DNA of 36,848 bases. Origin: a virus. The notes under the pieces are model-generated. The model did not search any database. It was not told the origin of the DNA and saw only the letters and a program-made list of their open reading frames with translations. Shown in pieces: positions 1-36,848 of the stretch (position 1 is the first letter of the stretch; the number at the start of each line of letters is the position of its first letter). Made by a program: the position numbers and the translations under genes. The stretch lies in IMG/VR virus record IMGVR_UViG_3300044825_001182, positions 1 to 36,848 of that record. One strand, 5' to 3'.

Positions 1-45
1 CGGCGCAAGATTTTCGCCCGGATTTCGGGGGGGCAGGGGGTCGCG

Positions 46-324
46 ATGATACTCGACTTTTTCGCCGGGATCTTTGACGACAAGCCGGATCCCGAGGGGG
101 CCGCGTTCCTCACCGGGGCGCAGGTTCTCGACCTACTCGACCGAGTTGAACGGGTTACAGTTGAAAACGTCGGCGATCGACTTTGCATCACGCTCGACGG
201 CGGCGGAATCGAGGTCGCGACCTGTATCGACCGCATTGAAATTGCTCGCGATCCGTCGGTCGGCTGGCGGCGGATCGAGGGGGCGCTCGCACAACTGCGG
301 CGCTCGCGTGAACGTTCCGGCTAA
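46..324 (+). CDS. Hypothetical protein, first gene of head operon
   Basis: A 92-residue acidic protein that I do not recognise. The start is ATG 46 behind a G-rich ribosome-binding stretch (around positions 30-41). It has a mixed alpha/beta look, with a hydrophobic N-terminus (MILDFFAGIF) and an Arg-rich C-terminus. It is followed after 12 bases by another unknown gene, and both precede the terminase genes on the same strand, so it is probably in the packaging operon. No signal peptide, metal site or catalytic motif is visible. Coding potential is supported by codon use like its neighbours and by the tight spacing. Confidence 0.65.
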   Translation: MILDFFAGIFDDKPDPEGAAFLTGAQVLDLLDRVERVTVENVGDRLCITLDGGGIEVATCIDRIEIARDPSVGWRRIEGALAQLRRSRERSG

Positions 325-336
325 AAGGGCGCTCGA

Positions 337-921
337 ATGGAAATGTTCGACTTGAGTCTCGATAACGTCGGGCTCTATCGCCGGCTGCTCTCTGAGTCGG
401 CCGAGCCAGGTTCCGGGCCGCTGCTGATCGCGTCGAAGTCGAACGCGACCGAGGGCGGCCGGGCGATGGCGGTTTTCGCGTTCAACGTGCGAACCGGCGT
501 CGGCCGCGACGTGCTGCGCGTGCAAAAGCCGGCGACGCTCCGCAACCTCGCGTTGATCCGGGCGGCGATCCTCGGCCGTCACGCCGCCGGGTTCGGCGAG
601 TCGCGATCGCTGACGCCGGCCGAGGTCGGATCCGTCGAGACGATGCCGGGCAACGCCGTGCGGTTCGACGATCTGCTACACAACTCCGCGCCCGAGGTTA
701 TGCCGCCGCCGATCGCGATCGTAACGGCGACCGTCACGCCGCCGGCCGGGGGCCGGGGGCCGCGACCGTTCGAGGCGATCCCGTCGGCCGTCGTCGCGTG
801 GGTCGCGCATGATCGCGTTTTGCGCCGGAACGTGCGGGTCGCGAAATCCGTTCCGCTGCTCGCGCTGCTGAATGGTCTCGACACGCTGATCGCCGCGCAC
901 GGCGTCGAGGGGGTTCGATGA
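337..921 (+). CDS. Hypothetical protein upstream of terminase
   Basis: A 194-residue protein of unknown function. Residues 1-60 are mixed and the middle (about 60-110) is helical and basic. Residues near 125-160 carry a stretch rich in Pro and Gly (PPIAIVTATVTPPAGGRGPRP). It overlaps the terminase small-subunit gene by four bases (ATGA at 918-921), which implies translational coupling. One copy of the dispersed 13-base motif lies at 403-415 and is read as EPGS. No export signal or recognised domain was seen. The position directly before terS is often occupied by HNH or DNA-binding proteins, but this protein has no such motif. Confidence 0.7.
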   Translation: MEMFDLSLDNVGLYRRLLSESAEPGSGPLLIASKSNATEGGRAMAVFAFNVRTGVGRDVLRVQKPATLRNLALIRAAILGRHAAGFGESRSLTPAEVGSVETMPGNAVRFDDLLHNSAPEVMPPPIAIVTATVTPPAGGRGPRPFEAIPSAVVAWVAHDRVLRRNVRVAKSVPLLALLNGLDTLIAAHGVEGVR

Positions 922-1493
922 CGCGCCGAGGTCCGAGGGCGAAAGCGAAGTCGATCAAGATTCTCGACGGCTCGAAACGCGAGGCGGCGAAACTCAAGCG
1001 ATCGCGGAAGGGGTCGGCGAACCCGACGCCGAAACCTCGGCCGCCTCGCCGGCTGAACAAAACCCGCAAACCGAAACCGCCGGGGGCGGCCGCCGGCGAC
1101 GACGGCGAGGCGCTGGCGCCGCCGAAGTCGGTCAAAGCCGACTCGATCGCTCGCCGCTATTTCGACTGGCTCGCCGCCCGGCTGATCGCCGCCGGAATCG
1201 GCGAGGCGATCGACCGAACGGTCGTCGAGCATATGGCGTTGGACTACGCCGAGGAGCGCCGGGCCGCCGAACACGTCGCGACCGACGGCGCGGTTCTGAC
1301 GTCGATCAACACCGGCAACGCCTACGTCAACCCGTGGTGGTCAATCATGGTCGCCGCCCGGAAGCGCATCGACTCGCGACTCGATTCGCTCGGGATGACG
1401 CCGAGGGCGCGGCAAACGATGGAATTCGACACGTCGCCGGCCGACGACGCGCCGGATCTGCTGGCGTTCTCGACGAACCGGGGGGCAAGCTGA
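918..1493 (+). CDS. terS: Terminase small subunit, P27-like
   Basis: A 191-residue protein matching the general plan of P27-family small terminase subunits, which bind phage DNA and present it to the large subunit for packaging. It opens with RGPRAKAKSIKILDGSKR, the basic start typical of this family. A long Lys/Arg/Pro-rich tail follows (residues 20-60), then a helical core with WLAARLIAAG, NPWWSIMVAARK and a C-terminal R-x-R-x-x-M segment. The large subunit lies 0.7 kb downstream, separated by two small genes, which supports the call. The enlarged basic N-terminus is a little unusual. The start overlaps the previous stop. Confidence 0.8.
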   Translation: MTRRGPRAKAKSIKILDGSKREAAKLKRSRKGSANPTPKPRPPRRLNKTRKPKPPGAAAGDDGEALAPPKSVKADSIARRYFDWLAARLIAAGIGEAIDRTVVEHMALDYAEERRAAEHVATDGAVLTSINTGNAYVNPWWSIMVAARKRIDSRLDSLGMTPRARQTMEFDTSPADDAPDLLAFSTNRGAS

Positions 1494-1720
1494 TGCCGAC
1501 GACGACCGAGCCAGGTTCCGACGGATTCTATGACGACCTCGATCACGATGCGTTTTGCGGGATCTGCGGACTCGCGATGATGCTCAACGGGGGCTCGGCC
1601 GAGGCGGTCAACGTTTGCCGGATCTGCGCCGCCGACCCGGCGAACGAAGTCGCGTATTATGCGTGCGGACACTGCGACCGATACCTCGATTGCGGCTGCG
1701 ACTCTCCATTCGATGACTGA
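1493..1720 (+). CDS. Small zinc-ribbon protein between terminase genes
   Basis: A 75-residue acidic protein whose ATG (1493) overlaps the terS stop in TGATG. I prefer this to the upstream ATG at 1334, which would lie far inside terS. It has paired cysteines, CGIC near residue 22, CRIC near 42, and a CGHC...CGC group near 58-69, a pattern that would bind one or two zinc ions. A copy of the dispersed 13-base motif occupies 1508-1520. Function is unknown; small zinc-binding proteins in this position may assist packaging or bind nucleic acid, but this is inference. Confidence 0.7.
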   Translation: MPTTTEPGSDGFYDDLDHDAFCGICGLAMMLNGGSAEAVNVCRICAADPANEVAYYACGHCDRYLDCGCDSPFDD

Positions 1721-2156
1721 CAAACAACGCTCGACGCTCGAACATCTGGCCGCCGGCGGCCGCCTCGACCTGCGCGACCGCTCGACGCTCGGGGCCGTTC
1801 ACGACCTGCGCCTCGACGGGCTGATCGACTCGCAATGTCGGCCGACCGATCGAGGCCGGGCGGCGCTCGGGCTCGCCGCGATCGACGCCGCCGTCGATGC
1901 GATCGTCGCGTCGCTCTCTGACGTCGAGGCGTTCACGGCGTTCGAGGCGATCGCGCTGCGATATGCGTTCCGGCGCTGCCGGCTCGCTGGCTGGCCGCCG
2001 GCGATCGAGGCCGAGGTCGATCGCGCCTCGGGCGATTGCGTTTGCGAAACGTGCGGGCGGCCGTTCCGCGATCATCCGGCCGACTGGCGGGCGCTCGGCT
2101 ACGACGGCCGGCCGAGCGACGTCGTTCTTTGCTCTGGCCGGCGGGTTCACCTGTAA
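1713..2156 (+). CDS. Hypothetical protein with winged-helix look and CxxC
   Basis: A 147-residue protein starting at ATG 1713, overlapping the previous gene by eight bases; the frame is open further upstream to 1659 but that would deepen the overlap. The N-terminal half (MTDKQRSTLEHLAAGGRLDL, then VHDLRLDGLI) resembles a winged-helix DNA-binding fold. The C-terminal part has CVCETCGRPF and a later cysteine, suggesting a half zinc site. It lies directly before terL with a two-base gap. The role is unknown; a DNA-binding accessory to packaging is possible. Confidence 0.65.
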   Translation: MTDKQRSTLEHLAAGGRLDLRDRSTLGAVHDLRLDGLIDSQCRPTDRGRAALGLAAIDAAVDAIVASLSDVEAFTAFEAIALRYAFRRCRLAGWPPAIEAEVDRASGDCVCETCGRPFRDHPADWRALGYDGRPSDVVLCSGRRVHL

Positions 2157-2158
2157 CG

Positions 2159-3898
2159 ATGGCGAACGTCGGAAAGCTGCCGGGGCTGAAAGCGCGAGCC
2201 AAGCGCGAGGGCTGGTCGTCGATGATCCGCACGGACGCCGACGAACACGCGCTGTTGGCCGGCTGTACGTTCGACCCGAAACGCGCCGATCACGCCGCCG
2301 ACTTTTTCCCTCGGTTTCTCCGTCACACGAAAGGCGAGCGATTCGCCGGCAAGCCGTTCGAGTTGCTCAAATGGCAGCGCGACGACGTTATTCGGCCGCT
2401 GTTCGGTTGGATCCGCCGCGACGCCTCGGGCCGGATCGTTCGCCGCTACAAACGCGCCTACGCCGAGATCCCAAAGAAAAACGGCAAGTCAACTCTACTC
2501 GCCGGCGTCGGCTGCTATTTGCTCGGCGGCGACGGCGAGCCGGGGGCGATGATCTATTCGGTCGCGTGCGACCGCTCTCAAGCGCAAATTGTTCACGGCG
2601 AGGCCGTGCGCATGATCGAGGGGTCGCCGAATCTGCAACGGTTTTTCAGTGTGCGCGGGACCGATCACCGGATCATCTATCGCGAGACGCAATCGTTTTG
2701 GAAAGCAATGGCCGGCGTCGGCGCTCTCAACGAAGGCGTTGACGCGCACGGGTTTCTCTGCGATGAGTTTCACCGATGGACCGGCCGGAAGGGCAACGAC
2801 CTTTACGGCTCGATCCGATATGCGATCGCCGCGCGTACGTCGCCGCTGTTGTTTATCATCACGACGGCCGGCGACGACCCGATTTCCGTTTGCAAGGCCG
2901 AACACGACAACGCCGCCGGGATCCTGCGCGGCGACTGGTTCGACGATTCTTATTTCGCGTATATCCGGGCGGCCGATGACACCGACGACCCGTTCGCCGT
3001 CGCGACTTGGAAAAAGGCGAACCCGTCGTTCGGCGAAACAATTAACATCGACACGTTCCGCGACGATGCTCGAACCGCCGAGAAAACGCCGACGGCGACC
3101 GCTCAATTCTGCCGCTATCGATTGAATATGTGGGTCACTGGTCAAAACCCGGCGGTCAAAGCGACGGACTGGCGCAAATGTCTGCGGCCGTTCACGCTCG
3201 ACGACCTGCGCGGGCGGCCGTGCTGGGGCGGCCTCGATCTTTCGAGGTCCGAGGATTCGACGGCGTTGACGCTGACGTTTCCCGACGACGACGCGCATAA
3301 CTTCGCCGTTCTTACGTGGTATTGGATCCCGCACGATTGGGCGGTCGAGATCGCCGGCGCTGTCCCGTGGGTCAATTGGGCCGACGATCCTCGATCGAAC
3401 CTCACTCTCATTCCGGGGCGAACGATCCAATACGACTGGATTCTCAAACGACTGTTCGGCGGCGAGGTCGAGATCGCCGGCGAAAAGGTCTCAATCGAAC
3501 CGCTGTCGGATGCGTTCGAGATTATGTCGATTCGGTTCGACCCGCATAACGCGACGTTCTTCGCCTCGAAACTCGACGAACAAGGGATCGAGGCGGTCGA
3601 GTTTCCGCAGACGATGAAACACTATTCCGAGCCGTCGGCAGAGTTTCAAAAGCTGATCGTCGAGGAAAGGTTACACCACAACGGCAATCCCGTGCTGACG
3701 TGGCAAATCGGAAACCTGCAATTCAAAACCGACGCGAACTCGAACCGCCGGCCGGTCAAGCCAAACGGCCGTCACGACTATCGCACTGTGGACGGGCCGG
3801 TTTCTCTGATCGAATCCCTCGGCGGCGCTTTGACCGACGAAGCCGAGGGCGGCGGCGCTTACGGCGACGACGATGACGACGGCGTTGTAATGGTCTGA
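2159..3898 (+). CDS. terL: Terminase large subunit
   Basis: A 579-residue packaging ATPase and nuclease of the Terminase_1 (HK97-like) class. ATG 2159 is chosen because it sits just after the previous stop and gives the family's usual length; the open frame upstream to 2036 is noise. The Walker A-like loop is IPKKNGKST (residues 104-112), and Walker B is HGFLCDEF with D202 and E203. The coupling segment ITTAGDD follows near 234-240, then KKANPSFG near 285. The nuclease domain begins at GGLDLSRSEDSTAL with D360 as a likely metal ligand. The acidic C-terminus (DDDDD) is typical of tails contacting the portal. Confidence 0.95.
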   Translation: MANVGKLPGLKARAKREGWSSMIRTDADEHALLAGCTFDPKRADHAADFFPRFLRHTKGERFAGKPFELLKWQRDDVIRPLFGWIRRDASGRIVRRYKRAYAEIPKKNGKSTLLAGVGCYLLGGDGEPGAMIYSVACDRSQAQIVHGEAVRMIEGSPNLQRFFSVRGTDHRIIYRETQSFWKAMAGVGALNEGVDAHGFLCDEFHRWTGRKGNDLYGSIRYAIAARTSPLLFIITTAGDDPISVCKAEHDNAAGILRGDWFDDSYFAYIRAADDTDDPFAVATWKKANPSFGETINIDTFRDDARTAEKTPTATAQFCRYRLNMWVTGQNPAVKATDWRKCLRPFTLDDLRGRPCWGGLDLSRSEDSTALTLTFPDDDAHNFAVLTWYWIPHDWAVEIAGAVPWVNWADDPRSNLTLIPGRTIQYDWILKRLFGGEVEIAGEKVSIEPLSDAFEIMSIRFDPHNATFFASKLDEQGIEAVEFPQTMKHYSEPSAEFQKLIVEERLHHNGNPVLTWQIGNLQFKTDANSNRRPVKPNGRHDYRTVDGPVSLIESLGGALTDEAEGGGAYGDDDDDGVVMV

Positions 3899-3919
3899 AC
3901 CTCGGTCGGGATTGCACCT

Positions 3920-4150
3920 ATGCCAAAAACGAACGAAACTCCCGTCGGTTCGGCCGAGGTTTGTCTCGGCCTCGGCGTCACGCTGGTCGCTGTCGGGCTC
4001 GGTCGCTGGGATCTGAGTTTCGCGTTGATCTGGCTCGGCGCTGTGTTCACGTCGTTCGCATTTGCGAACGTAATAAACCGGAGTCGCCGCCGTGGGATTG
4101 CTCGGCCGATTGCTCGGACTGACGACGACGAAGCTAACGAACTCACTTGA
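3920..4150 (+). CDS. Small membrane protein before portal
   Basis: A 76-residue protein with two predicted membrane segments, about residues 12-28 (EVCLGLGVTLVAVGLG) and 32-52 (LSFALIWLGAVFTSFAFANV). A basic patch follows (RSRRRG) and then an acidic tail. It overlaps the start of the portal gene by 59 bases, so either it is truly overlapping or the portal starts later. Function is unknown. A membrane protein between terminase and portal is uncommon; superinfection exclusion or a holin-like role is possible but unsupported. Confidence 0.55.
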   Translation: MPKTNETPVGSAEVCLGLGVTLVAVGLGRWDLSFALIWLGAVFTSFAFANVINRSRRRGIARPIARTDDDEANELT

Positions 4151-5744
4151 GAACCCGACGCGATCACTCGCCGGCGCCTCGACGTGGGATGATGTTTTCG
4201 ACGGCGCGTCAACGCTCGCCGGCGTGCGGGTCTCTCAGAAACGGGCGCTCGGCTATCCGCCGCTGCTGCGCGGCGTGACGAAAATCACGAACGACGTCGG
4301 CAAGCTGCGCCTACACGTTCGCGAGCGCACGCCCGACGGCGGGGCCGAAAAGGCTCGGCGTCATCCGGCGTGGCCGATCCTCGCGCGCAAGGCGAATCGA
4401 TTCATCACTTCGGGCCGGTTCAAAAAGGCGTTGCAATTCCATGCGCTCTGGCACGGCAACGGCTACGCCGCAATCTCGCGACTCAATAACGGCGACGTCG
4501 CGCCGGCGTCGATGCCGGGCGGCGGCCTCGCGATCCTCGACCCGGCTGAAACGTTTCCGGTTCAAGCGAACGGCGAACTCTGGTATGTGACCTCGATCAA
4601 GCGCCGCGACTCTCGCGGCCGCGTCGCCGACACAACCGAGGTCAAGATTCCGGCCGAGGACATCATTCATATCCGCGGGCTCTCAAGCGACGGGATTTCC
4701 GGCGTCGATATCTTCGATCTGATCCGCGAGGCGCTCGGGATCCCGTTGGCGGCGCGCGAGTACGAAGCCAGGTTCTTTGGGCAGGGGGGCAATCAATCCG
4801 GCGTGCTGATGATTCCGGGGCGGATCCGTAAAGATCGGCAGGAGAAGCTACTCGCCGCGTGGGCGAAGATGACGACCGGGCTCACCAAGGCGCACAAAAT
4901 CGCGTTGATCCAAGAGGGGGCGAAATTCGTTCCGACCTCGACCGACCCGGAAAAGGCGGCGCTGATCGGGGCGCAGGAACTCGAAATCAAAATGGTCGCC
5001 AACATTCTTGGATTGCCGCCGCATATGCTCGGCGACTCGTCTCGAACCGCTTACAACTCGATCGAGGCCGAGAACCGCAATTATCTCGAAAGCTGCCTCG
5101 ACGCTTGGCTCTGCGATTGGGAGGAAGAAACCGCCGACAAGCTGCTGCGCGAATCCGAGATCGAGCGCGACTCGCATTTCATCGAATTCAACCGGGCGCA
5201 ACTGCTGATGATGGACTTCAAAGGCCGTGCCGAGTCGTATCGCGTGTATCGCGAAATCGGCGCGATGGGGGTCAACGACGTCGCACGGGCCGAGGGCTGG
5301 CCGACGATCGGGCCGCCGGGCGACGTGCGACACGTTCCGTCAAATTGGATCCCGTTGACCGAGGCCGGCAAGACGACGGCGACGTCGGCTCGGGTTCACC
5401 GCGAGTTGATCGTCGATCGACTTCAGCGCCTCGCCGAGATCGAGGCGACCGAAATGAAGCGACTCACGGGCTCGGCCGAGGCCGCCCGGCGTGCGGGCGA
5501 ATGGTTCGAGAATCATCGTGGTCGCGTCGAGTCATCGTTGACGCTGCCGGTTCGGGCGGCGCTGGTCGCGGGCGGATCCCGTGACGACGGCGCGGCCGAT
5601 ATTGTCGGCCGGTTCGCCCGGTCATATGTTGCGTCGAGGATTGCCGGCGAGCCGTGGCGCAATCCTGAAACGTTTTTCGCAACCGAGGCGGCCGCGATCG
5701 ACGCCGCCGCCGATGCGTTGCTCAATGGAAAGGCTAAAGCATGA
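4092..5744 (+). CDS. Portal protein, HK97 family
   Basis: A 550-residue portal protein, forming the dodecameric DNA entry channel at one capsid vertex. The start is GTG 4092 (MGLLGRLLGL, the usual amphipathic opening of this family). Family hallmarks visible are RGVTKITNDVGKL, WHGNGYAAI, DIIHIRGLSSDG, AREYEARFFGQGGNQSGVL and GDSSRTAYNSIEAENRNYL. The portal fold ends near residue 400, and about 150 further residues form a helical C-terminal extension rich in Glu and Arg. It overlaps the protease gene by four bases (ATGA). It contains a degenerate copy of the dispersed motif at 4765-4777. Confidence 0.93.
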   Translation: MGLLGRLLGLTTTKLTNSLENPTRSLAGASTWDDVFDGASTLAGVRVSQKRALGYPPLLRGVTKITNDVGKLRLHVRERTPDGGAEKARRHPAWPILARKANRFITSGRFKKALQFHALWHGNGYAAISRLNNGDVAPASMPGGGLAILDPAETFPVQANGELWYVTSIKRRDSRGRVADTTEVKIPAEDIIHIRGLSSDGISGVDIFDLIREALGIPLAAREYEARFFGQGGNQSGVLMIPGRIRKDRQEKLLAAWAKMTTGLTKAHKIALIQEGAKFVPTSTDPEKAALIGAQELEIKMVANILGLPPHMLGDSSRTAYNSIEAENRNYLESCLDAWLCDWEEETADKLLRESEIERDSHFIEFNRAQLLMMDFKGRAESYRVYREIGAMGVNDVARAEGWPTIGPPGDVRHVPSNWIPLTEAGKTTATSARVHRELIVDRLQRLAEIEATEMKRLTGSAEAARRAGEWFENHRGRVESSLTLPVRAALVAGGSRDDGAADIVGRFARSYVASRIAGEPWRNPETFFATEAAAIDAAADALLNGKAKA

Positions 5745-6625
5745 CGGGGCGAGCGCAGAACCGAACGGCCGAGCCGGCGTTGTATCGATTCCGAAACGCG
5801 ACCGAGGAAAACCCGGCGGCCGAGATCGCGATCTATGACGACATCGGGCCGAGTTGGCTCGGGCTGATCGGGGCCGTCGGCGTTCGCCGCGACGTCAACG
5901 CCGCAAAGGCGGCCGGGGCGAAGTCGCTCGACGTGCGGGTCAACTCTGGCGGCGGCGACGTGTTCGAGGGGTTCGCGATCTATGAAACGATCCGCGACGC
6001 CGGGATCCCGACGACGGTTTACATTGACGGAATCGCCGCCTCGATCGCCTCGGTTATCGCAATGGCCGGGTCCGAAATTCGGATCGCCGAGCAAGCTATG
6101 ATGATGATCCATCCGGCGCGGGGGATCGTCGCCGGCGAGGCGAAAGATTTTCGGCGCTACGCCGATCTGCTCGACACGCTCCGCGAGCAAATCCTCGACG
6201 TCTACGCGAAACGACCTCGCGTTGACCGGGCGGCGATGGCGGCGGCCGTCGTCGATGGCGAGGAACTTTGGTTGACCGGCCGCGAGGCGATCGACCGGGG
6301 GCTCGCCGACAAGCTGACCGGCGAGCAAGCCGTCGAGGCGCGCTATTCGGCGACGATGCACGATTTCAAACACGATCCGAATCGGCGCTTGATCGCCGCC
6401 GGGGCCGGGCCGCTGCTGCTGCCGGACGAACGCCGCTCGATCGCTGCCGGCCGCACGCCGCCGCCGGCGACCTCGACCTCGACCTCGACGCCGGCGACGC
6501 CGCCGGCGGGCTCTGCGGCGGCCGGGGGCCAGGTTCCGGGCGACGTCGCCGCCGCCCGGTCGCGGCTGGCGGAAATGGCCGGCTGGTCGCCGCCGGCCGA
6601 GTCGTTCGCCGTGCCGATCGACTGA
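5741..6625 (+). CDS. Prohead protease, ClpP-like (S14)
   Basis: A 294-residue protein whose first 200 residues match ClpP-type head maturation proteases, which cut capsid and scaffold proteins during prohead maturation. Visible motifs are DVRVNSGGGDVFEG (oxyanion glycines), GIAASIASVIAMAG with the likely nucleophile S101, MMMIHPARG with H124, and LTGREAIDRGLADKL near the third catalytic region. The last 90 residues are low complexity (TSTSTSTPATPP) and may be a scaffold-like or linker tail. The start overlaps the portal stop; the capsid gene follows after a 443-base regulatory gap. Confidence 0.92.
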   Translation: MTGRAQNRTAEPALYRFRNATEENPAAEIAIYDDIGPSWLGLIGAVGVRRDVNAAKAAGAKSLDVRVNSGGGDVFEGFAIYETIRDAGIPTTVYIDGIAASIASVIAMAGSEIRIAEQAMMMIHPARGIVAGEAKDFRRYADLLDTLREQILDVYAKRPRVDRAAMAAAVVDGEELWLTGREAIDRGLADKLTGEQAVEARYSATMHDFKHDPNRRLIAAGAGPLLLPDERRSIAAGRTPPPATSTSTSTPATPPAGSAAAGGQVPGDVAAARSRLAEMAGWSPPAESFAVPID

Positions 6626-6893
6626 CGGGATCCATCGGGAAGGGATGGCCGAGGCCGCCGGCGTGACGCTGGCGGCCTCGGATCGTTTCGGGCGACCCGG
6701 AAGTCGGCCGGCGACCTCGGCGCTCGCTGGCGGGGCTCTCCGGCGTTTCTCGCCGTCGAGGCGGTCGGATCGACGACGCCGGGCCGCGCCGGGCGCTCTC
6801 GGCCGCGAGCGCCGCCGGCGAGGCTGACGTCGAATCGAGCGCGGCGCCCGCTCAATCTGACGACGGGTCGAGCTGGCTCGACCTGTAATCGAA
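6626..6893 (+). other. Gap between protease and capsid promoter, no supported gene
   Basis: No convincing gene. One frame (6645-6827) starts with ATG right behind GGGAAGGG but encodes an Arg-rich product unlike its neighbours. Another frame is open from 6667 to the TAA at 6886-6888 and would end in DDGSSWLDL, which looks like a real C-terminus, but it has no ATG, GTG or TTG start. It may be a decayed scaffold or the end of a frameshifted protease, or chance. Confidence 0.4.
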
Positions 6894-6923
6894 TTGACAC
6901 GCCGGCCGGGGCTTGCGTATCGT
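6894..6923 (+). promoter_or_regulatory. Sigma70-like promoter before capsid gene
   Basis: TTGACA at 6894-6899, an 18-base spacer, then TATCGT at 6918-6923. It points at the structured leader and the capsid gene. The same -35 with an 18-base spacer recurs at 17978 and 24044, which supports it. A strong separate capsid promoter would suit a late structural protein needed in high copy. Confidence 0.6.
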
Positions 6924-6929
6924 TTTGAA

Positions 6930-7025
6930 CGTTGAGGCGGTCGCCTTGCCGGCCGCGATCTGCGGCGCATGGGCATTGCACGAAACGCCGCCGTCGGGTT
7001 CTGCACACCCGCCGGGCGGCGTTTT
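6930..7025 (+). ncRNA. Candidate structured leader or small RNA
   Basis: Between the promoter at 6894-6923 and the capsid start there are three hairpins in series. The first is AGGC/GCCT at 6935-6946, the second GCCGC/GCGGC at 6952-6966. The third is larger, with AAACGCCGCC (6983-6992) pairing with GGCGGCGTTT (7015-7024), plus an inner CGGGT/ACCCG stem, and is followed by TTTTG. The last is shaped like an intrinsic terminator. A transcript from about 6930 would be about 95 bases if terminated, or serve as an attenuated leader of the capsid mRNA if read through. No known RNA family recognised. Confidence 0.45.
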
Positions 7026-7029
7026 GTCG
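6983..7029 (+). terminator. Terminator-like hairpin in capsid leader
   Basis: A 10-base perfect stem (6983-6992 with 7015-7024), an inner 5-base stem and a following TTTTGTCGTT. It lies between the promoter at 6894 and the capsid start at 7069, so it would act as an attenuator, or as a processing site or RNA stabiliser. Confidence 0.5.
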
Positions 7030-7068
7030 TTCCGGCCTGTCACCATTCATCGAACCGAGGTTTCTCCG

Positions 7069-8463
7069 ATGCCAGTTTCCGCGACTTCCCTGAAAGCGCT
7101 GCGCGAACGCCGGGCCGCACTGTGCGCCCAATTCCGCGCGATCGTTGACAAGGCCGAGGCCGAGAACCGGGCGCTCGCCGCGACCGAGAACGCCGAACTC
7201 GAACGGCTGCACACGGCCGACGTCGAGTTGCGAAACCGGATCCAGCAAGGCGAACGCGCGCTCGCGTGGGTCGGCAACATGGAAGCGCTCGCCGGCGACG
7301 TCGCCGACGAACTGAATCGCGAGGGCGCGTCGCACGTCTCGGCGAGCGAATTCGCCGGCGCTCTCGGCGACGCCGCCGATCGGCAGGGTCGCGGGATCTT
7401 CGCCCGGCAACACGGCCGCCCGGCGAACGACTTCGCCCGCGCGTTCCGCGCGTGGGGCATGATGCGACACGGGATCGGCAACCCGAGCGACGACGATCTG
7501 AAGATGATGAAAGCCGTCGGGTTCTCGGCTCACAAAAAGTCGATCACGATCCCGCTCGTTTCCGATATCCGGTCGCTGCGGCAAATGTTCCGCAACGCGA
7601 TGACGTCGGGATCCTCGCCGGGAACGCACCTTTCCGACCTCGATTTCCTCGGGCCGATCGAGTTTTCAATGCTCTGGTTCGGGCCGATGCTGCGCGTGTG
7701 CGACATCATTCGCACCTCGCACGGCAACACGATCACTTGGCCGACGTTCGACGATACGGCGAACACCGGCGCTTACATCAACGAGGCGACGGCCGACACC
7801 TTGCAAGATCCGACGACCTCGAACGCCTCGTTCGGGGCGCACAAGATCACGTCGAGATTCATCAAGGTCGCGACCGAACTGCATGAGGATTCGGAATTCA
7901 ATATTGCCGAGGTCGTCGGCAATGCTCTCGGCGAGCGCATCGGGCGCAAGCTGAATACCGAAATGACGACCGGCACGTCGGGCGCTGCGAAAATCCTCGG
8001 CTGGCAGGCGAACGCCGCGACCGGCAAAACGGCGGCGGCGGTCGCTGCGATCACGGCCGACGAACTGCTCGACCTCAAATTCTCGGTCGATGCTGCGTAT
8101 CGCGAGTTGCCGGGCGCGGGTTTCCAGACGCGCGACGCGACAATCCTCGCGATGAAGAAACTCAAGGACACGGCGGGTCAATACCTGTGGCAACCGTCAC
8201 TGCAAGCCGGGACGCCGGATCGATTCGACGGCGACGTCGTTCTCGCTAACAACGACGTTCCGGCGATGGCGACCGGCGTGAAGTCGGTCGGCTATGGCGC
8301 GTGGTCAAAGTACAAGCTGCGTCAGGTTCGCGAGATCCGCGTCGTCGCTCTCTCCGAACGGTGGGGCGATGAGGATGTCATCGGCTACGGCGCATACATC
8401 CGGGCCGACGGCAAGATCCTCGACGCCGGCACGGATCCGATCAAGGTTCTCGCGCAGGCGTGA
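7069..8463 (+). CDS. Major capsid protein, HK97 fold
   Basis: A 464-residue capsid protein of the HK97 gp5 family, the main shell subunit. ATG 7069 is chosen because it follows a CGAGG ribosome-binding site at good distance and begins a typical delta domain; the frame upstream to 6913 is the structured leader. Residues 1-100 form a coiled coil (LKALRERRAALCAQFRAIV, then ENAELERLHTADVELRNRI), which in this family acts as a scaffold and is removed by the prohead protease. The conserved core includes ITWPTFDDTANTGAYINEAT, KVATELHEDSEFNI, LLGWQAN-like and FDGDVVLANNDVP segments. It is the last gene before a strong terminator. Confidence 0.93.
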   Translation: MPVSATSLKALRERRAALCAQFRAIVDKAEAENRALAATENAELERLHTADVELRNRIQQGERALAWVGNMEALAGDVADELNREGASHVSASEFAGALGDAADRQGRGIFARQHGRPANDFARAFRAWGMMRHGIGNPSDDDLKMMKAVGFSAHKKSITIPLVSDIRSLRQMFRNAMTSGSSPGTHLSDLDFLGPIEFSMLWFGPMLRVCDIIRTSHGNTITWPTFDDTANTGAYINEATADTLQDPTTSNASFGAHKITSRFIKVATELHEDSEFNIAEVVGNALGERIGRKLNTEMTTGTSGAAKILGWQANAATGKTAAAVAAITADELLDLKFSVDAAYRELPGAGFQTRDATILAMKKLKDTAGQYLWQPSLQAGTPDRFDGDVVLANNDVPAMATGVKSVGYGAWSKYKLRQVREIRVVALSERWGDEDVIGYGAYIRADGKILDAGTDPIKVLAQA

Positions 8464-8489
8464 CGCTGCCGCCGTCTGGTAGTCTTTCG

Positions 8490-8525
8490 CCGGGCGGCCG
8501 CGTTGGGCGGCCGCCCGGTTTCTCT
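8490..8525 (+). terminator. Intrinsic terminator after capsid gene
   Basis: A perfect 12-base stem (8490-8501 with 8507-8518), a five-base loop GTTGG, and a T-rich tail TTTCTCTG. It sits 27 bases after the capsid stop and so probably limits transcription from the capsid promoter. It also forms part of the repeated hairpin-plus-leader unit before the gene at 8570. Confidence 0.75.
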
Positions 8526-8569
8526 GTTCCTGCGGCGCGACTCGCGTCGCTCAATCCGAGGTCGAGACA

Positions 8570-8956
8570 ATGGCGACAAATCCAGCAAAGCAAACCGGCA
8601 AAACGCCGGCGACCGCCGAGCCAGGTTCCGGCGAACTGCATTCGGTCAAGCTGAAAACCGGGCGATCGAACGGCCGAGTCACTGACAATCCGGGCGACGT
8701 CATCGACGTCGATATCCGCGAGGCGTGGCGATTGAACGAATCCGGTCAAGCCGTGTTCTGCGATACGAAAGGCGATCGACTGCCGCGCGAGAAGATCCCG
8801 CCGAGGCCGGCGAAGATTTGGCCGGAAGGATCGCCCGAGGGGGTTCTCGCCGGCGAGTGCAAGCCGCCCGAGAAAAAGAAACCGGCCGCCGGCGCATCGC
8901 CGAGGCCGGGCGACGCCGCCGCCGGCGGCGATGACGACGACTCACTCGACGACTGA
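8570..8956 (+). CDS. Hypothetical virion-region protein
   Basis: A 128-residue hydrophilic protein starting at ATG 8570 behind CAATCCGAGG. The core (residues 22-75) contains HSVKLKTGRSNGRVTDNPGD and DVDIREAWRLNESGQA, which looks like a small beta-rich domain. The C-terminus is Lys/Pro/Ala-rich and ends in DDDDSLDD. A copy of the 13-base motif lies at 8618-8630 (EPGS). Between capsid and connector genes, head-decoration or connector-assisting proteins are common, but no family is recognised. It could equally be a small regulatory or scaffold protein. Confidence 0.7.
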   Translation: MATNPAKQTGKTPATAEPGSGELHSVKLKTGRSNGRVTDNPGDVIDVDIREAWRLNESGQAVFCDTKGDRLPREKIPPRPAKIWPEGSPEGVLAGECKPPEKKKPAAGASPRPGDAAAGGDDDDSLDD

Positions 8957-9048
8957 GGGCGCGTCTCGACCGGCCGGCCGTTCGACGCGAGCCGGATCGC
9001 CTCGCGGCGGCGGCCGGTCGGATTCGAGCAATTCCCGAGGGCTCTGCG

Positions 9049-9636
9049 ATGCTTCGACAAATCGCGCAACCGATCGGCCTCGCCGTCGATCTGGCGGTCG
9101 CAAAGGAATGGATCGGCGTTCGGCACGACGACCTCGACACGTCGGTTATCGAGCCGCTGCTAAAACGCGCGATCAAAAAGGTCGAGGATGACACCGAACG
9201 CGCGTTCTACGCGCAGACGTGGCGCCTGACGCTCGACGACTTTCCGCGCTGCGGGTCGGCGGCGATCGAGTTGAACCGGCCGCACGTCGAATCGATCACG
9301 GCGTTTTCGTATATCGACGGCTCGGGCGCGGTCGTCGCGATGGTCGCCGACGACGATTATCAAACGTCGTTCGACGTCGAGCCGGGGGTTCTGCTGCCGC
9401 CGCCGGGCGGGATCTGGCCGTCGGTTCAAACGAACCGGGCGGCCGCTGTCGTCGTCGATTTCGTCGCCGGCAAATCCGACCCGACGGCGATCGACATCGC
9501 GGTTCAATCGCCCGTGCTGCTGCTGTTCGGTCACTGGTTTTACAATCGTGGCGACGTCGGCAAGGTTCCGCCGGCTCTCGCCGAGTCATACGACGACGCA
9601 ATCGAGCCGCTACTCTGGACCGCTTGGATCAAATGA
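9049..9636 (+). CDS. Head-tail connector, gp6-like
   Basis: A 195-residue protein with the layout of HK97 gp6 and related head-tail connector proteins, which form a ring under the portal. The N-terminus has LAVAKEWIGVRHDDLDTSVI, PLLKRAIKKVEDDTERAFY, the hallmark helical start of the family. A beta region follows (PHVESITAFSYIDG, DDYQTSFDVEP) and the C-terminus is helical (ALAESYDDAIEPLLWTAWIK). It overlaps the next gene by four bases in ATGA. The order connector, closure protein, gp10-like protein, terminator, tube that follows is the standard one. Confidence 0.85.
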   Translation: MLRQIAQPIGLAVDLAVAKEWIGVRHDDLDTSVIEPLLKRAIKKVEDDTERAFYAQTWRLTLDDFPRCGSAAIELNRPHVESITAFSYIDGSGAVVAMVADDDYQTSFDVEPGVLLPPPGGIWPSVQTNRAAAVVVDFVAGKSDPTAIDIAVQSPVLLLFGHWFYNRGDVGKVPPALAESYDDAIEPLLWTAWIK

Positions 9637-9977
9637 CGCCGGTCGAACCGATCAAGTTGCAAGGGCTGAAACCCGAGAACGCCGGGGCCGATGGCGTCGT
9701 CGATCCGTCGGTCGCCGACAACTGGCGTGACGACTGGTCGGGTCTCGGCGAGGTCGTCGAGGTCGGCGGGGCCGAGATCGACGTCGGCGAGCAAGTCGCG
9801 TCGAACATAACTCACATGATCCGCGTTCACGGCGACTCAATCACGCGCGTCGCGACGACGAAACAACGGATCCGATGGACCGACGGGGCCGAGATCCGGT
9901 TTCTCGAAATCACTCGCCGCCGGCGAACCTGCAACGCGCCGGAAATCATTACGTTCGATTGCGTCGAGGCGACATGA
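9633..9977 (+). CDS. Head closure protein, head-tail joining
   Basis: A 114-residue protein beginning at ATG 9633, overlapping the connector stop. Its length, position and beta-rich makeup (NITHMIRVHGDSITRVATTK, RIRWTDGAEIRFLEI) match head closure or joining proteins of the SPP1 gp16/HK97 class, which plug the connector and bind the tail. The segment with W, D and R in IRWTDG and the ending RRRTCNAPEIITFDCVEA are typical of this family. It overlaps the following gp10-like gene by four bases. The family call rests mainly on order and fold pattern. Confidence 0.75.
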   Translation: MTPVEPIKLQGLKPENAGADGVVDPSVADNWRDDWSGLGEVVEVGGAEIDVGEQVASNITHMIRVHGDSITRVATTKQRIRWTDGAEIRFLEITRRRRTCNAPEIITFDCVEAT

Positions 9978-10408
9978 GCCAGGTTCGGCCGACGATCACG
10001 TTCACGGGGATCAAGCAACTCGACGACAAGTTGCAACGGATCGAGAAGCGCGACGGCCGACGCATCGCACGCAAGGCGATGCGTCGAGGTCTCTCGGTTC
10101 TGCAAAAGGCGCTCAAGGTCGCCGCGCCCGTCGGGCCGAAGAAACCGACCCGTCGAGGCCGGCCGCTGCGAAAGGCGATCGGGCAACGGTTCGGGAAGTC
10201 GCGGACGAACGACGCGATCCTCTCGGTCGTCGGCGTCAACGTGAAGTTGCGGAAGGATCAACAAGCGCCGCACGGGGCGGCCGCGACGCTCCGCACGTCG
10301 CGAGGTCCGGGAAATGCGTTCGTCGAAACAACGGTTCGAGGCAATCTCGGCGCTGCGATGAACGTCATCGAATCGACCGTCGCCGAGGAAATCAACGCGC
10401 TCCGATGA
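9974..10408 (+). CDS. Tail completion protein, HK97 gp10-like
   Basis: A 144-residue basic protein resembling HK97 gp10-type proteins, which sit at the head-tail interface. It shows the family's start pattern, TFTGIKQLDDKLQRIEKRDG, then RIARKAMRRGLSVLQKALKVAAPV, a middle with many basic residues, and RGPGNAFVETTVRGNLGAAM near the end. The ATG overlaps the previous stop, and its second to fifth codons overlie a 13-base motif copy (9976-9988, last two bases changed). The next gene overlaps by four bases. Confidence 0.85.
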   Translation: MSQVRPTITFTGIKQLDDKLQRIEKRDGRRIARKAMRRGLSVLQKALKVAAPVGPKKPTRRGRPLRKAIGQRFGKSRTNDAILSVVGVNVKLRKDQQAPHGAAATLRTSRGPGNAFVETTVRGNLGAAMNVIESTVAEEINALR

Positions 10409-10812
10409 TTCTCGACTCTCTCAGAACGTGGATGCTCGCGAACCTGTCGCCGCCGACGCCGGCGATCGATATCGAGCAAGCCGAGCAAGGGCTCGGCGAC
10501 GACGTTTGCGTTTTGAAATTCCTGTCGAGGGATCCTCACAACGTTCTCGAACCCGACGACGCCGCTCGACTGCTGACGGACGAAATCGATATCGACTGCA
10601 AAGGTTTGACGCCGGCGAAAGCGATGTCGCTCGCCGAGAATGTTTTCGATAAGTTGCGAAACCTCACGGGGACCGTGGGCGATCGCAACGTCAAGGCGGT
10701 CGAGGTCGCCTCGGACTGGCTCGGGGGTTACGACCCGCCGAAGCAAGGCGAGCGCCGAGGCCGACACGTCGTTACTGTGCCGATCGTCATTCACCACGAA
10801 CCGAACGTTTGA
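10405..10812 (+). CDS. Probable tail terminator protein
   Basis: A 135-residue protein between the gp10-like gene and the tail tube gene, the usual place of the tail terminator that caps the tube and sets its length. It begins MILDSLRTWML, then AIDIEQAEQGLGDDVCVLKF, and ends in a beta strand VVTVPIVIHHEP, a mixed alpha/beta pattern common to this group. Similarity to any one family is too weak to name. A 16-base gap with a GAAAAAGGA ribosome-binding site separates it from the tube gene. Confidence 0.65.
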   Translation: MILDSLRTWMLANLSPPTPAIDIEQAEQGLGDDVCVLKFLSRDPHNVLEPDDAARLLTDEIDIDCKGLTPAKAMSLAENVFDKLRNLTGTVGDRNVKAVEVASDWLGGYDPPKQGERRGRHVVTVPIVIHHEPNV

Positions 10813-10828
10813 AAAAGGAACTCGACCG

Positions 10829-11245
10829 ATGTCGAAAATCGTCTCGAAAGGTCAACGTCTGCAACTGTCGGTCGCTTCCGTTTTCACGACGGTCGCACAA
10901 CTCGACCGGATCACCGGGCCGGATCACGAGGTCATCGACGTCGAGGTTCCGACGCTCGATCAGGCTGACAACTCGATCGAGCATGACACGACGGGCTATA
11001 CGGAACCCGGCACGGTCGATTTTTCCGGGTTCATCGACCCGGCGCTCGCGATCCATCAGCAATTCACCGATGAGGCGGTCTCGCCGACGCACGGCGGCCG
11101 GTCGTTCAAAATCATCTATTCCGATAACACCGAGGTTCCGTTTACCGCGATCCCGAAGAAATTCACGCCGGCGGCCGAGGTCGGCAATCTGGTGCGCGTC
11201 GATGGTCAATTGCAATTGACCAAGATCGCGACCTATCCAAGCTGA
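10829..11245 (+). CDS. Major tail (tube) protein
   Basis: A 138-residue protein that I call the tail tube subunit from its place before the tail assembly chaperones and tape measure and from its beta-rich sequence. ATG 10829 follows AAAAAGGAA. Segments such as GQRLQLSVASVFTTVAQLDR, EVIDVEVPTLDQADNSIEH, GTVDFSGFIDPA and FKIIYSDNTEVPFTAIPKKF fit the small tube proteins of siphoviruses (lambda gpV-like beta sandwich). It is followed by a palindrome and a new leader, so its mRNA may end or be processed there. Confidence 0.8.
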   Translation: MSKIVSKGQRLQLSVASVFTTVAQLDRITGPDHEVIDVEVPTLDQADNSIEHDTTGYTEPGTVDFSGFIDPALAIHQQFTDEAVSPTHGGRSFKIIYSDNTEVPFTAIPKKFTPAAEVGNLVRVDGQLQLTKIATYPS

Positions 11246-11253
11246 TCGGGGCC

Positions 11254-11267
11254 GGCGCGATCGCGCC
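11254..11267 (+). repeat. Palindrome after tail tube gene
   Basis: GGCGCGATCGCGCC, a perfect 14-base palindrome nine bases after the tube stop and 47 bases before the next start. It is a hairpin of the type that precedes several genes here. The T tract is weak, so it may be an RNA-stability or processing hairpin more than a terminator. Confidence 0.45.
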
Positions 11268-11313
11268 GCGTCGCTGACGTTTCCGCTCACACTCTCAATC
11301 GAAAGTCGAACCA

Positions 11314-11760
11314 ATGATCGCGATTCTCTGCAAAGCTGCGACCGTCGAGAACCCGGAGCGCGTGGCGCTCGTCAAGCTGGCGGCCGCGACGCCGGGCGAC
11401 GACCGGGCGACGCTCGACAAGATCCGCGCCAAGCTGCGGGCGATCCCGCATTCGCTGCCGGTCGAGGCCGGAACGAAGATCGATCACCCGCACGCCTATC
11501 AACTCGTTTTGAACGGCGTCGCCGTTCCGGGCGATGACGAATGTCGCGAACGGGCCGGCCTCGACGACGCCGAGATCGAGCGCCGGATCGCCCGTTACAA
11601 GCTGATCGACGAAGGTCTCGGCGTCGAGGTCAAGTCGGGCCGGATCATCACACGCGACGACGCGCAGACGATCGTCGGCGGCCGCGACGGGCTCGACGAC
11701 GCGCTCGACGTGCTGTTCGCCGGCGAGCCGGCCGTCGCCGGCAACCCGAGCGAAGAATGA
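11314..11760 (+). CDS. Hypothetical protein in tail module
   Basis: A 148-residue protein starting at ATG 11314 behind the leader ACTCTCAATCGAAAGTCGAA. It is mostly helical and acidic (NPERVALVKLAAATPGDDRA, then LDDAEIERRIARYKLIDEG) and ends GNPSEE. It contains HAYQLVLNGVAVPGDDEC in the middle. I do not recognise it. The location between tail tube and the chaperone genes suggests a minor tail or accessory protein. The stop overlaps an ATG at 11757 that could start the next frame. Confidence 0.7.
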   Translation: MIAILCKAATVENPERVALVKLAAATPGDDRATLDKIRAKLRAIPHSLPVEAGTKIDHPHAYQLVLNGVAVPGDDECRERAGLDDAEIERRIARYKLIDEGLGVEVKSGRIITRDDAQTIVGGRDGLDDALDVLFAGEPAVAGNPSEE

Positions 11761-11912
11761 AACCGGAAATCACGGTCTGCATCAAATGGCCGCGCCGGCG
11801 GCGGAAGCCGAGGCCGGGGCGACTTGTCCCGAGGATTTATCAAGCGATCGAACTCGACGCGACGCCGGTTCGCACGCCTCACCTAGAGCGCCGCATTAAA
11901 AGGCAACACGAC

Positions 11913-12251
11913 ATGACGACCGTTCTCACGAACACGCAAAAGGTTCGAGTCGAACTCGAACCGTTTACAAACCGGCTCGGCGGGCCGGCGGCCGTTGACG
12001 GCGCGCCCGCGTGGTCAACCGACGACGCGAGTCTCGTCGCGCTCAACGTTGACGCCGACGGAATGGGCGCTTGGGTCGAGACGATCGGGCCGACGGGATC
12101 CTGCAACGTGACGGCGACCGCCGACGTTGACCTCGGCGACGGTTTCAAGCCGCTGGAATTCACCGATCAATTCGTCGTCGATCCGGCCGAGGCCGCCGCC
12201 GGCGGGTTCCGCATCGGCGAGCCGGTCGAGCGCGACGCGCCGCCGGCCTGA
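11913..12251 (+). CDS. Hypothetical protein, Ig-like beta look
   Basis: A 112-residue protein read from ATG 11913, which has a good ribosome-binding site (TTAAAAGG). The frame is open back to ATG 11757, which overlaps the previous stop, so a 164-residue form with a very basic Arg-rich N-terminus (WPRRRRKPRPGR) is a real alternative. The core has VLTNTQKVRVELEPFT, PAWSTDDASLVALNVDADG and SCNVTATADVDLGDG, patterns of an Ig-like (BIG2-type) domain common in phage tail proteins. A surface-exposed decoration of the tail is plausible. Confidence 0.65.
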   Translation: MTTVLTNTQKVRVELEPFTNRLGGPAAVDGAPAWSTDDASLVALNVDADGMGAWVETIGPTGSCNVTATADVDLGDGFKPLEFTDQFVVDPAEAAAGGFRIGEPVERDAPPA

Positions 12252-12270
12252 CGGCGAGCCAGGTTCCGAA

Positions 12271-12303
12271 CGCCGGCCGGCGCGGGCCGGCCGGCGATGT
12301 TTC
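12271..12303 (+). terminator. GC-rich hairpin before chaperone gene
   Basis: CGCCGGCCGG (12271-12280) pairs with CCGGCCGGCG (12287-12296) around a six-base loop, followed by ATGTTTCACTCTCTG. It stands 20 bases after the previous stop and just after an exact intergenic copy of the 13-base motif (12256-12268). It may end or process the upstream mRNA. Confidence 0.5.
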
Positions 12304-12330
12304 ACTCTCTGCAACTGAAAGCGATCCAAG

Positions 12331-12792
12331 ATGACGAACGAAACGACGACGCCGGCGACGCCGGCCGAGGCTGACGACAAGCCGACTTCGACGCGCGAGT
12401 CAATCCTCGGGCTGAAAGGTCGGCGGCGCTACCTGAAACGAACGGTCACGCTCAAGAATGACGACGCCGACGCCGAGCCGATCGAGATCACGATTCGCTG
12501 TCGGTCGATGTCGGCGAAAGAGCATTCGGCGTTTGAGCGCATTTTTCGGGCGGCCGACGGCAAGCCGAACGAACGCCGAAATCAGGTTCGCGAATACCTC
12601 GCGCTGTTCTGCGGCTGCGATGACGCCGGCCGGCTGATCTTTCGGCCGGATGACGTCGAGGAAATGTCGGCGGTCGATACCGGCGTTTTCCTCGCCTACG
12701 CCGCGCTCGCGATGGAACTGAACGACATCACCGAGGACGACATCGCGGATCTTGAGGGAAACTTGTTCGAGGCCGCCGGCGAGACGACCTAG
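12331..12792 (+). CDS. Tail assembly chaperone (lambda G-like)
   Basis: A 153-residue protein that, from position and the frameshift site it contains, is the short tail assembly chaperone. Such proteins coat the tape measure during tail assembly. The N-terminus is disordered and Thr/Pro/Ala-rich; the core (ILGLKGRRRYLKRTVTLKND, then EITIRCRSMSAKEHSAFERI) is typical of these proteins. Near its 3' end the sequence GGGAAAC (12756-12762) is a -1 slippery heptamer in the right phase, allowing a longer fusion with the next frame. The ribosome-binding site is GAAAGCGATCCAAG. Confidence 0.85.
   Translation: MTNETTTPATPAEADDKPTSTRESILGLKGRRRYLKRTVTLKNDDADAEPIEITIRCRSMSAKEHSAFERIFRAADGKPNERRNQVREYLALFCGCDDAGRLIFRPDDVEEMSAVDTGVFLAYAALAMELNDITEDDIADLEGNLFEAAGETT
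12756..12762 (+). promoter_or_regulatory. Programmed -1 frameshift site GGGAAAC
   Basis: X-XXY-YYZ heptamer read as G GGA AAC in the chaperone frame (Glu-Gly-Asn). Slipping back one base enters the frame of the downstream ORF, which is open from 12762 without a stop to 13157. This is the same device as lambda G/GT (GGGAAAG). Confidence 0.88.
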
Positions 12793-12806
12793 CGCTCGCT
12801 GCCTCG

Positions 12807-13157
12807 ATGGGAAGGATCGACGCCGACGGGGCGCTCGACGAAATCACTGAGGTCGAGTTTCGAGAATGGCGGCGGTTTTATGGCGGCCTGTATCCGATCG
12901 ACCGCGACGACCTGCGCGTCGCGGTTCTCGGCGTTTGGATCTGTCGGATCCTCGCGGCCGGCCTCGGCGTCAAGCCGGCCGACCTCGGGCTCGCCGAGGG
13001 GTTCACGATCGAGACGTTCGCGTTTTGGAATGAACACGTCGTCGAGTTGATGAACGGCGCGGCCGACGCCGCCGGCGTCGCGGGCGGCGGTCAAACCGAT
13101 ACGATGATGCGTCTCGAACTGAACAAGGCGATCGCCTCGGCGCAGGCGTGGGGGTAA
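12807..13157 (+). CDS. Tail assembly chaperone T part, made by frameshift
   Basis: The T portion of a G-T fusion. Its frame is open back to 12762, the slippery heptamer, so the main product is likely join(12331..12762,12762..13157), a 275-residue fusion; ATG 12807 is only a possible independent start. The sequence has VEFREWRRFYGGLYPIDRDD and then VLGVWICRILAAGLG, a short hydrophobic helix, and FTIETFAFWNEHVVELMN. In lambda, T binds the tail tube protein and recruits it to the tape measure. A four-base gap separates it from the tape measure. Confidence 0.85.
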   Translation: MGRIDADGALDEITEVEFREWRRFYGGLYPIDRDDLRVAVLGVWICRILAAGLGVKPADLGLAEGFTIETFAFWNEHVVELMNGAADAAGVAGGGQTDTMMRLELNKAIASAQAWG

Positions 13158-13160
13158 ACG

Positions 13161-14828
13161 ATGGCGACGATCGGCCGCATAACGGCGAACCTCGGTCTCA
13201 ACAAACGGGGGTTCGATACTGGTCTGCAATCGGCAGGGGCGGGGCTGGCGAAATTCGCTGGCCTCGCCGCCGCCGGTTTCGGCGCTGTGTTCGCCGGGAT
13301 GAAAGCATTCGACGCGCTTTCGTTCGGCGTGCAACTGGCGGCCGAGGCCGAGGCCGCCGAGGTCGGTTTCGCGACGTTGCTCGGCTCGACCGAGGCCGCG
13401 AAAAAGTTGCTCGGCGACCTGTCGGCGTTCGCCGCCTCGACGCCGTTCGAGGTCGCGGGACTCCGCGACGCCGCGAAAAAGCTGCTCGCGTTCGGCGTTC
13501 CGGCCGAGGAAATCATTGATCGGATGACGATGCTCGGCGACATCGCCGCCGGCACGGGCAAACCGCTCGGCGAATTCGCTGCGATCTTTGGGAAGATCAA
13601 GGCGACCGGCGTCGCCGGACTTGAGCAAATCAATCAGCTTGCCGAGCGCGGCGTTCCGATCTATTCGGCGCTCGCGAAAACGATGGGGGTCTCTGAAAGC
13701 GCTATCCGCGGGCTCGCCGGATCCGGGAAAATCGGGTTCGAGGAAATCGACGCCGCTCTCAAATCGACGACGGCCGCCGGCGGGATGTTCGCCGGCGGGA
13801 TGCTCGCGCAGTCTCAAACCGTTATGGGGCTCTGGTCAACCCTGAAAGATTCCGTGTCGATGGTTCTACTCGACATCGGCCGGGCGATGATGGACGGTTT
13901 CGACTTCAAGGGGGTTCTAACGCAAGGGATCACGTTTGCCGACGGCGTGCGCGCCGCGATGACGCCGATCGGCGACCTATTCAAAGCGATCGGCGGATTC
14001 GTGCGGGCGCTGATTCCCGACTTCGCCGCCTCGGGCGCGACGATGGCGTCGGCGTTCTCGGGCGGGATCCAGGTTCTAACCGACGGTTTCCTCGCGGCCG
14101 AATTCGCCGTGACGAATTTCGGGGCGCTGTGGGATATCGCCGTTCAATCGACGGCGCTCGGTCTGGTCACAATGGGCGAGGATTTGAAATTCCTGTTTAC
14201 CGGGACGCTGCCGGCGCTGCTGACGTGGGCCGGAAAGCAATGGTCGAATATCTGGTTCACGATGGGCGACCTCGCGTTGACGATCCTCGCGAACCTCGGC
14301 GAGAACATTCGATCGTTCTTCTCCGAGTTGTGGGATTTCATCGCCTCGGGCGGATCCGATTCGTTCGACATGACGTGGAAGCCGTTGACCGACGGTTTCG
14401 TCAATGCAATCGAGTCGCTGCCGGATCTTCCCGAGCGCGCTATGAGCGACGTCGAGGCGGCGCTCGCCGGCGCCCTCGATTCGATGATGACAAACATCGG
14501 CGGGAAGTTTGACGATTTCGTCGCCGGCCGCCGGGCGGAAATGGCCGCCGGCCTCGCGACGCCGGAAACGACGACGGCGACGCCGACCTCGACCGAGCCG
14601 CCGCCGGGGCCGGGATCCGACAAGCCGTTCAAGGCCGCCGATTCGCTGCAAGCCGGATCCCGCGAGGCGTTCCAATTGCTCGCGCGGGCGCAGGCGCAGG
14701 GGTCGGGAACAAAGAATCTCGAAAAGACGGCGAACGCGAGTCTCACGACACAAAAGCAAATCGCCCGCGACATCGCCACTATCGCGAACCGGCCGGCGGC
14801 GGGGCTCGGGCCGGCTCTAACATTCTGA
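13161..14828 (+). CDS. Tape measure protein
   Basis: A 555-residue tape measure protein. The N-terminal half has the usual tape measure core: ITANLGLNKRGFDTGLQSAG, LAAEAEAAEVGFATLLGSTE, LSAFAASTPFEVAGLRDAAK, MTMLGDIAAGTGKPLGEFAA, then NQLAERGVPIYSALAKTMGV. Hydrophobic segments occur near residues 25-50 and 345-365. At about 0.15 nm per residue (known scaling) it predicts a short tail of roughly 80 nm. The C-terminal 120 residues are Pro/Thr-rich (TTTATPTSTEPPPGPGSD) and then helical. No lytic domain is seen. It contains a degenerate motif copy at 14066-14078. Confidence 0.92.
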   Translation: MATIGRITANLGLNKRGFDTGLQSAGAGLAKFAGLAAAGFGAVFAGMKAFDALSFGVQLAAEAEAAEVGFATLLGSTEAAKKLLGDLSAFAASTPFEVAGLRDAAKKLLAFGVPAEEIIDRMTMLGDIAAGTGKPLGEFAAIFGKIKATGVAGLEQINQLAERGVPIYSALAKTMGVSESAIRGLAGSGKIGFEEIDAALKSTTAAGGMFAGGMLAQSQTVMGLWSTLKDSVSMVLLDIGRAMMDGFDFKGVLTQGITFADGVRAAMTPIGDLFKAIGGFVRALIPDFAASGATMASAFSGGIQVLTDGFLAAEFAVTNFGALWDIAVQSTALGLVTMGEDLKFLFTGTLPALLTWAGKQWSNIWFTMGDLALTILANLGENIRSFFSELWDFIASGGSDSFDMTWKPLTDGFVNAIESLPDLPERAMSDVEAALAGALDSMMTNIGGKFDDFVAGRRAEMAAGLATPETTTATPTSTEPPPGPGSDKPFKAADSLQAGSREAFQLLARAQAQGSGTKNLEKTANASLTTQKQIARDIATIANRPAAGLGPALTF

Positions 14829-14844
14829 CGCGAGGGCTCGACCG

Positions 14845-15750
14845 ATGGGGGTTCTGTGGGTTCGCCGGATGTTCGACGGCCGGGGCGGCGAGTCGGGATT
14901 GTCGGTCGCCGACGATCGTCACACGTTGCGTTGGCTGGTGCGCACCGATGATGCGTTTATGGATCGGTTCTCGGTCGCCGCCGAGGCGTCGGGTTTTCTG
15001 CCGGGGCGCATGGATCCGCACCCCGAATATTTCCTGATGACGGCGCGCACGGCGAAATGGTCTCAACCCTACAAGTCGCCGTTTTTGTGGGTTCTCGAAA
15101 TCGGCTATTCCTCGGAACCGTTCGATCAGGAGGACGACAAAGATTTCGAGAACCCGCTCGACAAGCCGACGGTTATCGACGTCGAGCCGGTCGTCGTTCC
15201 GCGCTACACCGCGACCGACCGCGACGGGAACGCGATTCTCAACGCCGCCGGCGACCCGTTCCTCGATCCGATCGAAACGACGGCGACCGAATTAATCTAT
15301 CGCTGCAAAAAGAATCTCGACTCTCTGCCGGACTGGTGGTACGACCTCGCCGACCGGCTCAATGAGTCGGCGCTCACGATCTACGGCAAGACGCTCGACG
15401 CCGAAACTGTGCGGTTCTCGCCGGCCTCGACGCCCGCGCCGAAAGTGCAATTCGATATCCCGTATTTCGAGGTCGGTTGGTCACTGCATTGGAAGCGGAA
15501 CGGCTGGAAGGAAAAGCGCGTCGAGGCCGGTTATCAATACATCGACGTCGCCGGCGACGGGACGAAAAAAAAGATTCTGGTCGCCGGCGAGGATGGCGAG
15601 GGAACCGAGGAACCGAAAGATCCTCAGTTGCTCAAGGCCGACGGCGACCTTTTGCCGCAACCGATTTCCGGGCCGGATGCCGCTATCATTAAGGAAATCG
15701 ACGTCGATGAAACCGGCGACTTTTCAGTTATCCCACTCGACACGGATTAA
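14845..15750 (+). CDS. Minor tail protein, unknown family
   Basis: A 301-residue protein directly after the tape measure, the place of distal tail and baseplate proteins. ATG 14845 follows GCGAGGGCTCGACC. It has aromatic beta-rich segments (TLRWLVRTDD, FLWVLEIGYSSEPF, FDIPYFEVGWSLHWKRNGWK, AGYQYIDVAGDG) and an acidic C-terminus. No transmembrane segment or catalytic motif was seen. A structural role at the tail tip is likely from position only. The next gene starts six bases on. Confidence 0.7.
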   Translation: MGVLWVRRMFDGRGGESGLSVADDRHTLRWLVRTDDAFMDRFSVAAEASGFLPGRMDPHPEYFLMTARTAKWSQPYKSPFLWVLEIGYSSEPFDQEDDKDFENPLDKPTVIDVEPVVVPRYTATDRDGNAILNAAGDPFLDPIETTATELIYRCKKNLDSLPDWWYDLADRLNESALTIYGKTLDAETVRFSPASTPAPKVQFDIPYFEVGWSLHWKRNGWKEKRVEAGYQYIDVAGDGTKKKILVAGEDGEGTEEPKDPQLLKADGDLLPQPISGPDAAIIKEIDVDETGDFSVIPLDTD

Positions 15751-15756
15751 AACGCT

Positions 15757-16128
15757 ATGGCAAACGAAATCTCGACGACGCTCGTAATCTCGGCGAGCAA
15801 GGGGCGCACGAAAGCCAGGTTCGCGCCCGGTCAAATTAAAACGGCGATGTCGGCCGAGGAAATCGAATCGGGAACGATCGTCGCGACCTCGGGGGCCGGC
15901 GTGACGCTCGCGGCCTCGACGGTCGCGGCCGAGGGGCTGTTGATCCTGCGGAACCTCGGGGCCGACAACTCGGTTTTTTTCGGCGTCGATGACGGCGGGC
16001 CGCGAGACGTCGGCGAGTTGACGACCGACGGACTACCGGCGATGTTCGTTCTCAAGCAAGGCGTTACGCTGTCGCTGCGCACGGCGACCGGGTCGTCGCC
16101 GGTCTGGTATCAACTCTTGAGCCGCTGA
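15757..16128 (+). CDS. Hypothetical virion protein
   Basis: A 123-residue protein rich in small residues and beta strands (TTLVISASKGRTKARF, TIVATSGAGVTLAASTV, LLILRNLGADNSVFFGVD), ending VWYQLLSR. The pattern of alternating hydrophobic strands with a conserved-looking LRNLGADNSVFFG segment resembles the small beta proteins found on phage tails or heads, but I cannot assign a family. It contains a variant of the 13-base motif at 15812-15824 read in a different frame (KARF). Gaps to both neighbours are under seven bases. Confidence 0.65.
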   Translation: MANEISTTLVISASKGRTKARFAPGQIKTAMSAEEIESGTIVATSGAGVTLAASTVAAEGLLILRNLGADNSVFFGVDDGGPRDVGELTTDGLPAMFVLKQGVTLSLRTATGSSPVWYQLLSR

Positions 16129-16130
16129 AC

Positions 16131-16613
16131 ATGGCGAACGAACCTCGCGGCGTCGATCCGAAAGCATGGGATCGCGTGACGGCCGGGATCAAGTCGGTCG
16201 AGGCGAACCGCCGGCCGGTCGGCCGCCTCGGTCGCGATCGCCCGGCGGGCTCGGCCGCCCGCTGCCGTGGCGGGTCCGTGTTCAAGCTGTACGTTATCGG
16301 GGGGCCGACCGACGGGTCGTTCGACCTCGATATTGTCGTCGATGGGAATTCCGAAACGATAACCGTCGAATGGGATGACACGCCGGCAACTCTCAGACCG
16401 AAGATCGAAAGTCACGCCGACATCGACGACGACGAAATCGAGATCGAGGCAAACGCCGACGCGATCATCGCGAACAACTCGTTTACGATCCGGTCGGCCG
16501 GCGGGCTGCGAACTAAGGATTTCGACATCGTTTTGACGTTCGGTTTCGTGAACGAATTGACGGGCGGGATCGGTCAACCCTATCCGTTCGTTGACGAATG
16601 TTTTTGTCGCTGA
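16131..16613 (+). CDS. Hypothetical virion protein
   Basis: A 160-residue protein that begins MANEPRGVDPKAWDRVTAG. Residues 50-140 are beta-rich (SVFKLYVIGGPTDGSFDLD, IVVDGNSETITVEWDDTPAT, DDEIEIEANADAIIANNSF). The C-terminus has two Cys (DECFCR). Family unknown. It starts three bases after the previous gene and sits within the minor tail cluster, so a tail-tip or adhesion role is likely. Codon use matches neighbours. Confidence 0.65.
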   Translation: MANEPRGVDPKAWDRVTAGIKSVEANRRPVGRLGRDRPAGSAARCRGGSVFKLYVIGGPTDGSFDLDIVVDGNSETITVEWDDTPATLRPKIESHADIDDDEIEIEANADAIIANNSFTIRSAGGLRTKDFDIVLTFGFVNELTGGIGQPYPFVDECFCR

Positions 16614-16634
16614 AGTTTCAGGCGAGGCGATCCA

Positions 16635-17981
16635 ATGGCGTTTTTCGATAATCTCTGCTGCGCTATGCCGATGCCGGATCCGATGCCGGACTACATCACG
16701 CACGCTGCCTACGATCTGGAAACCGGCGAGCTTGTTTGGGCTTTCGATTCCGGCGTCGCTCACAACGTCGGATGCCTCGGGCCGGGCGGTTTCTGGACGT
16801 TCTGCGGGTCGCTCGGGACCGACGAAATTATCATTCTCGATCCGGCGACCGGGCAAGTCGTCGAGCGCGTCGAATGGTTCCGCGACACTCGCATCTATCA
16901 CGCGAGGTCCGATCAAGGCGGGGCGGTCACTGTCGCGGAAGGGGGCGACCCGACGACGGCGTTCGCGGCGATCACCGGGGTCGAGTTGACCGACATTAGG
17001 TTTACGCGCTCGCCGAAATTTCCCGTGTTCTCAAATCTCTATTGGGAAGCCGCCGGCGACAATGCGGCGTTTACCGATCTGGTCGTCGTCGCCGGCGTTC
17101 CGAATCAAATGTATTGGGGGATCGAGGGCGCGTCGGGCGCCTACGAAAACGACTCGAATTCGCTGGTCGATGGACCGTGGACGGTCGGGCCGGACATGCG
17201 GGCGCATGAGGTCATGCCGGGCGGCGGCGTTTGCACGGGGGTTCGCTGGAACACGGGAACGCCGGGCGCAAAGGCGGCCTCGGCCGTGTTCGCAAACGCC
17301 GACGACGCCGCGACGCCGAACACGTTCGAGGATTTTCAATATTCCGTGCTGACGCAATACCGGGGGCGGATCCTCGGATCCGGTCAACCGTTCGGCTCGG
17401 GGCAACGGCGAGCGTACCTCGGGCCGGGATCCCTCGGGCCGATGCCGCCCGGCGTCGATCAACATATTTTCGCGCTCGGCGCGGGAACCGCAGACATCAC
17501 CGGCGCTTACCTGCGCCGGAACGCTCTGAATCGCGGGACGCTGACGCAATACGTCGGTCTCTCGGCGTCGTCGCTGCTCGCGATCTGGACTCAAACCGCA
17601 TACGTCGAGGGGACGGTCGAGGGGGTCGATATCAAGCGCGGCAATTTCCAGACGTCGGGACCGTTCGGGCCGCTGGTCGATGTCGGGCCGCTGCGATGGC
17701 TGAACTGTCCATTCGTTTGCGGGATCGACGAAACGGCGTTCGTCTCGCGATCGGCGTCGGTCAATCTGGTCGGCCGGGGCGGGTTCGGCTCGGCGGCGGA
17801 AATCCGAAAGGTCGGCGTTGGCGACCTGCGCGACGTTTGGGCGAAACACGGGCCGACGCATACGCTCGGCGCACGCCGCGACGAAAACGAATTCATATTC
17901 GACGATCGGTTGTACGTCTGCTGCGGCGGCCGGATCGATTCGCGGAACCTGTCGGTCGCTTGTCTGCCGGACACGGTTTGA
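16635..17981 (+). CDS. Large minor tail protein, unknown
   Basis: A 448-residue protein, the last of the tail cluster. ATG 16635 follows AGGCGAGGCGATCC. It has repeated beta-type segments with Trp and Gly (AAYDLETGELVWAFDSGVAH, GPGGFWTFCGSLGTDEIIIL, GQVVERVEWFRDTRIYHARS), suggesting a beta-propeller-like or quinoprotein-like fold. Cys residues occur throughout (LCCAMPMPD, YVCCGGRID). Host-surface binding is plausible but unproven. Its TGA stop lies inside the -35 element of the next promoter (17978). Confidence 0.7.
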   Translation: MAFFDNLCCAMPMPDPMPDYITHAAYDLETGELVWAFDSGVAHNVGCLGPGGFWTFCGSLGTDEIIILDPATGQVVERVEWFRDTRIYHARSDQGGAVTVAEGGDPTTAFAAITGVELTDIRFTRSPKFPVFSNLYWEAAGDNAAFTDLVVVAGVPNQMYWGIEGASGAYENDSNSLVDGPWTVGPDMRAHEVMPGGGVCTGVRWNTGTPGAKAASAVFANADDAATPNTFEDFQYSVLTQYRGRILGSGQPFGSGQRRAYLGPGSLGPMPPGVDQHIFALGAGTADITGAYLRRNALNRGTLTQYVGLSASSLLAIWTQTAYVEGTVEGVDIKRGNFQTSGPFGPLVDVGPLRWLNCPFVCGIDETAFVSRSASVNLVGRGGFGSAAEIRKVGVGDLRDVWAKHGPTHTLGARRDENEFIFDDRLYVCCGGRIDSRNLSVACLPDTV

Positions 17982-18007
17982 CAAAACGTCGGCGACGGCG
18001 TTACAGT
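17978..18007 (+). promoter_or_regulatory. Sigma70-like promoter for accessory genes
   Basis: TTGACA at 17978-17983 overlapping the preceding stop, an 18-base spacer, and TACAGT at 18002-18007. It is followed by a long hairpin (18022-18068) and a leader with GAAAGG before the gene at 18097. Same spacer length as the promoters at 6894 and 24044. Confidence 0.6.
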
Positions 18008-18021
18008 TGCTCGCGGCGTTT

Positions 18022-18068
18022 CCTCGGCGGCGACCCGACGGTCGGCCGGCCGGCCGCTGCCGCCGAGG
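18022..18068 (+). repeat. Leader inverted repeat
   Basis: CCTCGGCGGC (18022-18031) pairs with GCCGCCGAGG (18059-18068); the loop itself holds the palindrome GGCCGGCCGGCC. It lies in the 5' leader of the gene at 18097, downstream of the promoter at 17978, and could stabilise the mRNA or regulate it. Confidence 0.5.
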
Positions 18069-18096
18069 CGACGCCGTTCTCTCGAAAGGCGATCCA

Positions 18097-18405
18097 ATGT
18101 CAAGCGATCCTGAGTCGGCGAGGCCGAAAACGACGCGCTCTCGAAACCCGTTCGGCAATCACCCCGAGACGAAAGCGCCGTTCCGAACGGCCGTCGAGCG
18201 CAACGATTTCATAAAGTCGCGGCTGTACTGTCCGACGTGCGGAAAGCCGCTGGTTGTCTATCCGAAGTCGATGGCGTGCGAGAACCGCGACTGCGGCGGG
18301 ATCATCGGGCCGAGCCAGGTTCCGGGGCTCGGCTCGTTTCCGATGGCGTTGATCGCTCGGGCCGCGCCGGAACGACTGTCGATGTCAAAGATCGACAATG
18401 CGTGA
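18097..18405 (+). CDS. Small zinc-ribbon protein
   Basis: A 102-residue protein from ATG 18097 behind CTCGAAAGGCGATCC; the open frame upstream to 17818 overlaps the tail gene and promoter and is rejected. The Cys pattern CPTCGK (about residues 45-50) with CENRDC (about 61-66) makes a zinc ribbon. The remainder is basic and disordered at the N-terminus. A 13-base motif copy lies at 18312-18324, read as SQVP. Nucleic-acid binding is likely; a specific role is not visible. Confidence 0.7.
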   Translation: MSSDPESARPKTTRSRNPFGNHPETKAPFRTAVERNDFIKSRLYCPTCGKPLVVYPKSMACENRDCGGIIGPSQVPGLGSFPMALIARAAPERLSMSKIDNA

Positions 18406-18448
18406 CGCGATGACGATGACGACCCGCAACACGTTCAAAGGCCGACCG

Positions 18449-18769
18449 ATGGAAAAAACCGCCGCTCTGTACGCTCTCCCGCAAACGATCGGGGCGATCG
18501 AGGCCGAGGTCGTCGCCGCCCGCTCGAAACATCCGGCCGCCGACTTCGCCGCTCTGGTCGAGGAATGCGGCGAGGTCGGCAAAATCTTGACCGACCTGCG
18601 CGCCGCCCGGATCGCCGGCCTCGCCGGCGGCGGCGCGTTCGACCGCGATCGCCTCGAACGCGAGTTGATTCAAATCGCCGCCGTCGCGATCCGGCTGATC
18701 GAGGAAGGGGAACCCGTGTACGGCGTCGAGCCGCTCGACGTGTTCGTTTCCACTCGCGAGGGCGCATGA
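18449..18769 (+). CDS. MazG-like nucleotide pyrophosphohydrolase
   Basis: A 106-residue protein from ATG 18449 behind CAAAGG; an alternative ATG at 18398 overlaps the previous stop but gives an unhelpful N-terminus. It fits the all-alpha MazG-like NTP pyrophosphohydrolase pattern: ALVEECGEVGK with E38, E39 and E42 as likely metal ligands, then RLERELIQIAAVAIRLIEEG on the second conserved helix. Such enzymes hydrolyse dNTPs or (p)ppGpp-like nucleotides and are common in phages, where they clean nucleotide pools or blunt stringent responses. The second metal position carries Gln where Asp is frequent, so activity should not be assumed. Confidence 0.75.
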   Translation: MEKTAALYALPQTIGAIEAEVVAARSKHPAADFAALVEECGEVGKILTDLRAARIAGLAGGGAFDRDRLERELIQIAAVAIRLIEEGEPVYGVEPLDVFVSTREGA

Positions 18770-18773
18770 TCCG

Positions 18774-19082
18774 ATGCCGAAACCGCCGAAACTCAAAAAG
18801 CTAATTCTGATTGCCGAGACGGACGCGCCGTTTTCGGATCCGAACGGCGTCGTTCGGTTCGAGTTGTCGATCGGCGACCGGCTCGCCGCCGCGCCTCGGG
18901 CCGAACGGGTCAAGCTGCTGCGCAACGGACTGCGGCGAATGCTCGCCGAGGTTTTCGGCGATGACGTCGCCGGGCAACTGATACAGGATGTGCCGCTCTC
19001 TCCCGTCGAGGCGGCCGCCGTCAAGGTTCTCGGCGCTCAACTCTACAACCCGGCGAAACGCGAGGGGTTCTCGATCAACTGA
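18774..19082 (+). CDS. Hypothetical protein
   Basis: A 102-residue protein starting five bases after the MazG-like gene. It begins MPKPPKLKKLILIAETDAPF, then VVRFELSIGDRLAAAPRAER, a helix with MLAEVFGDD, and ends NPAKREGFSIN. It could be a small regulator or a beta/alpha protein; no family recognised. The stop TGA lies just before the start region of the CxxCxxCC gene. Confidence 0.65.
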   Translation: MPKPPKLKKLILIAETDAPFSDPNGVVRFELSIGDRLAAAPRAERVKLLRNGLRRMLAEVFGDDVAGQLIQDVPLSPVEAAAVKVLGAQLYNPAKREGFSIN

Positions 19083-19115
19083 GTTTCTGTGTCACAAAAC
19101 GCAAAGGTCGCTCGA

Positions 19116-19601
19116 ATGCGAAAGAAAAAGCCGAAAGACAAGTCGCCGACCGGATCCCGCCGGCCGGTCAACTGTGCGAACTGCTGCGGCGCGTGCTGTC
19201 TGCAACAAACGTCGCCGCCGGGTTTCGCGATGCTGGTCGCCGACGACCGTCGCGGGATGCTCTGTCTGCATGAGGCCGGGCCGTTCGCGCCCGACGTCGA
19301 TATTCTGGCGGCGATGCCGGCCGAGGTTCGAGCGACGCTCGAAACCTATGTCGATCAATTGTTCGCCGGCGAACACGACGGCAAGCCGGAGCGCCCGTGT
19401 ATCTGGCTCGACCTCGATTCGGGCCGCTGCAAACACTACGAACACCGGCCGACGATCTGCCGCGAGGGGGTCGAGGTCGGCGACGCCGCTTGCCTGTCGT
19501 GGCGCGAGGAATTCGCCGATCTGATGCCGCGACAATTCTCGAAAGGGCTCGGGCTCGCGAGGTCGCGGGTCGATGTCGTTCAACTCGACGGGGGGCGCTG
19601 A
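19116..19601 (+). CDS. CxxCxxCC (YkgJ-like) metal-binding protein
   Basis: A 161-residue protein with the Cys signature of the YkgJ/CxxCxxCC family (putative iron or zinc chelating). C20, C23, C24, C27 and C28 occur in CANCCGACC; C95, C105 and C115 in CIWLD, RCKHYEHRPTIC; C126 in AACLSWR. ATG 19116 is chosen because it follows CAAAGG; the frame is open back to GTG 19089. The family occurs widely in bacteria and its role is not settled, so a metabolic or protective function in the phage is inferred only. It starts 33 bases after the previous gene. Confidence 0.8.
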   Translation: MRKKKPKDKSPTGSRRPVNCANCCGACCLQQTSPPGFAMLVADDRRGMLCLHEAGPFAPDVDILAAMPAEVRATLETYVDQLFAGEHDGKPERPCIWLDLDSGRCKHYEHRPTICREGVEVGDAACLSWREEFADLMPRQFSKGLGLARSRVDVVQLDGGR

Positions 19602-19603
19602 CA

Positions 19604-19960
19604 ATGGGCAAGATCAGTCGGCCGGCCGCTCGCCGGCGTCACTCGGTTCACGCCGCACGCCGGCGGAAGGCTCGCGAGTCGGCGCCGATCGACGCCGAGT
19701 TTCGGGTCGTCGCTCGATTGCTCGCCGACGGTCGGTCACTCGACGACCCGGAAATAAAAAAGGCGGTCGCGAAACTCGCGGCCGCCGCTGGCCTGTCGAT
19801 CGGGGCGATCGAGCAAACGCTCGACGCTCTGGTCGCCGCCGTGAACGCCGGCGTCGCCGATGACGCCGGCCGAATCGAGGTCGAGGTCGAGGTCGAGGTC
19901 GCCGGCCTCACTCGGCCGACGGTCGGCCGATCGCCGGCCGGTTCTGAGGTCGGCCGATGA
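19604..19960 (+). CDS. Small basic hypothetical protein
   Basis: A 118-residue protein from ATG 19604, two bases after the previous stop. The N-terminus is very basic (RPAARRRHSVHAARRRKARE), a helical core follows (FRVVARLLADGRSLDDPEIK, AAAGLSIGAIEQTLDALVAA), then a run of EV repeats (EVEVEVEV, from GAGGTC repeats) and a Pro/Gly tail. DNA binding is possible. Its last 53 bases overlap the end of the convergent - strand HTH gene, so one of the two ends may be mis-set. Confidence 0.55.
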   Translation: MGKISRPAARRRHSVHAARRRKARESAPIDAEFRVVARLLADGRSLDDPEIKKAVAKLAAAAGLSIGAIEQTLDALVAAVNAGVADDAGRIEVEVEVEVAGLTRPTVGRSPAGSEVGR

Positions 19961-20126
19961 ACTTGACGTCGCTCGGCGTCAGGAAATACCGGCGAACCGT
20001 CGCGTCGAACTTGCCGATCTGCCGGCCGTTCAAACCGTCGCGGCAATACGACCGCACGGTCGAGGGCGCGAGGCCGAGCGACTCGGCGGCGTCGGTCACT
20101 GAAATGCGGGGGGTCGATCGAGGCAT
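19908..20126 (-). CDS. Helix-turn-helix protein (excisionase/MerR-like)
   Basis: The only gene on the - strand that I support, 72 residues. Residues 8-45 are a classic HTH_17/MerR-type domain: ISVTDAAESLGLAPSTVRSY, then CRDGLNGRQIGKFDATVRRY and FLTPSDVKFIGRP. The start at 20126 has a GGAG ribosome-binding site about nine bases upstream on the - strand; the frame is open further to 20207 but that would run into the promoter. It has its own promoter (20178-20207). It may be an early switch regulator or excisionase; no integrase is seen in the window. Confidence 0.8.
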   Translation of the reverse strand: MPRSTPRISVTDAAESLGLAPSTVRSYCRDGLNGRQIGKFDATVRRYFLTPSDVKFIGRPQNRPAIGRPSAE

Positions 20127-20162
20127 GATTTGAATCGCTCCGTTTTGAAGGTTTCCGCCGGT

Positions 20163-20195
20163 CGTCGGCGTTTTCAAATAATAGGAACGCCGACG
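20163..20195. repeat. Inverted repeat at HTH promoter, possible operator
   Basis: CGTCGGCGTT (20163-20172) and AACGCCGACG (20186-20195) are perfect arms around a 13-base AT-rich centre that contains the - strand -10 element. This is a natural place for the HTH protein or another repressor to bind and shut its own promoter. Protein binding is inferred from geometry only. Confidence 0.55.
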
Positions 20196-20207
20196 CCGGA
20201 GTTTCAA
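20178..20207 (-). promoter_or_regulatory. Promoter for HTH gene
   Basis: On the - strand TTGAAA (20207-20202), an 18-base spacer and TATTAT (20183-20178), the most AT-rich hexamers of any promoter here. It drives the HTH gene at 19908-20126 and has the same 18-base spacing as the + strand promoters. Confidence 0.65.
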
Positions 20208-20224
20208 CCCTGAAAGGTAGTTCG

Positions 20225-20725
20225 ATGATCTGTATCACGACAAACGGCCGCCGCTGGCATAGGGTCGGCGACGCTCTCGTTTCGGCCGAGCGCCGCCGCG
20301 ACTCTCGAATCGTGTTGAAGGTTCAAGCCGACCGAGGCGTCAAGGTTCGACGCGACATCACCGATATCAATTCCGCCGGCGAAGCGCTGGCGGCCGGCGT
20401 CGAGCGCCGCCGGGGGCTCTATCGCGATCTGCTGGCGACGCTGCCGGGACTGCTGCCGGCGAACGACGCCGCTCGGGATCTGGTCGAACGGATCCGGGCC
20501 GAGGCGAACGACCTCGGCGTCGAGCCAGGTTCCGGGCCGCTGTCCGAATACCGCGACGACGACGACCCGCCGGTCGATCTTTCGTTGATCGCGCCGGGGC
20601 CGGTCGAGGTCGCGATTCGGGGGGCGATGCTCGAACGGATGAACCGCACAATCGAGGCGTCGCTCGGGATCCCGTCGGATCTGGCCGGCGACGGAACGAC
20701 GGCCGACCGGGGGCTCGGGCTATGA
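20225..20725 (+). CDS. Hypothetical protein divergent from HTH gene
   Basis: A 166-residue protein from ATG 20225 behind CCTGAAAGG. The N-terminus (MICITTNGRRWHRVGDALVS) is followed by a basic helical core (FDV-like strands then AAGVERRRGLYRDLLATLPG) and an acidic middle. A 13-base motif copy lies at 20522-20534 (EPGS). No family recognised. It overlaps the next gene by four bases. The gene could be part of an early control region because it shares the intergenic operator with the HTH gene. Confidence 0.65.
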   Translation: MICITTNGRRWHRVGDALVSAERRRDSRIVLKVQADRGVKVRRDITDINSAGEALAAGVERRRGLYRDLLATLPGLLPANDAARDLVERIRAEANDLGVEPGSGPLSEYRDDDDPPVDLSLIAPGPVEVAIRGAMLERMNRTIEASLGIPSDLAGDGTTADRGLGL

Positions 20726-20952
20726 AACGCCGACCGCTGGTCATCGTCGTCGAGGCCGTTCTCGCCGTGCTGATCGTCGCGTCGCTGATCGACTCGGCGC
20801 TCTACGGCGGCCGCTATCCGGTTTTCTGCCGGTTCTGCGGCCGCCGGGCCGAGGGGTTCGAGACTCGGGTCGCGAACGGCGATCGCTGGCACGGCTGGCG
20901 CTGCCGGCCGTGCGGGGCCGAATGTCGCATCGCTGAAAAGCTGGAATTCTAA
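20722..20952 (+). CDS. Small membrane-anchored zinc-ribbon protein
   Basis: A 76-residue protein with one membrane helix near the N-terminus (PLVIVVEAVLAVLIVASLID, residues 5-24) and then two CxxC pairs (CRFCGRR at 36-39 and CRPCGAEC at 60-67), with a Trp-rich link between them. It looks like a membrane-tethered zinc ribbon exposed on the cytoplasmic side. It overlaps the previous gene in ATGA. Function unknown. Confidence 0.65.
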   Translation: MKRRPLVIVVEAVLAVLIVASLIDSALYGGRYPVFCRFCGRRAEGFETRVANGDRWHGWRCRPCGAECRIAEKLEF

Positions 20953-21080
20953 ACCCGCCGGCGGACGCTCTACGGCGGCCGCTGGCGCTCTCCCATCACT
21001 CAATCCGACATCCGGGCCGGGCGGCCGCCTCAACAACGCTCGCCGACCCGCTGCGGCGTTCACGGAAGGAACCGGCCGCT
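20953..21080 (+). other. Leader before initiator gene, GC-rich with palindromes
   Basis: No gene here. It has GCGGCCGC-type palindromes and a ribosome-binding site GGAAGGAA ten bases before the initiator start. I see no clear promoter. Confidence 0.4.
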
Positions 21081-22028
21081 ATGGCGGATCAACACCGGCT
21101 CGACTTCAACCGAGCCGCGAGGGATTTCGAGTTGCGCCGCCTCGGCGTCAAACGCCGCGTGCGGGATCTGCTGTTCGCTCTGGTGGGCCTCGGCGACCGT
21201 CGGGCGGCCGTTGACCGGGCCGCCGGCGTCGAGGCGTCTCGGGCCGTGCTGGCGGCCTCGGCGGGGCTCTCCGTCGCGACCGTGCGCCGGGCGCTGGCCG
21301 AGGCCGTGTCGCTCGGGCTGGTCGAGGTCGAGCCGGCCGCCGGCGAGGCGAACCGATACCGGGTCAATCTCGACGTGGCGCTGATGCTCGCCGCCGGCGG
21401 TTTCAACTCGACGGCGCACGGATCCGCGGCGAATCGAATCGACGGCGCGGCGCCGGCTCGATCTGACGTCGAGTCGAGGTCGGCTCAACCCGGCTCAACC
21501 CGGCTCAACCCGGCTCAACCCGGCTCACTTTCGGCCGGGGCGCAACCTGTTGCGGGGCAAGGGAAAAGCCGAGGGGACCGCCGGGGCGACCCGGCTCACG
21601 TCGCTATAAATAAACCCGACTCTACCGTCGGGGGGTATATTACGCCCGCTCGACCGACGTTGCTCGACGGTCGAGTTATTCCAAAAGCGCGACCGTGGCG
21701 CGTGGGTCCGTCGTCGCTCTCGACGATCGAAGGCGTCGCACGGCTCTACCTCGCTGCGCTCGCGAAAGGCTGGCTCACCGACTCCGACGCGACTCGGGCG
21801 CAATTCCTCTGCGTCGCCGTTCACGTTCGCGAGACGGAGCGCAACACGCCGGGCAAGCTGCTGACGTGGCTGATCCGGCACAACTTCGACCTCGACGTCG
21901 CTCACCGATTCGCCGAGCGCGCTCGGCAAGCTGCCTCGCGGTTTAATCTCGCGATCGACTCTCTCGTTTCCGAGGCCGGCCGCGTGGCTGGTCGTCAACC
22001 TGCGCTCGATTTCTCAGAAGGTAAGTAA
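21081..22028 (+). CDS. Replication initiator-like protein, origin within gene
   Basis: A 315-residue protein that I call an initiator by architecture. The start ATG 21081 follows GGAAGGAACC. Residues about 20-100 hold a winged-helix domain (RVRDLLFALVGLGDR, then LAASAGLSVATVRRALAEAV and SLGLVEVEPAAGEANRYRVN), as in phage O-like initiators. Residues 133-150 overlie the tandem iterons and residues 175-188 overlie an AT-rich stretch. The C-terminus is helical (HVRETERNTPGKLLTWLIRH) and could recruit a helicase loader. Because the iterons repeat every 10 bases, the peptide there cycles through all frames, which is odd for a protein but usual for an embedded origin. Confidence 0.7.
   Translation: MADQHRLDFNRAARDFELRRLGVKRRVRDLLFALVGLGDRRAAVDRAAGVEASRAVLAASAGLSVATVRRALAEAVSLGLVEVEPAAGEANRYRVNLDVALMLAAGGFNSTAHGSAANRIDGAAPARSDVESRSAQPGSTRLNPAQPGSLSAGAQPVAGQGKSRGDRRGDPAHVAINKPDSTVGGYITPARPTLLDGRVIPKARPWRVGPSSLSTIEGVARLYLAALAKGWLTDSDATRAQFLCVAVHVRETERNTPGKLLTWLIRHNFDLDVAHRFAERARQAASRFNLAIDSLVSEAGRVAGRQPALDFSEGK
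21481..21528 (+). repeat. Tandem 10-base iterons
   Basis: CGGCTCAACC repeated four times (21481-21520), followed by a partial fifth (CGGCTCAC, 21521-21528). A related copy CCGGCTCAC is at 21591-21599. A period of 10 gives one face of the helix. The period is not a multiple of three even though it lies in a gene, so the DNA sequence, not the peptide, is being kept. Confidence 0.9.
21481..21645 (+). other. Candidate replication origin (iterons plus AT-rich)
   Basis: Iterons at 21481-21528 and 21591-21599 are followed directly by TATAAATAAA (21605-21614) and GGTATATTACG (21634-21644), one of the few AT-rich stretches in this GC-rich window. This is the layout of the lambda origin inside gene O: iterons bound by the initiator, then a DNA-unwinding element. 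Confidence 0.6.
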
Positions 22029-22030
22029 CA

Positions 22031-23506
22031 ATGAACGACCGTCTCGATAGGAGATCTGCGGCGTCGATCGCCGCTGTCTCAAAACACTCTGAACACGTCG
22101 CCGGTCGGCTCGCCGAGTCGATCGCCGACTCGAACCGACGGTTCGACGCTCTCTCGAAACACTCCGAACACGTCGCCGGCCGCCTCGCCGAGTCGATCGG
22201 CGAGGCGAACCGACGGTTCGATTCACTGGAGCAACGAACGGCGTCGCTCAAACACAACCTCGCCGAGTTGCGGCAGCAACTCGACGGGCTCGACGGGCTC
22301 GTTTGTGCGGGCGACCGGATGAACACGGCAACGGCGGCGGCGGTCGATTCGCTGGTCGAGCGATCCGACGACCTGCTCGATTTCGCGATGCTGATCGCCG
22401 GCGCTCTGGTGCAACTCTGGTCGCGCATGCCGGGCGGCGAGGTTCCGCCGCCGGCCGGAACGCCGCTCGCCGAGGTCGTTCACGTTCTGGCGGATCCGGC
22501 GTCGAGATTTGGGGCGGCGGCGAGCGCGGATCCGACGGCCGAGGCCGAGCCAGGTTCCGCCGGCGAGGCGACCGACGACGACGTTCGCCTCGAACCGACG
22601 GGCCGGGTCGTCACGCATCGCGACGGCCGGCCGCTGGCGCCGGCGATCGTCGAGGCGTTCGTCGAGCCGTCGATCGAGGATCAACTAAAAGCGACGCTCG
22701 ACGCCTACGTCGCCGACGGGGGCGACGCCGCCGATCTGTATCGGAAATTCGACGGGTCGCCGCTGCCGAGCGAAAGCCGGCCGCCGACCGATCCGCCGGT
22801 CGAGAACTGGCACAAGGTCGAGGCACTGCCGGCCGCGTGGCTCGACGGTCTCGACGCCGGCCGCGTGAAAGCGATCGCCGACGCTTTCAACCTGTCGGCC
22901 GGGATGGGGGCGGCGTTCGTCGTTCTGATCGTCGATGCGATGATCCGCCGGGCCGAGGCGTTCGCCCGTCGCAAGTATCAATCCGAGCCGCACGTCGCCG
23001 GGGCCGTGCTGACGCCGGCCGAGGTTCGAGGCTGGCGGTCGATCGCCGAGGCGCTGCTCGACGGCAAGCCGATCGACGCGACGAAACTCGGCGGCGACCT
23101 CGACCTCGACGCCGCGCTCGAATGCGATGGCGTGGCAACGATCCGCGACGCCGCCGGCGATGTCGTCGTCGAGGTTCCGCTCGACCCGAACGCGCCGGCG
23201 TGCGATCGCTGCGCCTCGATCCGGGCATTGACCGAGGCGCAAGCCGTCGAGGGGATCGATTACGTTCGCGAGACGCCGGCCGAGGATCCTCGGATCCTGA
23301 TACCGGCGTCGGTCGTCGAGGAAATCCATCGGCTCGCCGGCCGCGAGGCGCAACCGAAGTTGCGCGACGCCGACGGCCGGCTGCGGCGAATCGTCAACCT
23401 GATCGACCGATACAAATCGGCCGACGGCGAGATTCAATCGCTCGACTGGCGGATCGTCGCGAGGATCCGCAAAGTCGCGAGCGCCGTCGATCCGGCGGCG
23501 ACGTGA
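22031..23506 (+). CDS. Coiled-coil protein with 25-residue repeats
   Basis: A 491-residue protein starting two bases after the initiator gene, so probably co-expressed. Residues 17-66 are two copies of a 25-residue unit (SKHSEHVAGRLAESI...NRRFDAL), followed by a long helix (RTASLKHNLAELRQQLDGLD); together a coiled coil. The middle has helical and disordered parts. Residues about 270-300 hold an Ala-rich helix (NLSAGMGAAFVVLIVDAMIR), and later a Cys pair CDRC (near 400). Its role is unknown; in phage replication modules such proteins may bridge initiator and helicase, but this is inference. It carries a 13-base motif copy at 22547-22559. Confidence 0.65.
   Translation: MNDRLDRRSAASIAAVSKHSEHVAGRLAESIADSNRRFDALSKHSEHVAGRLAESIGEANRRFDSLEQRTASLKHNLAELRQQLDGLDGLVCAGDRMNTATAAAVDSLVERSDDLLDFAMLIAGALVQLWSRMPGGEVPPPAGTPLAEVVHVLADPASRFGAAASADPTAEAEPGSAGEATDDDVRLEPTGRVVTHRDGRPLAPAIVEAFVEPSIEDQLKATLDAYVADGGDAADLYRKFDGSPLPSESRPPTDPPVENWHKVEALPAAWLDGLDAGRVKAIADAFNLSAGMGAAFVVLIVDAMIRRAEAFARRKYQSEPHVAGAVLTPAEVRGWRSIAEALLDGKPIDATKLGGDLDLDAALECDGVATIRDAAGDVVVEVPLDPNAPACDRCASIRALTEAQAVEGIDYVRETPAEDPRILIPASVVEEIHRLAGREAQPKLRDADGRLRRIVNLIDRYKSADGEIQSLDWRIVARIRKVASAVDPAAT
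22079..22228 (+). repeat. Two 75-base direct repeats in coding sequence
   Basis: Copies at 22079-22153 and 22154-22228 differ at several positions and keep the reading frame (25 codons). They encode the SKHSEHVAGRLAES repeat and look like a recent duplication extending a coiled coil. Confidence 0.8.
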
Positions 23507-23517
23507 CACGGCAACCG

Positions 23518-23555
23518 GCGGCCGGCTCGGCGTCGAGCCGGCCGCGTCTCAACTC
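23518..23555 (+). terminator. Hairpin after coiled-coil gene
   Basis: GCGGCCGGCTCG (23518-23529) pairs with CGAGCCGGCCGC (23534-23545) around a GCGT loop, followed by GTCTCAACTCT. The tail is pyrimidine-rich but not a T run, so termination may be partial. Confidence 0.6.
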
Positions 23556-23575
23556 TCCCGAGGGATCAATGATCG

Positions 23576-24070
23576 ATGGCGTCGAAACTCGAAATTCATT
23601 TCGGTCGGCTCTGGCAATTGCTCGGGCCAGGTTCCGCAATTCCCTACGCGACCGAGGTTCCGCTCGCGGCCGCCGGCGTGGCGACCGCTCGGCTCTGGCG
23701 GTTCGATGTCGCGTTCGCCGATGAACGGGTCGCGGTCGAAATCGAGGGCGGGATCTTCAAGGGCGGCCGACATCAACGGATCGACGGCTACACGAACGAT
23801 TGTGACAAGTACAACGCCGCTCAATGCGACGGCTGGCTCGTTCTGCGGTTCTGCTCAATCCATTTCGACCGGCGGCCGTTCGAGGTCGTCGAGACGGTTC
23901 TCGTCGCGCTGGCGAACCGTGGCAACGCTCGGGCGCTCGCGGCGCTGCCGGAATTCCGCGCCCGGATCCCGCCTCGGCCGGCGGCGATCGCCGGCAAAAT
24001 CCATGCGGCCGCCGGCGTCAAAATCACGACGACCCGAATTCGGTTGACAAAAGGCCGGCGACGCCGCTAG
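23576..24070 (+). CDS. PD-(D/E)XK-type endonuclease
   Basis: A 164-residue nuclease of the Vsr/DUF559-like kind often seen in phages. The catalytic region reads LWRFDVAFADERVAVEIEGG, with D44 and E55/E57 as likely metal ligands, and GRHQRIDGYTNDCDKYNAAQ, a conserved helix of this class; then GWLVLRF, the final strand. ATG 23576 follows GAGGGATCA. The basic C-terminus ends RLTKGRRRR and its last codons contain the next promoter. It could repair or cut DNA (for example during recombination, packaging or host DNA attack). A 13-base motif copy lies at 23624-23636. Confidence 0.8.
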   Translation: MASKLEIHFGRLWQLLGPGSAIPYATEVPLAAAGVATARLWRFDVAFADERVAVEIEGGIFKGGRHQRIDGYTNDCDKYNAAQCDGWLVLRFCSIHFDRRPFEVVETVLVALANRGNARALAALPEFRARIPPRPAAIAGKIHAAAGVKITTTRIRLTKGRRRR

Positions 24071-24073
24071 ACT
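24044..24073 (+). promoter_or_regulatory. Promoter for DNA-binding/methyltransferase pair
   Basis: TTGACA at 24044-24049 inside the end of the nuclease gene, an 18-base spacer, and TAGACT at 24068-24073. A hairpin (GCGGCC/GGCCGC, 24089-24103) and a GAAAGG leader lead into the gene at 24124. Confidence 0.65.
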
Positions 24074-24123
24074 TCACCTATCAACCCTGCGGCCGCTGGC
24101 CGCCTCGCACGAAAGGCGAACCG

Positions 24124-24453
24124 ATGTCACGCTCTGATCGATGGACGGAAGCCGAAACCGCTGCTCTCGTCATGCTGTACAACGCGATGCTGCGTCGTCA
24201 TCGCGAGGGAACGCTCGGCCGGGGGCCGGGCAAGGTTACAAAGGCGACGATGATTCGCGATTTCGGTCGCGACTTCGCGCCGACCCGTTCACGTCAGTCG
24301 ATCGAATTCAAGTTGCGGAACGTCTCGGCCGCCCGCGTGGCTCTCGGCCTCGCGTGGCTGCCGGGTTTCGTTCCGGCGACGAACGCCTCGAACGACATCG
24401 CCGCCGCGATCGCTCCGACGGCCGCCGGCGACGTGAACGGGGGGGCGGCCTGA
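24124..24453 (+). CDS. DNA-binding-type protein, SIEFK motif
   Basis: A 109-residue protein from ATG 24124 behind CACGAAAGG; the open frame upstream is rejected. It begins RWTEAETAALVMLYNAMLRR, a Myb/SANT-like first helix, and continues RSRQSIEFKLRNVSAARVAL and GLAWLPGFVPATNA. This R-S-x-x-S-I-E-F-K-x-x-N-x-S-A pattern is typical of a domain often found before HNH or McrA/McrB-type restriction modules. Here it stands alone. The stop overlaps the start of the methyltransferase-like gene in TGATG, so the two are coupled. It may guide or modulate that enzyme (inference). Confidence 0.75.
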   Translation: MSRSDRWTEAETAALVMLYNAMLRRHREGTLGRGPGKVTKATMIRDFGRDFAPTRSRQSIEFKLRNVSAARVALGLAWLPGFVPATNASNDIAAAIAPTAAGDVNGGAA

Positions 24454-25235
24454 TGAACCGGCTCAACATCCTGTCGCTCTGCGATTACACGGGAACGATG
24501 GTCGCGCCGTGGGTCGAGGCCGGTCATCATGCGTTTATCGTTGACACTCAACACGCCGACGACGTTTGCGGCGTCGCCGAGGTTCACCCGTCGGGCGGTT
24601 CACTGACGCGACTCAATCACAACGTTTGCGATCTGATCGATCGCGAGGGGCGGTCGCTCTGCCGCTGGCTGCGCTGGTCGATGATCTTCGCGTTTCCGCC
24701 GTGCGATAACCTCGCCGTCTCGGGCTCGCGTTGGTTCAAGTCGAAAGGGCTCGGCGGTCTGGTCGCCGCGCTGGAAGTCGTCGAGGCGTGCCGCACGATC
24801 TGCGAAACCTCGGGCGCTCCGTACCTGATCGAGAACCCGAAATCGATGCTCTCGACTTACTGGCGCTCGCCGGACTTCACTTGCCACCCGTGGCATTTCA
24901 ACGCCGGCCGGGTCGAGGATTCGTACACAAAGACAACGTGTCTTTGGACGGGCGGCGGGTTCGCGATGCCGCCTCGGGCGGTCGATCCTCGAACGACGGC
25001 GGCGATGTCGCTCGCGGCCGAGCGCTACGGCGACCTCGCGGTTCACGGCGATATTGTCGCGGCCGTGCGGAAGGATCCCGACATCGACGCCGCGTGGTTT
25101 CCCGACGACCGGATTCACAAGAAAGGTCCGCGAGGCGCTGATCGGGCGAATTTCCGATCGGCGACGCCTCGCGGGTTCGCCGACGCTGTGTTCGCCGCGA
25201 ACGCGCCGCAACTGGCCGAGTCGGCCGTCGCATGA
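24453..25235 (+). CDS. Cytosine-C5 methyltransferase-like protein
   Basis: A 260-residue protein with several landmarks of phage m5C methyltransferase-like proteins: a motif I-like start (NILSLCDYTGTMVAPWVEAG then HAFIVD), motif IV with the catalytic Cys (FAFPPCDNLAVSGSRWF, C84), and motif VI-like YLIENPKSML. The conserved WTGGGF segment follows near 166. No clear target-recognition domain or QxRxR motif VIII is visible, so it is short for an independent methyltransferase and might have a reduced or altered specificity. It is coupled to the SIEFK protein and ends before a terminator. Confidence 0.75.
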   Translation: MNRLNILSLCDYTGTMVAPWVEAGHHAFIVDTQHADDVCGVAEVHPSGGSLTRLNHNVCDLIDREGRSLCRWLRWSMIFAFPPCDNLAVSGSRWFKSKGLGGLVAALEVVEACRTICETSGAPYLIENPKSMLSTYWRSPDFTCHPWHFNAGRVEDSYTKTTCLWTGGGFAMPPRAVDPRTTAAMSLAAERYGDLAVHGDIVAAVRKDPDIDAAWFPDDRIHKKGPRGADRANFRSATPRGFADAVFAANAPQLAESAVA

Positions 25236-25246
25236 TGTTCGCCGGC

Positions 25247-25282
25247 CGCCGGCGGCGGGATCCCGCCGCCGGCGTTTTCTCC
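25247..25282 (+). terminator. Strong intrinsic terminator
   Basis: A perfect 28-base palindrome centred at 25260/25261 (14-base arms, 25247-25274), then TTTTCTCCCTC. It should end transcription of the methyltransferase operon. Confidence 0.8.
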
Positions 25283-25303
25283 CTCAACTCGAAAGGCTCG
25301 ACA

Positions 25304-25498
25304 ATGGCTCTCCGCTGCTATCGCGTTTGGATGCGTGACGGGTTCGCCGGACTGTATGACGCCGAGACGGAAGCCGGCGCACGCGAGCAAGCGATCGCCG
25401 CCGCTCGCAAGGGGCTCGAATCCTGCAACGCCGACCCGGACGCGCGCGAAAACCGAAAGGCGATCACGGTCGATTATGCCGACCCGCTCGACGACTGA
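25304..25498 (+). CDS. Small hypothetical protein
   Basis: A 64-residue protein from ATG 25304 behind CTCGAAAGGCTCGACA. It begins MALRCYRVWMRDGFAGLYDA and then EAGAREQAIAAARKGLESC, ending ADPLDD: a small beta-alpha protein. It has its own leader and a strong terminator before it, so it is likely a stand-alone early or accessory gene. Function not recognised. Confidence 0.65.
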   Translation: MALRCYRVWMRDGFAGLYDAETEAGAREQAIAAARKGLESCNADPDARENRKAITVDYADPLDD

Positions 25499-25545
25499 CG
25501 GCACGGCCGCCGGCGTTTCTCTCTCTCAATCCGAAAGGCTCAATA

Positions 25546-25791
25546 ATGGCTCGACTGCTGCGAATCGACATCAACCTCGATCACCCGAACGCCGGCGAGA
25601 ATGTCGCCGAGGATCTTTGCCGGATCCTGCGAACGATGTCGGCACAAGCCGCCGAGGGCGGTCTCGACGACCTCGACGGCGGCGGCGTGAACGACATCAC
25701 CGGAAACGCTGTCGCGACGGCTGTTGTCGTCGATGCGCCGTTTCCCTCGGTCAACGTGGAAGAGCGCCGCCGCGAACTCGGCCGGCGCTGA
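25546..25791 (+). CDS. Small hypothetical protein
   Basis: An 81-residue protein from ATG 25546 behind AATCCGAAAGGCTCAATA. It reads LLRIDINLDHPNAGENVAED and LCRILRTMSAQAAEGGLDDL, then ATAVVVDAPF, ending ELGRR. Small, acidic and probably soluble. It is followed by a hairpin and another leader. Function unknown. Confidence 0.65.
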   Translation: MARLLRIDINLDHPNAGENVAEDLCRILRTMSAQAAEGGLDDLDGGGVNDITGNAVATAVVVDAPFPSVNVEERRRELGRR

Positions 25792-25800
25792 CTGCAACCC

Positions 25801-25826
25801 GAGGCGGCCGGCGATCCGGCCGCCTC
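25801..25826 (+). terminator. Hairpin between small genes
   Basis: GAGGCGGCCGG (25801-25811) pairs with CCGGCCGCCTC (25816-25826) around CGAT. No T tract follows (GATCACTCTCTCG), so it is probably a processing or stability hairpin or weak terminator. Confidence 0.5.
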
Positions 25827-25859
25827 GATCACTCTCTCGAACCCTGAAAGGCTCTCTCA

Positions 25860-26681
25860 ATGTACTACGGCAATCGCTGCGCGATCACGCTCTCGAACGG
25901 CGTCGAGGTCGTCGAGGTTCTGAGACGATTTCCCGACGCGAGGGTCGTCGGCACGGCCGAGTTATACGGCGGCGGTCAACGTTGGATTGTTGAATTTGAG
26001 CGCGCGACGCCGGCCGAGCCAGGTTCCGGCCGACTCTCGACGCCGGCCGATGAATTGCCGGACTGTCTGCGCGAATACGACCGGCAAGGCGGCCGAGGCG
26101 TTCTCGCCGTGACGTGGCAACGGCCGACCGACGGCCGGTCGTTCCTCGCGGCGACGTCGGAACGGCCGGCGGCGTTCGAGGACATGCGCGAGGTCGCTCG
26201 CGAGGCGATCCGCAACCTACGGTCGAACGTCACGATCTGGCGGCGGACGCGAGCCGGCGACCCGTGGGCCGAACTGGCGATCGAGGCGGGCGCCGGCGTC
26301 GTCGAGGCCGAGGCCGCCGGCGACGACGAACCGCCGGCGGCGACCTCGGCGCTCGACTCGACCGTTTGCCTCGCGGTCACTGCGCTCGACGAACGGGTCG
26401 GCCGGAACGTCGTCGTCGCCGTTTGGCGTGACGACGTGGCCGAGGCCGCGTCGCGGAAGTGGGCGATTCAATTCGCCGACCGGCTCGCGTCTGCCGGCCG
26501 GCGATCGGTCGAGGTTTGGGATCGTCGCGGCGATGGCTGGTCGCTCGATTTCTGTCCGGTCGGCGACGTCGCGGCGGTCGAGGCCGAGCAATGCTCGCAC
26601 GGGGCGCACGCGACCGACTGCGGGCGCTGCAACGGGGTGCCGGGATTGACCGACGTCGAGGATCCGCGGATCCTGCGATAA
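25860..26681 (+). CDS. Hypothetical protein with C-terminal Cys/His cluster
   Basis: A 273-residue protein from ATG 25860 behind CCTGAAAGGCTCTCTCA. It begins MYYGNRCAITLSNGVEVVEV, and the C-terminus has EQCSHGAHATDCGRC, a possible zinc-binding cluster of three Cys and two His. It has repeated Trp residues (VTWQRPTDGRSF, VTIWRRTRAGDPWAELA, VVAVWRDDVAE, WAIQFADRLA). The middle third looks like two alpha/beta lobes. Family unknown. A 13-base motif copy lies at 26016-26028 (EPGS). Confidence 0.65.
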   Translation: MYYGNRCAITLSNGVEVVEVLRRFPDARVVGTAELYGGGQRWIVEFERATPAEPGSGRLSTPADELPDCLREYDRQGGRGVLAVTWQRPTDGRSFLAATSERPAAFEDMREVAREAIRNLRSNVTIWRRTRAGDPWAELAIEAGAGVVEAEAAGDDEPPAATSALDSTVCLAVTALDERVGRNVVVAVWRDDVAEAASRKWAIQFADRLASAGRRSVEVWDRRGDGWSLDFCPVGDVAAVEAEQCSHGAHATDCGRCNGVPGLTDVEDPRILR

Positions 26682-26706
26682 CGCCGTCGCTTTACCGGGC
26701 GCACGC

Positions 26707-26742
26707 ACGCCGGCCGCCGGGGGAAACCTCGACGGCCGGCGT
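26707..26742 (+). repeat. Inverted repeat before membrane gene
   Basis: ACGCCGGCCG (26707-26716) pairs with CGGCCGGCGT (26733-26742) around a 16-base loop, followed by CGTCGTTTG. It sits between the previous stop and the leader of the gene at 26814. Confidence 0.5.
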
Positions 26743-26813
26743 CGTCGTTTGATACGCTCTCGACGCTGACGCGACGACGGACTTTCGCACCTGCAACCCG
26801 AGGGCTCGAACCG

Positions 26814-27332
26814 ATGATCTTTCTCCAAGCGCCGACCGTCGATCCGGGATTGACGAACTCTCTCAATCAAGCCGCGCTCGCGACGATGCTCGGCCTCGCG
26901 GTCACTGCCGGCGCGTACGTGCTGCATCGGCTGTTTTCAAAAACTGACGGGATCATCACGCGAGCCGGCGACAAACATAACGTTTTGGTCGACAAGACGA
27001 TCGAGACGAACGCGACGAACGCCTCGACGACGGCGAGGCTCGTCGATGCGGTCGAGGCCGGCCGGGCGGTCGAATCCGAGCGAAACGTTTTGATGCGGCA
27101 ACTGATCGCGCGTTCTGACGGAAGCGCCGAGGCGCTCGAACGGCTCGGCGAGTCGGCGCTCGATATTCTGGCGGCCGTTTGTGAAAAGATGGACATCCAA
27201 GATCGGGCAAAGGGCTCGATCGAGGCGTTCCGCCGCGACCTGCGGCGATTCTCAACCGAAAGGCGATCCGATGACGATGACGTTGCAAACTCTGGCTCTA
27301 CTGGCGGCGTTGGGCGCGCCGCCGGTCGCTGA
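26814..27332 (+). CDS. Membrane protein, possible holin
   Basis: A 172-residue protein with one good membrane helix (residues 20-39, ALATMLGLAVTAGAYVLHRL) followed by a long helical region (ARLVDAVEAGRAVESERNVL, MRQLIARSDGSAEALERLG) that may form a coiled coil. The N-terminus is short and would be outside. Single-span membrane proteins before an exported protein and an envelope-active enzyme often serve as holins; this is inference. The C-terminus overlaps the next gene by 62 bases, so its end or the next start could be shorter than shown. Confidence 0.6.
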   Translation: MIFLQAPTVDPGLTNSLNQAALATMLGLAVTAGAYVLHRLFSKTDGIITRAGDKHNVLVDKTIETNATNASTTARLVDAVEAGRAVESERNVLMRQLIARSDGSAEALERLGESALDILAAVCEKMDIQDRAKGSIEAFRRDLRRFSTERRSDDDDVANSGSTGGVGRAAGR

Positions 27333-28050
27333 AATTCGAGCGCCCGACAATCCCGTTCCGGCGCTCGCGCTGCTGCCGATCACGTACAAGCCGGCCGATG
27401 GCGAGCGCGTGGCGTGGGACGTTGACACGTCTCGCGTCGAGATTCCGAAAGTAAACGCCGCCGCGTCGCGGGCCGATGTCGAACGACTGGCCGCGACTCT
27501 CGGCGGCGAGGTCGTTTGGTCGAGCGACGAAGCCGACGCCGTTCTACTGTTCATCGAAATTCCGAACGGCGTCGTTCTCGCGAACTATCCGGGCGACTGG
27601 TCGATCGCGCTCGCCGTCTCGAACGCTGACGGGCTCGACATCGATCAACGGGTCATCACGCGAGCCAGGATCGGCGGAACGAACCCGCCGCCGCCGCCGC
27701 CGGTCGATCCGCCGCCGCCGGTCGATCCGCCGCCGGGGCCGCTCGACCTCGACTTGAGCGACGACGCGCGAGGCTGGCTCGGCACGGTTGACGCCGCCGG
27801 CCGCGACCGGGCGAAAGACGTCGCGCGCACGTTGAAGGAACTCGGGGGGCAGGCGACCGAGGTCGGCTCGATCGGCGGCCTCGACGCGCTGTTGACGTTC
27901 GGCCTCGCCGCCGCGTTCGGCGATGACGCGAAACACTGGCAACGGTTCGCCGAGTCGGCCGACGCTGCTCTCGAACGCCTCAAAGCCGGCGGCGTGACGG
28001 TCGCGCAATACGGCTCGGCGCTGGCGTCGATCGGGAAGGGGATCGAATGA
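27271..28050 (+). CDS. Exported proline-rich hypothetical protein
   Basis: A 259-residue protein from ATG 27271 behind CAACCGAAAGGCGATCCG, inside the end of the previous gene. The N-terminus looks like a short signal peptide (MTMTLQTLALLAALGAPPVA). A domain of about 110 residues follows, then a proline-rich hinge (NPPPPPPVDPPPPVDPPPG, about 137-155) and a helical C-terminal domain (GRDRAKDVARTLKELGGQ...). The linker suggests crossing a narrow envelope layer. It overlaps the protease gene by four bases. A 13-base variant (GAGCCAGGATCGG) lies at 27662-27674. Confidence 0.65.
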   Translation: MTMTLQTLALLAALGAPPVAEIRAPDNPVPALALLPITYKPADGERVAWDVDTSRVEIPKVNAAASRADVERLAATLGGEVVWSSDEADAVLLFIEIPNGVVLANYPGDWSIALAVSNADGLDIDQRVITRARIGGTNPPPPPPVDPPPPVDPPPGPLDLDLSDDARGWLGTVDAAGRDRAKDVARTLKELGGQATEVGSIGGLDALLTFGLAAAFGDDAKHWQRFAESADAALERLKAGGVTVAQYGSALASIGKGIE

Positions 28051-29057
28051 GCGCCGACCTACTCAATCCGTTTACAAACGCCGTCTCGCTGGCGGATCTG
28101 GCGTCGGGCATGGGCGCCCGCGACGTTCCGCCGGCGACGCCGAAAGAATTTGTCGCGCATCTCGCCGCAACCGGACACCTGCAATTTCCGTTCGGTCGTG
28201 AGGATCGGGGGCCGTTCACTGCGGCGGCGCTCGGTCGAATGACGCTCAAGTCGCGAGGGATCCGCGACGCGATCGCCAGTTACCAGACGACGAACGCTTA
28301 CACGCTCGACCTGATGTCGGCGCAACTGCGCGGCCGGCGGTCGGTCGTCGATGGCGAGGTCGATGTTTCGTCGCCGGAATCCTCGGCGCTGCTGAGGATG
28401 CCGCATATCGCCCGCTGCGGTTGTCCCGACTTCGATCGGGTCGCGGCGGCGGTCGGCGACAACCGGAGTTTTCCGGCCGGCTGCGATCCGTCGCGGCCGC
28501 AAACGCACGTCAACACGGTGCGCGTCGATAAGTCGCGCATGCCGGCGTTTCTCAACCCGGTTTTCGAGTCGCACGTTTGGCCGGCCGTCGTTCGCCACTA
28601 TGCGCGCGTCGGTCTGCTGTTGAAGCGCGACGACTCGAACCCTCGGGCGAATCATTTGTCGAGTTGGGAACCGCTCGCCGGCTCGACGATCGGACTCGCG
28701 CTCAAGCCGTGGCCGGGCTCGTTTCAATGCGCAACGTCGCTTTGGAATCGATACGACCCGACTTACAAGCCGGCGAACATTGTGCGCGAATGGATCACGT
28801 TGATCCTGCACGAACTCGGTCACAACCTGTCGCTCGATCACACGTCGGGCGGCGTGATGAATCCGGGTTTGATTCCGGGGCTCGACGGTTGGGTCAATGA
28901 TCCGTGCTGGCCGCTGCTCGCGCGGTTTTTTGGCGGCGTCGCCGTCGATCTTGAGCCGACCGGGCCGGATGCGTGGATCCGGCAAACGCTACACTCGCGG
29001 AACGGGCGCGAACTGTCGTTCGACTTAAACCCGCCGCTTGTCATTCAGCAAGGATAA
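28047..29057 (+). CDS. Matrixin-like metalloprotease with cysteine switch
   Basis: A 336-residue zinc metalloprotease of the metzincin (matrix metalloprotease) type. Its catalytic motif is HELGHNLSLDH (H255, E256, H259, H265) followed by the Met-turn GGVMNPG with M271. Upstream lies RCGCPDF (R123-F129), matching the cysteine-switch that keeps human-type MMP proenzymes inactive (PRCGxPD). The N-terminus (residues 30-90) resembles a peptidoglycan-binding-like prodomain. There is no signal peptide. It is coupled to the exported proline-rich protein, and the gene order hints at lysis or virion entry. The third metal position differs from the usual HExxHxxGxxH in having S in place of G. Confidence 0.8.
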   Translation: MSADLLNPFTNAVSLADLASGMGARDVPPATPKEFVAHLAATGHLQFPFGREDRGPFTAAALGRMTLKSRGIRDAIASYQTTNAYTLDLMSAQLRGRRSVVDGEVDVSSPESSALLRMPHIARCGCPDFDRVAAAVGDNRSFPAGCDPSRPQTHVNTVRVDKSRMPAFLNPVFESHVWPAVVRHYARVGLLLKRDDSNPRANHLSSWEPLAGSTIGLALKPWPGSFQCATSLWNRYDPTYKPANIVREWITLILHELGHNLSLDHTSGGVMNPGLIPGLDGWVNDPCWPLLARFFGGVAVDLEPTGPDAWIRQTLHSRNGRELSFDLNPPLVIQQG

Positions 29058-29063
29058 GGCGCT

Positions 29064-30248
29064 ATGGAAACCGCAGAAGCGAAAAAGGTCACGCTGTCGC
29101 CGATCGAGGCGGTCGTCGAGGGGGCCGTTCGTCGCGTCGAGGGAACGCCGCCGGGGGCGGCGATCAATTTCGATTTGATCCTCGGTCTCGTTACGACGCT
29201 GTTCCAATTCATCCGGGATTGCGGCGTCGGCGGCGCACGCTCGGCGATCCGCTCGGGCGGGATCGAGGCAAAGGTCGCCGCATACCGGGCGGTTCTCGAA
29301 ACCGATTATCCGGGCAACCGGGCGGCGCTGGCTCTGGCGATCGCTGCCGACGGGGCGAAGTCGAGCGACGCCGACCTCGACGCGACGATCGCCTCGGCGA
29401 TGTCGTTCTCTCGAACGTCGCTCGCGTTGATGCTGGCGCTGTCGCTGCTGTCGCTGCCGGCGGTCGCCGGGCCGTTCGCCTCGGCGATCGGCGTCGGGCC
29501 GATGTCGATGGCGATCGCGGCGGCCGAGGGCTCGAACGGCGGCGCGACGCCGACGGTCGAGGTCGAGCGCGCTCTCGAACTGCTCAAGCTGACCGACGGG
29601 GCGGCCGTTACGGTTTACGACATCGGGGCCGGCGACGGCCGGGTCGTGCGCGAGGCGGCCGCGTGCTACGGCGTCAAAGCCGTCGGCGTCGAGGTCGATC
29701 ACGATCGAGCCGTCGAGGCGACAAAGCTGACGGCCGACGCCGGGCTCTCGGATCTGGTCACGATCGTCGAGGGCGACGCCCGCGACCTCGACATCAAAGC
29801 CGAGGGTAACGTCGCATACGTTCATCTTTGGCCGGAAATGCTCGACGACCTGCGGCCGTTGCTCGAACGGTTCGATCGCGTCGTTTCGTATGGTCATCCG
29901 ATCGACGGTCTCAAGATGACGTCACACCGGGGGCTGTTCGTGTACGAACGGCCGAGCCAGGTTCCGCCGGCGGCCGTCGTTTCTGATCCGCCGAAAGCTG
30001 AAACGAAACCGGCCGCGAAGCCGGCGACGCCGGCGGCCGTCGAAACGCTGGTCGAGGTCTCGACGTGGAATCGACCCGCGTATCGAGTTGACGGGAACGG
30101 CCGGCGAGGCGTCGTCTATCCGGGCGACGGCCGGCTCTACATCGGCCGTCATTGCAACGCCTCGAATTGCTCAATGTGCAATTGGATCGCGAACGCTCTC
30201 GGCTGCGCGAACGGCAACTGCTATGCGTGCCGCCGGGGCGGCAACTGA
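29064..30248 (+). CDS. Fusion protein with internal signal peptide and SAM-methyltransferase
   Basis: A 394-residue protein. Residues 1-110 are an unknown domain with a hydrophobic stretch (FDLILGLVTTLFQFI). Residues 113-137 form a classic signal peptide (MSFSRTSLALMLALSLLSLP then AVAG), an internal ATG at 29400. Residues 160-285 are a class I SAM-methyltransferase: VYDIGAGDGRVVREAA (motif I), AVGVEVDHD, then VTIVEGDARD. The C-terminus is Cys-rich (HCNASNCSMCNW, CANGNCYACRRGG). Exported methyltransferase-like proteins of this type are common in planctomycetes. Either the fusion is real or the internal start makes a second, secreted product; no good ribosome-binding site is seen there. Confidence 0.7.
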   Translation: METAEAKKVTLSPIEAVVEGAVRRVEGTPPGAAINFDLILGLVTTLFQFIRDCGVGGARSAIRSGGIEAKVAAYRAVLETDYPGNRAALALAIAADGAKSSDADLDATIASAMSFSRTSLALMLALSLLSLPAVAGPFASAIGVGPMSMAIAAAEGSNGGATPTVEVERALELLKLTDGAAVTVYDIGAGDGRVVREAAACYGVKAVGVEVDHDRAVEATKLTADAGLSDLVTIVEGDARDLDIKAEGNVAYVHLWPEMLDDLRPLLERFDRVVSYGHPIDGLKMTSHRGLFVYERPSQVPPAAVVSDPPKAETKPAAKPATPAAVETLVEVSTWNRPAYRVDGNGRRGVVYPGDGRLYIGRHCNASNCSMCNWIANALGCANGNCYACRRGGN

Positions 30249-30257
30249 CGTTTCGAC

Positions 30258-30298
30258 TTTACGGCGTCGGCGGGACGGCTCTACAATCCCGCCGACGC
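30258..30298 (+). promoter_or_regulatory. Promoter with overlapping inverted repeat
   Basis: TTTACG (30258-30263), 18-base spacer, TACAAT (30282-30287). A perfect inverted repeat with arms GCGTCGGCGGGA (30264-30275) and TCCCGCCGACGC (30287-30298) overlaps the promoter, like the operator-like repeat at 20163-20195. It stands before the virion-surface genes. Confidence 0.5.
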
Positions 30299-30328
30299 GA
30301 TCCGGGTCATCCAGCAAAGGCTAAAATC

Positions 30329-30805
30329 ATGGCGTCTGGTTTCTACGTCACCGGGCTCAAAGAGATTTTCGACGGGTCGGTTCGCCCGACGCTCGACACT
30401 CTCAAGCTGATGTTGGTTGACACGGGGTACACGTTCGACGCCGATCACGACGTCGTTGACAACGGGGCGAACAACGGGACCGACCCGTCGTTTAATGAAA
30501 TCGTGGCGACGAACTACACCGGCGGATTCGCCGGGGCCGGCCGCAAAACGACGACGACGACGCTTGTCGCCAACAAAACCGACAACCGGCTCGATTGGGC
30601 GCTCAATGATCTGACGTGGACGGCGTTGGGCGGCGGAACAAACGACACGATCGGTTTCGCGCTGCTGATCGAGGAGCGCACGAACGACGCCGACTCTCGG
30701 CTCGTCGCTTGTTTCGACCTCACCGATACGCCGACGAACGGCGGCGACGTCACGCTCGATTTCACGGCGTCGGGAGCTGGCGGAAACATGCGCGTTTCGC
30801 TGTGA
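30329..30805 (+). CDS. Putative phage structural protein
   Basis: A 158-residue protein from ATG 30329 behind CAGCAAAGGC. It resembles a widespread small phage virion protein family: FYVTGLKEIFDGSVRPTLDT, LKLMLVDTGYTFDADHDVV, then FNEIVATNYTGG, a beta-rich core, and LVACFDLTDTPTNGGDVTLD. Such proteins are usually found near head or fibre genes and are likely capsid- or tail-surface proteins. It has its own promoter and is followed by a hairpin. The exact role is unknown. Confidence 0.75.
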   Translation: MASGFYVTGLKEIFDGSVRPTLDTLKLMLVDTGYTFDADHDVVDNGANNGTDPSFNEIVATNYTGGFAGAGRKTTTTTLVANKTDNRLDWALNDLTWTALGGGTNDTIGFALLIEERTNDADSRLVACFDLTDTPTNGGDVTLDFTASGAGGNMRVSL

Positions 30806-30832
30806 CGCGCGGTCGGAAACTGTTTCGAGATC

Positions 30833-30866
30833 GAGGCCGGCCGGCCGTTCGGCCGGCCTCGCGTCT
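30833..30866 (+). terminator. Intrinsic terminator-like hairpin
   Basis: GAGGCCGGCC (30833-30842) pairs with GGCCGGCCTC (30851-30860) around an eight-base loop, followed by GCGTCTTTG. It is 27 bases after the structural gene's stop. Confidence 0.6.
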
Positions 30867-30882
30867 TTGATGGGCTCGACCG

Positions 30883-33186
30883 ATGCCGACGAAACGCTAC
30901 CTCAAGAAAACGCAAACCGAGGCCGGAACGACCGGGACGCCCGGCACGATCGGCGCGACGGTCGATCTTTCGACGACGCAAGGAACCGCCGATTCGCTCG
31001 GCTCCGGCAACCTCGCCGGCTCGACGAACTACGACACCGTTCCGGCCGTGTCGTTCACGATGACGGTCGGCGCGGGGGTCATCGCCGACGGCACACAAAA
31101 TTACGGCGTCAGCTATCAAGTAACGGCGTCGCAAGATGAGTTGTTCGTTAAACCTCGGCTGCGTCGCGTGAATTCTTCCGGCGTCACGCAAGCGACGTCG
31201 GGATTCGGAACCGAGCGCGCCGCGAACGGCGGCGACATCGTTGGAACGTGGACCGACACGATCAGTTTCAACGCCGGGACGTGGGCCGCCGGCGACCGGC
31301 TCGTTTTCGATCTGCATGGATACGACGACGGGCCGGGGCCGCAAAACTTTACGCTCGCGGTCAACGATGCCGATTCGTGGGTCGAGACGGTTGACGGCTC
31401 GGGCTCTCCGGCGACGCTGACGCCGCCGAACGCGACGGCGACCGGCTCGGTCATCGCGCCGACGGTCGCGGCCTCGATCACGCTGACGCCGCCGAACGCG
31501 ACGGGCTCGGGTTCGGTCATCGCGCCGACGATCGTTCCGGTCGCCGTGCTGACGCCGCCGACGCTGACGCCGGCCGCCTCGGTCATCGCGCCGACTGCGG
31601 TCGGCGGGGCGATCACGATCACGCCGCCGACGATCCTCGCCGCGAGCCAGGTTCTAACGATCGGGCAAACGGTCATTCCGCCGAACGCGACGGCGGCGGC
31701 CTCGGCGATCGCTCCCTCGGTCGTCGCGGTCGTCACGCTGACGCCGCCGACGATCACCGCAACGGGGGCGGTTCTCTCGCCGAGCGCCGGCGCGCCGATC
31801 GTTCTGACGCCGCCGACGATCAACTCGATTTCGACCGTTCTCGCGCCGCCGGCAAACCGGCGACATGACGTCGGCACGATCACGGCGACCGGCTCGGTCG
31901 TCGCGCCGGATCTGCTGGCCGGCAATGTGCTGGCCGTGCCGATCATCGACGAAAACGGGACGGGGGCGGATCTGGTCGCCGTCGTCATCGCGCCGACCGT
32001 CTCGACGACGCCGATTTCGGTCACGCCGCCGAACGTGACGGCGACGGGCTCGGTCATCGCGCCGACGCTCCGCGCTGTCGTTCGGCCGACCGTGCCGACG
32101 CTGACGGTCTCGGCCGCCGTCACGCCGCCCGCACAATCGGCGAACGTCTCGATCGCCGTTCCGTCGTTCACTCGGGCCGCCTCGGTCACGCCGCCGACGC
32201 CGACGTCGCCGATGACGCTGACGCCGCCGACGCTCACCGGCTCGGCCTCGGCGATCGCTCCCTCGATCCGCTGGTCGCTGACGCCGCCGGCGATCGCCGC
32301 CTCGACCTCGGTCACGCCGCCGACGCTCTCCGTCGTCGCTGGACTGCCGCCCGGCGTCGCGACGGCTGTCGGGTCGGTTCTGCCGCCGGCGCTCGTCTGC
32401 GGGGCAATCACGCTGCCGGACGAACTGATTTCGGCCGCCGCCTCGGTCACGCCGCCGGCGGCCGTCGCAACCGTCTCGCGGATCCCGCCGACGCTCACCG
32501 GCTCGGCCTCGGCGATCCCGCCGACGCTCGCCGTCTCGGCCGTGCCGCCCGTGCCGACGGCCGCCGCCTCGGCCTCGGTCATCGCGCCGACGGTCGCCTC
32601 GGGGGCGATCACGGTCGCCGTGGGATCCGTCGCCGCGGGGGCCGCCTCGGTCATTCCGCCGGCCGAGGCGCACGTCGCGACGCTCTCGCCGCCGAACGTG
32701 ACGGCCGCCGGCGTCGTCGTCGAGCCGCCGATCGACCGGGGCCAGGTTCCGGGGGTCGCGGTCGCCTCGGCCTCGGCGATCGCTCCCTCGGTCGTCGTCT
32801 CGATCACGCTGACGCCGCCGGCGATCGGCGCCTCGGCCTCGGTCGTCGCGCCGACCTCGACGAACGTGAACACGCTGACGCCGCCGACGCTGACGCCGGC
32901 GGCCTCGGTCACGCCGCCGGCGGTCGTGCGCTCGGTCTCGATCGCGCCGCCGGCGATCGCCGCCGCGACCTCGATTCTCTCGCCGACGCCGGCCGGGGGC
33001 TCGGCCTCGGTCTCGATTCCGGCGCTGACGGCCGCCGCCTCGATCCTCGCGGCGTCGCTACTCGCCGCCGTTACACTGACGCCGCCGGCGATCGAGGTCG
33101 CCGCCGTGGCTCTGCTGACGCCGCCGATCGTCATCGACCGGGCGACCGACGGGCCGGGCTGGACTTTTCACGAACATGAGGTTTGA
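30883..33186 (+). CDS. Large repeat-rich fibre or surface protein
   Basis: A 767-residue protein whose first 170 residues are a beta-rich head domain (VSYQVTASQDELFVKPRL, DRLVFDLHGYDDGPGPQNF). From residue 175 it consists of about 20-residue repeats with the scheme LTPP-x(4-6)-SAS(V/A)IAPT-x, about 25 copies. Similar repeats are common in phage structural proteins; they are beta-rich and would form an elongated rod. The C-terminus is GPGWTFHEHEV. The gene also stays open on the reverse strand because of base composition. Two 13-base motif copies lie at 31644-31656 and 32739-32751. A tail-fibre or head-surface role is likely. Confidence 0.8.
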   Translation: MPTKRYLKKTQTEAGTTGTPGTIGATVDLSTTQGTADSLGSGNLAGSTNYDTVPAVSFTMTVGAGVIADGTQNYGVSYQVTASQDELFVKPRLRRVNSSGVTQATSGFGTERAANGGDIVGTWTDTISFNAGTWAAGDRLVFDLHGYDDGPGPQNFTLAVNDADSWVETVDGSGSPATLTPPNATATGSVIAPTVAASITLTPPNATGSGSVIAPTIVPVAVLTPPTLTPAASVIAPTAVGGAITITPPTILAASQVLTIGQTVIPPNATAAASAIAPSVVAVVTLTPPTITATGAVLSPSAGAPIVLTPPTINSISTVLAPPANRRHDVGTITATGSVVAPDLLAGNVLAVPIIDENGTGADLVAVVIAPTVSTTPISVTPPNVTATGSVIAPTLRAVVRPTVPTLTVSAAVTPPAQSANVSIAVPSFTRAASVTPPTPTSPMTLTPPTLTGSASAIAPSIRWSLTPPAIAASTSVTPPTLSVVAGLPPGVATAVGSVLPPALVCGAITLPDELISAAASVTPPAAVATVSRIPPTLTGSASAIPPTLAVSAVPPVPTAAASASVIAPTVASGAITVAVGSVAAGAASVIPPAEAHVATLSPPNVTAAGVVVEPPIDRGQVPGVAVASASAIAPSVVVSITLTPPAIGASASVVAPTSTNVNTLTPPTLTPAASVTPPAVVRSVSIAPPAIAAATSILSPTPAGGSASVSIPALTAAASILAASLLAAVTLTPPAIEVAAVALLTPPIVIDRATDGPGWTFHEHEV

Positions 33187-33189
33187 CGC

Positions 33190-34563
33190 ATGGCCGATAT
33201 CTTTCTGCGATCGACCGACGGGAACGACGCGAACGCCGGCACGGCGAAGGAAGCGCCGAAAGACACGATGCAAGCCGCGATCACTGCGGCCGGGGCCGGC
33301 GGCCGCGTTTTCGTTTCCGACCTGCATGACGAAATCGTCACGCCGGCCGCTAACTTTCTGTGGTCGATTCCGGGAACGGTCGGCGCGCCGACGCGAATCT
33401 ATTGCGTTCCAGACTGGGGGGCGGCGACCGGATCGACTGCGCCGACCGCATACTCGACCGGCGCTCGGTTCTCGGTCGATGGCACGGTCAACAATCTCAA
33501 TCTGCAATGGCCGACCGCATATTTCCACTTCTACGGGATCACGTTTCGGGGCAACAATTTCGGCGGGAACGCGAACGGGTTTTCGCTCGGGATCACGACG
33601 AACGGACACGGATACCTGTTATTCGAGGACTGCGATTTCGTCACGCGCACGGGAACGGGGCCGCTGTTCGGGATCGGGTCGTCGCTCAACAACGGCTCGG
33701 CGCAGACGGTTCACCTGATTAACTGCCGTTGGAACTTCAACGCGACCGCCGGACAAATCCAATTCTCGACGGCAAATGCGATCATCGAAGATTGCGCGAC
33801 GAACCCGTTCACGGGATCAATCCCGACGACGGCGTTTCAGTCGGTTTCCGGCGTCGGCCGGATCGTCATTCGCAACGTCGATCTTTCCTCGGTCTCGGGA
33901 ACGCTGATTTCGTTCGGCTCGAACGATCGACCCGCGCCCGAAATTCTGTTCGAGGCGTGCAAGCTGCACGCCTCGGCGACGAAATACTCGACGACGAACC
34001 TCAACGGGCCGGGCGGCCGCTCAGTCAAATTCCTGCGATGCGACTCGGGCGACACGAATTACAAGTTGATCCGGGTCGATCAGCGCGGAACGTTTCAGGA
34101 TGAAACGACGATCGTTCGCTCGGGCGGCGCGAGCGACGGAACGACGCCGTTCGCGTGGAAAATGGTCACTGTGGCGAACGTCTCGAACCTGTATCCGATG
34201 CACGGCGAGCCAATCCCGATTTGGATCGACTCGACGGGCTCGGCAAAAACGATCACGATCGAGGTCGTCACCGATAACGTGACGTTGACCGACGCCGAGG
34301 CGTGGATCGAGGTCACGTACCTCGGCACGTCGGGCAATCCGCTCGGGGCTCGCGTCTCGGATCGGATCGCCGGGTTTTTGGCGACGCCGGCGAATCAATC
34401 AACGTCGTCGGTCACTTGGACGACGACCGGCCTCGGAACGCCGGTCAAGCAAAAGCTAGAAGCGACGTTCACGCCTCAAGAGAAGGGGCCGGCGATTGTG
34501 ACGGTTCATCTCGGCCGCGCCTCGACGACGCTTTACTACTGTCCGAAAGCAACTGTCGCATGA
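33190..34563 (+). CDS. Beta-helix-like tail-spike candidate
   Basis: A 457-residue protein starting three bases after the repeat protein. The N-terminal 300 residues follow a right-handed beta-helix pattern typical of pectate-lyase-like domains: STDGNDANAGTAKEAPKDTM, AGGRVFVSDLHDEIV, YFHFYGITFRGNNFGG, LFEDCDFVTRTG, HLINCRWNFNAT, RIVIRNVDLSSVSG. Residues about 320-450 form a beta-sandwich-like end (IPIWIDSTGSAKTITIEVVT). Such proteins bind or degrade surface polysaccharide. No obvious catalytic triad was identified. It overlaps the next gene by four bases. Confidence 0.78.
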   Translation: MADIFLRSTDGNDANAGTAKEAPKDTMQAAITAAGAGGRVFVSDLHDEIVTPAANFLWSIPGTVGAPTRIYCVPDWGAATGSTAPTAYSTGARFSVDGTVNNLNLQWPTAYFHFYGITFRGNNFGGNANGFSLGITTNGHGYLLFEDCDFVTRTGTGPLFGIGSSLNNGSAQTVHLINCRWNFNATAGQIQFSTANAIIEDCATNPFTGSIPTTAFQSVSGVGRIVIRNVDLSSVSGTLISFGSNDRPAPEILFEACKLHASATKYSTTNLNGPGGRSVKFLRCDSGDTNYKLIRVDQRGTFQDETTIVRSGGASDGTTPFAWKMVTVANVSNLYPMHGEPIPIWIDSTGSAKTITIEVVTDNVTLTDAEAWIEVTYLGTSGNPLGARVSDRIAGFLATPANQSTSSVTWTTTGLGTPVKQKLEATFTPQEKGPAIVTVHLGRASTTLYYCPKATVA

Positions 34564-35363
34564 GCCGAGAATTCGCGATCGACGGGTTCACGTTGACCGA
34601 CGCCGACGATCGTCAATTCGCGATCGACGGGTTTACGCTGTTCGGCGACGCCTCGGCGGCCGTCACGCTGACGCCGCCGAACGTGACGGGCTCGGCCTCG
34701 GCGATCGCTCCCTCGATCGCCGCCGGCGTCGCCTCGATCGCGCCGCCGGCCGCGACGGGATCCTCGACGGTCGTCGCTCCCTCGATCACGCTCGGCGCTG
34801 TCACGCTGACGCCGCCGGCGATCGCCGTCTCGACTTCGGTCGTCGAGCCAGGTTCCGCCGTCGCTCAAACGATCACGCCGCCGACGCTCACCGGCTCGGC
34901 CTCGGCCGTCGAGCCGACGGTTTCGTTCGGCGGCGACCCGCAAACGGTCGCGCCGCCGGCGATCGCCGCCTCGACGTGGGTTTTCGGGCCGGTCTCGACC
35001 GATCGACCCGAGGCGAGCTATTTTCCGCGCTGGCAATTCAAACCGGGGGCAACGATGACGGGGATCGCTCGCGAGGTTCGGCGGAAACGGGCAAACGAAT
35101 CGATCACTCGCGCAATCGACTTTACAAATCGAATGGTCGCCGGCGACTCGATCGCGTCTCTCGACGGGCTCTCGGTCTCGCCGACGACCGTTCCGCCGCT
35201 GGTCGTCACGTCGCCGACCGTGGCGGCCGACGGCGCTCGCGTTTTGCTCGATATTGCCGGCGGGCTCGACGGCGTTCTATACTCTGTCGCCGTCGCCGTG
35301 CGAACGACGCCGGGGCTCGAACGCCGGGAAGGCGTGGCAAAGTTGCACGTTGATGACGGTTGA
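34560..35363 (+). CDS. Second protein with LTPP/APT repeats
   Basis: A 267-residue protein, ATG 34560 overlapping the previous stop. It opens with two copies of REFAIDGFTL / RQFAIDGFTL and then has about seven repeats of the kind found in the protein at 30883 (AVTLTPPNVTGSASAIAPSI). The C-terminal half (from about 150) is unique: PRWQFKPGATMTGIAREVRR, then LVVTSPTVAADGARVLLDI, an Ig-like or beta region. It probably forms part of the same fibre or adhesion complex. A 13-base copy lies at 34845-34857 (EPGS). Confidence 0.72.
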   Translation: MSREFAIDGFTLTDADDRQFAIDGFTLFGDASAAVTLTPPNVTGSASAIAPSIAAGVASIAPPAATGSSTVVAPSITLGAVTLTPPAIAVSTSVVEPGSAVAQTITPPTLTGSASAVEPTVSFGGDPQTVAPPAIAASTWVFGPVSTDRPEASYFPRWQFKPGATMTGIAREVRRKRANESITRAIDFTNRMVAGDSIASLDGLSVSPTTVPPLVVTSPTVAADGARVLLDIAGGLDGVLYSVAVAVRTTPGLERREGVAKLHVDDG

Positions 35364-35366
35364 ACC

Positions 35367-35732
35367 ATGCGCCGACAAGCCGACCCGAGCCGCCGATCGT
35401 CAATCCGCCGGCTCTATCGGTCGGCGCGCTGGTCGGCGATGCGGCGGGCGCACCTGAAACGGCCGGGAAACCGGACGTGTCGCGACTGCATCGCCGAGGG
35501 CAAGCCGCCGGCGCTCTGCATTCCGGTTCGAGCCGTCATCGATCACGATCCGCCGCACGACGGAACCGAGGCGACGTTTTTCGACCGCTCTCGGCTCGTC
35601 ACGCTCTGCGGCCGTCATCACTCGCGGCGAACGGCGATGTTCGACGGCGGGTTCGGTAATGTGAAACGACCTCGGCAACCGGGCGGCGACGGGATGCTCT
35701 CGATCGACGCCGATTGCAAGGTCAAGAAATGA
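35367..35732 (+). CDS. HNH endonuclease
   Basis: A 121-residue protein with an HNH fold: CRDCIAEGKPPAL supplies one zinc pair; VIDHDPPHDG holds the His-Asp core; LVTLCGRHHSRRT holds the second Cys and His. The N-terminus is basic. HNH proteins next to terminase genes assist cos cleavage in many HK97-like phages. Here it lies at the far end of the window, but if the genome is circular or has cohesive ends it is only about 2 kb upstream of terS. The start follows four bases after the previous gene. Confidence 0.85.
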   Translation: MRRQADPSRRSSIRRLYRSARWSAMRRAHLKRPGNRTCRDCIAEGKPPALCIPVRAVIDHDPPHDGTEATFFDRSRLVTLCGRHHSRRTAMFDGGFGNVKRPRQPGGDGMLSIDADCKVKK

Positions 35733-35742
35733 AAGCGATCCA

Positions 35743-36207
35743 ATGCAAACGCGACTGCTCTCGGTCTCCCTCGAATTGCTCGCCTCGATCCTCGCCGGGC
35801 TGAAACTCTCGAACGGCGAAAGCTGTCACTATCGAATCGAGGCGCACCCGCTGCCGGCCGACGTCAAGGTCGTCGGCGTCTCCCTCGCCGGCGACGGCAA
35901 CGGCTCGACGTTCGTCGTTCTGACGGTCGAGTCGGCAACGTTCGACGACTCGACGCCGGACTATCTGCCGCCGCCGACGCTGGTCGCGGAAGTCTCGCGG
36001 GCGCCTCGGCCGGGCTGGTTTGTGCCGATCGACTCGGCCGAGCAATGGGCGAACCTACTCGGGGCGCTCGACTTCACCCGGATGAACTGCAACACGCCCG
36101 AGGCTCGAACGGCCGCCGCTGCTCTGCACACGCACGCCGCGAACGCACGCAATCAACGCACCCGAGCCGGCGTCGTCGAGACGTCGGCGGCCGCGTCGAT
36201 GGGCTGA
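35743..36207 (+). CDS. Hypothetical protein
   Basis: A 154-residue protein from ATG 35743 behind GAAAGCGATCC. It begins MQTRLLSVSLELLASILAGL, a hydrophobic amphipathic start, then ESCHYRIEAHPLPADVKVVG and FVVLTVESATFDDSTP strands, and a helical C-terminus (RTAAAALHTHAANARNQRTR). Not recognised. The leader is the same kind as at other gene starts here. Confidence 0.65.
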   Translation: MQTRLLSVSLELLASILAGLKLSNGESCHYRIEAHPLPADVKVVGVSLAGDGNGSTFVVLTVESATFDDSTPDYLPPPTLVAEVSRAPRPGWFVPIDSAEQWANLLGALDFTRMNCNTPEARTAAAALHTHAANARNQRTRAGVVETSAAASMG

Positions 36208-36247
36208 TCCTCGACGCTCCCTCGACACTCTCTCGAAAGGCGATCCG

Positions 36248-36775
36248 ATGCCGACGTTTGAAAAGGCCGACGCTACCGTCAATGAAATCGTTACGGGTCT
36301 GGTGGGCAAGTATCACAAACGCCTCGCCGACGTGGGGGTTCGGCTGGCCGTGCTGATGGCGCACGCAAAGCTAGACAAGCAAGGCGAGCCGCGTGACACG
36401 CCCGTTAAATTCGGGGGATACAAGGCGCTCGCGATCGTCAAGGTCACGACGTTGCGCGAGCGAACCCTCGGGCAAGCTGATGCGGTCATCACGATCGACG
36501 GCGACAAATGGCCGGATCTGACGGCGGCCGAGCAAAAGGCGCTGATCGATCACGAACTCGAACACCTTGAGCCGCATTGCGACCGCAAGACGGGCGAGCC
36601 GCTCAAGGATGATCGAGGTCGGCCGCGTCTGTATTGCAGGCTGCACGACTGGCAACTCGGCGGGTTCGATGCTGTGGCTCGACGTCACAAGGAACACTCG
36701 ATCGAGGTCAAGGCCGTGCGCGCTCTGCGCGACTGGCAATCGCTCGAACAACTCACGCTGTTCGCGAAGGATTGA
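36248..36775 (+). CDS. Putative phage metallopeptidase (HELEH)
   Basis: A 175-residue protein whose HELEH motif (residues 101-105, in ALIDHELEHLEPHCDR) is that of the putative phage metallopeptidase family. It is preceded by WPDLTAAEQKALIDH and followed by GRPRLYCRLHDWQLGGFDAV and HSIEVKAVRALRDW, all standard for the group. The family is found in many phages; its target is not known. The start ATG 36248 follows CTCGAAAGGCGATCCG. It is the last gene before the possible genome end. Confidence 0.8.
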   Translation: MPTFEKADATVNEIVTGLVGKYHKRLADVGVRLAVLMAHAKLDKQGEPRDTPVKFGGYKALAIVKVTTLRERTLGQADAVITIDGDKWPDLTAAEQKALIDHELEHLEPHCDRKTGEPLKDDRGRPRLYCRLHDWQLGGFDAVARRHKEHSIEVKAVRALRDWQSLEQLTLFAKD

Positions 36776-36848
36776 CGCGAGAAAATAAAGCGATCCGAGC
36801 GCGGGCCGGGGGAGGGGGCGATTTTTCAGGGTCGCTTTCGTTCCTGAC
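36776..36848 (+). other. G-rich intergenic end region, possible cos or pac
   Basis: No gene. It has a run GGGCCGGGGGAGGGGGCG (36803-36820) then TTTTT, and AAAGCGA (36787-36793) matches TCGCTTT (36832-36838) as a weak inverted repeat. The window's first bases also carry G runs (26-41). If the ends join, this is a G-rich stretch upstream of the terminase genes and the natural place for cos or pac. Confidence 0.35.

Follow-up and report, generated by a model that had tools for sequence, protein, structure and literature searches.

An evenly spaced, one-strand sequence word along a phage genome, possibly the recognition site of a polar enzyme

A short nucleotide motif with the consensus RRGCCAGGTTC, mostly followed by CG, occurs 19 times on the + strand and not once on the − strand of a 36.8 kb phage genome, where it is under selection, polar and evenly distributed. 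The window, by which we mean the whole stretch of 36,848 nucleotides analysed, holds the unidirectional genome of an HK97-type tailed phage with all called genes on the + strand. The motif is real and striking as an element, and the mechanism that we attach to it is a proposal. We infer that a single protein or machine reads the motif in one direction, and an enzyme that senses direction, on DNA or RNA, probably needs it. It is plausible, if somewhat doubtful, that the sites form a polar “mile-marker” code, in which an 11-base word recurs about every 2 kb under selection that reshapes proteins and the reach of a direction-sensing machine sets the spacing. More specifically and more tentatively, the mechanism that we favour is recognition of the 19 copies by a polar enzyme of the phage, with a nickase as the likeliest candidate. 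To our knowledge, no phage signal described so far is at once polar, intragenic and evenly spread.

Eighteen of the 19 sites, numbered here in order along the + strand, lie inside open reading frames (ORFs) regardless of gene boundaries, eight of them in frame 0, three in frame 1 and seven in frame 2. Exact copies of GAGCCAGGTTCCG make up 10 of the 19. Those in frame 0 encode EPGS, at 403..415 (site 1, in gene 337-921), 1508..1520 (site 2, in a 75-codon ORF at 1493-1720 downstream of the small terminase gene), 8618..8630, 20522..20534, 22547..22559, 26016..26028 and 34845..34857 (sites 5, 11, 12, 14 and 19); those in frame 2 encode SQVP, at 18312..18324 (site 10) and 29954..29966 (site 16); and site 7, at 12256..12268, lies between genes (12252-12330). 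The remaining sites deviate from it at one to three positions, almost always at the edges. The variant GGGCCAGGTTCCG reads as GQVP in frame 2 at 6526..6538 (site 4, in gene 5741-6625 between portal and capsid) and 32739..32751 (site 18), and as GPGS in frame 0 at 23624..23636 (site 13). Other frame 2 variants are GAGCCAGGTTCGG at 9976..9988 (site 6, SQV), which overlaps a likely start codon, ATG 9974, GATCCAGGTTCTA at 14066..14078 in the tape measure gene (site 8, IQV) and GAGCCAGGTTCTA at 31644..31656 (site 17, SQV). The frame 1 sites are AAGCCAGGTTCTT at 4765..4777 in the portal gene (site 3, EARFF), AAGCCAGGTTCGC at 15812..15824 (site 9, KARFA) and GAGCCAGGATCGG at 27662..27674 (site 15, ARIG). 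An earlier note on this DNA had reported 19 + strand sites in three phases and once between genes, and we recovered all of them at exactly the positions that it gave.

Across its 11-13 bases the motif has 7 invariant and about 11 constrained positions. The + strand has 17 copies of the core GCCAGGTTC, with none on the − strand; 0.23 copies are expected at this base composition, which bears out the claim that chance would supply far fewer than one. Likewise, CCAGGTTC occurs 18 times on the + strand versus 0 on the − strand, and counting on both strands, as the earlier note had proposed, gave no − strand match with zero or one mismatch and one with two (11001). CCAGG is kept at 19/19 sites, and every CCAGG in the genome, all on the + strand, belongs to one of them. 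Because the CCAGG rule returns exactly the 19, the set is not cherry-picked. Near-matches (up to three mismatches) without CCAGG, such as those at 5327 and 7069, were not counted, and their exclusion is correct. Avoidance of decoys was rejected, with 8 one-mismatch neighbours observed against 5-6 expected; the purity of CCAGG therefore reflects an overall scarcity of CCA and CAG together with CCWGG avoidance. It is highly improbable that the motif is itself a by-product of CCWGG restriction pressure, the 19 sites being leftovers spaced against a two-site enzyme such as EcoRII. CCTGG is absent from the genome (24-71 expected), CCAGG is confined to the motif, all spacings exceed 1 kb, and Type IIE enzymes require several sites (PMC4081073). 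However, such pressure cannot yield 10 identical 13-mers, a fixed polarity or EPGS and SQV peptides, the 5-mers GGCCC and CGTCC are equally absent, and the full motif is positively enriched, which disfavours this explanation. Mimicry of a tRNA T-arm, whose 5' half CCAGGTTC resembles, was also rejected: a tRNA search found none and Rfam gave no match. Neither is the motif an assembly or adaptor artefact, as ORFs continue through the sites, which occupy three frames and vary in keeping with each frame.

Selection acts on the nucleic acid and not on the peptide, as the earlier note had held. In codon-preserving shuffles AGCCAGGTTC appeared on average 0.025 times (maximum 1), and in shuffles that also preserved the next base 0.72 times (maximum 3), against 12 observed in genes. 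Conversely, the peptides follow the motif: EPGS (7/7), SQV (4/4) and QVP (4/4) occur in the proteome only at motifs, and 8 of the 19 CCA codons fall within them. At site 3 the portal protein reads EYEARFF, compared to EYGSMFF and DYGSNFF in two relatives. This excess over shuffles, coupled with peptide strings tied to motifs, places selection at the level of the nucleic acid; a peptide-level repeat was rejected on the three frames, the shuffle excess and the portal comparison. At each of the eighteen coding sites, the one in the portal protein included, the signal is thus strong enough to impose a short peptide string.

The spacing is even but not periodic. The intervals listed in the earlier note are correct, and so is its claim of evenness: the coefficient of variation (CV) is 0.285 for a linear and 0.279 for a circular genome, and none of 200,000 random placements was as even or had as large a minimum gap (for the largest gap, p = 7.5e-5, circular). 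Strict periodicity was rejected (p = 0.60 versus shuffled intervals). At a density of about one site per 1.9 kb, gaps are bounded on both sides, from 1,077 to 3,257 bases; site 8, for example, halves the 3556-base gap from 12256 to 15812, and site 15 divides the 3938-base gap from 26016 to 29954. The evenness shows that selection can act on spacing as such, and it suggests a machine whose reach is about 2 kb. One such machine could act in DNA organisation, with the motif marking out the roughly 2 kb served by a packaging motor, a segregation or compaction protein, or lagging-strand initiation. Gaps limited at both ends (1.08-3.26 kb) and polarity suit a marker of this kind, but it has no direct support and the ORFs compared with PHROGs include no clearly recognised primase, helicase or partition gene, and we regard it as decidedly unlikely.

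The nearest known phenomenon is the nick sites of phages tf, phiKMV and T5, which are locked to one strand and lie inside genes. Of the analogues named in the earlier note (stoperator, Chi, KOPS and antiterminator RNA) none could be established, and the list missed this closest precedent. The nick sites of tf (Pseudomonas, TACT/RTGMC), phiKMV-like phages and T5 have a short, asymmetric, one-strand consensus, are dispersed and mostly intragenic, and are private to phage groups, as the motif is one-stranded, dispersed regardless of gene boundaries and private to this phage among the relatives and IMG/VR records searched. In tf, 14 sites occur in 46 kb, 14/14 on one strand whatever the direction of the genes. 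If the motif is a nick site, a phage-specific, strand-specific endonuclease would nick each copy, either on the + strand or on the complementary one, and the DNA of virions or concatemers would have a single-strand break roughly every 1-3 kb. Each nick might serve some 1-2 kb, for instance by relieving twist in packaging or injection, and surplus sites within a served stretch would bring no benefit and decay, leaving an even spacing. Several observations are consistent with this reading, namely the strict 19:0 polarity, the three frames with 18/19 sites in ORFs as in tf, the override of protein sequence (EPGS, SQV, QVP and portal EYEARFF), the encoded nuclease candidates, the lack of recognised lysogeny genes among the ORFs scanned, and a consensus private to this phage, which parallels the restriction of each nick consensus to one phage group (PMC3517423). 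No function is known for strand-specific phage DNA nicks (PMC3517423). However, spacing in tf is uneven (CV 0.83, gaps 721-9129), so that precedent leaves the even spacing unexplained, and the tf sites are proven nicks, whereas the motif here is longer, denser, even and known from sequence alone. The motif matches neither published nick consensus (TACTRTGMC or CGACNNNNNCCTACTCCGG), a mismatch that does not exclude a new nick-site group, consensuses being group-specific. As a control for spacing phiKMV is unusable, because it has only three sites of its own nick consensus, which adjoin or overlap annotated phage promoters.

For cutting or binding of the motif there are candidate proteins only. 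An HNH endonuclease at 35367..35732 (+; PHROG 2323, 1.6e-12), near the record end and adjoining the packaging genes, is a candidate reader or nickase, but it is more simply explained as a packaging factor of HK97-type phages. A small PHROG 503 protein at 23576..24070 (+) is a second candidate reader, but its DUF559 nuclease-like match is marginal and below the cut-off; its structure model was too poor to use (mean pLDDT 36). A winged-HTH protein at 21081..22028 (+), which resembles an O-like replication initiator, may also read the motif, and the helical “SIEFK” protein at 24124..24453 (+), which has the N-terminal domain of PADLOC PDC-S36, is a candidate DNA-binding protein.

A host enzyme could be the reader instead. 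In a Chi-like arrangement, which we consider unlikely, a RecBCD/AddAB-type enzyme would enter a cut concatemer end, read the sites in one orientation and switch from destroying to recombining, and a site about every 2 kb would limit losses in a phage without its own Gam or Red system. The fixed orientation throughout the genome is what a unique entry end demands, as with lambda cos and Chi. Chi hot spots are polar and intragenic, without a fixed relation to genes, and the sites here are similarly indifferent to genes, with even coverage; in addition, no recombinase, exonuclease or Gam is among the PHROG matches of the ORFs scanned. However, known Chi sites are host-genome words of about 5-8 bases, shorter than a motif with 7 invariant and about 11 constrained positions, and we know of no even spacing of Chi at such density in a phage. 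A host signal should also recur in the host's other phages, yet no other IMG/VR contig was found with the motif as a repeated element. KOPS and DNA uptake sequences are, like the motif, over-represented, short, dispersed words, but the consensus RRGCCAGGTTC differs from the GGGNAGGG-like consensus of KOPS, and DNA uptake sequences have no orientation bias (PMC1939737), in contrast to the 19:0 found here.

Among polar sites that span a whole phage genome, stoperators are the best studied, and they suggest a roadblock, in which an asymmetric DNA-binding protein would act along the genome to halt or modulate transcription in one direction. In cluster A mycobacteriophages (L5, D29, TipsytheTRex; PMC9283540), stoperators are 13-base and asymmetric, with about 25 copies and a polarity tied to transcription, and the 19 sense-oriented sites are similar, in a genome that encodes the HTH and “SIEFK” proteins. 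This reading is unlikely, as it fails on location: stoperators are clustered, occupy promoters or short spaces between genes, and bind a lysogenic repressor, whereas 1/19 sites here is intergenic, the spacing is even, and the ORFs scanned include no recognised integrase or repressor and no divergent lysogeny module. In our D29 control, stoperators lay mostly in gaps between genes with a CV of 1.18 and a minimum gap of 59; together with tf, this upholds the earlier note's remark that the analogues known so far lie between genes or are irregularly placed.

Because all genes are co-directional, a DNA reading, including the nickase, and an RNA reading are inseparable in this genome. The genome is fully unidirectional and the motif always lies in its sense strand, at a spacing on the scale of a few genes, and 6/19 sites fall within 70 bases downstream of a gene start versus 1.8 expected (p = 0.007, uncorrected), all of which would suit a signal working in the transcript, such as a repeated antitermination or pause signal, an RNA cleavage site or a protein-loading site. 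We nevertheless find such a signal improbable. The flanks of the 19 sites are not conserved, Rfam has no match, and RNA accessibility does not differ from that of the motif at random positions (p = 0.13), so that no selection for accessibility was seen, as the nickase reading would have it. Moreover, one site per transcript is normally enough for processive antitermination.

Relatives were sought through TerL, portal, capsid and methyltransferase, and only distant capsid relatives (31-44% identity), too remote for a site-by-site alignment, were found; scans of genome contigs found no related prophage. The motif, which the earlier note had suggested seeking in related phages, is absent from 86 distant relatives (0.94 Mb). 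The 4-mer strand asymmetry of this genome is 0.25, compared to a median of 0.19 in the relatives, several of which reach 0.23-0.27; extreme strand asymmetry was therefore rejected as an explanation, the value being high yet inside the relatives' range. One caveat is that, in this unidirectional genome, many words are missing from one of the strands, so part of the one-strandness of the motif is general, but CCTGG is absent altogether against 24-73 expected copies.

All 19 motif sites that the earlier note had described were found where it placed them, every one on the + strand, and a choice-free rule that takes each CCAGG in the genome returned the identical 19; CCTGG has zero occurrences in the whole window. 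Seven motif positions are invariant across the 19 sites (CCAGG, T10 and C11), G3 and T9 are each kept in 18, and positions 1 and 2 are always purines; no conservation was seen in the flanks around the sites. The motif is nearly palindromic (GAGCC A GGTTC), and its polarity is nevertheless meaningful because the asymmetric pair and the orientation are constant across sites, with zero flips. The motif probably has one single reader with a sense of direction, and the HNH endonuclease (35367-35732), the PHROG 503 protein (23576-24070), the winged-HTH protein (21081-22028) or the SIEFK protein (24124-24453) may have a role at it.

Base composition predicts 0.23 occurrences of GCCAGGTTC in the window. 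In codon-preserving shuffles AGCCAGGTTC averaged 0.025 (maximum 1 in 200), compared to 12 observed in genes, and shuffles that also kept the base after each codon gave 0.72 (maximum 3). A motif-agnostic scan of the window ranked AGCCAGGTTC as the top 9-mer, at about 10^-30; as a control, the same scan picked up the nick sites proven in phage tf and the D29 stoperators at about 10^-16. Across the proteome, all EPGS (7/7), SQV (4/4) and QVP (4/4) strings are motif-encoded and owe their existence to the motif, and motifs hold 8 of the 19 CCA codons that the genes contain. At its motif the portal reads EYEARFF; the corresponding residues are EYGSMFF in one relative and DYGSNFF in another. The excess over shuffles and the motif-dictated peptides therefore uphold the claim that selection acts on the nucleic acid, not the peptide. 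All window genes run in one direction, which makes DNA and RNA readings inseparable, but an RNA-level role is unlikely, and neither accessibility at the sites nor their unconserved flanks lent it support.

The even spacing noted earlier also held (CV 0.28, gaps from 1,077 to 3,257 bases), and none of 200,000 random placements matched this evenness or the minimum gap. The CV is 0.49 when only the 10 exact sites are counted, drops to 0.37 with the 17 GCCAGGTTC sites and reaches 0.28 once all 19 are included. Weaker variants fill gaps, those at 14066 and 27662 splitting gaps of 3,556 and 3,938 bases, respectively; this filling and the lowered CV argue that the weaker variants are functional. The 19 sites showed no clock-like periodicity (period test p = 0.60). 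One interpretation is that the spacing is the pattern expected from selection for coverage, in which each site would serve a 1-2 kb stretch and redundant close neighbours would be lost; such a service distance could explain the gaps. That the sites act as roadblocks is as doubtful as the RNA-level role, and a function as organising markers ranks below both.

Like the window sites, tf nick sites, which mark strand-specific single-strand breaks, are strand-locked, intragenic and phage-private, but they are uneven (CV 0.83, compared to 0.28). Nickase sites are our top-ranked reading, held tentatively. Stoperators share motif length and polarity, but are intergenic and clustered (D29 CV 1.18), whereas the window sites are intragenic and even; DNA uptake sequences, unlike the motif, lack polarity. 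A Chi-like role stands second and is improbable; it agrees with the polarity expected if a cut concatemer has one unprotected end through which a nuclease enters, and with the lack of recognised Gam or recombinase genes. The scanned window ORFs gave no recognised match to Gam, recombinase, integrase, repressor or polymerase families.

Within the collections searched, the motif is absent elsewhere as a repeated element. A complete IMG/VR scan for CCGAGCCAGGTTCCGS gave 20 matches, each of them single, and a broader scan for CGAGCCAGGTTCCG hit at least 116 stretches, with one full match each among the matches listed. The collections searched gave distant capsid relatives but no close one, and GAGCCAGGTTCCG was absent from 86 of these (31-44% identity, 0.94 Mb in total). 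In these 86, GCCAGGTTC occurs 0.04 times per genome length, and no dispersed, strand-locked intragenic word of similar strength was found. One relative, L127 (IMG/VR 3300037851_000065), carries oriented TTGGAACACGAATGACGCGAAAGGACGCGAAGG-like repeats at 2090-17196, mainly between genes and with spacings of about 2-3 kb; this family is intergenic and hence unlike the window's intragenic motif. Strand asymmetry in L127 is very strong (GGGG 16.6 per kb vs CCCC 0.6 per kb).

Several words are scarcer in window genes than codon and next-base usage predicts, namely GTCGAC (0 vs 54 expected), CCGCGG (5 vs 44) and CCTGG (0 vs 24), and CTCGAG and TTCGAA are also strongly avoided in the window; these scarcities look like restriction-site avoidance. 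An origin of the motif as a restriction by-product is very improbable. GGCCC, AGTTC, CGTCC and GCCCC are missing from the + strand only.

Judged by its genes, the window is an HK97-type tailed phage. It has genes for an HNH endonuclease, a phage metallopeptidase, the small and large terminase, portal, major capsid, connector, tape measure and tail, and later genes that include a winged-HTH O-like replication protein and a DNA methyltransferase. The called genes are all on the + strand and together make up 92% of the 36,848-base IMG/VR virus record, in which no end repeat was found. Because the HNH and metallopeptidase genes lie at the right end and the terminase genes at the left, the record may be a near-complete genome with ends close to the packaging site. 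Within the replication-initiator candidate gene (21081-22028), four tandem 10-base GAGCCGGGTT repeats (21484-21526, - strand) are possible initiator binding sites. The SIEFK protein aligns with residues 1-90 of the PADLOC candidate PDC-S36 (E 2e-15) and so resembles a stand-alone version of the PDC-S36 N-terminal domain. The protein at 29064-30248 has a Cys-rich C-terminus, and its methyltransferase domain is similar to archaeal protein-lysine methyltransferase and to Mad2 from the MADS defence system. Proteins of repeated LTPP..A-type units are encoded at 30883-33186 and 34560-35363, which accounts for the repeated CTGACGCCGCC words there.
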